DNA of 64,000 nucleotides from Anodontia alba (taxonomy: Eukaryota > Mollusca > Bivalvia > Lucinida > Lucinidae). Shown here in pieces: positions 1 to 64,000 of this stretch. The translations under genes were made by a program, and so were the position numbers. The stretch covers positions 72,422,110 through 72,486,109 of the forward strand of contig OZ024829.1 in the NCBI GenBank assembly GCA_964016985.1, in the 5' to 3' direction. The notes beneath the pieces were generated by a model. The model had not been told where the DNA came from and did no database searches. It saw nothing but the letters and a program-made list of their open reading frames with translations. Numbering within the stretch: the first letter of the stretch is position 1; each line of letters begins with the position of its first letter.

Positions 1-300
1 ATTTCTATTAATATTTCATTTCTGGCTAAATCCTCCTACAGTTTACATCCAATCAAGCTGAAACTTCATAGATACTTACATGGAGCAGCACATATTATTT
101 CGAGGTTACAGTGCACCAAATATTGGCAGAGTTATGCCCGTTTGAAAATTTCTGTAAACTTTTCATTTCCGGCTCACTCCTCCTACAGTTTACATCCAAT
201 CAAGCTGAAACTTCATAGATAGTTACACGATGATGTGGAGCAGCGCATATTATTTCGAGGTTACAGTGCACAAAATATTTGCAGAGTTATGCCCCTTTAT
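1..300 (+). repeat. Family E core, two ~147-bp units
   Basis: Two head-to-tail units start at about 31 and 178. Both carry a stretch reading TCCTCCTACAGTTTACATCC, then GCTGAAACTTCATAGAT, then a GAGTTATGCCC motif. The left edge is cut by the window. The AAACTT and GTTATGCCC motifs recur in cores of other families. No coding potential is seen. Confidence 0.75.
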
Positions 301-545
301 TTTGACGTCGTCTATTATTACATTATCAAGGAAATGTTGCCATTATTATATCTTTATAAAATACATTTATTAAATGATACAGAATTAAGAAGCTTGACTA
401 ATATCAAAACTTATAAACATAATTCTTTATGGATTTTTTTTTTTTTTTTTTTCTTTAATACTCTTCTCCCTTGAAGAACAAAAATAAAATCAGTATAAAA
501 CAAGTTAAAGGTTTACAAAAAAATTTCTTGCAGCATTTTTTTTTT
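301..545 (+). repeat. Dispersed repeat R1, copy 1
   Basis: This AT-rich segment with AAATGTTGCCATTATTA, a long T run near 430-450 and a GGTTTACAAAAAAATTTC end is repeated at about 1241-1445 and 3034-3355. It seems to be part of an older element into which D1 and other copies inserted. Function unknown. Confidence 0.7.
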
Positions 546-1153
546 TTTTTGGTTGTTTATTTTTGTTTTGTTATTGTTTGATTGATATTGAAGTATAGGA
601 AAAACAAATCAGCCAAAGGCTCATATGAGCTTATAATATAGCCATGCTTCTGTCGTGTGTCCTCTGTCGGAAAGTACTTCTCCCTATTTTCCCAGGAGGG
701 AGAAGTCACTTCTCCCTTAAGAAGTCATTTCTCCCTTAATTTCTGGGCCTGCTTGGACTGTTAGTTTACAGTTCACCAAATATCAGCAGAGCTATGCCCC
801 AATGAAAATTTTTTAATTTAATTCCACTTACAGTTTATATCCGGAGCACTTTATGTGCTGCATCTTTTAACTTGCCACGGGCGTATAATGCCCCGCTTGG
901 CGGAGCTCTGCGGGCCCCCGTAGCCTAGTGGATAAGAGAGTTGACTCTTAATCCATTAGGTTTCTCACCGCTGTGGTTCGAGCCTCGCTCGGGTCATATG
1001 TGGGAAAGCCAAGTTCTGCTTACGGATGGTCAGGTGGTTTTTCTCCGGGTTCTCCGGTTTTCGCCCACCTTCGATGAACGATCGGCTCGATATAAGTGAA
1101 ATATTCTTGAAAGGGCCGTAAAACCCAAATCAAAAATTGGCGGAGCTCTTGTT
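546..1153 (+). mobile_element. Family E element E1 (interrupted by a SINE)
   Basis: The copy carries the E head (GTATAGGAAAAACAAATC, the palindrome GCTCATATGAGC, then TCGTGTGTCCTC) and the E 3' end: CCGC-TTG-GCGG hairpin followed by AGCTCTTGTT at 1144-1153. A GGGAGAAGTCACTTCTCCC hairpin lies near 700. The right flank resumes a host sequence seen uninterrupted near 1640-1660. The terminal design matches the other TT-inserting families. The 5' edge is uncertain. Confidence 0.65.
910..1136 (+). mobile_element. tRNA-derived SINE (type 1) inside E1
   Basis: A tRNA-like head has an A-box-like TAGCCTAGTGG (921-931) and a B box GGTTCGAGCCT (975-985). The tail ends CCGTAAAACCCAAATCAAA. A perfect 13-bp target duplication TTGGCGGAGCTCT flanks it (897-909 and 1137-1149), which proves retroposition into the 3' hairpin of E1. 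It is not a functional tRNA because no acceptor stem closes. Confidence 0.9.
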
Positions 1154-1722
1154 TTATAATAGATATATTTTTTGCAAATAACTAAAGTTATGGACATACG
1201 GGCAAGATACTGATTTTTTTTGTTTTTCAACATCTACTTTTATTCGATTTGCAAGAAAATGTTGCCATTATTAAATCTTTACAAATACATTTGTTAAATG
1301 ATACAGAATTAAGAAGATTGACTAATATCAAAACTTATAAACATAATTATTTTTGGATTTTTTTTTTTTTTAATTCTCTTCTGAGTTGGCTGCCTTGAAG
1401 AACAAAAATAAAATCAGTATAAAACAAGTTAAAGGTTTACAAAAAAATTTTTGTTTTGTTATTGTTTGGTCTGATATTGAAGTATAGGAAAAACAAATCG
1501 GCCAAAAGCTCATATGACCTTATAATATAGCCATGCTTCTGTCGTGTGGCCTCCGTCCGAAAGCACTTCAAGGGTTATGCCCTTTTGAAAGTTTTTGTAA
1601 ACTTTTTGCAGCATATTTAGAGGTAATAGTGTGCAAATTTTATTTTATAATAGGTATATTTTTTTGCAAATAACTAAAGTTATGGCCATATGGGCAAATT
1701 ATTTTTTTAACACCTTCTTTTA
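1154..1722 (+). repeat. Older E/R1 sequence hosting E1 and D1
   Basis: This stretch holds a motif GCAAATAACTAAAGTTATGG at about 1174 and again near 1667, R1 copy 2 (1241-1445) and an E-type head with TCGTGTGGCCTCCGTCCG at about 1450-1570. Around 1231-1260 R1 is uninterrupted and gives the empty site for D1. Confidence 0.6.
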
Positions 1723-3033
1723 TTGTCGCACCTGCGTTAGCACGCAGGTGCGATATAGGCGTGCCGTGACCCGTCTGTTCGTCAACAATTGACTTGTGAG
1801 CGCAACTCCTCCTACAGTTTTTGGCCAATCATTTTGAAACTTCACAGATATTTTGGCCATGGCGTGTAGATGTGCATATTGTTTGCTCATAATTCTCAGA
1901 TTTTTTTTTTCCAACATTTTCTGCTTTAACTTAGTCAGTTTTTACCTAAAACCCTTATAGTCAGTGGGTGTCTCATGAGCGCAACTCCTCCTACAGTTTT
2001 TGGCCAATCATTTTGAAACTTCACAGATGTTTTGGCCATGGTGTGTAGATGTGCATATTGTTTGCTCATAATTCTCAGATTTTTTTTTTCAACTTTTTCC
2101 GCTTTGTTAACTTAGTCAGTTTTTACCTAAAACCCTTATAGTCAGTGGGTGTCTCGTGAGCGCAACTCCTCCTACAGTTTTTGGCCAATCATTTTGAAAC
2201 TTCGCAGATGTTTTGGCCATGGTGTGTAGATGTGCATATTGTTTGCTCATAATCCTCAGATTTTTTTTTTTCAACTTTTTTCACTTTGTTAACTTAGTCA
2301 GTTTTTACCTAAAACCCTTATAGTCAGTGGGTGTCTCGTGAGCGCAACTCCTCCTTCAGTTTTTGGCCAATCATTTTGAAACTTCACAGATGTTTTGGCC
2401 ATGGTGTGTAGATGTGCATATTGTTTGCTCATGATTCTCAGATTTGTTTTTCAACTTTTTTCGGCTTTGTTAACTTAGTCAGTTTTTACCTAAAACCCTT
2501 ATAGTCAGTGGGTGTCTCGTGAGCGCAACTCCTCCTGCAGTTTTAGGCCAATAGTTTTGACACTTCACAGATGATTAGGTCAGGGTCTGAAGATTTGCGT
2601 ATTGTTTGCACATAAATCTCAGATTCATTTCAGCTGTGTTAGGGGCCCTTGATTTATGCCCAAAATTGGTTTCCGCTCAATATCTTGTGAAAGAATTGAT
2701 GGATTAGGATCACATTTTGCATACATATTGTTGTTAACAATACCTAGCTTGGGATTGTCACATGACGTTTTTCGTCAATTTTCAGCTGAGTTACTGGCCT
2801 TGATTAATGGGCAAAAAGGATATCCGCTCAATATAAATATCTTGTGAAATAATGGACAGGTTTAGATCAAATTTTGCAAGCCAATATTCCAAATTTTCTA
2901 CTTTGTCCATTTTTCTTACAAACTAACCCATCAATTTCTTGAATACTGCAAAATAGATTTTTTTCAATACAAATAGGAACTTGTATGACTTAATCCCTGC
3001 AGGTGCGACATCGCTTTCCGCAGATTTCTTGTT
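1723..3033 (+). mobile_element. Family D element D1 (complete)
   Basis: The head TTGTCGCACCTGCG forms a hairpin with CGCAGGTGCGA. The core has about five ~181-bp units (TGAGCGCAACTCCTCCT at 1797, 1976, 2157, 2339, 2520), each with TTTTGAAACTTCACAGATG. The 3' end has GCAGGTGCGAC, an inverted copy of the head, then TTCCGCAGATTTCTTGTT. The flanks rejoin as R1: compare TTTTATT at 1238-1244 with the flank at 1716-1723, and the right flank AAATTAGCAAGG with ATTTGCAAG. That gives a TT insertion with both ends intact. No transposase is encoded. Confidence 0.85.
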
Positions 3034-3355
3034 AAATTAGCAAGGAAATGTTGCCGTTATTAAATCTTTATAAATACTTTTTTTAAATGGTACAGAATTA
3101 AGAAGCTTGACTAATATCAAAACATAATTGTTTTTGGATTGTTGTTTTTTTGTTGTTGTTTTTTTTTTTTTTTTTTTAATACTCTTCTGAGTTGGCTCCC
3201 TTGAAGAACAAAAATAAAATCGGTATAAAACAAGTTAAAGGTTTACAAAAAAAAAAAAAATTTCTTGCTGCATTTTTTTGTTTGTTTGTTTTTTGGTTGT
3301 TGGTTTTGTTTTGTTATTGTTTGGTCTGATATTGAAATTTTTTTTTGTTGTTTCT
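3034..3355 (+). repeat. Dispersed repeat R1, copy 3
   Basis: This is the right-hand continuation of the R1 copy split by D1, with the same AAATGTTGCC and GGTTTACAAAA landmarks plus expanded T- and A-homopolymers near 3160-3180 and 3245-3260. Confidence 0.7.
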
Positions 3356-6141
3356 TGCAGCATTGTACTACAGTTTTGTACCGATCATTTTGAAACTTTG
3401 CATATGTTTTCTACATGGTATGAAGATGTGCATATGTTTTGGATATAATTGTTAGATTATTTTTTGTCACTTTTTCCACATTGTGAACTTAGTCATTTTT
3501 TCACCTCAATATATAGACAGCGGGTACCTCTTGTGAGCGCAACTCCACTTAAAGTTTTATACTGATTGTTTTGAAACTTTGCATGTGTTTTCTTCATGGT
3601 ATGAAGATGTGCATGTGATTTGGGTATAATTGTTACAACATTTTTTGTCACTTTTTCCACATTGTGAACTTAATCTTTTTTCACCCTAGGTATATAGACA
3701 GTGGGTACCTCTTGTGAGCGCAACTCCTCTTACAGTTTTGCACCGATCGTTTTGAAACTTTGCATATGTTTTCTTCATGGTATAAGGATGTGCATGTGGT
3801 TTGGGTATAATTGTTAGAACATTTTTTGTCACTTTTTCCACATTGTGAACTTCGTCATTTTTCACCCTTTGTATATAAACAGTTGGTACCTCTTGTGAGC
3901 GCAACTCCTCATACAGTTTTGTACCAATTATTATGAAACTTTGCATGCCTTTTTTTCATGGTATGAGGATGTGCATGTGGTTTGGATGTAATTGTTAGAT
4001 TATTTTTTTTTACTTTTTTCCACATTGTGAACTTAGTCATTTTTCACCCTCAATATGTAGACAGGGGCTACCTCGTGAGCACAACTCCTCATACAATTTT
4101 ATACTAATCTTTTTGCAACTTTGCAAATGTTTTTTCCATAGTCTGAAGATGTGCACGTGCTTTTCAGATAATCCTTGCCATATTTTTTGTCACTTTTTTG
4201 TACTTTTTGTCCCCGCCTTTTCGAAGAAAAGCGGAGGGACACTGTTTTCGGCTTTCCTTGGTGCGTGGTTCCGAATTTTTAGTAGGTACCTTGTCCCCTT
4301 AACTCCTCCCACAGTTTTTGTTCGATCCTTTTGAAACTTAACAGGGGCTTTTAAGATGATCTGAAGATATGCATGTGGTTTTTTCAGAACCCTGAAATTA
4401 TTTTTTACCACTTTTTACACATTTTGAAAGACATTTTTTGAGTTCTAATATTACAGAAGTCTATAGGGAGTAAGTACCTTGTCCCCTTAACTCCTCCCAC
4501 AGTTTTTGGTCAATCCTTTTGAAACTTTACATGGGCTTTAAGGATGGCCTGAAGATATGCATGTGGATTTTTCAGAATCCTGAAATAATTTTTTATCACT
4601 TTTTCCGCAGTTTTAACTTAAGACATTTTTTGAGTTCTAATATTACAGAAGTGTATAGGGAGTAGGTACCTTGTCCCCTTTACTCCTCCCACAGTTTTTG
4701 GCCGATCCTTTTGAAACTTTACATGGGCTTTTAGGATGGCCTGAAGATATGCATGTGGTTTTTTCAGAGTCCTGAATTAGTTTTTATCACTTTTTCCGCA
4801 TTTTTAACTTAGACATTTTTTGAGTTCTAATACTACAGACATTTTTTGAGTTCTAATACTACAGAAGCGTATAGGGAGTAGGTACCTTGTCCCCTTAACT
4901 CCTACCACAGTTTTAAGCCGATCCTTTTGAAACTTTACAGGTGCTTTAAGGATGGTCTGAAGATATGCATGTGGTTTTTTCAGAATCCTGAAATTATTTT
5001 TTATCACTTTTTACACATTTTGAACTTAGACATTTTTTGAGTTCTAATATTACAGAAGTCTATAGGGAGTAAGTACCTTGTCCCCTTAACTCCTCCCACA
5101 GTTTTTGGTCGATCCTTTTGAAACTTTACATGGGCTTTTAGGAAGGCCTGAAGATATGCATGTGGATTTTTCAGAATCCTGAAATAATTTTTTGTCACTT
5201 TTTCCGCATTTTTAACTTAGACATTTTTTAGTTTTAATATTACAGAAGTGTATAAGGAGTAGGTACCTTGTCCCCTTAACTCCTCCCACAGTTCTTGGCC
5301 GATCCTTTTGAAACTTCGCATGGACTTTTAGGATGGCCTGAAGATATGCATGTGGTTTCTTCAGAATCCTGAAATAATTTTTTATCACCTTTTCCGCATT
5401 TTTAACTTAGACATTTTTTGAGTTCTAATACTACAGAAGCGTATAGGGAGTAGGTACCTTGTCCCCGTAACTCCTACCACAGTTTTAAGCCGATTCTTTT
5501 GAAACTTTACAGGTGCTTTAAGGATGGTCTGAAGATATGCATGTGGTTTTTTCAGAATCCTGAACATATTTTTTATCACTGGTTTCCTGCTTCAATACTT
5601 AGGTAAGTGATACAGGACCAATGGTCCTCTGGTTAACTTATCCATTTTTAACAACTCAAATAAAAATAAGGCGGGGGACATAAATTCCCTATGGAATTTG
5701 CTTGTTGAACTTTGTCATTTTCTGACCTCAGATGTATAGACAATGGGTACCTTGTGATTGCAACTTTTCATACAATTTTAAACCGGTCTTTTTGAAACTT
5801 TGCACATGTTTTCTCCCGTGTCTGCAGAAGTGCACGTGGTTTGGATATGATTTTTAAATTTATTTTTGCCACTTTTTCCACTTTAACTTTGTCATTTTCT
5901 GAACCTCAGATTGTATGAAAGTGTACAGACTTTGGGTACTTTTTGAGCCCAATTTCTCATGTATCATATGAGAAAATTCATATGCTTTCAATGAAATTCC
6001 TGTATTCATATAATCCTTGTCTTTAATTTTTGTCACTTTTCCAACTAAGCACTGCTAAGAATGAAATAAATTTATTTAATAACCACGTCCTGTGAATTTT
6101 GCCCCAGCAGGTGCGACGCCGCCTTCCGCAGAATTCTGGTT
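3356..6141 (+). mobile_element. Family D element D2 (5' truncated, split by H)
   Basis: Core units of about 181 bp (TTGTGAGCG at 3532, 3712, 3893) run up to the H insertion and resume after it at GAACTTTGTCATTTTC. The 3' end at 6106-6141 has CAGGTGCGACGCC followed by the near-palindrome TTCCGCAGAA and TTCTGGTT. No D head is present, so the left side was lost. The right flank continues as family E. Confidence 0.75.
4208..5706 (+). mobile_element. Family H element, nested in D2
   Basis: A strong 5' hairpin pairs GTCCCCGCCTTTTC with GAAAAGCGGAGGGAC around GAA. The core has about seven ~191-bp units (TACCTTGTCCCCTTAACTCC). The end has GGCGGGGGACA (inverted copy of the head), the hairpin AAATTCC-CTAT-GGAATTT and GCTTGTT. 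The same D sequence without H is seen at 59885-59905 (TTCTTTTTGAAC), so both ends and the TT target are defined. An A-like end (GGACC-AAT-GGTCC-TCTGGTT) sits inside at about 5613-5633. Confidence 0.85.
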
Positions 6142-6540
6142 TTGTTATTGTTTGGTCTGATATTGAAATATAGGAAAAACAAATCAGCCAAAGGCTCATA
6201 TGAGCTTATAATATAGCCATGCTTCTGTCGTGTGTCCTCCGTCTGAAAGCACTTCTCCCTAGGCGCAGCAAACTTCGCCATATTTTCCCAGGAGGGAGAA
6301 GTCTATTCTCCCTTAATTTTTTGGCCAGCTTGCACCCTTAGGTTACAGTTCACCAAATATCAGCAGAGCTATGCCCCAATGAAAATTTTTTAATTTTTTT
6401 TTGTTTTTTTTTGTTTTTTTGTTTTGTAATTTCACTTACTGTTTATATCCGGAACACAGAATTATACAGGAGCCAGTTTATGTGCTACATCTTATTACTT
6501 GCCACGGGTGTATAATGCCCCGCTTGGCGGAGCTCTTGTC
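6142..6540 (+). mobile_element. Family E element E3
   Basis: Begins with E head sequence (TTGTTATTGTTTGGTCTG, GTATAGG-like, GCTCATATGAGC) and ends GTATAATGCCC, CCGC-TTG-GCGG, AGCTCTTGTC. It follows the end of D2 directly. A GGAGGGAGAAG motif near 6290 is shared with E1. Confidence 0.6.
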
Positions 6541-6947
6541 TAATCTGTAGTGAGTTCTTTGTTTCCAAAGGCAATCTTTTTGACGTTTATTATATTTCTC
6601 TGCCCCAGTGCTGTTTACATGTATAAAATTATGATACTGTTAAACAACTCTTCAGAAACTACTTAGCCAATTTCCACCAAATTTCACATTGATCCTACTG
6701 TTGAAATGTGATTAAGAATTTGTTCAAATGATCACGCTCCATTGACTGTCATGCCCATATATTCTTCTTCAAAACTTAGAACTGCTTAAATGATGATCCT
6801 TACATTAGTTGCAGTGATAAGATTGGAAAAATGTTGCATAACATCTGCATATCTGCAGTGGCTATGTCACTCAGGTGAGCGATATAACTGAAAGATTGTT
6901 GAAAGCGACATTAAGTCTGAATAAAAGAAAAATAAATAAATAAAACT
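6541..6947 (+). repeat. Family A 3' module fused to a SINE tail
   Basis: The ~350-bp conserved end of family A is present (GTGCTGTTTACATGTATAAA, CATCTGCATATCTGCAGTGG, CACTCAGGTGAGCGATAT). Where the terminal palindrome should follow, the sequence switches to the tail of the type-4 SINE (ACTGAAAGATTGTTGAAAGC … AATAAATAAATAAA). The shared GATAT may have mediated the join. Confidence 0.65.
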
Positions 6948-7287
6948 TTCTTTTTCCATGTTGAAATCTGTCCGATGGATTAAAACTGAATGTCATGCCC
7001 TCACTTGCGCAGGTCCAATTCACATGAAAAAATCAACAAAATGATGTGCACCCAGTGCACTCAGATCAGCCTGGGCATCTGTCCAGTCTGATCAGTTTTC
7101 ACTGTCTACATGTAGAAACCTTAGCTCCTTAGCAACCCATTGAGTGCACTGCAAAGACTGATCAGACTTGGCGGATACCTCTATTGATCTGATTTTTCCC
7201 TGGGAGCCCAGTTTTGTTGGTTTTGTCATGCGCTGGCTCAATTATGTTAAAACCGTTCAAATCAGCAGGCCAAATATCTTCAAACCT
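6948..7287 (+). repeat. Low-copy repeat segment
   Basis: The first ~70 bases (ACTTTCTTTTTCCATGTTGA … GTCATGCCCTCACTTGCGC) recur at 7627-7695, each time just after a type-4 SINE tail. The rest contains CAGTGCACTCAGATCAGCC and GACTGATCAGACTTGG, a weak inverted repeat like MITEs. No gene is recognised. Confidence 0.5.
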
Positions 7288-7612
7288 ACTGACGCAGTGG
7301 CTCAGTTACTAGAGCGTTCGGTTTGCATCCGGAAGGTTGTGGGTTCGATCCCTGGCCGAGTCATACCAAAGACTTTAAAAATGGTATTAGCTGCTTTTCG
7401 TTTGCACTCAGCATTGAGAAAGCGGGACTGGTCGGTCCGGTGTCAGTATAATGTGACTGGGTAGAATGTCACTTTATGTGTCTGAGGTGTGATAGTTCAG
7501 TGAGGCAGCACTCTTAAAGGGAGCATTGAGCTCCCTGTCACATCCAGACTCCATCGGGATATGACTGAAAGATTGTTGAAAGCGACGTTAAGTCTAAATA
7601 AAATAGAATAAA
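7288..7612 (+). mobile_element. tRNA-derived SINE (type 4)
   Basis: The tRNA-like head has GTGGCTCAGTTACTAGAGCG and a perfect B box GGTTCGATCCC (7342-7352). The body includes a TGTCAGTATAATGTGACTGG stretch and the tail ends TTGAAAGCGACGTTAAGTC followed by A-rich AATAAAATAG. A second tail lies at 6887-6947. Target duplications were not clear. Confidence 0.75.
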
Positions 7613-8268
7613 AAAAATAATGATCTATGAACTTTCTTTTTTCAGGTTGAAATCTGTCCGCATTAAAATATAATGTCATACCCGCGCTTGCACGGGTCCT
7701 TTTCTAGTCTATATAGAAAGCTTGAAAAATCTTCTTGTCAGAAACCACTAGACAGATTTCAGTTTTACTTGGCAGAAATGTTCCTTTGGAGACCATCTAC
7801 CAAGATTGTTCAAACCATTATGATTTGCAAAAAACATGGTTGCCAGGGGGTGGGGCTTATTTTCCCTATATATTTATATAACTTTAAAAATCTTCTTGTC
7901 AGAAACCATTGGAACGATTTCAATATAATTCAATCAGAAATGTTCCTTTGATGACCCTATACGAAGATTGTTCAAGCTTCCATGATACATTGTTAAAAAA
8001 CATGGCTGCCAGAGGGCTGGGCTTACTTTTCCTATATATTGTATGTGGAAAACTTTAAAAATCTTCTTGTCAGAAACCACGAGATCAATTTCAATATAAT
8101 TTTGCAAAAATATTTCTTTGGTTATCCTCTACCAAGATTGTTCAAGTAATCATGATTCGTTAAAGGTCTTGGCCGCCAGGGGAAAGGCCTAATTTCCCAG
8201 TATATCTATATGGAAAATTTTAAAACTCTTCTTGTCAGAAACCACTAGGCCAGTTGGAATATAACTTG
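7613..8268 (+). repeat. 166-bp satellite of family A, diverged block
   Basis: After a repeat of the 6948-type segment come about 3.5 units of the 166-bp satellite found in A1 (CTTCTTGTCAGAAACCACT … TTTCCCTATATATC). The CTCF-like phrase is degraded here (GGTTGCCAGGGGGTGGGGC at about 7842; GGCCGCCAGGGGAAAGGCC at about 8170). B1 interrupts a unit at 8268. Confidence 0.7.
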
Positions 8269-9342
8269 TTATAGCCCCGCTTTGAAAAAGTGGGGTTATA
8301 CTGGATTTGCCATGTCCTTCCGTGACTGTCATTCCACCATTCCGTGACTGCAAAATTAAAATGCATTTTGCTTAATAACTTTTATGTTTGTGGTCCTACT
8401 TCAATGACACTTATACCACCCTTGGTCTCTAAGGTAAGTAAGGTGCAGAACAGTGGCCAAGGGCCCACAACTCTTGGAGTTATGTCCCTTGGTAGGTTTT
8501 CAAAATTTAAAATGCATTTTGCTCAATAACTTTAATGTTTGTGGTCCTACTTCAGTAAACCTTATACCGTTCTTGGTCTCTAAGGTAAGGAAGGTGGGGT
8601 GCAGAATGGAGGCCAAAGGCCGATAACTCTTGGAGTTATGTCCCTTGATAGGTTTTCAAATTTTGCCATTCTTGAAAATTTTCGTAACAGATCTCTAAGG
8701 AATTATGAAAGCTAGAATTTTGAAAATTGGTGAACATGGACAATGACTGGATGTATCGTGTGTACCGGAATAGGGGCCAAGGAGCCATACCTCCTGGAGT
8801 TATGTCCCTTGGTAGGTTTTCAAAAAAATTAAAGTGCATTTTGCTCAGTTACTTTAATATTTGTGGTCCTACTTCGATGAAACTTATACCACACTTAGTC
8901 TCTAAGGTAATGAAGGTGTAAGTTCAGTAACATATTTCTCAGAACCTAAGAAAGCTAGAACGCTGCAAGTTCCTATAAACATGGACAATGACTGGATGTA
9001 TCAAGTTTACCAGAATAGGGGCTAAGGGTTCATAACTCATGCAGTTATGTCCCTTGGTAGGTTTTCAAAAAATTAAAATGCATTTGCTTAACTTTTATGT
9101 TTGTGGTCCTTCTTAGATGAAACTTATACCACACTTTGTTTCTAAGGTAAGGAAGATGTGACAGAATAGTGACCAAGGGCCCATAACTCTTGGAATTATG
9201 TCCCATGGTAGGTTTTCAATTTTCATAGATTCATCCCATCTTTCTCTCCAATTTTTAAACATCAAAATTTTTCAACACACTTGTGTCTTTCTCCTCTGAT
9301 GGCGCTGTAGTGGGGCCATAGTCAGATATTCTGACAGCTCTA
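8269..9342 (+). mobile_element. Family B element B1
   Basis: The head TTATAGCCCCGCTTTGAAAA pairs with AGTGGGGTTATA. The core repeats AAAATGCATTTTGCTCAATA, GTTTGTGGTCCTACTTC, GATGAAACTTATACCAC and CTTGGAGTTATGTCCCTTGG. The end has GTGGGGCCATAGTCAG, a GTCAG-ATATT-CTGAC hairpin and AGCTCTAG. It interrupts a 166-bp unit on the left and abuts the head of family I on the right. Confidence 0.75.
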
Positions 9343-10420
9343 GATACCCCTGCAAACTTTGTTTGTTGGGGTGGGGGTGAGGGGTGGAGATACTGTTTTC
9401 ACGTTGTGTGTCCGTCTGTCCGCAACGCTGTTTTTTTCCTAATATCTTGAAAACGCAGTGATGGATTCATCAATTTCTGCAGACACATGATATCAATAAG
9501 ATGTACTTACATAAGAGAAAGTAAGGGCTAGGGGCCAATTCTCTTGGAGTTACAGCCCTTTGTAAATTTTTTTCTTAATGCATAAAAAAACTTGTGTGCA
9601 CACAATCTCTTCAATCAATGGCTGGAATTTGACCAAACTAGCACATATACAACATCAGGATGGGGGAAATAAGTGATTAGATTTTGTGATTTTGACCTTA
9701 TTTTCAAGGTGACTACATTATAAATACTAAAAAAGGAGCTTAAAGGAGCCTTGTTAATGAAGTAAAAAGTTTGTGTGCACAATATCTCTTTAATCAATGG
9801 CTGGAATTTGACAGAACTAGCACAGATACATCATAAGGATGGGGCAAAGAAGTGATTAGATTTTAATGACATTGACCTTATTTTCAAGGTCATTACACTA
9901 TAAATACTCAAAAAAGTGAGCCTTGTTAATGCAGTAAAAAGATTATGTGCACATTATCTCTTTAACAAATGGATGGAATTTGACCAAACTAGCACAGTTA
10001 CATCATCAGGATGGGGGGAAAGAAGTGATTAGATTTTGCTAACCTTGACCTTATTTTCAAAGTCACTACATTATAAATGCTCAAAAAGGAGCCTTGTTAA
10101 TGAAGTAAAAAGTTTGTGTGCACAATATCTCTTTAACCAATGGCTGGAATTTGACCAAACTAGCACAGATACATCATAAGGATGGGGCAAAGAAGTGATT
10201 AGATTTTGGTGACCTTGACCTTACTTTCATAGTCACTACACTATAAATACTCAAAAAAGTGAGACTTGTTAATGCAGTAAAAAGTTTGTGTGCACATTAT
10301 CTCTTCAACCAATGGCTGGAATTTGATCAAACTAGCAAAGATACATCATCAGGATCGGGGAAAGAAGTGATTAGATTTTGGTGACCTTGACTTTATTTTC
10401 AAGGTCACTACATTATAAAT

Positions 10421-10724
10421 GCCGGCGTCTGTGGCTCAGTTGGATGCGCCGTCTGACTGGAGACCAGGAGGTCGCAGGTTCAACCCCCGCCGAGGTCGGC
10501 AACATTCTTTGGTAGAGATTGATCATGAAATATTTTCTATGGGCAATCTCTCCCTTCCGTTGATTCAAGAAGGGCAGTTGTCAATTTCTGGTGAAAGAAT
10601 GTGCACAATACCGGTTAACCGCTTAGAGGACTAATCCTGCCCAGTAAACCTGTGGTTAGGTAAACTGACCGCACTTGACATGACCCCATTATTTGATTGG
10701 GCCATAAAACCTCAACACAAACAA
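10421..10724 (+). mobile_element. tRNA-derived SINE (type 2), full copy
   Basis: The head has GTGGCTCAGTTGGATGCGCC and a B box GGTTCAACCCC at about 10478. The body has GATTCAAGAAGGGCAGTTGT, GAAAGAATGTGCACAATACC and a CCATAAAACCTCAACACAAA tail. The 14-bp duplication ACTACATTATAAAT flanks it (10407-10420 and 10725-10738) within the I satellite. Other copies: 41772-42080, 45622-45748, 51356-51808. Confidence 0.92.
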
Positions 10725-11988
10725 ACTACATTATAAATTCTCAAAAAGGAGCCTTGTAAATGAAGTAAAAAGTTTGTGTGCACAATATCTCTTTAACCAA
10801 TGGCTGGTCATAGACAGAACTAGCACAGATACATCATAAGAATTGGGCAAAGAAGTGATTAGATTTTGGTGACCTTGACCTTATTTTGAAGGTCACTACA
10901 CTATAAATACTCCAAAAAAAGGGAGTGTTGTTAATGCAGTAAAAAGTTTTTTTGTGCATATTGTCTCTTTAACCAAAAGCTGGAATTTGACCACACTAGC
11001 ACAGATACATTTTAAGGATGGGGGAAAGAATTGATTGGATTTTGGTGACCTTGACCTTATTTTCAAGGTCACTACACTATAAATACTCAAAAGTGAGCCT
11101 TGTGTGCACTCTATTTCATGAATCAATAGATGGAATTTGACCAAATTAGCACAGATACATCATTGGGATTGGGGAAAGAAGTGATAAGATTTCCCTGACC
11201 TTCATCTCATTTTCGAGGTCACACTGGCACATTGAAACTCAAATTTTGATAGAACACAGCTTGTGTGCACACTATGTCTTGAACCAATGGCTGGAATTTA
11301 AACAAACTAGCACCGATACATTTTTAGGACATGGGAAAGAAGTGATTAGATGTTGGTGACTTTGACCTCATTTTCAAGGTCACTACACTATAAATACTCA
11401 AAAAAGTGAGCCTTGTTAATGCAGTAAAAAGTTTGTGTGCACATTATCTCTCTAACCAATGGCTGAAAGAATTGATTGGATTTTGGTGACCTTGACCTTA
11501 TTTTCAAGGTCACTACACAATAAGTACTCAAAAAGTGAGCCTTGTGTGCACTCTATTTCATGAATCAATAGATGGAATTTGACCACATTAGCACAGATAC
11601 ATCATTGGGATTGGGGAAAGAAGTGATAAGATTTGGGTGACCTTTATCTTAATTTCAAGGTCACACTGGCACTTTGAGACTCAAATTTTGATAGAAAGAT
11701 GTTTGTGTGCACAGTATATCTTGAACCAATGGCTGAAATTTTAACAAACTAGCACTAATACATTGTTAGGACAGGGGAAAGAAGTGATTAGATTTTGGTG
11801 ACTTAGACCTCATTTTCAAGGTCACTACATTATAAAGACTCCAAAAATGAGTCTTGTAAAAAGTTTGTGTGCACACTATCTCTATAACCAATGGCTGAAA
11901 TTTGACCAAACTAGCACAGATACATCATCAGGATGGGGGAAAGAAGAGATTAGATTTTGGTGATCTTGACCTTGTTAAAATGAGTCTT

Positions 11989-12277
11989 AGGGGTGGTTGG
12001 GTGGTGCGAAGGTGCTGTGTATCTTACATCACTGGGGCGTCCAGCTGATATTGGCTTACAGTTGGGCAAGACCTGCTATCCTTGTAGCAGGTAAGGGTAG
12101 AGGGGGAATGTTTTTATTTCTTCTGTTTCTTCACTTTCATTCCTGTTCCTCTTTCTTCCCTGTCCCCCTCTTTCATCTCCTCTACTATCTCTTCTGTCTC
12201 TTTTCTCCCTTTCTCTGGGAGACGACACAAAATGACCCTCAAGGGTTGACGTGTCGTTAAACCCCAACACAATCAAT
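11989..12277 (+). mobile_element. SINE (type 3) with polypyrimidine body
   Basis: Begins GGTGGTTGGGTGGTGCGAAG, contains a long C/T-rich stretch (TTCTTCTGTTTCTTCACTTT…), and ends GACGTGTCGTTAAACCCCAA CACAATCAA. A 12-bp duplication with one difference, AAAATGAGTCTT / AAAGTGAGTCTT, flanks it. No strong A/B box is seen, so its RNA origin is unclear. Other copies: 38247-38467, 52700-52986, 54321-54591. Confidence 0.85.
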
Positions 12278-13299
12278 AAAGTGAGTCTTGTGTGCACCCA
12301 TCTCATGAATCAATAGATGGAATTTGACCAAACTAGCACAGCTATATTATTGGGACTTGGGAAAGAAGTGATTAGATTTTGGCAACCTTTATCTCATTTT
12401 CAAGGTCACACTGGCACTTTGAAACTCAAATTTTCATAGAAAAAGCTGGTGTGCACACTATTTCTTGAACCAATGGCTGGATTTTTAACAAACTAGCACA
12501 TGGTTAGGACATGGGAAAGAAATGATTAGATTTTTGTGACCTTGACCTCATTTTCAAGGTCACTACATTATATAGGCTCTAAAAATGACCCCTGTGTGCA
12601 CCCTTTCTCATGAATCATTAGATGGAATTTGTTCAAGGTAGCACAGATACTTTATTGGGATGAGGGAAAGAAGTGATTAGATTTTGGTGACCTGGACCAC
12701 ATTTTCAAGGTCACACTGACACTTTGAAACTCAAATTTTGATAGAAAAAAGCTTTTGTGACACATTGATATTAATAAGATGTACCTACAATAGAGAAAGT
12801 AAGGGCTAGGGGCCCAGTCTCTTGGAGTTATTGCCCTTTGTAAAATTTCTTGATGCAGTAAAAAGTTTGTGTGCACACTATCCCTTTCACCAATGGCTGG
12901 AATTTGACCTTATTTTCAAGATCACTAGATTATAAATACTCAAAAAGTGAGCCTTGTGTGCACTCTTATCTTTTTTCTTGCATATCTTGATTAGTATTAT
13001 TAGGAATCTTAACACATTTTGCATAAATGTTCATATTCATGAGATGCTGCTGCTACAGAAAAAGAAGGGTCAAGGGATCAATACTGTTATAGTTATTCCC
13101 CTTTGTAATTTTATAATTTCCGTACCTCTTCTGTTTTTCCTGTGTATCTTGCTTAATAATTTTAGGAATCCTGTTTTATTAGAGTTTGGTGACCGTGACC
13201 TTATTTTCAAGGTCACGCCGGCACTTTGAAACTTAAATTTTTATAGAAAAACGTTTTATGCTTTATGCGGGGGGTATCGAATGAGCCTTTGGGTTTTTA

Positions 13300-15963
13300 T
13301 TAGCTCACCTGAGCCGAAGGCTCAAGGTGAGCTATTGTGATCACTCACCGTCCGTCGTCGTCGTCGTCGTTCGTCCGTCCACAATCTTTAAACAACATCT
13401 CCTCCTAAACCAGTGATTGGAATTTGACCAAACTTCACAGGATTGATCCTTGGTTGGTCCTCTTTCAAAGTTGTTCAAATGGTTCCGGTCCGTTGCATAT
13501 CTAGGTCACAGCAGCTAAAAATAGATTTTTTAACTAAAAACTTAAAAAATCTTCTTGTCAGAAACCACTGGACCGATTTCAATACAATTTTGCAGAAATG
13601 TTCCTTTGGTGACCCTCTACCAAGATTGTTCGAGGCATTTGGATTCGTCAAAAAACATGGCCGCCAGGGGGCGGGGTTTATTTTCTCTCTATATCTATAT
13701 AGAAAACTTTAAAAATCTTCTTGTCAGAAACCACTGGACCGATTTCAATATAATTTTGCAGGAATGTTCCTTTGGTGATCCTCTACCAAGATTGTTCAAG
13801 CTGTTTGGATTCGTCAAAAAACATGGCCGCCAGGGGGCGGGGCTTATTTTCCCTATATATCTATATAGAAAACTTTAAAAATCTTCTTGTCCAAAACCAC
13901 TGGACCGATTTCAATATTATTTTGCAGAAATGTTCCTTTGGTGATCCTCTACCAAGATTGTTCAAGCCATTTGGATTCGTCAAAAAACATGGCCGCCAGG
14001 GGGCGGGGCTTATTTTCCCTATATATCTATATAGAAAACTTTAAAAATCTTCTTGTCCGAAACCACTGGACCGATTTCAATATAATTTTGCAGAAATGTT
14101 CCTTTGGTGATCCTCTACCAAGATTGTTCAAGACATTTGGATTCGTCAAAAAACATGGCAGCCAGTGGGCAGGGCTTATTTTCCCTATATTATCTATATA
14201 GAAAACTTTTAAAAATCTTCTTGTCCGAAACCACTGGACCAATTTCAATATAATTTTGCAAAAATGTTCCTTTGGTGATCCTCTACCAAGATTGTTCAAG
14301 CCATTTGGATTCGTCAAAAAACATGGCCACCCAGGGGCGGGGCTTATTTTCCCTATATATCTATATAGAAAACTTTAAAAATCTTCTTGTCCGAAACCAC
14401 TGGACCGATTTCAATATAATTTTGCAGAAATGTTCCTTTGGTGATCCTCTACCAAGATTGTTCAAGCTATTTGGATTTGTCAAAAAACATGGCCGCCAGG
14501 GGGCGGGGCTTATTTTCACTGTATATCTGTATAGAAAACTTTAAAAATCTTCTTGTCAGAAACCACTGGACCGATTTCCATATGATTTTGCAGAAATGTT
14601 CCTTCGGTGATCCTATTGCAAGATTGTTCAAGCCATTTGGATTTGTCAAAAAACATGGCGGCCAGGGGGGCGGGGCTTATTTTCCTTGTATATCTTTATG
14701 GAAAACTTTAAAAATCTTCTTGTCAGAAACCACTGGACCGATTTCCATATGATTTTGCAGAAATGTTCCTTTGGTGATCCTGTTGCAAGATTGTTCAAGC
14801 CGCCATGAATTGTTAAAAAACATGGCCGCACAGGGGCGGGGTTAATTTTCCCTATATATCTATATAGAAAACTTTAAAAATCTTCTTGTCATAAACGACT
14901 GGACCGATTTCAATATAACTTGGCAGAAATGTTTCTTTAGTGACCCTCTATCAAGATTGTTCAAGCCGACATGATTTGTCAAAAAACATGGCCGCTAGGG
15001 GGTGCGGGGCTTATTTTCGATATAATTCTATATAGAAAACTTGAAAAAATCTTGTCGTCAGAAACCACAGGACTGATTTCAATATAACTTCGCAGAAATG
15101 TTTCCTTGGTGACCCTTTACCAAGATTGTTCAAGCCGTTATGATTTGTCAAAAAACATGGCCGCTAGGGGGCGGGGCTTATTTTCCTATATAATTTATCT
15201 GTATAGAAAATTTTAATAGTCTTTTCAGAAAGCACTTGACCAATTTCAATGTAACTTTGCAGGAATGTTTCTTATGTAACCCTCTATCAAGATTGTTCAA
15301 GCCATCACGATTCGTCAAAAAACATGGCCGCCAGGAGTCGGGGCTTATTTTCCTTATATATCTATATAGAAAACTTTAAAACTCTTCTTGTTAGAAACCA
15401 CTGAACCGATTTCATTATAACTGCAGAAATTTTTCCTTGGTGACCCTCTACTAAGATTGTTTAAGTAATCATGATTCGTCAAAAAACATGGCTGCCTGGG
15501 GCAGGGCTTATTTTCCCTATATATCTATATATAAAACTTTAAAAATCTTCTTTTCAGAAACCAATGGACCGATTTCTATACAACTTGGCAGGAATGTTTC
15601 TTTGGTGACCCTCTACAAAGATTGTTCAGGCCGTCATGATTCATTAAAAATCATGGCCGCTAGGGGGCGGGGCTTATTTTCCCTATATATCTATATAGAA
15701 AACTTTAAAAATCTTGTCGTAAGAAACAGTTGGACCGAGTTCAATGTAACTTGGCAGGAATGTTGCTTTGGTGACCTTCTACCAAGATTGTTCAAGCCTT
15801 CATGATATCTCAAAAACCATGGCCCCCAGGGGGGGCGGGGCTTATTTTTCATCTATATCTGCATAGAAATCCTAGAGCAGTGAACTTGGCTGAAATTTCA
15901 ACAGTAAATATGCAAATCTGTTTGGTCAGGTGAGCGATATAGGACCATCATGGTCCTCTTGTT
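13300..15963 (+). mobile_element. Family A element A1, 166-bp satellite core
   Basis: Complete copy. The head TTAGCTCACCTGAGCC…GGTGAGCTATTGTGATC leads into (CGTCGT)n and GTCCGTCC. About 14 units with an exact 166-bp step follow (AGAAAACTTT at 13701, 13867, 14033). The end has CAGGTGAGCGATATA, the palindrome GGACCATCATGGTCC and TCTTGTT. Each unit ends ATGGCCGCCAGGGGGCGG GGCTTATTTTCCC TATATATC. It lies 60 bp before the ATP5F1A exon. Confidence 0.88.
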
Positions 15964-16023
15964 ACTGAGTTGGAGAGAAAAGTGTCCTGATACATGTCTT
16001 AATGTTGATTGCTTTCATTTTAG

Positions 16024-16371
<348 letters not shown>

Positions 16372-16409
16372 TAGTTCTGAATCTGTGTATAGGTATATAT
16401 ACATATATT

Positions 16410-17862
16410 TATAGCCCCACTTTGAAAAAGTGGAGCTATAATACTGGATTTGGCATGTCCTTCCATGATTCAGTGACCGATTCCATGACTCCGTGATTCC
16501 ATGACTGCAAAATTAAAATGCATTTTGCTTTATAACTTTTATGTTTGTGGTCCTTCTTCAATGAAACTTATACTACACTTGGTCTCTAAGATAAGAAAGG
16601 TGTATTCGCAGAATAGTGGCCAAGGGCCCATAACTCTTGGAGTTATGTCCCTTGGTAATTTTTCAAAATTTAAAATGCATTTTGCTTAATAACTTTTATG
16701 TTTGTGGTCCTACTTTGATAAAACTTATATCACACTTGGTCTCTAAGGTAAGGAAGGTGTAATGGCAGAATGGTGGCCAAGGACCCATAACTCTTGGAGT
16801 TCTTTCCCTTCATAGATTTTCAAATTTTGTCATTCTTGAAAATTTTCATAATAGATTTCTCAGGAATTATGAAAGCTAGAAAGCTGAAAATTTGTATAAA
16901 ATTTTGTATGGACAATGACTGGTTGTATCATGTATACTGGAATAGGGCCAAGGTTCATAACTTTTGGAGTTATGTCTTGGTAGGTTTTCAAAAAAATTAA
17001 AATGCATTTTGCTCAATAACTTTTATGTTTGTGGTCCCACATTGATGAAACTTATATCACATTTAGTTGTAGAATAATGGCCAAGGGCCCATAACTCTTG
17101 GACTTATGTCCTTTGATAAGTTTTCAAATTTTGCCATTCTTGAAAATTTTCGTAACAGATTTCTCAGGAACTATGAAAGCTAGAAAGCTGAAAATTTGTA
17201 CAAACATGGACAATGACTGGATGTATAGTGTATACCGGAATAGTGGCCAAGGGTCCATAACTCTTGGAATTATGTCCCTTGGTAGGTTTCAAAAAATTAA
17301 AATGCATTCTGCTCAGTAGCTTTTGTGTTTGTAGTCCTACTTTGATGGAACTTATATCACACTTAGTCTCTGAGATAAGAAAGGTGTAATGGCAGAATGG
17401 TGGCCAAGGGCCCATAACTCTTGGACTTATATCCTTTGATAGGTTTTCAAATTTTGCCATTCTTGAAAATTTTCGTAACAGATTTCTCAGGAACTATGAA
17501 ATCTAGAAAGCTGAAAATTCGTATAAACATGGACAATGACTGGATGTATAGTGTATACTGGAATAGAGGCCAAGGGTCCATAACTCTTGGAGTTATGTCC
17601 CTTGGTAGGTTTTCAAAAAATTTAAATGCATTTTGCTCAATAACTTTTATGTTTGTGGTCCTACTTCGATGAAACTTATACCACACTTACGGTCTTTGAA
17701 AAAGTGGTACATTCATGGACAGTGGGTTGAGGTATCTTGTATTCAGGAATCGGGGCCATGTCCTATAGTGGTGTTATCTGCTTTCAAAATATTTCAAAAC
17801 TATATGTATTCTCTGATAAAGCTGCAGCGGGGCTATAGTCAGATCTGCTGACAGCTCTAGTT
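16410..17862 (+). mobile_element. Family B element B2 (complete)
   Basis: The head ATAGCCCCACTTTGAAAAAG pairs with AGTGGAGCTATA. Core units carry TTATGTTTGTGGTCCTAC, GATGAAACTTATA and CTTGGAGTTATGTCCCTTGG. The end has GCGGGGCTATAG (inverted head), the hairpin GTCAG-ATCTG-CTGAC and AGCTCTAGTT. The flanks (ATATATT / TGATATATAG) fit insertion at a T-T step only 54 bp after the exon donor. Confidence 0.85.
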
Positions 17863-17958
17863 TGATATATAGTGGCTTTGTGTACTATAGGAGTACACAT
17901 AACAAAGGTGTATTGATGTATTGATGTTAATGATTTTTGCAGTCAGTATTAAATAATA
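17863..17958. other. ATP5F1A: Short unique intron segment
   Basis: Low-copy AT-rich DNA between B2 and the inverted-repeat transposon, ending in the TA target of the latter. Nothing else is seen. Confidence 0.5.
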
Positions 17959-18050
17959 CACTGCAGCGCCGTTATAACGCGGTCGTCGGGAGCCACGAAC
18001 ACTGACCGCGTTATACGTGGTCCGTGTTATACTGAATCGTTTTTTAATCT

Positions 18051-18117
18051 GGAAACTGCAGTGGTGCGAGTGGGTGGGTTTGTCATAACCCCACCCACTT
18101 GCACCACTGCAGGTTCC
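18051..18117. repeat. Near-perfect hairpin, ~30-bp arms
   Basis: GGAAACTGCAGTGGTGCGAG continues to TGGGTGGGTT and pairs with AACCCCACCCACTTGCACCA continuing to CTGCAGGTTCC across a ~6-nt loop, with about three differences. The CTGCAGTG core echoes the transposon's terminal repeat. Confidence 0.8.
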
Positions 18118-18899
18118 TCCAGTTATTATGAGATATTACACATTGCATGTATGTTATATTATATGTTCCTTTTTTATTTATTTATTTTTTTTATTGTTGA
18201 AACTTTGTGCATGTACCTTGCCTGATTTCCGTTTCATTCTTTTAATCCAGTAAATAATAAATTTTTAAGCTTAAATTGTTTTGTTTTCTTTTATGATCAT
18301 TCAAGGGAACTAACTGCAACAGTCTTGCATTATGGATAACTGTGTAATAAACAAGTGTCCTTTACCGGAAATTGCCTTGAGCATGAGCACAGTTGATCTG
18401 CCTGTCAAAAAATAACCTTTGTTGCTCCCTGGAAAAATTCAGCAGATGACATATTGATGACAAATTGATGATATTTTTCTTTTTCTTTCTTTCTTTTTTT
18501 TTTCCATACAACAAATTTTTTCATGCAAATTTTCTCAAGTTTGCATGCAGTGTCAAAATCTTGCAGCCTGAGGATATAAGAAAAAAAAATATTTCAGAAG
18601 GTGGTCTGCTAATTATATTCACACAGCATGCTAAGGGTTTATCAACAGGTGCAGAAAAAAATCAATACCAACTGTTAGGTCAGATGTTAAGTACATGATA
18701 AAAGGGACAGGCTTACCTGCTTGGTCAGTTTTTATTGCAGCTGTTGATTTCTTTCACAATAAAAAAAATCTAATCTGAGATATTTTTTTTATAAAGAGCA
18801 CTGACCAGTCTTTGTTTCATATTTGTCCAGAAAGTACATCTGGTTTCCCAGCAGCCTATTTCCCTTAAACAAGGGTAGCAGTACTTTTTAACTAAAAAA

Positions 18900-19160
18900 A
18901 ACGACGCCTTATCTGGAGCTATGAACTGTCTCAGTGTATTCACACTTGACCCGTTTCTTTGATCTATTTGGACATGCCGACTGTCATAGCTCCAGATAAG
19001 AGGGTCTATTCACAGCTGCAGACTAGAGGAGTCTCCACACATTAAATTTCTTATTTCTTCACGTAAACGTTGGTTGTGGATACTCCTTGGAAGCGCCTCG
19101 CCGAGGCACTTCCAGAGAGTACCCAAAACCTACAATTTCATGGAGAAATAAAGAAAAATA
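18900..19160. repeat. Foldback sequences inside the TIR transposon
   Basis: The 17-bp arms CTTATCTGGAGCTATGA (18908-18924) and TCATAGCTCCAGATAAG (18984-19000) are perfect inverts. Just after lies a longer imperfect palindrome centred at 19101 (GGAAGCGCCTCG / CGAGGCACTTCC) whose arms extend about 50 bp to each side (TTTCTTATTTCTTC … GAGAAATAAAGAA). Confidence 0.7.
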
Positions 19161-19685
19161 AGTCTTTTTTAATTAAAAAAAAAAAAAAAGAAAGAAAAAA
19201 AAAGACACCTAATCTGTAGCCATGGGCTGTGGCAGTGCATTCACACTTGCCACACAAATGGATTAATTATCAGACTACCATTACAGCAAAAGGACAGTGA
19301 AGTGTTGATTTATGACTGTGTTAGGATAATGATGTAATTAATTTGTGTTGTGTAAGTTACTCTTATTATTTCTCTTATTTCTCTTATAATACATGAAAAT
19401 TATCGTTTAGCCCTGTGCCAGTTACCGTAGTATGGCTTTTAAATGGTGTGCGGACGTTGTCTGAAATAGCCTAAAGACAACAAAAACTGATGAAAGGTTT
19501 GGTAAAAAAGAATGAGTAAATCAGCGAGTATATGTTCACGGCTGGCGATTTTTAGACTGCCGCGTTCCGCGGAAAAAGGGCAACACTTTCAAACAGGTTG
19601 GGGAAAAAAAAACGGGAGCCACGGCCCAACCGCGTTATAACGGTTTCCGCGTTATATGCGACCGCGTTATAACGGCGCTGCAGTG

Positions 19686-20178
19686 TATAAAGACGTGAGA
19701 AAAGTTACCAGTAGTCAAAAATGAAACCTTTTTCAGTCGGTATTTTACAAAGACTGGGCAAAGAAGTAGCTGGATTAGGTATTGTTTTGGGCTCATTTTA
19801 TTTGTTCACCTGAGCCAAAGACTCATGGGGAGCTATTGTGATTGGTCACTGTCCCTGTTTTAGTCCACATGTACTTACGAGACAGACATTATCAGGTCAT
19901 CCCTTTGATCTTTCTTTGATCTTTTTAACCCCACAACACCAATTTTTTTAACCCCACAATGCAAATTTAACCCCACAATGACGGAATAAACAGACATCAA
20001 CCTCATAATGTGGAATTCTACAGAAAGGCTAACTCGGGATATCTTGGGCATGTACCTGAGTCTGTGCGTCCATCCACAATTTCTTTAAATGACATCTAAA
20101 CCACTGAGGGCTATTCCAGGAAAAAAAAAAATGGGTGGGGTGAGGGGAGGGGTGGGAGGCAGGAGGAGAGAGCACTTT
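19686..20178 (+). repeat. Family A head fragment (A2), C-type fragment, G-rich tract
   Basis: An A-like head (TTCACCTGAGCC…GGGGAGCTATTGTGATTGG) at 19804 is followed by GATCTTTCTTTGATC and tandem TTAACCCCACAA motifs (19900-20030). This stretch matches DNA around 50160-50230 and 50714-50780 and gives the empty site of K1. A G-rich run (GGGTGGGGTGAGGGGAGGGG) lies at 20132-20160. Confidence 0.6.
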
Positions 20179-20865
20179 TTAGCTCACCTGCCAAAGGCTC
20201 AGGATGAGATGTTGTGAACACTCCCCTTCTGTCGTCCGTCCTCTGTCCACTCCTTTGAACAACTTCTCCGCTGAAACCCCAGGGCCAATTTTTTCCAAAC
20301 TTCATATGGAGCCTTCTGTCAAAAAGGAATTGAAAATTTGTACAAATGGTTCAGTCCATTGAGTAATATGGCTGCCCTGCCCTGCCCATATTTGATAAAA
20401 ACACTTAAAAATCTTTTTCTCTAGAATTGAAAAAGCTTTGAGGCTGAATCTTAGTATATAGCATCAGGGACTCAAGGTCTACCAAATTTTACAAATGATG
20501 ACCCAAGATTGACGTTTGACCATTTTACGGCAAAGTCAAATTTGCGTCCCTGTGCATTTGTATGGGGAAAATGTTGAAAGGTCATTTTCTCAAAATGTAT
20601 TTAAGTCCAAGAAAGCTTTGAGGCTGAATCATGGTAAATAGCATTGGGGACTCAAAGCCTACCAAATTTAATCAAATGGTGGTTGTAGGTTGACCTTTTG
20701 ACTTTTTTATGGCAAGATCAAATTTGCACCCCCATGCATTGGAAATGGGGCAAAGGTTAAAATATTTTCTCAAATGTATTTAAGACTAATGGCTGAAACT
20801 TACAATATATGATAAAAGTAGTAAAATGTTTTAATTACAATCAAAATTTTGTCCCATAGGGGTTA
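20179..20865 (+). mobile_element. Family A element A3 (3' end missing)
   Basis: The head TTAGCTCACCTGCCAAAGGC TCAGGATGAG leads into GTCGTCCGTCCTCTGTCC and a core with CTTCATATGGAGCC and ATTGACGTTTGACC-like phrases. It runs straight into the next A head at 20866 without its own terminal palindrome. Confidence 0.65.
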
Positions 20866-22840
20866 TTAGCTAACCTGAGCATGCAGAGCTCAACGTGAGC
20901 TATTGTGGTCAGTCAGTGTCCGCCATGCGGCGTCAGCAATTGCCTACTCCTCCTACACACCTGGGCCAATTGACTCGAAACTTGGTAGGAAGCATCGGGG
21001 TGACTTGTAGATCAAAAATAGCTAAAATCCAAGATGGCTGTCATCTTGAAAGTCTATTTTTCGCTTCTGATGAACCGAAAGGCCAGTTGACTCGAAACTT
21101 GGTAGGAATCTGTAGATAAAAAATAGCTAAAACTGTTTCGATATGAAGTCCAACATGGCCTTCAAAAAATGACTAAGTTCACAATGTGGAAAAAGTCACA
21201 AAAAATGTTCTAACAATTATACCCAAACCATTGAAAATGGGGTCAAGGTCACCAAAATCTAATCAGTTCTTTAACATGCCCCAGCATTGTAGATGTCACC
21301 TCAATGACTTTACCAAGTTCAAGTCAATTGGCCTTTCAGTTAAGGAGAAGAAGCGAAAAATAGATTTTCAAGATGGCTGCCATGGTGGCCATCTTGGATT
21401 TCCGATCGGAATGATTTTAGCTATTTTTGATCTACCAGTCACCCCTATGCTTCCTAACAAGTTTCGAGTCAATTAGCCTTTCGGTTCAGGAGAAGTGAAA
21501 AATACATTTTCAAGATGGCCGCCATGGTGGCCACCTGGGATTTCTGATGCGAACAATTTTATCTATTTTTTATCTACAAGTCACTCCAAAGCTTACTACC
21601 CAGGTTCGAGTTAACTGACCTTTCAGTTCAGGAGAAGAAGTGAAAAATAGATTTTCAAATTTGCCCCATGGCCGCAACTTGGATTTCCGATCAAAATGAT
21701 TTTACTTTTTTTTTTTTCTTTTTTTTTTTTATCTACAAGTCACCCTGACGCTTCCCACCAAGTTTTGAGTCAATTGGCTTATTGGATCAGAAGTGAAAAA
21801 TAGATTTACAAGATGGCGGCTATCTTGGATTTCTGACAGGAACTATTTTAGCTATTTTGACCTACAAGTCACCCTGATACGTCCTACCACGTTTCAAGTC
21901 CATTAGCCTTTCGGTTCAGGAGAAGAAGCGAAAAACAGATTTTCAAGATGGCTGCAATTACCACCATCTTGGATGTTTGATCAGAACAATTTTAGCTATT
22001 TTTTACCTACAGGTCACCCGGATGCTTCCTATCAAGTTTTGAGTCAATTGGCCTTTCATTTCAGGAGAAGGGGAAAAAAAGATTTTCAAGATGGCTGCCA
22101 TTGCTACCATCTTGGATGTTTGATCAGAAGGATTTTAGCTATTTTTGACCTACAAGTCACCCAGATGGCTGCCATAGTGGCTAATTTGGGTTTCCGATTG
22201 GAACGATTTTAGCTATTTTTGATCTACAGGTCACCCTGATGCTTCCTACCAAGTTTCAAGTCAATTGGCCTTTCGATTCAGGAGAAGCAAAAAATAGATT
22301 TTCAAGATGGCGGCCATGGCAACCATCTTGGATTTCCCATCGAAATGACTTCAGCTATTTTTTATCTACAAGTCACCCCAATGCTTCCTACCAAGTTTCA
22401 GGTTAACTGACCTTTCAGTTCAGGAGAAGAAGTGAAAAATAGATTTTCAAGACTGCCGCCATCTTGGATTTCTGATCCTACCGATTTTAACTATTTTTGA
22501 TCTATAAGTCACCCGGATGCTTCCTACCAAATTTTGAGTCAATTGGCCTTTCTGTTCAGGAGAAGAAGCGAAAAATATATTTTCAAGATGGCTGCGATGG
22601 CCGCCTTCTTGGATTTCCAATCGGAACGATTCTAGCTAGTCAACCTGATTCTTCCTACCAAGTTTCAATTCAATTGGCCTTTGGGTTCGGGAGAAGTAGC
22701 AAAATAAAATAGATTTTCAGGATAGCAGCCATGGGGGACATCTTGGATTTCTGATCGGATGTTTCTTACCAAGTTTCAAGTCAATTGACCTTTCAGTTCA
22801 GGAGAAGCGAAAAGAGATTTTCAAGATGGCCACCATGCCA
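20866..22840 (+). mobile_element. Family A element A4, 145-bp core with inverted body
   Basis: The head is TTAGCTAACCTGAGC. The core is the 145-bp satellite (GGCCAATTGACTCGAAACTT, AAGATGGC…GCCATCTTG). From 20935 to ~21160 it runs in + orientation; from ~21290 to 22838 the same satellite is reversed. The join holds reversed pieces of a D core (21164-21229) and an I core (~21235-21285). There is no A 3' end; a D core begins abruptly at ~22841. Confidence 0.7.
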
Positions 22841-23171
22841 TATATAAACAGTTGGTACTTCTTGTGAGCGCAACTCCTCTTACAGTTTCGTACCAGTTAT
22901 TATGAAACTTTGCGTGTGTTTTCATCATGGTATGAGGATATGCATGTGGTTTGGATGTAATTGTTACATTCTTCTTTTTACTGTTTTCCACATGATGAAC
23001 TTAGTCATTTTTCACCCTAAATATTTAAACAGTGGGTACCTCGTGAGCACAACTCCTCATACAATTTTATACTAATCTTTTTGGAACTTTGTACATGTTT
23101 TCTCCATAGTCTGAAGCTTAGTCTGTGCATGTGCTTTTCATATAATCCTTGCCATATTTTTTGTCACTTTT
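22841..23171 (+). mobile_element. Family D element D3, left part
   Basis: D core units (TTGTGAGCGCAACTCCTCTT, TATGAAACTTTGCGTGTG) run until the A5 head at 23172. D3 resumes at 29276-29452 and 32816-32985, so three A blocks sit in it. The D head is missing. Confidence 0.75.
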
Positions 23172-23725
23172 TTAGCTCACCTAAGCTATGCTCAGGATGA
23201 GCTATTGTGATCACTTTTCGTCTGTCGTCCGTGCATCCGTCCGTCTGTCCGTTAACATTTTCAAACGACATCTCCTCTGAAGCTGCTGAGCCAATTTTGC
23301 TCAAATTTCATATGGAGCCTCCTTAGGGTGGGGGAACGAAAGATAGCTAAAATGGTCGCGGTCAGTCGACCAAGATGGCCGCCATGCCCATATATGGTAA
23401 CAACCTTTAAAAATCTTCTTCTCCATAACCGAGGATGCCTTGGGGCTGAATCTTTGCATGAATCATCGGGGACGGGACATCAAACAAAGTTGCTAAAAGA
23501 ATTGTCGTACGTTGACGTTTGACCTTTTTACGGCAAGGTCAAGTTCGCTTCCCTATGCATTTGTATGAGCCCTATACATTTGAATGGGAAAATTGTTGAG
23601 AACTTCAGACGACTTCTCCTCTGCAGTCTCTGAGCCAGTTTTGTTCAAATTCCATATGGAGCCACCTTAGGGTGGTGAAACAAAAGATTGCTAAAATTGG
23701 CCGCCATGCCCATATATGGTCCCTC

Positions 23726-26700
23726 CGTTCATCACGCTTTTTGATGCATAGCATAACTTTAGAACCGTGAATGCTAATTTCTTGTATGGATTCCTCATGA
23801 AAAAATAGCTGAAACGTGTTTTTTTTTTCTTGACAGGATTATGCCCCTTTTCAGAGTTATGGCCCTTTGAAAAAATATGGATGCAATCTTGTCAGCAAAA
23901 TATCTCAAAAACTATTAAAGCTAGAGCCTTGAAACTTCATGAATAGACTGGTAGTGATGAGTAGACAACCTGATTAACTTTTGAAAAAAATTTGAAAAAT
24001 ACTTCTTGGGTTATGGCCCTTTGTAATTTTGGGCATTTTTACCTTGTCAGCAAAATATCTCAAAAACTGTTAGAGCTAGAGCCTTGAAACTTAGTAAATG
24101 GATTTGTAGTGATGAGTAGATGACCTGATTAACTTCTGAAGAAATTCTGAAAAATACTTCATGAGTTATGGCCCTTTGTAATTTGGGGCATGTTTACCTT
24201 GTCAGCAAAATATCTCAAAAACCGTTGGAGCTAGAGCCTTGAAACTTAATGAATAGACTGGTAGTGATGAGTAGACAACCTGATTAACTTTTGAATAAAT
24301 TTTGAAAAATACTTCTTGAGTTATGGCCCTTTGTAATTTTGGGCATTTTTACCTTGTCAGCAAAATATCTCAAAAACTGTTAGAGCTAGAGCCTTGAAAC
24401 TTAGTAAATGGATTTGTAGTGATGAGTAGACGATCTGATTAACTTTTGAAGAAATTCTGAAAAAATAATTCATGAGTTATAGCCCTTTGTGATTTTGGGC
24501 ATTTTTAACTTGTCAGCAAAATATCTCAAAAACTATTTAAGCTAGAGCCTTGAAACTTGATGAATAGACTGGTAGTGATTAGTAGATAACCTGATTAACT
24601 TTTGAAGATATTTTGAAACATACTTCTTGAGTTATGCCCCTTTGTAATTTTAGGCATTTTTACCTTGTCAGCAAAATATCTCAAAAACTGTTAGAGCTAG
24701 AGCCTTGAAACTTAGTAAATGGATTTGTAGTGATGAGTAGATGACCTGATTAACTTTTGAAGAAATTCTGAAAAATACTTCATGAGTTATGGCCCTTTGT
24801 AATTTTGGGCAATTTTACCTTGTCAGCAAAATATTTCAAAAAACCTTTGGAACTAGAGCCTTGAAACTTGATGAATAGACTGGTAGTGATGAGTAGACAA
24901 CCTGGTCAACTTTTGAAGAAATTTTGAGAAATACTTCTTGAGTTATGGCCCTTTGTAATTTTGGGTATTTTTTACCTTGTCAGCAAAATATCTCAAAAAC
25001 TGTTAGAGCTAGAGCCTTGAAACTTAGTAAATGGATTTGTAGTGATGAGTAGATGACCTGATTAACTTTTGAAGAAATTCTGAAAAAATAATGAGTTATG
25101 TCCCTTTGTAATTTGGGGCATGTTTACTTTGTCAGCAAAATATCTCAAAAACCGTTGGAGCTATAGCCTTGAAACTTTATGAATAGACTGGTATTGATGA
25201 GTAGACAACCTGATTAACTTTTGAAGAAATTTTGAAAAATACTTCTTGAGTTATGGCCCTTTGTGATTTTGGGCATTTTTGCCTTGTCAGCAAAATATCT
25301 CAAAAAAACTGTTAGAGCTAGAGCCATGAAATATGGAGAATGGATTTGTAATGATGAATAGACAGCCTGATTACATTTTGAATATATTTTGAAAAATACT
25401 TATTGAGTTATGGCCCTTTGTTATTTTGGGCATTTTTATCTTTTCAGCAAAATATCTCAAAAACTGTTAGAGCTAGAGACTTGAAACTTGGTGAATTGAT
25501 TGGTAATGATGAGTAGATGACCTGATTAACTTTTTTGTAAATTCTGAAAAATATTTCATAAGTAATGGCCCTTTGTAAATTTAGGCATGTTTCCCTTGTC
25601 AGCAAAATATCTAAAAACTATTGAAGCTGGAGCCTTGAAACTTGATGAATAGACTGGTAGTGATGAGTAGACAACCTGATTAACTTTTGAAGATATTTTG
25701 AAATATACTTCTTGAGTTATGCCCCTTTGTAATTTTAGGCATTTTTACCTTGTCAGTAAAATATCTCAAAAACTGTTAGAGCTAGAGTCTTGAAACTTAG
25801 TAAGTGGATTTGTAGTGATGAGTAGAAGACCTGATTAACTTTTGAAGAAATTCTGAAAAATACTTCATGAGTTACGGCCCTTTGTAATTTTGGGCAATTT
25901 TACCTTGTCAGCAAAATATTTCAAAAAACCGTTGGAACTAGAGCCTTGAAACTTGATGAATAGACTGGTAGTGATGAGTAGACAACCTGATTAACTTTTG
26001 AAGAAATTTTGAAAAATACTTCTTGAGTTATGGCCCATTGTAATTTTGGGCATTGTTTACCTTGTCAGCAAAATATCTCAAAAACTGTTAGAGCTAGAGC
26101 CTTGAAACTTAGTAAATGGATTTGAAGTGATGAGTAGATGACCTGATTAACTTTTGAAGAAATTCTGAAAAAATACTTCATGAGTTACGGCCCTTTGTAA
26201 TTTGGGGCATGTTTACCTTGTCAGCAAAATATCTCAAAAACCGTTGGAGCTGAGCCTTGAAAGTTTATGAATAGACTGGTAGTGATGAGTAGACAACCTG
26301 GTCAACTTTTGAAGAAATTTTGAGAAATACTTCTTGAGTTATGGCCCTTTGTGATTTTGGGCATTTTTACCTTGTCAGCAGAATATCTCAAAAACTGTTA
26401 GAGCTAGAGCCATGAAATATGGAGAATGGATTTGTAATGTTGAATAGACAACCTGTTTAACTTCTGAATACATTTTGAAAAATACTTATTGAGATTTGGC
26501 CCTTTGTTATTTTGGGCATTTTTATCTTTTCAGCAAAATATCTCAAAAACTGTTAGAGCTAGAGACTTGAAACTTGGTGAATTGATTGGTAATGATGAGT
26601 AGATGACCTGATTAATTTTTTTGTAAATTCTGAAAAATATTTCATAAGTAATGGCCCTTTGTAAATTTAGGCATGTTTCCCTTGTCAGCAAAGTATCTAA

Positions 26701-27750
26701 AAAACTATTGAAGCTGGAGCCTTGAAACTTGATGAATAGATCGGTAGCAATGAGTAGATGACCTGATTATGCCCCCAGTTTTGAATGAAATTGATGGGGC
26801 ATATTATTTTGCCTTCATTTGTCCATCCGTCTGTTTGTCCGATCGTCAAGCTTTTTTGTGCATGCCATATCTTAAGAACCCTGAATGCTAGGGTTTTGAA
26901 ATTTTATATTTGGGTTCCCAATGAAAAAATAGCTGACCCGTATTTTTTTTCTTGTCTAGCATGTTTGTTTAGAGTTATGCCCCTTTGAAAAAAATCAGAA
27001 TTAATCTTGTGAGCAAGATATCTTGAAAAGTATTTAAGCTGGGTTCTTGAAATTTGATATAGTGAGTTGGAATCATGTGTAAATTACCTGATTATATTTT
27101 GAGAGAATTCCGTGAAAATATTGATAAAGTTACGGCCCTTTGCAGTTCTGCGCATTTTGACCAGTTCTGCGCATTTTGACTTTGTGGAAAAGTACTTAAG
27201 CTAGGGTCTTGAAATATTGTATACAGATTTGGGATGATATGGAGATTACCTGATTTGTTTTTTAGGGAATTCCATGAAAAATTGATGTAGTTATGGCGCT
27301 TTGTAGTTCTAGGTATTTTGACCTAGTCAGCAAGATATCTCAAAAAGTATTTAAGCCAGCGCCATGATATTTGGTATACTGATTGGGATTGAGGAGGAGA
27401 TCACCTGATTAAATTTTGAACCAATTAAGTGAAATGTTGGAGTTACGGCCCTTTGCAATTTCTGGCCATTTAATGTCGTTGCTTTATTGTGTATAGCATA
27501 AGTTTAGAACCAAGTATGCTAATGTTTTGAAATTTCATATTTTGATTCCTCATGGAAAAAATAGGTGACCCGTATTTTTTTCTTATACCAATTATTTACT
27601 ATTTTAGAGTTATTTCCCTTTGATAAAATAACATTGAAATCTCATAAATTTGTACTGTTGTTACCGTCATGGGCAAGCAGTGTTGGAGTCAAGCAGTGTT
27701 AGAGTCAGGCAGTTGGGGGCATAGTGTTTTACAAACACCAGCTCTAGTTA
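23726..27750 (+). mobile_element. Family F: 156-bp satellite plus complete 3' end
   Basis: About 19 units of ~156 bp (TTGAGTTATGGCCCTTTGTA, GTCAGCAAAATATCTCAAAA, GAGCCTTGAAACTTAGTAAA) lie between 23870 and 26767. An F head hairpin (TTATGCCCCCAG … GATGGGGGCATA-like) is at 26768, followed by GTCCATCCGTCTGTTTGTCC. The 3' end has TTGGGGGCATAG, the hairpin GTGTTT-TAC-AAACAC and CAGCTCTAGTT at 27742-27750. The outer left head is lost; the right flank TTACGGCAGGGTCAAG is A5 core, so the right end is a clean TT junction. Confidence 0.78.
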
Positions 27751-28214
27751 CGGCAGGGTCAAGTTTGCTTCCCTATGCATTTGTATGAGCCCCATACATT
27801 TGAATAGGAAAATTGTTGAGAATTTTAAATTACTTCTTTTCTGAAGCCACTGAGCCAAATTTGCTCAAACTTCATATTGAGCCTTCTTAAGTCGGGGGAA
27901 CGAAAGGTTGCTAAAATGGTCGAGGTTCATTGACCAAGGTGGCCGCCATGCCCATATATGGTAAAACCCTTTAAAAATCTTCTTCTCCAGAACTGAGGAT
28001 GCCTTGGGGCTGAATCTGTGCACAAATCATCAGGGACCGGAGATCTACCAAAATTGCTAAGAAGATTGTCGTACGTTGACATTTGACCTTTTTACGGCAA
28101 GGTCAAGTTTGCTTCCCTATGCATTTGTATGAGCCCCATAACATTTTTATGGGAAAATTGTTGAGAATTTCAGACTTCTCCTCTGAAGCCACTGAGCCAA
28201 ATATGCTCAGATTT

Positions 28215-29275
28215 TTAGCTCACCTGAGCATGAAGTGCTCATGGTGAGCTATTGTGGTCAGTCAATGTCCGTCGTCCATCATGGGTCATGCGGCGTGTCA
28301 TGCGGCGTGAGCAATTGCTTTAAAAGCCTACTCTTCCTACGCCCCTGGGCCAATTGACTCGATACTTGGAAGGAAGCATCAGGGTGACTTGTAGATCAAA
28401 AGTAGCTAAAATCGTTCTGATTGGAAGTCCAAGATGGCCACCATCTTGAAAATCTATTTTTCGCTTCTTCTCCTGAACCGAAAGGCCAATTGACTCCACA
28501 CTTGCTAGGAAGTGTCAGGGTGACCTGTAGATCAAATATAGCTAAAATTGTGTCAGTCGGAAATCCAAGATGGCCGTCATGGCAGCCATCTTGAAAATCT
28601 ATTTTTTGCTTCTACTCCTAAACCCAAAAGCCAATTGACTCCAAACTGGTTAGGAAGCATTGGGGTGACTTATAAATCAAAAATAGCTAAAATCGTGCCG
28701 ATTGGAAATCCGAGTTGGCTGCCCTGGCAGCCATCTTGAAAACCTATTTTTCGCTTCTTCTCCTGAACAGAAATTCCAATTGACTCCAAACTTGCTAGGA
28801 AGCATCGGGATGACTTGTAGATCAAAAATAGCTAAAATCGTGCCAATCGGAAATCCAAGATGGCTGCCATGACAGCCATCTTGAAAATCTATTTTTCGCT
28901 TCTTCTCCTAAACCTAAAAGTCGATTGACTCGAAACTTAGTAGGAAGCATCAGGGTGACTTGTAGATCAAAAATAACTATAATCGTTCCGATCGGAAATC
29001 CAAGATGGCCACCATCTTGAAAATCTATTTTTCACTTTTTCTACTGCACCGAAATGCCAGTTGACTCAAAAGTTGGTAGGAGGCATTGTAGGTGACTTGT
29101 TTTACCTGTGAAGTTTTGAAAATTTCAGCATTTTAACCTTGTAAGCAAGATATTTCAAAAACTGTTTAAGCCATTGCCTTGTCATAAGAGTATTTGAAAA
29201 ATGTTGCTTGCATCTGCATATCTGCGGTGGCGGTTTCACTCAGGTGAGTGAGTTGTGGCCCGTGGGCCTCTTGTT
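28215..29275 (+). mobile_element. Family A element A6, 145-bp core
   Basis: The head TTAGCTCACCTGAGCATGAA GTGCTCATGGTGAGC leads into the 145-bp satellite (five units) and a variant 3' module (CAAGATATTTCAAAAACTG, CATCTGCATATCTGCGGTGG). A6 supplies the only 3' end of the compound block, so it may have replaced the A5 end by recombination. Confidence 0.7.
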
Positions 29276-29452
29276 GTACTTTTTGAACTTTGTCATTTAC
29301 TGACCTCAGATGTATAGACAGTGGGTACCTTGTGATTGCTTCTCATACAATTTTAAACAGGTCTTTTTGAAACTTTGCACATGTTTTCTCCTGGGTCTGC
29401 AGAAGTGCACGTGGTTTGGATATGATTTTTAAATTTATTTTTTTTTTATTTT
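29276..29452 (+). mobile_element. Family D element D3, middle part
   Basis: GTACTTTTTGAACTTTGTC … GTGGGTACCTTGTGATTGC… matches the D cores near 5700-5850 and 59890-60050. It ends in a T-run taken as the target by A7. Confidence 0.75.
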
Positions 29453-31012
29453 TTAGCTCACCTGAGCACGAAAGGCTCATGGTGAGCTATTGTGGTCAGT
29501 CAATGTCCGTCGTCCGTCATGCGGCGTCAACAATTGCTTTAAAAGCCTACTCCTCCTACACCCCTGGGCCAATTGACTCGATACTTGGTAGGAAGCATCG
29601 GGGTATCTTGTAGATCAAAAATAGCTAAAATCATTCCAATCGGAAATCCAAGATGGCCGCCATCTTGCCAACTGACTCGAAACTTGGTAGGAAGCATTCA
29701 GGTGACTTGTAGATCAAAAGTAGCTAAAATTGTTCCAATCCGAAATCCAAGATGGCCGCCATGGCCGCTATCTTGAAAATCTATTTTTCGCTTCTTCTCC
29801 TGAGCCGAAAGGCCAATTGACTCCAAACTTGGTAGGAAGCATCAGGGTGACTTGTAGATCAAAAATAGCTAAAATCATGCTGATCGGAAATCCAAGATGG
29901 CTGCCATGGTGGCCGTCTTGAAAATCTTTTTTTCGCTTCTCCTAAACCCAAAAGCCAGTTGACTTGAAACCTGGTAGGAAGCATCGGGGTGACTTATAGA
30001 TTAAAAATGGCTAAAATCATTCCAAATGGAAATCCAAGATGGCCGCCATGGCGACCATTTTGAAAATCTATTTTTCACTTCTTCTCCTGAACCGAAAGGC
30101 TTATTGACTTTAAACTAGGTAGGAAACATCTGGGTGACCTGTAGATCAAAAATAGCTAAAATCATCCCTATCAGAAATCCAAGATGGCCGTCATAACAGC
30201 CATCTTGAAAATCTATTTTTTGCTTCTCCTGAACTGAAAGGCCATTTGACTCGAAACTTGGTAGGAAGCATTCGGGTGACTTGTAGATCTAAAATAGCTT
30301 AAATTGTTTGGATCGGAAATCCAAGATGGCCGTCATGGCGGCCATCTTGAAACTTTTTTTTCGCTTATTTTCCTGAACCAAAGGGCCAGTTGATTTGAAA
30401 ATTGGTAGGAAGCATCGGGATGACTTGTAGATATAAAAATAGCTAAAATCGTTCCAATTGGAAATCCAAGATGGTGGCCATCTTGAAAATCTATTTTTCC
30501 CTTCTTCTGAACTGAAAGGCCAATTGACTCAAAACTTGGTAGGAAGCATCAGGGTGACTTGTAGATCCAAAATAGCTCAAATCGTTGCGATAGGAAATCT
30601 CAAATTGCGGCTGTGGCGACCATCTTGAAAATCTGTTTTGAACTTTTTCTCCTGAACCCAAAGGGCAATTGACTCAAAGTTGGCTGCCATCTTGTTTATG
30701 TTTATTATATTTCCCTGCCACTGTGCTGTTTACATGTATAAAATCATGATTCTTCAGAAACCACTTAGCCAATTGACACCAAATTTCACATTGATCCTAC
30801 TGTTGAAATGTGATTGAGAGTTTGTTCAAATGATACGCTCCATTGACTGTCATGCCATATATAATATTCTTCTTCAAAATTAAGAACTGCTTAAAGGATG
30901 ATCTTTTCATTAGTTGCGATGACAGGATTGGAAAAATGTTGCATAACATCTGCATATCTGCAGTGGCTGTGTCACTCAGGTGAGCAACCCGTGGCCCGTG
31001 GGCCTCTTGTTA
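29453..31012 (+). mobile_element. Family A element A7, 145-bp core
   Basis: The head TTAGCTCACCTGAGCACGAA has its paired GGTGAGC. About eight satellite units with AAGATGGCCGCCAT and GCCATCTTGAAAATC follow, then the 3' module from ~30690 and GGCCCGTGGGCC-TCTTGTT. The last TT is also the first TT of A8. Confidence 0.82.
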
Positions 31013-32815
31013 GCTCACCTGAGCTCTGCTCAGGATGAGCTATTGTGATCACTTTTTGTCCGTCGTCCGTCCGTCCGTCCCTTAATATTTTCAAACGACT
31101 TCTCCTCTGAAGCAGCTGAGCCAATTTTGCTCAAATTTCATATGGAGCCTCCTTAGGGTGGGGGATCAAAAAATTGCTAAAATGGTCGCGGTCCGTTGAC
31201 CAAGATGGCCGCCACGCCCATATATGGTAAAAACCTTTAAAAATCTTCTTCTCCAGAACCGAGAATGCCTTGGGGCTGAACCTTTGCAGGAATCATTGGG
31301 GACGGAAGATCTACCAAAATTGCTAAAAGAATTGTCGTACATTGACGTTTAACCTTTTTACGGCAAGGTCAAGTTTGCTTCCCTATGCATTTGTATGGGA
31401 AAAACTTTTAAAAATCTACTTCTCCAAAACTGAGCATGCCTTATGGCTGAATCTTTGCATATATCATCAGGAATGGGAGGGCTACCAAAATTGTTAAAAT
31501 AATGGTCGTACATTGACATTTGACGTTTTTACGGTAAGGTCAATTTTGCGTCCTTATGCATTTGTATGGGAAAAATGTTCAGAATTTCAAACAACTTCTC
31601 CTCTGGAGCCTCTGGGCCAGTTTTGCTCAAATTTCATATGGAGCCTCCTTAGATAGGGGGAACAAAAGATTGCTAAAATGGTCACGGTTTGATGACCAAG
31701 ATGGCCGCCATGCACATTTATTGTAAAAACCTTTAAAAATCTTCTTCTTTAGAACCGAGGATGCTTTGGGGCTGAATCTTTGCATAAATCATTGGGGACA
31801 GGGGGTCTACCAAAGTTGCTAAAATAAAGGTCATACATTGACATTTGACCTTTTTACGGCAAGGTCAAGTTTGCTTCCTTATGCATTTGTATGGGAAAAA
31901 ACATTTTAAAATCTTATTCTCCAAAACCGAGGATGGCTTGTGGCTGAATCTTTGCATATATCATCTGGAACGGGCGGTCTACCAAAGTTGCTTAAATAAT
32001 TGTCATACATTGACATTTAACCTTTTTACGGCGAGGTCAAGTTTGCCTCTGTATGCATTTGTATGGGCCCCATACAGCTGTATAGAAAAAATGTTGATAA
32101 TTTCAAATGGCTTTTCCTCTGAAGCCTCCGGGCCAGTATTGCTCAAATTTCATGCGGAGCCTCCGTGGGCAGGAGAATGAAAGATTGCTAAAATGGGTAT
32201 GGTCCATTGAACAAAATGGCTGCCATGCCCATATATGGTAAAAACCTTTAAAAATCTTCTTCTCCATAACCAAGTAAGCCCTGGGTCCTAATCTTTGCAC
32301 AAATTATGGGGGACAGGAGATCTACCAAAATTGCTAAAATGATGATTCTATGTTGACATTTGACCTTTTTACCTCCATGGTCAAATTTGCTTCCCCATTT
32401 GTATGGGCCATATACATTTATATTGAAAGTATCGAAGTGACTTGTAAATCAACAGTAGTTAAAATTGCTCTGATTGGAAATCGAAGATGGACATCATCTG
32501 GTTTATATTTATAATATTTCCCTGCCACTGTGCTGTTTACATGTATAAAATCATGATTCTTCAGAAACCACTTAGCCAATTTCCACCAAATTTCACATTG
32601 ATCCTTCTGTTGAAATGTGATTGATAGTTTATTCAAATGATCATGCTCCATTGACTGTCAGGCCCATATATTCTTCTTCAAAACTAAGAACTGCTCAGAT
32701 GATGATATTTTCATTAGTTGCGATGATAGGATTGGAAAAATGTTGCAGAACATCAGCATGTCTGCAGTGGCTATGTCACTCAGGTGAGCGAAACGTGGCC
32801 CGTGGGCCTCTTGTT
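31011..32815 (+). mobile_element. Family A element A8, ~0.5-kb core unit
   Basis: The head TTAGCTCACCTGAGCTCTGC leads into GTCCGTCCGTCCCTTAA. The core has CTTCTCCTCTGAAGC at ~31098, ~31595 and ~32112, i.e. a ~0.5-kb higher-order unit made of related ~0.17-kb pieces, with TTGACGTTTGACC-like and CAAGATGGCCGCCATGC phrases. The 3' module is at ~32490 and the end GGCCCGTGGGCC-TCTTGTT at ~32800. The right flank resumes D3. Confidence 0.82.
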
Positions 32816-33065
32816 TTTTTTTCCCACTTTAACTTTGTCATTTTCTTAACCTCAGATTTCATGAAAGTGTACAGACTGTTGGTACTTTTTGAGCCCAATT
32901 TCTCATACATCATATGAGAAAATGCATATGCTTTCATTGAAATACCTATATTAATTTTCTACCTGAAATAAACTTTACTTTTGAGGGGGGGGGCGCGCAT
33001 TAACTTCACCGAAGTTTGATTGATTGTTTGATTTATTTAATTTTTTTTTTTTTTTCGGTTGTTTA
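32816..33065 (+). repeat. D3 right part and T-rich E-type flank
   Basis: Up to ~32985 this matches D core near 5870-6000 (TGAAAGTGTACAGACT, GAGCCCAATTTCTCAT). A GGGGGGGGGCGCGC run follows, then T-rich DNA ending TCGGTTGTTTAT, which is the left flank of A9. The D 3' end is missing. Confidence 0.65.
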
Positions 33066-36000
33066 TTAGCTCACCTGAGCACGAAGTGCTCATGGTGAGC
33101 AATTGTGGTCAGTCAATGTCCGTCGTGCGGCGTCAAGGCTTTAAAAGCCTACTCCTCCTACACCCCTGGGCCAATTGACTCGATACTTGGTTGGAAGCAT
33201 CAGGGTGACCTGTAGATCAAAAATAGCTAACATCGTGCCGATCGGAAATCCAAGATGGCCGCCATCTTGAAAATCTATTTTTCGCTTCTTCTCCTGAACC
33301 GAAAGGCCAATTGCCTCCAAACTTGCTAGGAAGCATCGGGGTGACTTGTAGATCAAAAATAGCTAAAATCATGCCGATCGGAAATCCAAGATGGCCGCCA
33401 TCTTGAAAATCTATTTTTCGCTTCTTCTCCTGAACCCAAAGGCCAGTTGACTCCAAACTTGCTAGGAAGCATTGGGGTGACTTGTAGATCAAAAATAGCT
33501 AAAATCGTGCTGATTGGAAATCCAAGATGGCCACCATGGCAGCCATCTTGAAAATCTATTTTTTGCTTCTTTTCCTGAAAGGAAAGGCCAATTGACTCCA
33601 AACTTGCTAGGAAGCATCTGGGTGACTTGTAGATTCAAAAATACCTAAAATCATGCCGATCGGAAATCCAAGATTGCGGCCATGGCAGCCATCTTGAAAA
33701 TCTATTTTTCGCTTCTTCTCCTGAACCCTAAAGCCAATTGACTTCAAACCTGGTAGGAAGCATTATGGTGACTTGTAGATCAAAAATAGCTAAAATCGTG
33801 CCGATCAGAAATCCAAGATGGCTGCCATGGCCGCCATTTTGAAAATCTATTTTTCGCTTCTTCTCCTGGTCCGAAAGGCCAATTGACTCCAAACTTGCTA
33901 GGAAGCATTGGGGTGACTTGTAGATCAAAAATAGCTAAAATCATGCAGATTGGAAATCCAAGATGGCCGTAATGGCAGCTATCTTGAAAATCTATTTTTT
34001 GCTTCTTTTCCTGAAACGAAGCCAATTGACTCCAAACTTGCTAGGAAGCATCGGGATGACTTGTAGATCAAAAATAGCTAAAATCATGCCGGTCGGAAAT
34101 CCAAGATGGCCGCCATGGCAGCCATCTTGAAAATCTATTTTTCGCTTCTTCTCCTGAACCCAAAAGCCAATTGACTTCAAACCTGGTAGGAAGCATTGGG
34201 GTGACTTGTAGATCAAAAATAGCTAAAATCGTGCTTATCGGAAATCCAAGATGGCTGCCATGGCCGCCATCTTGAAAATCTATTTTTCGCCTTTTCTCCT
34301 GGTCCAAAAGGCCAATTGACTCCAAACTTGGTAGGAAGCATTGGGGTGACTTGTAGATCAAAAATAGCTGAAATCATGCCGATTGGAAATCCAAGATGGC
34401 CCCAGTGGCAGCCATCTTGAAAATCTATCCTGGTCCAAAAGGCCAATTGACTCCAAACTTGCTAGGAAGCATCGGGATGACTTGTAGATCAAAAACAGCT
34501 AAAATCATGCCGATAGGAAATCCAAGATGGCTGCCATGGCCGCCATCTTGAAAATCTATTTTTCGCTTCTTCTCCTGGTCCGAAATGGGGCCAATTGACT
34601 CCAAAATTGGTAGGAAGCATTGGGGTGACTTGTAGATCAAAAATAGCTAAGATCGTGCCGATTGGAAATCCAAAATGGCCGCCATGGCAGCCATCTTGAA
34701 AATCTATTTTTTTGCTTCTTTTCCTGAACCGAAAGGCCAATTGACTCCAAACTTGTGAGGAAGCATTGGGGTGACTTGTAGATCAAAAGTAGCTAAAATC
34801 ATGCTGATCGGAAATCCAAGATGGCCGCCATTGCAGCCATCTTGAAAATGTATTTTTCGCTTCTTCTCCTGAACCCAGAAACCAATTGACTTCAAACCTG
34901 GTAGGAAGCATTGGGATGACTTGTAGATCAAAAATAGCTAAAATCGTGCCGATCGGAAATCCAAGATGGCCGCCATCTTGAAAATCTATTTTTCGCTGCT
35001 TCTCCTGAACCGAAAGGCCAGTTGACTCCAAACTTGCTAGGAAGCATTGGGGTGACTTGTAGATCAAAAATAGCTAAAATCATGCCGATTGGAAATCCAA
35101 GATGGCCGCCATGGCAGCCATCTTGAAAATCTATTTTTTGCTTCTTTTCCTGAAAGGAAAGGCCAATTGACTCCAAACTTGGTAGGAAGCATCGGGGTGA
35201 CTTGTAGATCAAAAATACCTAAAATCATGCCGATCGGAAATCCAAGATGGCGGCCATGGCAGCCATCTTGAAAATCTATTTTTCGCTTCTCCTGAACCCA
35301 AAAGCCATTTGACGCCAAACCTAGTAGGAAGCATTGGGGTGACTTGTAGATCAAAAATAGCTAAAATCATGCCGATTCGAAATCCAAGATGGCTGCCATG
35401 GCAGCCATCTTGAAAATCTATTTTTTGCTTCTTTTCCTGAAAGGAAAGGCCAGTTGACTCCAAACTTGCTAGGAAGCATCAGGGTGACTTGTAGATCAAA
35501 AATACCTAAAATCATGCCGATCGGAAATCGAAGATGGCGGCCATGGGAGCTATCTTGAAAATCTATTTTTCGTTTCTCTTCCTGAACCCAAAAGCCAATT
35601 GACTTCAAACCTGGTAGGAAGCATTGGGGTGACTTGTAGATCAAAAATAGCTAAAATCGTGCCGATCGGAAATCCAAGATGGCTGTCATGGCCGCCATCT
35701 TGAAAATCTATTTTTCGCTTCTTCTCCTGGTCCGAAAGGCCAATTGACTCCAAACTTGCTAGGAAGCATTGGGGTGACTTGTAGATCAAAAATAGCTAAA
35801 ATCATGCCGATTGGAAATCCAAGATGGCCGCCATGGCAGCCATGTTGAAAATCTATTTTTAGCTTCTTTTCCTGAAACGAAAGGCCAGTTGACTCCAAAC
35901 TTGCTAGGAAGCATTGGGGTGACTTGTAGATCAAAAATAGCTAAAATCATGCCGATCGGAAATCCAAGATGGCCACCATCTTGAAAATGTATTTTTCGCT

Positions 36001-37694
36001 TCTTCTCCTGAACCCAAAAGCCAATTGACTCCAAACCTGGTAGGAAGCATTGGGGTGAGTTGTAGATCAAACATAGCTAAAATTGTTCCCAGCGGAAATC
36101 CAAGATGGCTGCTATGGCAGCCGTCTTGAAAATCTATTTTTTGCTTCTTCTCCTGAACCGAAAGGCCAATTGACTCCAAACTTGCTAGGAAGCATAGGTG
36201 TGACATGTAGATCAAAAATAGCTAAAATTTTGCCGATCCTAAATCCAAGATGGCTGCCATGGCGGCCATCTTGAAAATCTATTTTTCGCTTCTTGTCCTA
36301 ACCCAAAATGCCAATTGACTCGAAACTTGGTATGAAGCATTGGGGTGACTTGTATATCAAAAGTAGCTAAAATCGTTCCAATCGGAAATCCAAGATGGCC
36401 ACCATGGTCGCCATCTTGAAAATCTATTTTTCGCTTCTTCTCCTGAGCCGAAAGGCCTATTGACTCTAAACTTGGTAGGATGCACAGGGTAATTTGTAGA
36501 TCAAAAGTAGCTAAAACCATGCTGATTGGAAATCCAAGATGGCCACCATGGTGGCCATCTTGAAAATCTTTTTTTTGCTTCTTCTCCTAAACCCAAAAGC
36601 CAATTGACTTGAAACTTGGTAGGAAGCATCGGGGTGACTTATAGATTGAAATTGGCTAAAATAGTTCCCATTGGAAATCCAAGATGGCCGCCATGGCAGC
36701 CATCTTGAAAATCTGTTTTTCACTTCTTCTCCTGAACCAAAAGGCTTATTGACTTTAAACTAGGTAGGAAGGATCAGGGTGACCTGTAGATCAAAAATAG
36801 CGAAAATCATCCCTATCAGAAATGCAAGATGGCCGCCATGACAGCCATCTTGAATATCTATTTTTCGCTTCTTCTCCTGAACTGAAAGGCCATTTGATTC
36901 GAAACTTGGTAGGAAGCATTTGGGTGACTTGTAAATCTAAAATAGCTTAAATTGTTTGGATCGGAAATCCAAAATGGCCATCATGGCGGCCATCTTGAAA
37001 CTCTTTTTTTCGCTTATTTTCCTGAACCAAAGGGCCAGTTGATTTGAAAATTGGTAGGAAGGATTGGGATGACTTGTAGAAATCCAAGATGGCGGCCATC
37101 TTGAAAATCTATTTTTCCCTTCTTCTTCTGAACTGAAAGGCCAGTTGACTCGAAATTTGATAGGAAGCATCGGGGTGACTTGTAGATGAAAAATAGCTCA
37201 AATCATTGCGATAGGGAATCCCAAATTGCGGCTGTGGTGGCCATCTTGAAAATCTTGTTTTGAACTTTTTCTCCTGAACCGACTCAAAGTTCATTGAAAG
37301 TATCGAGGTGACTTGTAGATCAACAGTAGTTAAAATCATTCTGATTGGAAATCCAAGATGGCTGCCATCTTGTTTATGTTTATTATATTTCCCTGCCACT
37401 GTGCTGTTTACATACATGTATAAAATCATGATTCTTCAGAAACCAATTAGGCAATTGCCTCCAAATTTCACATTGATCCTACTGTTCAAATGTGATTGAG
37501 AGTTTGTTCAAATGATCATGCTCCATTGACTGTCATGCCATATATAATATTCTTCTTCAAAATTAAACACTGCTTAAAGGTTGATCTTTTCATTAGCTGC
37601 GATGACAGGACTGGAAAAATGTTGCATAACATCTGCATATCTGCAGTGGCTATGTCACTCAGGTGAGCGACCCATGGCCCGTGGGCCTCTTGTT
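33066..37694 (+). mobile_element. Family A element A9, long 145-bp satellite
   Basis: The largest intact A copy, 4.6 kb. The head TTAGCTCACCTGAGCACGAA is followed by about 28 satellite units of ~136-150 bp (CCAATTGACTCCAAACTTG, GACTTGTAGATCAAAAATAG, AAGATGGCCGCCATGG, GCCATCTTGAAAATC), the 3' module from ~37290 and GGCCCGTGGGCC-TCTTGTT. Flanks GGTTGTTTAT and TTTGTTTTGTTATTG are contiguous in E1 at 551-580, so the site is exact. Unit subtypes recur in threes. No coding function is likely. Confidence 0.85.
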
Positions 37695-37983
37695 TTTGTT
37701 TTGTTATTGTTTGGTCCCATATTGAAGTATAGGAAAAACAAATCAGCCAAAGGCTCATATGAGAGAAGTCACTTCTCTCTTAATTTCTGGGCCAGCTTGG
37801 ATCCTTAGGTTACAGTTCACCAAATATCAGCAGAGCTATGCCCCAATGAAAATTTTTAAAACTTTTTTTTGTAATTCCGCTTAGTTTATATCCGGTGCAC
37901 TGAATTATACAGGAGCCAGTTTCTGTGCTACATCTTATCACTTGCCATGGGCGTATAATGCCTCGCTTGGTGGTGCTCTTGTT
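37695..37983 (+). mobile_element. Family E element E4, right part
   Basis: This continues the E sequence interrupted by A9 (TTGTTTGGTCCCATATTG, GCTCATATGAG) to an E end with GTATAATGCCTCGCTTGGTG and GCTCTTGTT. The CCGC/GCGG stem of E1 is altered to CTCGCTTGGTGG here. Confidence 0.65.
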
Positions 37984-40900
37984 AAGACCTCATATTTTCT
38001 AAATCCTCGGATGGATTTAGTTTATATTTGGTATAAGTATAGATGTTGCTCCAAAATTTTATTAAGCCCTATCCACACCCCTGCTTATGACCTATAGGTC
38101 AAGGTCACAACCTTAGAAATTTTACGTTAAAGTTTTGCGTCAAAGTTTTTAAGATCCTTTAATTTCTAAATCCTTGCATGGATTTACTGTATATTTGGTA
38201 TGATAATAGATATTCAGTGTTCAATCAAGCCCCTGGGGTCCAAACTTATAGTTGGGCAAGGCCTGCTATCCTTGTAGCAGGTAAGGGTAGGGAGGTGATG
38301 TTTTTATTTCTTCTGTTTCTTCACTTTCATTCCTGTTCCTCTTTCTTCCCTGTCCCTCTCTTTCATCTCTTCTGCTATCTCTTCTGTCTCTTTTCTCCCT
38401 TTCTCTGGGAGACGACACAAAATGACCCACAAGGGTTGACGTGTCGTTAAACCCCAACTCAATCAAATCCAAACTGGCCGAGCCCCGGGGGTCATTAGCT
38501 CCCATAGACTTATAATGGAAAAACTTAAAAAATCTTCTTCTCTGAAACCATTAGGCCCACAGCTTACATATTTAGTATGTAGCAATGTTTGGTGGTCCCT
38601 TACATAAACCCTGCCAATTAAGCCCCTAGTGCAGAAACTGGCCACGCCCCATGTGTCATTAGCTTCCATAGACTTATAATGGGAAAAACTTAAAAAAAAT
38701 CTTCTTCTCTGAAACCATGAGGCCCGGAGCTTGTATATTTAGTGGGTAGCAATGTTTAGTGGTCCCCTACATAAATCCTGCCAATCAAGCCCCTGGGGTC
38801 CAGACTGGCCATGCCCTGGGGGTCATTGGCTCCCATAGACTTATAATGGGAACAAAAAAAAATCTTTTCTGTAACAATGAGGCCCACAGCTTATATATTT
38901 AGTATGTGGCAATGTTTAGTGGTCCCCTACATAAATCCTGCCAATCAAGCCCCTGGGGTTCAAACCGGCCTCACCCCGAGGGAGTCATTAGCTCCCATAG
39001 ACTTATAATGGTAAAAACTTAAAAAAATCTTCTACTCTGAAACCATGATGCCCACAGCTTACATATTTAGTATGTAGGAATGTTTAGTGGTCCCCTAGAT
39101 AAATCCTGCCAATCAAGCCCCTGGGGCCAAACTGGCCACACCCCAGGGGTCATTGGCTCCCATAGACTAAAAATGGGAAAAACTTAAAAAATCTTCTTAT
39201 CTGAAACCATAAGGCCCAGAGCTTATATATTAAGTATGTAGCAATGTTTAGTGTTCCCTACATAAATCCTGCCAATCAAGCCCCTCGTGTCCGAACTGGC
39301 CACGCTGCGGGGGTCATTAGGTCCCATAGACTTATAATGGAAAAAACTTAAAAAAAAATCTTCTGAAACCATGAGGCCCACAGCTTACATATGTAGTATG
39401 TAGCAGCGTTTATTGGTCCCCTACATAAATCCTGCCAATCAAAACCCTGAGGCCCGAACTGGCCACGCCCCATGGGTCATTAGCTCCCATAGACTTACTA
39501 TGGGAAAAACTTAAAAAAAACTTCCTCTCTGAAACGATGAGGCCCAGAGCTTATATATTTAGTACGTAGCAATGTGTAGTTGTCCCCGACATAAATCCTG
39601 CCAATCAAGCCCCTTGGGTCCAGATTGGCCATGCCCCAGGGATCATATAATTATATAGAGCTATATAGCTAAAGAACCTTCAAAAATGTTCTTCTGAAAC
39701 CATGAGGCCAAGAGCTAATAGATTAAGTATGAAGTGATGTTAAGTGGTCTCCTACATTAATCCTGCCAACCATGCCCCTGGGGTCCAAATTGGCCACATC
39801 CTGGGGGTCATTAGCTCCCATAGACTTATAATGGAAAAAAACTTAAAAAATCTTCTTCTCTGAAACCATCAGGCACAGAGCTTATATATTTAGTATGTAG
39901 CAATGTTTAGTTGTCCCTTACATAAATCCTGACAATCAAGCCCCTGGGGCCCAAACTGGCCATGCGCCGGGGGGCCATTAGCTCCCATAGACTTATAATG
40001 AGAAAAGCTTAAAAAATATTGTCTCTGAAACCATGACGCCCACAGCTTATTTTTTTTGTATGTAGCAATGTTTAGTGGCCCCTACATAAATCTTGCCAAT
40101 CAAGCCCCTGGGGTCCAAACTGGCCACACCCTGGGGGTCATTAGCTCCCATAGACTTATAACGGAAAAAACTTAAAAAATCTTCTGCTCTGAAACCATGA
40201 GGCCCACAGCTTATATATTCAGTATGTAGCAATTTTTAGTGGTTGATCTCCAACATAAATCCTGCCAGTCAAGCCCCTGGGGTCCAAACTGGCCATGCCT
40301 TGGTGGTCATTAGCTCCCATAGACTTATAATGGGAAAAACTTAAAAAATCTTCTTCTCTGAAACCATGAGGCCCACAGATAATATATTTAGTATGTAGCA
40401 ATGTTTAGTGGTCCCCTACATAAATCCTGCCAATCAAGCCGCTGGTGCCCAAACTGGCCACGCCCCGGGGATCATTAGCTCCAATAGACTTATAATGGGA
40501 AAAACTTAAAAAATCTTCTTCTCTGAAACCATGAGACCCAGAGCTTATATATGTAGTATGTAGCAATGTTTAGTGGTCACCTAGATAAATCCTGTTAATC
40601 AAGCCCTTGGGTCCAAACTGGCCATGCCCCGGGGGTCATTAGCTCCCATAGATTTATAATGGGAAAAAAAAAAAACATGAAATAATCTTCTTCTCTGAAA
40701 CTATGAGGCCCACAGCTTACATATTTAGTATGTAGCAATGTTTAGCGGTCCCCTACATAAATCCTGCCAATCAATCCCCTGGGGCCCAAACTGGCCACGC
40801 CCCAGGGGTCATTAGCTCCCATAGACTTATAATGAGAAAAACTTAAAAAATTCTTCTTCTCTGATACAATGAGGCCCAGAGCTTATATATTTAGTATGTA

Positions 40901-40993
40901 GCAATATGTAGTGGTCCCTTACATAAATCCTGCCAATTCAGCCCCAGGGGGCAGTTAACTCAGGTGTGCGTTGTGGCCCATGGGCCTCTTGTT
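37984..40993 (+). mobile_element. Family A element A10, 165-bp satellite, head missing
   Basis: Two diverged ~168-bp units (GGATGGATTTAGTTTATATT) start the array. About 15 units follow with TCAAGCCCCTGGGGTCC, TCATTAGCTCCCATAGACTT, AACCATGAGGCCCACAGC and AGTATGTAGCAATGTTTAG. The 3' end CTCAGGTGTGCG, GGCCCATGGGCC and TCTTGTT is at 40959-40993. SINE 38247-38467 interrupts one unit. Confidence 0.8.
38247..38467 (+). mobile_element. SINE (type 3), 5'-truncated
   Basis: It lacks the first ~65 bases and starts at TATAGTTGGGCAAGGCCTG. The C/T-rich body and GTCGTTAAACCCCAACTC tail are intact. An 8-bp duplication TCCAAACT (38239-38246, 38468-38475) lies in the A10 satellite. Confidence 0.88.
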
Positions 40994-41710
<717 letters not shown>

Positions 41711-41771
41711 TAGGTAGAGCTTATCCCACAGGGAGACTGTTCAGCATTTGTCCATATGCCCATAGGTGAAT

Positions 41772-42080
41772 TGTTTGTTTGTGTTGAGGTTTTACGGCCC
41801 AGTCAACCCAATGGGGTCATGTCGAGCGCGGTCAGTTTACCTAACCACACCTTTACTGGGCAGGCTTAGTCCTCTAAGCGGTTAATCAGTATTGTGCACA
41901 TTCTTTCACCAGAAACTGACAACTGCCCTTCTTGAATCAGCGGAAGGGAGAGAATGACCGTAGAAAATATTTCATGATCAATCTCCACGAAAGAATGTTG
42001 CCGACCTCGGCAGGGGTTGAACCCGCGACCTCCTGGTTTCCAGTCGGACGGCGCATCCAACTGAGCCACCGAGGCCGGCT
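41772..42080 (-). mobile_element. tRNA-derived SINE (type 2), antisense
   Basis: This is the reverse complement of the 10421 copy: tail GTTTGTGTTGAGGTTTTACG at the left, B box complement GGGGTTGAACC near 42013, and head GAGCCACCGAGGCCGGC at the right. Full length; the target duplication is not clear. Confidence 0.85.
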
Positions 42081-42379
42081 AATGAAAGTTATCAGTATGA
42101 ATCCTGAATTCAGTAATGAGAAGATTTTTGTCCAATAGAAAGTATAGGGCAAAGGTAAGTAAAGTTCAGTACTGGAAAAATGGACTTTCAGTATTGAGGA
42201 TTTCTGGGGATTTCACTCATGTATGGCTGTCTGTAAACAATTTCTCAGTATAGCATCTCCTCTGAGACCGCTGGTAGGATTTTTTCAAAACTTGTCTGGG
42301 ATGTTCCTCTAGTGATCTTGTTAAGCAAGGCCAAATTTGGTTCAGGTCTGTTGATATGGCCTCCGTCAGCCATCGTATT
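42081..42379. other. ATP5F1A: Low-copy intron DNA
   Basis: Mostly unique. 42240-42370 resembles family A core (CATCTCCTCTGAGACCGCTG, TGTTCCTCTAGTGATC) in diverged form. No gene is seen. Confidence 0.5.
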
Positions 42380-42837
42380 TTAGCTCGCATGAGCCGAAGG
42401 CTCGGGAATCAATCTATTGTGATCACTCCCCGTCCGTCTTCTGTCCGTCTGTCCATTCACACCTTTGAACAACTTCTCCTTTGAAACCCCTGGGCCAAAT
42501 TTCTTCAAACTTCATGTGGAGCTTTGTGTTAAAGTGGGATTGAAAATATGTACAACTGGTCATGGTCTGTAAATCAAGATGGCCGCCATGCCCATATATA
42601 GCTCCCACAGGCTTACAATGGGGAAAACTTAAAAAAATCTTCTTCTCAGAAACCATGAGGCCCACGGCTTATATATTTAGTAGCAATGTTTAGGGGACCC
42701 CTACATAAATCTTGCCAATCAAGCCCCTGGGGTCCAATCTGGCCACACACCAGGGGGTCATGCTATGTAGCTAAAGAACCTTCAAAAATCTTCTGAGACC
42801 ATGAGGCCCAGAGCTAACAGATTAAGTATGAAGTAAT

Positions 42838-43303
42838 CAGGCCTCCTATAAAACCTATAATAACCTATAATTTTGTGTTAAACCTATAAAACCTTTATTT
42901 TGTTCATAAAACCTATAAAAAGCCTGTATTTTCATGAAAAAACCTATATTTTTCACTTTTTGAACCTTCTTGCGACTCAACCCTAACTTTTCTTCAAAAT
43001 GCACTTCATTTTTTTACTTTTTAGTCCCATAAAAAGTGATGAAAACTGTCAAGAAATTGTAATTTTTTTCCTCGCTCGCTTCGCTCGCTCGGACTTTGTA
43101 AAATTCAGATCAACTTTATCTGAGTAATTGTGGCACAAAAATTCATCAAATATTTTTTCTTCAGTTTTAAATCTTTATGTGAGTTTGGAAGACTCTTTTT
43201 TTAACCTGTATTTTTATTGGAAAACCTGTAAATAACCTATATTTTGAGTAAGAAGAACCTATATAAAAACCTATATTTTCAAAGTGGGCCACTAGGAGGC
43301 CTG
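42838..43303. mobile_element. 466-bp MITE with 11-bp TIRs
   Basis: Termini CAGGCCTCCTA (42838-42848) and TAGGAGGCCTG (43293-43303) are perfect inverts. Repeated AACCTATAAAA / AACCTATATTTT motifs lie near both ends and a CTCGCTCGCTTCGCTCGCTC palindrome at ~43071. Flanks AGTAAT and AGTATT may be an eroded target duplication. The surrounding A10-type satellite unit is contiguous without it. The superfamily is not certain; the CAGG start and length are hAT-like. Confidence 0.75.
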
Positions 43304-43446
43304 AGTATTGTTAAGTGGTCTCCTACATAAATCCTGCCAACCATGCCCCTTGGTCCAAATTGGCCATGCACTTGGGATCATGAGCTCCCATAGATTTATA
43401 TTGGGAAAAACTTAAAAAAAAACTTCTCTGAAACCATGAGGCCCAC

Positions 43447-43509
43447 AGCTTCTTAAACAGGGACAATATGGTATATCTTTTTGTTGGTTTGCTTATGCCA
43501 ACGGGAGGG
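43447..43509 (+). pseudogene. ATP5F1A: Stray 63-bp copy of ATP5F1A exon/intron junction
   Basis: The sequence matches 41634-41696 at 62 of 63 positions (one C-to-G change). It carries the final 24 coding bases (AGCTTCTTAAACAGG…), the GTATATC donor and 39 intron bases. It replaces part of one A11 satellite unit. The left join lies at AGCTT, which both sequences share. It cannot form an exon by itself but keeps an intact 5' splice site. Confidence 0.93.
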
Positions 43510-43935
43510 ATTATGTAGCAATCTTTAGTGGACCCCTACATAAATTCTGCCAATCAAGCCCCTTGGGTCCAGACTGGCCACACCCCAGGGGTCATATGTT
43601 TATATAGAGATGTATAGCTAAAGAACCTTCAAAAACTTCTTCTCTGAAACCATGAGGCCCAGAGCTAACAGATATAGTATGCAGCAGTGTTATGTGGACT
43701 CCTACATAAATCCTGCCAACCATGGCCCTGGGATTCAAATTGGCAACGCCCCGAGTATCATTAGCTCCCATAGACTTATAATGGGAAAATCTTAAAAAAG
43801 CTGCTTCTCTGAAACCATGAGGCCCACAGCTTATATATTTAGTATGTAGCAATGTTTAGTGGACTCATACATAAATCCTGCCAATGAAGCCCATGGAGTC
43901 TAAATTGGCCACGCCCAAGGGGTCATTTACTCCTT

Positions 43936-45985
43936 TGAGATAATTTCATAATATTTGGTAGGGATGAAGACGAGGACCAGTAGGCATGTCCTGTGCAAGA
44001 GAGACAACTCTCACTTTTATTTGTTATGTAGTTATCTCCCCTGAAGCAGAAATATAGTAGCCTCATCCTTGTGCGCTCCATAACTTTGATACCCATAGAC
44101 ATACTTTTATAATATTTGGTAGGAATGTAGAGGAGGACCAGTAGACGTGTCACTTGCAAGAGAGAAAACTCTCACTGTCTTCATTATATAGTTATCTCCC
44201 CTGAAGCCGAAATCTTCTGCAGGCCATAACTCCCATACTGTTTGAGATAATTTGATCATATTTGGTAGGGATGAAGAGGAGGACAAGTAGGCGTGTCTCA
44301 TGTGAGAGAGACATCTCTCACTTTATTCGTTATCTCCCCTGAAGCAGAAATCGTACTCATCCTTTTGCGCTCCATAACTTTGATACCCTTAGACATATTT
44401 TGGTAATGTATGGTAGGAATGAAGAGGAGGACCAGTAGGTGTGTCGGGTGCAAGAGGGACAACTTTCACTGTCTTCCTTATATAGTTACCTCCCCTGAAG
44501 CCAAAACCTTGTGCAGGCCATATCTCCGATACTGTTTGAGATAATTTGATAATATTTGTTAGGGATGAAGAGGAGGACCAGTAGGTGTGTTGCGTGTAAG
44601 AGAGACAACTCTCACTTTATTCGTTGTGTAGTTATCTCCCCTGAAGTGGAAATCTTGTGCAGGCCATAACTTTGATATCCTAAGACATATATTGGTAATG
44701 TTTGGTAGAAATGAAGAGGAGGACCATTAGATATGTTGCGTGCAAGAGTGACAACTCTGACTGTATTCGCTATATACTTATCTCCCCTGAATCAGAAATC
44801 TTATGCAGGCCATAACTCCCTTACTGTTTGAGATTATTTGATAATATTTGGAAGGGATGAAGAGGAGGACCAGTAGACATGTCACGTGCAAGAGAGACAA
44901 CTCTCACTTTCTTCGTTATGTAGTTGTCTCCTCTGATGCAGAAATCTTGTGCATAACTCCCATTCTGTTTGAGATAATATGATAATATTTGGTAGAGATA
45001 AAGAGGAGGACCAATTGGCATGTCATATGCAAGAGAGACAACTGTCACTTTCGTCTTCATTATATAGTTATCTATCTCCCCTGAAGCCAAAATCGTGTGC
45101 ACTCCATAACTTTGATACCCTAAGACATATTTTGATAATGTTTTGTAGAAATGAAGAGGAGGACCAGTAGGCATGTCACATGCAAGAGAGACAACTCTCA
45201 CTTTATTATGTAGTTACCTCCCCTGAAGCCAAAATCTTTTGCGCTCCATAACTTTGATACTCTTAGACATTTTGATAATGTTTGGTAGAAATGAAGAGGA
45301 GGCATGTACCATGCAAGAGAGACAACTTTCACTTTCTTCCTGATGTAGTTATCTCCCCTAAGCCGAAATCTCATGCAGGCCATAACTCCCATACTGTTCG
45401 AGATATGATAATATTTGGTAGAAATGAAGAGGAGGACCAGTAGGTGTGTCGCATGCAAGAGACAACTCTCACTTTCTTCTTTATTATGTAGTTATCTCCC
45501 CTGAAGCCAAAATCTTGCATTCCATTACTTTGATACCCTTAGACATATTTTGATAAGATTTGATAGAGGCATTGGTATCGAACAGTAGATGTGTCACATG
45601 CAAGAGAGACACCTCTGCTGTCAGTTGTCAGTTTCTGGTGAAAGAATGTGCACAATACTGGTTAACCGCTTAGAGGACTAAGCCTGCCCAGTAAACGTGT
45701 GGTTAGGTAAACTGACCGCGCTCAACATGACCCCAACACAAACAAACAACCTCTGCTGTGGTTATTTTCTAGTTACCTCCCCTGAATGATTTCTAAGCTA
45801 AATCCTTGAGTATGTGGTTTGAAATATTATGATAATATTTGGTAGAGGCATAGATAAGGATCAGTAGGCATGTCATGTTCAAAAGTACTCTCACTTTCTC
45901 CATTATTATCTCCCCTGATGCCAAAATCTTGTGCAGGCCATAACTCCCACACTGTTTGATAACTTGATAATTTTTGGTAGGGACA
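43936..45985 (+). repeat. ~150-bp satellite (GAGGAGGACCAGTAGG)
   Basis: About 13-14 units of 146-161 bp, each with TTTGGTAGGGATGAAGAGG, ACCAGTAGGCATGTC, AGAGAGACAACTCTCACTTT, AGTTATCTCCCCTGAAGC and CATAACTCCCATACTGTTTG alternating with CATAACTTTGATACCC. The two alternating subtypes suggest a ~300-bp dimer. It follows A11 core directly and may be its second core. No terminal structure is found. Confidence 0.8.
45622..45748 (+). mobile_element. SINE (type 2), 5'-truncated
   Basis: Only the last ~127 bases are present, from CAGTTGTCAGTTTCTGG to the AACACAAACAAAC tail, and the ATTGGGTTGACTGGGCC part is deleted. A perfect 11-bp duplication ACCTCTGCTGT (45611-45621, 45749-45759) flanks it. Confidence 0.9.
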
Positions 45986-46104
45986 TATATCAGGTCACAA
46001 ATTCAAAGTATTTGCATATATACACTCACAAATTCAAAGTATTTGCAAATATTGTGTATCCAGTACAAATTATCACATCAGAAGTAATTATTAGATTATT
46101 TTGA

Positions 46105-46137
<33 letters not shown>

Positions 46138-46871
46138 AATAAATATTTTGAAAGAACAAGCAAAAATAAAATCATTCACAGTACACCTATACACCTATTT
46201 TTGTTTTCACTTATTATTTTGGTCATATTTCATATTATCTTTGCATCTTTTTACTTTGCTCTTGTTCAATATACAGTGCTTTCGGCTTTACCATTGTGTA
46301 TTTGAGGCATTAAAAATTTCTGCTAATTCTGTGCACCTAGAGTAAATCCCTTCCTTATTTTATAATACTACTATGATCTGGTTCTTCAAATACACAATTC
46401 AATAGGCCAGGGCAGTTGATGAAATGTGAATAATATTCATATATTTTTGTGACAGTCTTGTTGAAAACTGCAATTTTCACACAGTCCTGTGTTATTTTCC
46501 ACATAAACACATGTTTTCGTAATCATTTTGCAAATATTTTGAATTTGCCATTTGAAAATGATTTTTATACTTCCATTCCATCAGTATATTAAAATGATAA
46601 ACCAAAATAAAATTGTTTTGATGTTTATTCAAACCTATTTGAATGAGCAGGATTAGCTGATGCGCAGAATTAGCCTACATGACTGTATCAATGATATCGA
46701 TTGAAATACACTAAATTTAGAAGTGGCGGTTTGGTCGGGGGATTTGCCATCTCCTCTGATGGCTATTTTTAGAGCACCTGGTAACGTATAAAAAGTAAAA
46801 TCTGGTAGATTGCGAATCTTAGCAGATAACAGTTTTAATTTCTATTATTATTAGTCACAATCAGCTGTATT
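45986..46871. other. ATP5F1A: Low-copy AT-rich intron DNA
   Basis: Contains a short direct repeat (CACAAATTCAAAGTATTTGC at ~46007 and ~46030), a pure A run of about 30 at ~46106-46135 followed by TAAATAAATA, and otherwise unique AT-rich sequence. The A run could be an old retroposon tail, but no body or duplication is identified. Confidence 0.55.
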
Positions 46872-47829
46872 TTTAGCTTACCTGAGCCAAAGGCTCACAC
46901 GATGAGGTTATAGTATATCAGTGGTCTCTTGTTGTTGTGTGTCCACACTTTTAAACATCTCTTTAGAAACCCCTGGACCAATTGAAGTCAGATTTTATGT
47001 GGAAATTCTATGTCTGGCAGGAACAAAAGTTAATATAATTGTTCCTGGTCACATGACCAAGTTGGCCGCCATGCCCATATATGAAAAAAAACAAAAACAA
47101 AAGAAACTTTAAAAATCCTCTTCTCCAGAACTGAAAGTCAGGTGACCTTGAAACTTGGCAGACAACAAAATGGACTGGAGCTTTACAAAATTAATGTAAA
47201 TAATGATCCTGGGTTGACCTTGATCTATTTTATGGCAAGGTCAAAGTTGGTCCTGAAGGCGTTTGAATAGGAAAAATGTTAAATAGTGCATTTAGCCAAA
47301 AAGAATTGTATGTTATGAAATGAAAGTGCCGTAATATACCTTAGTATTGGCCATTGGGACACCTTTACAATTTGTAAAAATAATTATTTTTTGTGACCCT
47401 AAGAATTGGGACATATCAAAAAAAAAAAAAAAATCATTAATATTTTTGTACCATATGAATTGGGACAGTGCCTTTGGGTGAAAAGAAAAAAAAAAAGATC
47501 GATCTAACAGGGTAAAATTGTTTTCTGCATCTGTGTTTTGTTTTGTTTACAAGCAATATTTTACCTCTAAACATACAACAGGGGGTTCCCTATGGCAGGC
47601 TGACCATATATGGTAAAAACCCTTTAAAAATCTTCTCTTCCAGAACCGTAAGTCAGATGACCTTGAAACTTGGAAGAAAGCGAAAGGGTCTTGAGCCCTA
47701 TAAGGTTCTATAAATGATGACCCTGGGTTGACACTGACCTATTTTAAGACAAGGTCAGATATGGTCCCTAAGGTATTTGAATGGGAAAAATGTAGAACAG
47801 TGCAGGTCCTTGCAAATTTTGTCTGTGCA

Positions 47830-49318
47830 TTGATATTGTGCATATCTGCTTTGGGATCACTGATGGGCAAATTTTGTCAATTTTCGACAGTTATCTGCCC
47901 GCGATACGTCCGTATTTTCATTTCTGGACGATAACTTTAGTAAATATCAATGGATTTAGTAAATATCAATGGATTTTCACCAAACTTGGTATGTGCATTG
48001 ATATTGTGGACATCTGATTTGGGATTGCTAATGGGCGAATTTTGTCCATTTTTATACCCCGCCACTATTTAGTGGCGGGGTATTATGGTTTCACGTTGGT
48101 TGTCCGTCCGTTTTTCGTTTCCGGATGATAACTTGAGTAAACATCAATGGATTTTCACCAAACTTGGTATGTGCATTGATATTGTGGAGATCTGGTTTGG
48201 GATTGCTAATGGGCAAATTTCGTCAATTACGGAGTTATCTGCCCGAGACGCCCATATTTTGGTTTCCGGACTATAACTTGTAAATAACAAGGGATTTTCA
48301 CCAAACTTGCTATATGCGATTTGTTGTATGTCTTTCCATGTGTTATTTTGTTCTTGTGTTTTTCAGTCCTTTAAGTATTGGGATTACCTCCCTTGGGGAA
48401 GAGAGAGCTAATCTTAGTGCTTTTCGTGCGTTTGTTCGGTCTGTGCTTGTTTGGATTTGTCGCTTTCCTCTTCCTCTTGGGGTCTGGGAAGGGCTGCAGT
48501 TTGTGATTGTGGCACTCCCTGGACTTTTCTCCTACCTTTTTTTTTTGCTATATGCATTGACATTAAGGAGGTCTGGTTTGGGATTGCTAATGGGCAAATT
48601 TCGTCAATTTTTGACGGAGTTATCTGCCCGAGACACGCCCATATTTTCGTTTCTGGACTATAACATCAGTAAATAGCAAGGGATTTTCACCAAACTTGCT
48701 ATATGCATTGACATTAAGGAGATCTGGTTTGGGATTGCTAATGGGCAAATTTTGTCAAATTTTTACGGAGTTATCTGCCCGAGACACGCCCATATTTTCA
48801 TTTCGGATGATAACTTGAGTAAATAATAAGGGATTTTCATCAAACTTGCTATATGCATTGACATTAAGAAGATCTGGTTTGGGATTGCAAATGGGCAAAT
48901 TTTGTCAACTTTTTCACGGAGTTATCTGCCCGACACACGTCCATATTTTCATTTCTGGATGATAACTTGAGTAAATAACAAGGCCTTTTAACCAAACTTG
49001 CTATATGCATTGATATTATCAAAATCTGCTTTAGGATTGTTATCTGTCCATTGATATTATCAAGATCTGCTTTAGGATTGTTATGGTCCCTCTGTCATTT
49101 TCTTTCCCGACATTTGCCACGATAACTTTAATACATAAACAAATAATTGCTATGGCGGGGTATTATGCTTGCGGTGCTTTTATTGATAGAGTTATCTGCC
49201 TGCAATACATCCGTATTTTACTTTCAGGACATTAACTTGAGTAAATCTCAATGGACTTTCACCAAATTTAATATGAGCATTGATATTGTGGATTTCTGTT
49301 TATCTGTTTGTGGGGTTA
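47830..49318 (+). mobile_element. Family C elements: C1 split by full-length C2
   Basis: The outer C1 core (GATAACTTTAGTAAATATCA, GTGCATTGATATTGTG, TGGGCAAATTTTGTCAATTT) breaks at 48054 and resumes at 49185 (GATAGAGTTATCTGCC). Between them C2 (48055-49184) has the head hairpin TATACCCCGCCACTATTTAG with TGGCGGGGTATTA, TTGTCCGTCCG, about six ~150-bp units, and the end GGCGGGGTATTATGCTTGCG GTGCTTTTATT. Rejoined flanks give TTTTT-GATAGAG as in uninterrupted cores. Confidence 0.82.
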
Positions 49319-50166
49319 AACAAGAGCTGTCAGCAGACAGCATAGCTTGCCTGGAAATGGGGTGGTACTGGAGTGTCAGGGTGCTCTTTAGGACCAGTCT
49401 GATCTGGTTCTGCACTGTTTGCTTAGGCCGATCTGTCCCAATACTTAGAATCATTATGGTAAGAGGAAATGTTATGACATTTTAGCTCTTGACAGGATTT
49501 CTTATGCTATGGTTTGGTCATTTGTTGTCATGAATTTAACATTATCAGGGATCAATTACAAAATCAATTATAAAATTTTTAAGTGTGACCTTGACCTTGA
49601 AGGCATAGGCATGGTTGTGGGTGATGATGAATGAAACGTTTGACCTGTATCTAATATAAAATTTCTAAGTTCTTAACTTTGACCTTGAGGCCATGGGCAA
49701 GGGCATTGAGTATTGCTGAATAAAACTTTGGACCTGTATCTATCATCATGTCAAATATGAACAAAATCCGTCTTATGGTTTGGAAAATATGAGCTCTTAA
49801 AAAACTTTAGTATAAAACCTTGACCTTGGGGTCATAGACATGGGTAGGGTATTGCTAAATAAAACTCTGGAACTGTATCATCATATTAAATATGAACAAA
49901 ATCCATCCTATAGTTTGGAAAATATGAGCTCTTAAAAATCTTTAACATTAAAAATTTCTAAGTCCATGACCTTGACCTTGAGGTGATGGGCTGGGGTATT
50001 GCTGAACTTTGGAACTATATCTATCATCATACCAAATATGAACCAGTTCTATCAAATGGTGAAGCTCTTAAAAAACTTTAACATAAATGTGGACGCTGAA
50101 GCCAACGATGATGCCGACTCGACGCCGGGGTAGCTCTTCCTGGACTTCATCCAGGCTAGCTAAAAA
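49319..50166 (-). mobile_element. Family K element K1 (complete, minus strand)
   Basis: Read on the minus strand the head is TAGCTAGCCTGGATGAAGTC CAGG (hairpin) and the end has CCAGGCAAGCTATG (inverted head), the palindrome GCTGTC-TGCT-GACAGC and TCTTGTT. The core has ~165-bp units with GACCTTGACCTTGAGG and CATCATACCAAATATGAAC on the + strand. The uninterrupted target ACACCAATTTTTTTAACCCC is at 19938-19957. Confidence 0.82.
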
Positions 50167-50425
50167 AATGGTGTTGTGGGGTTAAAAAGATCAAAGAAAG
50201 ATCAAAGGGATAACCTTATAACGCCCGTCTCATTAGTGTAATCGTCTGTCCGTATGTCCGTATTTTTATTTCCGGACGATAACTTGAGTAAATGTGAATG
50301 GATTTTCACCAAACTCGGTGTGTGCATTGATATTGTGGAGATCTGGTCAGGGATTGTTCATGGGCAAATTTCATCAATTTTTGACAGAGTTACCTGCTCG
50401 TGACAGGTCAGTATTTTCATTTTCG
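50167..50425 (+). repeat. C-type fragments around K copies
   Basis: First the TTAACCCC-type flank of K1 (reverse of 19905-19935), then a + strand C core piece with GTCCGTATGTCCG, GATAACTTGAGTAAATG and GAGTTACCTGCTCGTGAC. Confidence 0.6.
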
Positions 50426-50713
50426 GTGTGCCTATGCCTTCAAGGTCAAGGTCACAGACTTAGAAATTTTATAATTGATCCCTGATAATGTTAAATTCAT
50501 GACAACAAATGACCAAACCATAGCACAAGAAATCCTGTCAAGGACTAAAATGTCATAACATTTCCTCTTACCATAATGATTCTAAGTATTGGGACAGATA
50601 GGCCTAAGCAAACAGTGCAGACCCGGATCAGACTGATCCTAAAGAGCACCCTGACACTCCAGTATCACCCCAATTCCAGGCAAGCTATGCTGTCTGCTGA
50701 CAGCTCTTGTTTA
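50426..50713 (+). mobile_element. Family K fragment K2 (3' end, plus strand)
   Basis: Matches the last ~290 bp of K1 in the opposite orientation, ending GCTGTC-TGCT-GACAGC-TCTTGTT at ~50689-50712. K1 and K2 form a large inverted repeat with arms at about 49319-49610 and 50426-50713. Confidence 0.82.
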
Positions 50714-50900
50714 ACCCCACAATGCAAATTTAACCCCACAAACAGATAAACAGAAATCAACCTCATAATGTGAAATTCTACAGAATCGCTAACCTTTGAA
50801 TGTCATGTGAGCATGTACGGATGGACGGACGAACAAACAGACACACGGACAGCCAACATGATACCATAGTACCCCACCACTATTGTATGGTGGGGTAATA
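50714..50900 (-). mobile_element. Family C head, minus strand (C3)
   Basis: On the minus strand, starting near 50900: TTATTACCCCACCATACAAT with AGTGGTGGGGTACTATGG forms the C head hairpin, followed by GTCCGTGTGTCTGTTTG and GTCCGTCCATCCG. It then runs into the repeated AACCCCACA motif where K2 ends. Confidence 0.75.
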
Positions 50901-51355
50901 AAAATGTAAACCGTGCATTTATCCAAAGTATTTGTAGTTTATGAAATGAAAGTAGGCCTTATATGAATATCTAAGGTCAGGGTCATTCAGTGACATTGGC
51001 TCAAGGTCACTAGGATTGAATGTCCATCAAAATTTCAAATATCTTCTCCTCAGAAACCACAAGGCCAATTTGAGTCAGATTTTATATAGACCATTAGTAC
51101 TTCACAGGAACAATAGTTTATATAATTGGTCCTGGTCACAAGACAAAGATGGCAGCCATGCTCATATATGGTAAAAACCATTAAAATATCTTCTTTTCCA
51201 GAACCTTAAGTCAGATGACCTTGAAACTTATTAGCAAAAGGGACTCGAGCCCTACAAAAATTATATAAATGATGATCCTGGGTTGACCTTGACCTATTTT
51301 ATGGCAAGGTCAAACTTGCTCCCTAAGGCTTTTGAATGGGAAAAATGTAAAACAG

Positions 51356-51808
51356 TGCTTTCATGGCTCAGTTGGACGCGGGTCCGACTGGTGATCAGGA
51401 GGTTGCGGGTTTGACCCCCGCCGTGTCGGCAATATTCTTTCGTGGAGATTTGATCATGAAACTTTGTCAAAAATTGATGAAATTTGCCAATGAACAATCC
51501 CAAAGCAGACCTCCACAATATCAATGCTCATATTAAATTTGGTGAAAGTCCATTGAGATTTACTCAAATTATTGTCCTGAAAGTAAAATACGGATGTATT
51601 GCAGGCAGATAACTCTTGTCAGAAATGGGTTTTCTATGGTTATTCTCTCCCTTCAGTTGATTCAAGAAGGGCAGTTGTCAGTTTCTGGCGAAAGAATGTG
51701 CACAATACTGGTTAACCGCTTAGAGGACTCAGTAAAAGTGTGGTTAGGTAAACTGACCATGCTCGACATGACCCCATTGGGTTGACTGGGCCGTAAAACC
51801 AACACAAA
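51356..51808 (+). mobile_element. SINE (type 2) containing a C fragment
   Basis: The SINE head (CATGGCTCAGTTGGACGCGG, B box GGTTTGACCCC) runs to ~51465. A reversed C-core piece of ~150 bp follows (TTGTCAAAAATTGATGAAAT … GCAGGCAGATAACTC), then the SINE resumes from ~51625 to the ACCAACACAAACAA tail. It is an interrupted copy; no duplication is visible around the inner piece. Confidence 0.75.
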
Positions 51809-52214
51809 CAATCCAGAACAATACAGGTTTATGAAATGAAATAGGTCTCATATGAACCTCACTCAAGTGTCAAAGTTCAAGGTCATTCAGTGATCTTGGT
51901 CCAACGGCACTAGGATTGTATGTTCATCAACATTTTAAAGATTTCCCTATACTACAGAAATTTTGATGGTCAGATTAAAAAAATAAGGCACTGCTTGCCA
52001 TATACGGCATTGCTACTTCATTTTATAGGACCATCATGGCACTCTTGAACATAGAATTTATACAAAAATCTTAAAGCAGTGGACTTGGCTGAAACTTCAA
52101 TAGTAAGCATGCAAATCTGTTAGCTCAGGTGAGTGATATAGAACCATCATGGTCCTTTTGTTGACATTTACTATCTGCCTTGTGTAAAGAAATACTCTCT
52201 ATTATTTATTGCAG

Positions 52215-52447
52215 TTCCAATGGCCATTGAAGAACAAGTTGCCACAATCTATGCTGGAGTAAGAGGACATTTAGACAAACTTGATCCATCCAGAATTACC
52301 AGTTTTGAGGAAGAGTTTTTGAAACATATTCGGGCCTCTCACCAGGATCTCCTTCATGCTATCAGAGATGATGGTTTTATTAGTGAAGCCAATGATGCAA
52401 AACTCAAGGACATAGTTGTGAAGTTCATGCAAGCATATGCAGTATAA
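52215..52447 (+). CDS. ATP5F1A: ATP synthase F1 subunit alpha, last exon and stop
   Basis: The exon starts with the last two bases of the split Val codon ([19 protein letters not shown]…) after a TTATTGCAG acceptor and ends QAYAV-TAA at 52445-52447. It encodes the C-terminal helical domain of F1 alpha. With the two preceding exons it gives 236 residues, the expected C-terminal fraction of a ~550-residue precursor. No frameshift or premature stop is present. Confidence 0.98.
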
Positions 52448-52665
52448 TAGTACATGAGACTTTAGGTGTTTTAGTATTTAAAACAACTATATGTTTGACG
52501 GATTAATAAATTTGTGATTGTAAGTTAATAGTACGTCACGACATTTTGGGCGAAGGTGGACAGAGTGCACTGTAAGAACTGTACTGGTAATAAGTGTCAT
52601 GGAGACAGTGTCTTTGTGATACCTTGTTAAAATACAGTAATAAATTTAAGTCTGAAACGTGTCTT
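52448..52665 (+). promoter_or_regulatory. ATP5F1A: ATP5F1A 3' UTR with two AATAAA signals
   Basis: After the stop, AATAAA occurs at 52505-52510 and 52639-52644. The second is followed within 20-35 bases by GT-rich sequence (CGTGTCTTTATATC), the likelier cleavage region. The exact 3' end is inferred. Confidence 0.7.
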
Positions 52666-52699
52666 TATATCTTTTAAATCCATTGTTCAGTATTAAATA

Positions 52700-52986
52700 C
52701 GGGGTGGTTGGGTGAGGCGAAGGTGTTGAGTATCTTACGTCACTTAGGCGTCCAATTGATATTGGCTTACAGTTGGGCAAGGTCTGCTGTCCTTGCAGCA
52801 GGTAAGGGTAGAGGGGGAATCTTTTTATTTCTTCTGTTCTTCACTATCATTCATTTTCCTTTCTCCCCTGTCCCTCTCTTTCATCTCTACTATCTTTTCT
52901 ATCTCGCTTCTCCCTTTCTCTGGGAGACGACACAAAATGACACACAAGGGTTGATGTGTCGTTAAACACCTAACACAATCAAAATC
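52700..52986 (+). mobile_element. SINE (type 3), full copy downstream of gene
   Basis: GGGTGGTTGGGTGAGGCGAA to CGTTAAACACCTAACACAAT CAAAATC, with the C/T-rich body. A perfect 12-bp duplication CAGTATTAAATA (52688-52699, 52987-52998) flanks it. Confidence 0.92.
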
Positions 52987-53131
52987 CAGTATTAAATAAT
53001 ACTGGGAAAATGTTTTCTGTGTTATTATCCCCATACTTTTCACATCTGGCCATCTGGCCAATATCTCCTATTACACAGTTGAATGAATCTGTAACAGATT
53101 TGCTCTGTACTTCTCGCCAGTGCTTAGTCAC

Positions 53132-54036
53132 AATACTTTGTCAGTGGTTTGATCAAACAAAATGTTGAAGAAAAGGTGTTTGGGCCAGTGGATGGTGGAT
53201 GTACAGGGAGGCCAGAGAAATTGACGGTTAGATGCCTCTATGACAGAGTTCATAAACTATTATGGGCAATGTGAAAGTAATGTATGTCTCAAAATGGCTG
53301 AAACCTTATTAACTGGCATGTTAAACCTCAACTGTGAAGAAAATATGCAGTATCTCAAGTGACAGAGATGTATTATATTAACCCATTTAAGCCTAGAGTC
53401 CCATAAAAGGGACATTGGCAAACAATATAGACCCTGAATGCAGATGCCGCAGAACACGGCGTCTGATCAGGTTCTACATTGTTGCATTAAATATAGGAAT
53501 TTCTAGAAAATGGGAATTTCTTGAAAATGTGCTAGCAATAAAAACTAACCAGATACCGCTATTATTGAAAATAAATACTTTGTCAGTGGTTTGATCAAAT
53601 AAAATGTTGAAGAAAAGGTGTTTGGGCCAGTGGATGGTGGATGTACAGGGATGCCAGAGAAATTGACTGTTAGATGCCTCTATGACAGAGTTCATAAACT
53701 ATTATGGGCAATGTGAAAGTAATGTATGTCTCAAAATGGCTGAAACCTTATTAACTGGCATGTTAAACCTCAACTGTGAAGAAAATATGCAGTATCTCAA
53801 GTGACAATGTATTATATTAACCCATTTAAGCCTAGAGTCCCATAAAAGGGACATTGTTTGCCAATGTCCCTTTTATGGGACTCTAGGCTTAAATGCCTGA
53901 ATGCAGATGCCGCAGAACACGGCTTCTGATCAGGTTCTACATTGTTTGCATTAAGTATAGGAATTTCTAGAAAATGGGAATTTCTTGAAAACGTGCTAGC
54001 AATAAAAACTAACCAGATACCGCTATTATTGAAAAT
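53132..54036. repeat. 442-bp direct tandem duplication
   Basis: Copy 1 (53132-53573) and copy 2 (53574 to ~54036) start AATACTTTGTCAGTGG and end CCGCTATTATTGAAAAT, differing at few sites. Each contains a MITE-like foldback: GCAAACAATATAGACC … GGTTCTACATTGTTTGC around GCCGCAGAACACGGC in copy 1. In copy 2 its left half is replaced by a new palindrome. Flanking 53000-53131 and 54037-54195 are unique. Confidence 0.9.
53823..53895. repeat. Perfect 34-bp palindrome, 5-nt loop
   Basis: The left arm 53823-53856 (CATTTAAGCCTAGAGTCCCA…) pairs without mismatch with 53862-53895 around TTTGC. Copy 1 of the duplication has the left arm only, followed by GCAAACAATATAGACC. The right arm is therefore a newly copied reverse strand. 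Confidence 0.95.
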
Positions 54037-54195
54037 AGATAGGTCAAAGAGGTAAGGTAGAAGATTTCATGCGGCATAATTGGCTTAATCTGTAATGGGA
54101 GTGCAGTCTCAGTAATAAAAGGAATCATTTGGAAGCAACACATCAAATAACTAAAAACAACAGACTCGGTTTGAGTCTATCCATGTGCAGTATCT

Positions 54196-55028
54196 TTAGC
54201 TCACTTGAGCAGGAAGTACTCAAGGTGAGCTGTTGTGATCGGTCAATGTCCTTTGTGCGGCGTCAGTAATTTGCTTGAAAAGAATACTTCTCCTTCTGGG
54301 CCATTTGGAAGTATCGGGGTCGGATTGGTCGGGTGGTGCGAAGGTGTCATGTATTTAACTTTCACGGGGCGTCCAACTGATACTTTGCTTACAGTTGGGC
54401 AAGGCTTGCTATCCTTGTAGTAGGTAACGCAAGAGGGGGAATGTTTTTGTTTCTTCACTTTCATTCCTGTTCCTCTTTTCTTCCCTGTCCCCCTCTTTCA
54501 TCTCTTCTTCTATCTCTTTTCTCCTTTTCTCTGGGAGATGACACAAAATGACCCACAAGGGTTAACATGTCGTTAAACCCCAACACAATCAAAGTATCGG
54601 GGTGACTTACAGATAAAAAACTAGCTAAAAATGTTCCCATCAGAAATCCAAGATAGCCGCCATCTTGAAAATCTATTTATGCTTCTCCTGAGCCAAAAGG
54701 CCAGTGAATTAAAACTTGGTAGGAAGTATCGGGGTGACTTGTAGATCAAAAATAGCTAAAATGGGTTCTGATCGGAAATCCAAGATGGCTACCATTTCAT
54801 GCTTCTTCTCTTGCCTATCTATTTTGTGCTTCTTCTGAACCAAAAGACCATTTGACCCAAAACTTGGTAGGAAGTATCGGGGCAACTAGTAGATCAAAAA
54901 TAGCTAAAATCGTTTTGATCAGAAATCCAAGGTAGCCGCCACTGACGCCATTTTGAAAGTCCATTTTGAACTTCTGAACCAAAAGGCCAATTGACTCGGA
55001 ACGTCATTGGAAGTATCAAGATGACTTG
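54196..55028 (+). mobile_element. Family A element A13, 145-bp core
   Basis: The head TTAGCTCACTTGAGCAGGAA GTACTCAAGGTGAGC leads to the 145-bp satellite (GAAACTTGGTAGGAAGTATC-like, GACTTGTAGATCAAAAATAG). A type-3 SINE lies at 54321-54591. It ends at the next A head without its own palindrome. Confidence 0.72.
54321..54591 (+). mobile_element. SINE (type 3) in A13
   Basis: ATTGGTCGGGTGGTGCGAAG … CGTTAAACCCCAACACAATC. A 12-bp duplication AAGTATCGGGGT (54309-54320, 54592-54603) lies within the A satellite. Confidence 0.92.
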
Positions 55029-56589
55029 TTAGCTCACCTGAGCTATGCTCAGGATGAGCTATTGTGATCATTTTTCGTCTGTCAGTCCGTGCGTCCGTCC
55101 GTTAACATTTTCAAACGACTTCGCCTCTGAAGCCGCTGAGGCAATTTTGCTCAAATTTCATATGGAGTCTCCTTAGGTTGGGGGAAAGAAAAATTGCTAA
55201 AAGAATTGTTGTAGATTGACGTTTGATCTATTTAGAACAGAGGACGCCTTGGGGCTGAATCTTTGCACAAATCATCAGGGACGCGGGGTCTACCAAAGTT
55301 GCTAAAATGATGGTTGTACATTGACGTTTGACCTTTTTATGGCAAGGTCAAGTTTGCTTCCCTATGCATTTGTATGGGCACCTTACATTTGTATGGGAAA
55401 AATGTTGAGAATTTCAAACAACTTCTCCTCTGAAGCCTCTGGGCCAATGTTGCTCAAATTTCATGTGGAGCCTCCTTGGGTTGGGGGAACGAAAGATTGC
55501 TAAAATGGTTGCGGTCCATTTACCCAAGATAGCTGCCATGCCTATATATGGTAAAAACCTTTAAAAATCATCTCCTCCAGAACCAAATAAGCCCTGGGCC
55601 TTATCTTTGCACAAATCCTTGGGGACAGGAGATCTACCAAAATTGCTAAAATGATGTGCCTACGTTGACGTTTGACCTTTTTACGGCAAGGTCAACTTTG
55701 CTTCCCATGCATTTGTATGCGCCCTATACATTTATATGGGAAAAATGTTGAGAATTCATATTTTGGACATCTCCTCTATAATCCAGTTGAATCAAAACTT
55801 GATGATAAGCATAAGGGCACTTATGAAACACAAAATAGCTAAATGAACCGATAGAAAATCCAAGATGGCCACCAGAGCCGCCATCTTGAAAATCAATTTT
55901 CGACATCTCTTTCTCAAACCTTAGATCGCTTTGAGCCGAAACTTGCTCTTTAGCATCAAGATGACTTCTAGATTGAAACAAGCTAAAATTGTGTCGATCG
56001 AAAATCTAAGATGACCACAATGGTTCTGCTTCATTGAACAAGATGACCACCAGAGCTAAAAAATACAAAGTCTTCAAACGACATCAGAGATTCTCGTCCT
56101 TGGCCAATGGCCTGATTTCAAAATATTTGCACAGAAGTATTTCACCAATGGCCCTCAACCAAAATTACTAAAATGGCTCTGCTTGACTGAACAAAATGGC
56201 GACCAGAGCTAAAAATAGAAAAACCTTTAAAAGACCGCCGCAGCAGCCAGTGTCCTGATTTCAAAGTAATTTCACAGAGGTGTTCCTCTTATGGCCCTTT
56301 ACCAAAATTGCTAAAAAGTTCTGCTAGGCTTAACAAAAAGGCCGCCAGAGCTAAAAATAGAAAAAAAACTTTAAACATCTCCTCCTTGGCCAGTGGCCTG
56401 TTTTCAAAATGATGAAAATTTTGAAATGTTGAAAATTTCAGCATTTTAACCTTGAAAGCAAGATATCTCAAAAACTGTTGAAGCCATTGCTTTGTCATAA
56501 GAGTACTGGAAAAATGTTGCATGCCATCTGCATATCTGCAGTGGCGGTTTCACTCAGGTGAGCGAGTTGTGGCCCGTGGGCCTCTTGTT
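55029..56589 (+). mobile_element. Family A element A14, mixed core
   Basis: The head TTAGCTCACCTGAGCTATGC leads to ~0.5-kb A8-type units to ~55760, then 145-bp-type pieces and units with GCCACCAGAGC and AAAAATAGAAAAACCTTTAA. The variant 3' module is at 56400-56560 and the end GGCCCGTGGGCC-TCTTGTT at 56571-56589. Confidence 0.78.
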
Positions 56590-56935
56590 TCTAATTTCAG
56601 CCTGGGGTCACTTGTCTGGTACTCAGGTGAGCAATACAGGGCCATCACAATGAACCAACTGTTGTGATTGCTGCTCATGACAAGTGGGTCTGTTGTTTAT
56701 ATACCTGTGGATTGTTTGATTTGGTCTGTGCGACTGATAAAATGAATGATCCTAGTGTTGTGATCCCTGATCATGACAAACGTGTCTATTGTTTATATAC
56801 TTGTGGAATATTACATACATGAGCGAGCCGTTATGGTCCATGTGACTGACAAAATGATTGAGCCGACTGTTGTGACTGTTGCGATCCCTGATCATGATGA
56901 ATGTGTTTGTTGTTTATATACCTGTGGTTTAAAAG
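56590..56935 (+). repeat. ~100-115-bp repeat (ATGAGCGAGCCGTTATGGTC)
   Basis: Repeated TGATCCCTGATCATGACAAA, TTGTTTATATACCTGTGG and TACATACATGAGC phrases continue after A15 at 61528-63050. An extra A-like end (CTCAGGTGAGCAATACAGG) lies at 56623. The copy near 56801-56820 gives the empty site of A15. Confidence 0.65.
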
Positions 56936-58206
56936 CTCACCTGAGCTATGCTCCGGATGAGCTATAGTGATCACTTTTTGTCCTTCATTCTTCCATCCGT
57001 TAACACTTTCAAAGAGAACTCCTCCAAAGCCATTGGAGCAATTTGTCCCTAACATGGTAAGAATGTTGCTTTGTTAGGGGCCTTTTTAAAAATAGCTAAA
57101 ATTATGGTGATCTGCCTCTTGGTTTGGTTGCCATGGCAACAGAAATCTCCCATAGACTTACAATGGGAAAGTGGTTAAATTACATTTTCTCCATAACCAG
57201 TGAAGTGATGTGAGCCATATTTGGCAGTTGTGATCATTGGATGATTGTCTAACAAGTTTATATGTTTTATGACCAATGGCCATTTTGTTTGGCTGCCATG
57301 GCAACATTAAATTTTAAAAAAGAAATTTTTTAAAAGACATCTCCTCCCAAATCACTGAAGCAAAATGACTCTAATTTTGTACAAATGTTGCTTGGGTAAG
57401 GACAATTCAAAATAGCTAAAATTATGGTGACCTGCTTTTGGTTTGGTTGCCATGGCAACAGAAAGCTCCCATAGACTTATAATGGGAAAATGGTTAAATT
57501 GCATTTTCTCCACAACCAGTGAAGTGATTTGAACCATATTTGGCACTTACGATCATTGGATGATTGTCTACCATGTTTATGTGTTTTATGACCAATGACC
57601 ATTTTTGTTGCACCTGCTTTAGCATGGGGGACTTAGGCGTGCAAGTTTCCGTCCGTCCGTCCGTTCGTCTTTCCGTCAACATTTACCCTGGGTGTCTTGT
57701 GAGCGCAACTCCTCTTACAGTTTTGTACCGATCACTTTGAAACTTTGCATGTGTTTTTATGGTATGAAGATGTGCATGTGGTTTGGATATAATTGTCAGA
57801 TTATTTTTTGTCACTTTTTCCACATTGTGAACTCAGTTATTTTTCACCCAAATATATAGACAGTGGGTATCTCTTGTGAGCGCAACTCCTCTTACAGTTT
57901 TATACTGATAGTTTTGAAACTTTGCGTGTGTTTTCTTCATGGTATGTGGATGTGCATGTGGTTTGGGTAAAATTGTTAGAACATTTTTTTGTCACTTTTT
58001 CCACATTGTGAACTTAGTCACTTTTCACCCTCAATATATAGACAATGGGTACCTCTTGTGAGCGCAACTCCTCTTACAGTTTTGTACCAATTGTTTTGAA
58101 ACTTTGCATATGTTTTCTTCATGGTATGAGGATGTGCATGTGGTTTGGATATAATTGTTAGAACATTTTTTGTCACTTTTTCCACATTGTGAAATTAGTC
58201 ATTTTT

Positions 58207-59070
58207 ATACTCCGCCACTATTGTTACTCCGCCACACAATAGTGGTGGGGTATTATGGTTTCACGTTGGACATCCGTGTGTCTATCCATCCGTCCGTCGT
58301 TTTTCATATTGGGATTGCTAATGGGCAAATTTCGTCAAATTTTTACTGAGTTATCTACGGGAGACACGCCTATATTTTCGTTTCCGGACGATAACTTGAG
58401 TAAATAACAAGGGATTTTAACCAAACTAGCTATATGCATTGACAAAGCAGATCTGGTTTTGGATTGCTAATTGGCAAATTTCATCAAATTTTTACGGAGG
58501 TATCTATTTTCGTTTCCGGATGATAACTTGAGTAAATAACAAGGGGTTTTAACCAAATGATAACTTGAGTAAATAACAAGGGATTTTAACCAAACTTGCT
58601 ATATATATTGACATTAAGGAGATCTGGTTTGGAATTCCTAATGGGCAAATTTCGTCAAATCTGCCTGAGACACGCCCATATTTTCGTTTCTAGACAATAA
58701 CTTGAGTAAATAAGTGATTTTACCCAAACTTGCTATATGCATTGACATTAAGGAGATCTGTTTTGGAATTGCTAATGGGCAAATTTCGTCAAATTTTTAT
58801 GGAGTTATCTGCCCGAGACACGCCCATATTTTCGTTTCCAGCCGATAACTTGAGTAAATAACAAGGCCTTTTTAACAAACTTGCTATATGCATTGATATT
58901 ATCAAGATCTGGTTTAGGATTGTTATCTGTCCATTGATATTATCAAGATCTGGTTTAGGATTGCTACCTCTCCCTCCGTCATTTTCTTTCCAGACATTTT
59001 CGCAACAATAACTTTAATACATAAACAAATAATTGCTATGGTGGGGTATTATGCTTGCGGTGCTTTTATT
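58207..59070 (+). mobile_element. Family C element C4 in D4
   Basis: The head has TATACTCCGCCACTATTG with a short internal repeat of TACTCCGCCAC, pairing with AGTGGTGGGGTATTATGG; then TCCATCCGTCCGTCG. The core has CGATAACTTGAGTAAATAAC and GACACGCCCATATTTTCG. The end GTGGGGTATTATGCTTGCGG TGCTTTTATT joins CACCCTCAATATA, contiguous with TCATTTTT in other D units. Confidence 0.85.
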
Positions 59071-59430
59071 CACCCTCAATATACAGGCAGTGGGTAGGTA
59101 CCTCTTGTGAGCGCAACTCCTCTTACAGTTTTGTAACGATTAATTTGAAACTTTGCATATGTTTTCTTCATAGTATCAGGATGTGCATGTGGTTTGGATA
59201 TAATTGTTAGATCATTTTTTGTCACTTTTTCCACATTGTGAACTTAGTCATTTTTCACCCTTTTTATATAAACGGTACCTCTTGTGAGTGCAACTCCTCT
59301 TACAGTTTTGTACCGATTATTATGAAACTTTGCCTGTGTTTTCTTCATGGTATGAGGATGTGCATGTGATTTGGATGTAATTGTTAGATTATTTTTTTCA
59401 CTTTTTCCACATTGTGAACTTAGTCATTTT

Positions 59431-59732
59431 TATGTTCCCGCCTGCCTTTGGCAGGAGTGGGTCATATAGCGTTTGGCCGTGATGTTACGTGCGTATGTCA
59501 CATTGGTAACCAGGTTCAAGTTTACCTGCAAGTTTAAGTGCAAATTTATGTCCGCATTTCTCTTGCAGCTAATAACTTTTATACCTTCTGGGCTAGAAAG
59601 TTGAAACTTTGTATGACACTTACCTACATCAAGACCTTCTAATGGATGGTACCGTTGCCCTAGGATCATGCCCCTGGGCGGGGCTAGGGGTAGGGGCGGG
59701 GGCATCCGTGTACTTTGGACATATTTCTAGTT
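59431..59732 (+). mobile_element. Family G element (302 bp) in D4
   Basis: The head TATGTTCCCGCCTGCCTTTG GCAGG forms a hairpin. A single core with AGCTAATAACTTTTATACC and AGTTGAAACTTTGTATGAC follows, then GGGCGGGGGCAT (imperfect inverted head) and ATTTCTAGTT. Flanks TCATTTT and CACCCTCAATATATAG are contiguous in other D units. It is the shortest complete member of the set. Confidence 0.8.
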
Positions 59733-61527
59733 CACCCTCAATATATAGACAGTGGGTACCTCATGAGCACAGCTCCTCATACAATTTTATACTAATCTTT
59801 TTGGAACTTTGCACATGTTTTCTCCATAGTCTGAAGATGTGCACGTGCTTTTCATATAATCCTTGCCATATTTTTTGTCACTTTTTTGTTCTTTTTGAAC
59901 TTTGTCATTTACTGACCTCAGATGTATAGACAGTGGGTACCATGTCATTGCAACTTCTCATACAATTTTAAACCGGTCTTTTTGAAACTTTGCACATTTT
60001 CTCCCGGGTCTGCAGAAGTGCACGTGGATTGGATATGATTTTATTCTTATTTTTATCACTTTTTCCACTTTAACTTTGTCATTTTCTTAACCTCAGATAC
60101 TTTTCCACATTGTGAACTTAGTAATTTTTGACTCTCAATATATAGACAGTGGGTACCTTGTGAGCACAACTCCTCATACAATTTTATACCAATCTTTTTA
60201 AAACAATGGACATGTTTTCTCCATAGCCTGAAGATGTACATCTTCTTTTCATATAATCCTTGTCTTAATTTTTTCACTTTTCCAACCTAGCACTGCTAAG
60301 AATGAAATAAACTTATTTAATAACCGCGTTCTGATTGTGGCTCCTGTGACTTTTGCCCCAGCGGGTGCGATGCTGCCTTCCGCGGAATTCTGGTTGTTTG
60401 GTTGCTATGGCAACATTAAATTTTAAAAAATTTCTTTTTTAAAAGACTTCTCCTCCCAAATCACTGAAGCAATATGACTAATTTTGTACAAATGTTGCTT
60501 GGGTAAGGACAATTTAAAATAGCTAAAATTATGGTGATCTGCTTGTTGGTTTGGTTGCCATGGCAACTGAAAGCTCCCATGGACTTATAATGGAAAAATG
60601 GTTAAATTCCATTTTCTTCATAACCAGTGAAGTGATGTGAACCATATTTGGCATTCATAATTTGAAGATGGTCTACCCAGTATGTGAGTTTCAAGACCAT
60701 TGGCCATTTTGTTTGGTTTCCATGGCAACATTAAAATAAAAATGTTTTTTGTTTTTTTTAACAACTACTCCTCCAAACCACTGAAGCAGTAGGAATCTAA
60801 TTTGGTACAAATGTTAAATGGGTAAGGGCAATTGAAAATAGCTAAAAGTCTGCCAATCTGCCTCTTGGTTTGGTTGCCTTGGCAACAGAAAACTCCCATA
60901 GACTTATAATAAGAAAACGGTTAAATTGCATTTTCTCCATAACCAGTGAAGTGATGTGAACCATATTTGGCAGTTATGATCATTGGATGATTACTGTCTA
61001 CCCAGTTTATGTGTTTTATGACAGTGATGATTTTGCTTGGTTGCCATGGCAACATTAACTTAAAAAAGAAAAATGATTTTTTTTAAATGCAGCTCCTCCA
61101 AAACCACAGTAAGTACTGTTGCTAACTTGGAATAGTCAGTAAAACCGAGACTCCCATTTTCTAATCCATAGTGAGTTCTTTGTTTCCAAAGGCAATCTTT
61201 TTGACGTTTATTATATTTCCCTGCCCCTGAGCTGTTTACATGTATAAAATCTTGATATTGTTAAACAACTCTTCAGAAACCACTTAGCCAATTTCCACCA
61301 AATTTCACATTGATCCTACTGCTGAAATGTGATTGAGAGTTTGTTCAAATGATCATGCTCCATTGACTGTCATGCCCATATATTCTTCTTCAAAATGAAG
61401 AACTGCTTAAATGATGATCCTTTCATTAGCTGCAATGATAGGATTGGAAAAATGTTGCATAACATCTGCATATCTGCAGTGGCAATGTCACTCAAGTGAG
61501 CGAGCCATGGCCTGTGGGCCTCTTGTT

Positions 61528-63050
61528 ACATACATGAGCTAGCTATTATGGTCTATGTGACTGACAAAATGATTGAGCCAACTGTTGTGATCCCTGATTA
61601 TGACAAATTTGTTTGTTGTTTATATACCTGTGGATTATTACATACACATGGGTGAAAGTTTTCCGTATTGATACGGAATTCTGTAATGGAGAGGTTGCCA
61701 AGGGTCATTTTTGCAAATCCCGTAAATCCGAGGAGAAATTGTTGGGGATGGGGGGGAGAGGGGTGAGGGGGTATGATAGATTAGTCATGAGCTAGCTGTT
61801 GTGGTCTATGTGACTGACAAAATGATTGAGCCAGCTGTTGTGATCCCTGATCATGACAAATTTGTTTGTTGTTTATATACCTGTGGATTATTACATACAC
61901 ATGGGTGAAAGTTTTCCATACTGATACGGAATTCCGTATTGGAGAGGTTGCCAAGGGTCATTTTTGCAAATCGCGTAAATCCGAGGAGAAATTGTTGGGG
62001 ATGGGGGGAGAGGGGTGAGGGGGTATGATAGATTAGTCATGAATCTCGAATACTTAGTTTTCAAAATAGAGCAAAGAATGAAAAAAAAAAACAAAAAAAA
62101 AACAGCAAGTAAGTAATGTTCCGGTAAGCTGTCTATTTTTCGTTTCAAGTGTTCCGGCATAACGCTATTTTCCGTATGTTACCTCATTATTTCCCGGAGA
62201 ATTCCGCTATAAAGTTTTAATAATCCCGTTCTCGGAAAACAACGAACAGAAATGTAATTATCCGTTGAAGATCACGTGAATTCAGGGCGTGCGCGCAACA
62301 AATGACATACAAAGGCAGGGCGTGCTTGATTGCTTAGTATGTGAATGACCATATCAGATCAGTACATTGGTATCGGATAAGGGAAACATCTGCTGATCGT
62401 TTAATCATACTGTAATTGCTGGAGTCAATGCATAATGTCACAATCAGTTTTTGGCTGTTTTATTTTAATGCAAGCTAATATTTTTCCTAGTCAGAAACTT
62501 CTTTCACCGATCTACCCTTAAAAGGTGTTTCTTTCAGTATGGTACTGTCCGGTACCGGATTTTAGTTATCGACGGACAAGTTAAATAATCAAGCACGCTC
62601 CTATTACAAACTTTTGGATTTGAAAACGTGACGAGAAATCTGTCAATAAAAATTGAAAACAACAGATTAGAATAAGCTGATAATGTTCATACATACGAAC
62701 ATGTACATAGGAGACTGGAGTAAAGCACTGGTGTTGAATGTTATTTTGAACTTTAGAAGTAAGTCAGCAGATAAATACATGAACAGTTGAGTATCTTTTT
62801 ACTGTTTTCATTCAGAAAAATGTAATTTTAAAGCGTTTTAGGGGGCTCTGATTTGCTAAAATCAAGGAACTTCCGGGGAGTTCGCCCCCTGGTCCCCCCT
62901 TGACCCCTGGCCAGTTTTTCAGCATTGGGAGTTCTGCCAACTTTCACCCATGCATACATGAGCTAGCTGTTATGGTCTTTGTGACTGAGGAAATGATAAA
63001 GCCAACTATTGTGATCCCTGATCTTGACAAACGTGTCTGTTGTTAGCTCA
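61528..63050 (+). repeat. Host repeat after A15 with a truncated M copy
   Basis: Units of the 56590 repeat surround M. A first left-end fragment of M (61648 to ~61790: CATGGGTGAAAGTTTTCCG … GATTAGTCATGA) lies 253 bp before the full copy and re-enters the host repeat at CATGA, a sequence common to both. Confidence 0.7.
61900..62952. mobile_element. TIR element M (1,053 bp)
   Basis: The ends CATGGGTGAAAGTT (61900-61913) and AACTTTCACCCATG (62939-62952) are perfect inverts. A 6-bp duplication CATACA (61894-61899, 62953-62958) flanks it; the host reads TTACATACATGAGC. The interior has GATACGGAATTCCGTAT palindromes, a G-rich tract (61998-62022) and largely unique DNA. No transposase frame is recognised and the superfamily is unknown. 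Confidence 0.8.
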
Positions 63051-63351
63051 GGACAAGGATCAGGTATGAAACCCCCTACCCCAAACCGCCAAACCCCTTA
63101 CGGAAATTAACAAGTAGTTTCACACGATTATGTCAAAGTGGGGCTAAACTGGATTTGCCATGTTCTTCCGTCATTCCTTAATTCCGTGACTGCAAAATTT
63201 AAAATGCATTTTGCTTAATAACATTTTTTAACCACAATACATTAATCTATAGATAATGTGCTGTTCTATTCTGGTATTTCACACCTTCCACAGAAAAACG
63301 ACAGTTCAGTTGTCTTATAATAACAGTCTTAATCCAGAAGGTCCCATCTAG
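63051..63351. other. Low-copy DNA with a family B fragment
   Basis: 63131-63228 is a 5'-clipped B start (AAAGTGGGGCTAAACTGGAT, CATGTTCTTCCGTC, AAAATGCATTTTGCTTAATA). The rest is unique, with a C-rich stretch near 63070-63100. Confidence 0.55.
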
Positions 63352-63610
63352 GTGGCAGCCTACCGGGCAATAACGCCACCAGTCACCGGTCAACCAGCCA
63401 CCAGTCAACCAGGCACTGGTCAACCAGGCACAACCAGTCACCGGTCAACCAGGCACCTGTCAACCAGGCACTGGTCATCCAGGCACCAGTCAATATTTAC
63501 CAGGCACCAGTCACTGGTCAGTAAATATGGACTTCCAGGCACCAGTCACCAGGCAGTTTATTTATTATCAACATTCACCGGTCTTCCAGTCACCGGTCGT
63601 TGGACTTCAG
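63352..63610 (+). repeat. ~15-bp minisatellite (CAACCAGGCACYGGT)
   Basis: Irregular repeats of CACCGGTCAACCAGGCA and CACCAGTCA, dense to 63480 and looser to 63610. Since the unit is near a multiple of three, all frames stay open for long stretches, which explains the long frames over it. Confidence 0.8.
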
Positions 63611-64000
63611 TTATCATACCCAGCTTCTATAAGCAGTCATCATTCAAGGAGTAGTGAACGCAGACTACTCCGTAATGACAATATGGGCTCTGAACACTCA
63701 TTCGCACATGAGTTACCAAACCCAGCCACATCCAGCAGAATAATATTACCGCTCGAGCCTGACCTCACACAAATGTCAGACCCAAGCGTAATAATTAAAC
63801 CTCCTAATACTTGGAGATCAAACGACAAACACTCTTGACAGACTAGACCATCCGACAAGGACCAGTCTAAATGAAGACATAGATCCAAGAAGAAGAGAAG
63901 ATCCAAGAAGAAGAGAAGACACAGATCTTCTTCTTCTTCATCTTCTTCTAGATCGGCTTCATCAAACTCATATAAAAATAAGAAATCTAAGAGATCTAAA
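63527..64000 (+). pseudogene. Possible SR-rich reading frame with two TGA stops
   Basis: One frame from the ATG at 63527 reads through QAPVTRQFIYYQ, LPNPATSSRIILPLEPDL to NDKHS, then TGA at 63836 and another TGA after KDQSK (63872). It continues in the same frame into RSKKKRRSKKKRRHRSSSSS and further Ser/Arg/Lys codons to the window edge. The compositional continuity across two stops suggests a decayed or wrongly framed coding exon, perhaps of a retroelement gag-like or SR-type protein. No domain is recognised, and simple-sequence DNA could produce the same pattern. Confidence 0.3.

Follow-up and report, generated by a model that had tools for sequence, protein, structure and literature searches.

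Elements at the locus

The window, by which we mean the whole 64-kb stretch of DNA analyzed, carries exons of ATP synthase alpha on the + strand, so element copies lying between exons are intronic and in the sense orientation. The introns and 3' flank of this gene very probably hold about two dozen HINEs (non-autonomous Helentrons) of several families, many of them nested, most of which are probably served by one or a few related enzymes. Elements of this kind, non-autonomous Helentrons with short satellite arrays, are already known. The elements, isolated ends, and empty counterparts are listed below.

560..1153, +: element of family E with approximate 5' limit, interrupted by a SINE-like insert (910-1136)
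1725..3033, +: family D element with 181-bp array; head GTCGCACCTGCG hairpin, tail ending TTTCTTGTT; empty counterpart 1223-1288 (joined flanks 86% over 66 bp, ungapped)
4209..5706, +: family H element; head GTCCCCGCC hairpin, palindrome AATTCCCTATGGAATT, tail TGCTTGTT; empty counterpart 59852-59941 (joined flanks 95.6% over 90 bp, ungapped)
5570..5634, +: P-type tail, GGACCAATGGTCC-TCTGGTT
6074..6141, +: family D tail, TTCTGGTT
6142..6541, +: family E element, second copy, 5' limit approximate, end CTCTTGTC
8271..9345, +: family B element with tail CTCTAGAT, which directly adjoins the next element's head at 9346
13302..15963, +: A-type head, 166-bp array, and P-type tail GGACCATCATGGTCC-TCTTGTT
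16411..17862, +: family B element, tail GTCAGATCTGCTGAC-AGCTCTAGTT
23174..29275, +: composite A unit with A heads at 23174 and 28217, a single A tail, and an F element within, seated in a D monomer; empty counterpart 59845-59932 (joined flanks 98.9% over 88 bp, ungapped)
26768..27749, +: family F element; head TATGCCCCC hairpin, tail GTGTTTTACAAACAC-CAGCTCTAGTT
29455..31011, +: family A element with 145-bp array, first of a tail-to-head pair
31012..32815, +: family A element with 171-bp array, its head adjoining the tail of 29455..31011; flanks of the pair 29455..32815 nearly contiguous in a D monomer (83%, ten gap columns)
33068..37694, +: family A element with 145-bp array; empty counterpart 536-605 (joined flanks 93% over 71 columns, one gap)
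37695..37983, +: family E element, 5' limit approximate, CTCTTGTT
40959..40993, +: A-like tail, GGCCCATGGGCC-TCTTGTT
48053..49184, +: family C element with 151-bp array, tail TTTTATT (motif exception); empty site 47844-47928 (81% over 86 columns, one gap)
49308..50722, no strand assigned: K inverted pair (306 columns, 92%), GCTGTCTGCTGACAGC-TCTTGTT on both arms
50826..50901, -: family C head and microsatellite, the sole counted head on this strand
52066..52162, +: P-type tail, GAACCATCATGGTCC-TTTTGTT
56553..56589, +: family A tail, GGCCCGTGGGCC-TCTTGTT
56934..61527, +: family A element holding D 57607-60395, which itself holds C 58207-59070; left flank AAA, not TT; empty counterpart 56768-56857 (joined flanks 84.4% over 90 bp, ungapped)
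57607..60395, +: family D element, tail TTCCGCGGAA-TTCTGGTT; empty counterpart 57243-57321 (joined flanks 91% over 80 columns, one gap)
58207..59070, +: family C element in a D monomer; empty counterpart 57980-58066 (joined flanks 89% over 91 columns, five gaps), with further matches in other D monomers

Well-defined elements follow one order: usually TT, then a 5' hairpin formed by the 5' subTIR and its own inverted copy, a GTCC-type microsatellite, in most cases a satellite array of 140-190 bp, a 3' subTIR, and finally a short palindrome followed by TCTNG-TT. The arrays lie between the element ends. The initial annotation had placed an inverted copy of the head just before the palindrome. 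By eye this holds for A, B, and D (11 bp or nearly) and for C, F, and H, where the subTIR has a mismatch or an indel or is slightly shorter; in E the inverted copy is imperfect and the palindrome stem has 4 bp, and neither a head nor a subTIR was found in K. The 3' palindrome is present, weak in E and C, and perfect in one of three D tails. The SINE-like insert in the first E copy is bordered by a 13-bp duplication (897-909 and 1137-1149).

Empty sites and element boundaries

Joined flanks were compared with the window for 105 head-tail pairs, and an empty counterpart was found for nine same-family pairs from families A, C, D, and H. The specificity of this test is poor in T-rich repeats: 32 of the 105 pairs passed the filter, including wrong pairings such as 23174 with 32815 (87%) and 29455 with 37694 (87%). 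One E pair passed, by the automated filter only, and no empty site of a complete pair was read in the window for B, F, P, or K. The empty sites indicate insertion, mostly into T-rich DNA. Apart from T's, whose number is ambiguous, no duplication of the target is visible. TT precedes 20 of the 23 + strand heads (exceptions 9346, 26768, and 56934). By their empty sites, A, C, D, and H have true ends rather than ends internal to larger elements, and no unrelated transposase was found for these four in the window; K comes close to having such internal ends. The proposal of HINE-type elements with satellite-like cargo is borne out by the anatomy, the mostly T-rich target lacking visible duplication beyond T's, and the differing arrays behind one type of end.

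The composite at 23174-29275 has two heads, one tail, and a clean empty site. It would fit a read-through copy of a self-inserted Helitron that halted at the first 3' terminus, an idea found in the available text of PMC5148889; successive nested insertions and deletions can also account for it.

A common signal at the 3' end

The motif CTCTWGTT has 18 matches on both strands compared with 4.9 ± 2.2 expected (maximum of 12 among 100 shuffles), and 14 of these were judged element tails; the others are 24851 and 25936, inside an array, 46259, and 46926. TCTNGTT behind a palindrome (perfect, stem of at least 5, at most 4 nt away) occurs 16 times against a shuffled mean of 2.0 ± 1.3 (maximum of 5 among 100 shuffles), with 13 judged tails and three non-tails (37368, 58908, and 58949). 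The looser YTNGTT plus palindrome is far less marked, at 37 compared with 20.2 ± 4.4 (shuffle maximum of 34). TCTNGTT follows 25 of 1986 palindrome 3' edges, overlapping palindromes included, versus 276 of 127,936 positions overall. All tails quoted in the initial annotation are present in the window, and the 3' signature it described is real: it is enriched over shuffles and lies at true ends in A and D, as well as in H once one change is allowed. An automated test for head plus tail was weaker, with 12 matches against 1.9 in 60 shuffles (maximum of 5), of which only five show a true subTIR and seven are chance pairings.

The signal sits at true ends, mostly in T-rich target. TCTNGTT ends seven of nine hand-picked family representatives, with H and C as exceptions. 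TCTNG is dispensable at the ends of some families, as two C copies end in TTTTATT yet have empty sites. Other off-motif tails are one B tail, ending CTCTAGAT, and one P tail, ending TTTTGTT.

Orientation of the elements

Heads number 23 on the + strand, sense to the ATP synthase alpha gene, and one on the - strand (n = 24), a skew noticed post hoc in a set drawn mainly from sequences first seen on the + strand, although every search took in both strands. A detector using only the hairpin and a GTC microsatellite gave 17 matches, 13 on + and 4 on - (two-sided p = 0.049). After four were dropped as non-heads (42166 on +; 23543, 44198, and 63932 on -), the split was 12 to 1 (p = 0.003), with three of the 12 + matches (13282, 28193, and 30976) flagged through a hairpin beside the true head. 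An all-plus rule is wrong, as this detector found the C head on the - strand.

Inverted material without counted heads is also present: an inverted A array with fragments of D and of a 172-bp array at 21165-22837, without ends; a piece of the 151-bp array on the - strand at 51460-51626; and headless C-like fragments on the - strand near 19.9-20.1 kb.

T-tract polarity across the whole window was rejected as the cause of the skew. Runs of at least 5 number 330 T and 312 A, and runs of at least 7 number 51 and 38, a near balance that does not account for 23 to 1 (even the most favorable share gives a one-sided p of 3e-5). Such polarity may matter locally: in two D arrays T-runs of at least 5 occur solely on the + strand (17 to 0 and 9 to 0), and D monomers house several of the elements. 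Other arrays are rich in A-runs (A to T: P, 27 to 2; 165-bp array, 27 to 2; F, 34 to 12), and no - strand heads were found in them.

It is doubtful, and on balance unlikely, that Helentron insertion is strand-polar over tens of kb and that orientation records the local direction of replication forks or transcription in an animal genome. In that scenario a replication fork or transcription would lay one strand bare, and the rolling-circle strand would be joined into this single-stranded DNA. In bacteria, IS200/IS605 elements insert into single-stranded DNA exposed on one strand at the replication fork, according to the available text of PMC5371812. No title on Helitron orientation bias stood among the literature matches listed, which included PMC5371812 and PMC5876387 as partial texts. 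If the one-way orientation holds beyond the window, replication or transcription coupling of eukaryotic rolling-circle insertion would become testable directly from assemblies.

Coding capacity and a proposed mechanism

Judged by ORF lengths and Pfam, the window showed no sequence coding for RepHel, and no autonomous partner was found in it. Only two ORFs reach at least 120 aa, and Pfam gave no match among the 10 tested of 138 stop-to-stop ORFs of at least 70 aa. The link to Helentron proteins is therefore a putative one, suggested by structure. Pattern scans for the family A ends gave no match in viral contigs. A 19-base family A pattern had three matches in genome contigs, in bacterial records, which were taken as chance. 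The one literature match for CTCTTGTT with Helitron concerned, by its listing, DNA breaks.

Families that differ in heads and arrays have the terminator in common, so most of them are probably handled by a single enzyme or a small set of related ones. One rolling-circle enzyme for all of them, as the initial annotation proposed, is hypothetical. By analogy with Helitron and Helentron work, a RepHel enzyme encoded elsewhere would nick at the 5' end and then displace one strand, the palindrome and TCTNG would act as its stop signal, and the displaced strand would be joined at TT.

Relations among families and alternative explanations

The description of all families as unrelated was overstated. 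By eye, A and P have the subTIR and tail in common, B and K both carry CTGCTGACAGCTCTWGTT, and the B, C, F, and H heads have a similar CCCCGCC-like core. K is one outer junction seen twice, shared by the arms of its inverted pair. These resemblances favor common descent of all families from one ancestral Helentron, with a 3' end slower to diverge and no single present-day enzyme, an explanation to which we give a little under an even chance. Against it, several families differ in palindrome sequence but retain the stem and its position, a sign that selection acts on structure. Descent and a shared enzyme are compatible with each other.

It is improbable that several families belong to the TIR or foldback transposons (MITEs) and have similar ends by chance. 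K does have inverted CTCTTGTT ends, and elements of this architecture were formerly classed as MITEs, as the accessible portions of PMC7492417 and PMC4067079 relate. However, TIR transposons and MITEs have inverted repeats at their very ends and a target duplication, whereas A, C, D, and H have asymmetric ends, and nothing but T's is duplicated at their empty sites. A chance coincidence selected by eye has almost no probability. The non-tails (4 of 18 CTCTWGTT and 3 of 16 palindrome-plus-TCTNGTT matches) and the weaker enrichment of the looser motif are what it would predict, but the excess over shuffles (16 versus 2.0 ± 1.3) and the position of the motif at boundaries fixed by empty sites in A, D, and (one change) H argue against it. 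The shared palindrome plus TCTNGTT offers a simple search pattern for satellite-carrying Helentrons in such genomes and a route toward their autonomous partner.

Comparison with known systems

Canonical Helitrons have a 5' TC, a 3' hairpin followed by CTRR, and an A-T target. The elements here likewise carry a short fixed end behind a 3' hairpin, and CTRR occurs at the tail place only in the B and F tails (CTAG before TT), two of three D tails (CTGG before TT), and one P tail. In contrast to canonical Helitrons, they have a TT target, subTIRs, CTTG in A, E, H, and K, and a hairpin almost at the end.

HINEs are recognized by subTIRs of about 11-15 bp at both ends and by ends shared with an autonomous Helentron that encodes Rep, helicase, and endonuclease. 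HINE/DINE-1 elements and Helentrons, as described in the available text of PMC4067079, agree with the present families in having subTIRs, a palindrome close to the 3' end, and a T-rich target where the number of T's varies, and in lacking coding capacity. SubTIRs are nearly identical between some HINE families in that account, and in mite HINEs some 8-35 bp separate the palindrome from the 3' end, compared with about 6-11 nt here. FoHeli3-5 Helitron2 elements of Fusarium oxysporum (PMC5148889, partial text) resemble the present families in one 3' end (CTCCTGT) common to several subgroups and in composites carrying several 5' ends; they differ in being autonomous and lacking a 3' hairpin, and satellite arrays are not described in the portion available.

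The basic picture was already in print in 2020 for Cg_HINE of Crassostrea gigas (PMC7492417, accessible portion). These elements have the same 11-12 bp subTIR with its inverted copy, GTCY/GTCC microsatellite, satellite-like array that differs by family, 3' subTIR and palindrome, and TT-rich target without duplication. The accessible main text states no 3' sequence common to families, whereas a common end is present here, and Cg_HINE elements lie in both orientations genome-wide, compared with 23 of 24 heads pointing one way in this window.

Element boundaries and target

Element boundaries were tested by joining the flanks of 5′ hairpin ends (heads) and 3′ ends (tails) lying 200-12,000 bp apart and searching the joined sequence against the window for an uninterrupted counterpart, the empty site. 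The filter was passed by 32 of the 105 joined flank pairs. Among the best 40 of 125 rows, which were read, nine same-family pairs from repeat families A, C, D and H read as insertions with an empty site.

Empty-site matches of the nine same-family pairs
Family H pair: 95.6% over 90 bp, no gap
23174-29275, composite A: 98.9% over 88 bp, no gap
33068-37694, A: 93% over 71, one gap
56934-61527, A: 84% over 90, no gap
29455-32815, A-A pair: 83% over 88, ten gap columns in T-rich sequence
1725-3033, D: 86% over 66, no gap
57607-60395, D: 91% over 80, one gap
58207-59070, C: 89% over 91, five gap columns
48053-49184, C: 81% over 86, one gap

In the remaining pairs that pass, the flank is itself an element end, the pairing is wrong, or the match lies outside the best 40 of 125 rows. 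T-rich repeats in common help some wrong pairings through, so a flank match by itself is no proof, and the strong cases are the ungapped 95-99% matches. The left flank ends in TT in eight of the nine pairs (the exception, 56934, has AAA), and TT stands directly before 20 of 23 + strand heads. No target duplication beyond the T's, whose count is ambiguous, is visible at the nine pairs. These empty sites establish both the termini of A, C, D and H elements and their target. CTTGTT, the letters of the common 3′ end, precedes three of the 23 + strand heads (8271, 31012 and 55031) and belongs to an element tail at 31012 only; end-like sequence is perhaps a preferred target.

Element anatomy and nesting

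At the 5′ end a subterminal inverted repeat (subTIR) pairs with its inverted copy to form a hairpin, behind which GTCC-like microsatellites usually stand. An array with a unit length of 140-190 bp comes next in most elements, and the 3′ end consists of the inverted subTIR, a palindrome and TCTNG-TT. In family A one tail is common to two head subtypes with different arrays. Nesting is deep at 56934-61527, where C lies inside D inside A, and at 31011/31012 an A element starts right at the TT of another. The composite at 23174-29275 has two A heads and one A tail, and its empty site is clean; a read-through copy halted by the first 3′ terminator would look like this.

A common 3′ signal

CTCTWGTT, which the initial annotation placed after a palindrome at the end of several families, has 18 matches on the two strands of the window (4.9 expected, maximum 12 in 100 shuffles); 15 are on the + strand, and 14 are element tails by our own reading. 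Motifs preceded within 4 nt by a perfect palindrome were then compared with 100 dinucleotide shuffles. TCTNGTT gave 16 such matches, 13 of them tails (shuffle mean 2.0, sd 1.3, maximum 5), CTCTWGTT gave 11 (0.23 in shuffles, maximum 3) and the looser YTNGTT gave 37 (20.2, maximum 34). One representative per family was also taken because many matches are family A copies. An exact TCTNGTT end is present in seven of these nine representatives, which were picked after the ends had been seen; H ends in GCTTGTT and C in TTTTATT. Deviant tails also occur in other copies of B (CTCTAGAT), E (CTCTTGTC) and P (TTTTGTT), a family that shares its ends with A. The common end is upheld by the motif excess and by most representatives, with departures in H, C and some B, E and P copies. 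A narrow literature search returned no published description of a shared TCTNGTT end.

The families had been called unrelated, and comparison of heads and tails shows that not all of them are. Family K, listed among those with the shared tail, is an inverted pair at 49308-50722 (306 columns, 92% identical) in which the common sequence continues 11 bp beyond CTCTTGTT. TTTAACCCCACAA repeats adjoin K on either side, and K has a boundary because the flanking repeat is also found without it near 19930-19980. This boundary is a single junction seen twice and no K head was found in the window. The inverted head copy attributed to family E is imperfect, and a SINE-like insert, with TTGGCGGAGCTCT as its 13-bp target duplication, interrupts the first E copy inside its tail (897-1149).

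Orientation of the elements

The window contains three exons of a host gene, separated by repeat-rich introns, one about 25 kb long and the other about 10.5 kb.

Host gene exons
16024-16371, +, ATP synthase subunit alpha exon
41411-41710, +, ATP synthase subunit alpha exon
52142-52444, +, ATP synthase subunit alpha exon

Earlier exons of this gene were not found by motif scan, and the sequence before 16 kb is presumably intronic. The 24 heads counted (14 A, 2 B, 3 C, 2 D, 1 F, 1 H and one more at 9346) lie within 1725-61527, with 23 on the + strand and one, a C head, on the − strand (two-sided p 3e-6 if independent). Heads from 54197 to 58207, downstream of the last exon, are likewise +. A detector using hairpin and GTC microsatellite only gave 13 + to 4 − (p 0.049), or 12 to 1 (p 0.003) without four matches judged non-heads. 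Repeat pieces without ends lie on the − strand at 51460-51626, near 19.9-20.1 kb and at 21165-22837, the last an inverted patch that holds A array together with fragments of D and of the 172-bp array.

Over the window as a whole, T-run counts fail to account for the bias. T-runs are restricted to the + strand in two D arrays, so local target polarity may contribute. Insertion coupled to replication or transcription may also orient the elements, selection in introns may have left them so, or the bias may be chance in one window.

Mechanism and coding capacity

The rolling-circle enzyme proposed initially would be RepHel, the autonomous Helentron protein presumed to mobilize non-autonomous Helentrons (HINEs). 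RepHel would nick the element, strand displacement would follow and stop at the palindrome plus TCTNG, and the strand would be joined at TT; one or a few enzymes probably serve several families. No RepHel coding sequence was seen in the window by ORF length or by Pfam. The complete ORFs of at least 120 aa measure 126 and 120 aa, and the 10 tested of 138 stop-to-stop ORFs of at least 70 aa gave no Pfam match. The longest stop-to-stop ORF (154 aa, 63374-63835) runs over CACCAGTCAACC-type repeat and has no Pfam match. A tRNA match at 7291-7363 (Rfam RF00005, 37.4 bits) is perhaps part of a SINE.

Comparison with known systems

The window richly illustrates an already known kind of element, because excerpts of four papers (PMC4067079, PMC7492417, PMC5148889 and PMC5876387) describe matching features. 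To judge by resemblance, the host is putatively a mollusc. The HINE hallmarks in the excerpt of PMC4067079 are subTIRs, a 3′ palindrome, a T-rich target and no target duplication. That of PMC5148889 reports the end CTCCTGT as common to Fusarium Helitron2 subgroups, and composites with several 5′ ends; that of PMC5876387 summarizes evidence that the Helraiser 3′ hairpin is a terminator and that head-to-tail junctions occur. In Crassostrea gigas, the excerpt of PMC7492417 describes 11 HINE-type elements with satellite-like arrays, some having flanks but not arrays in common. Those elements are present in both orientations genome-wide, whereas 23 of the 24 heads here point one way.
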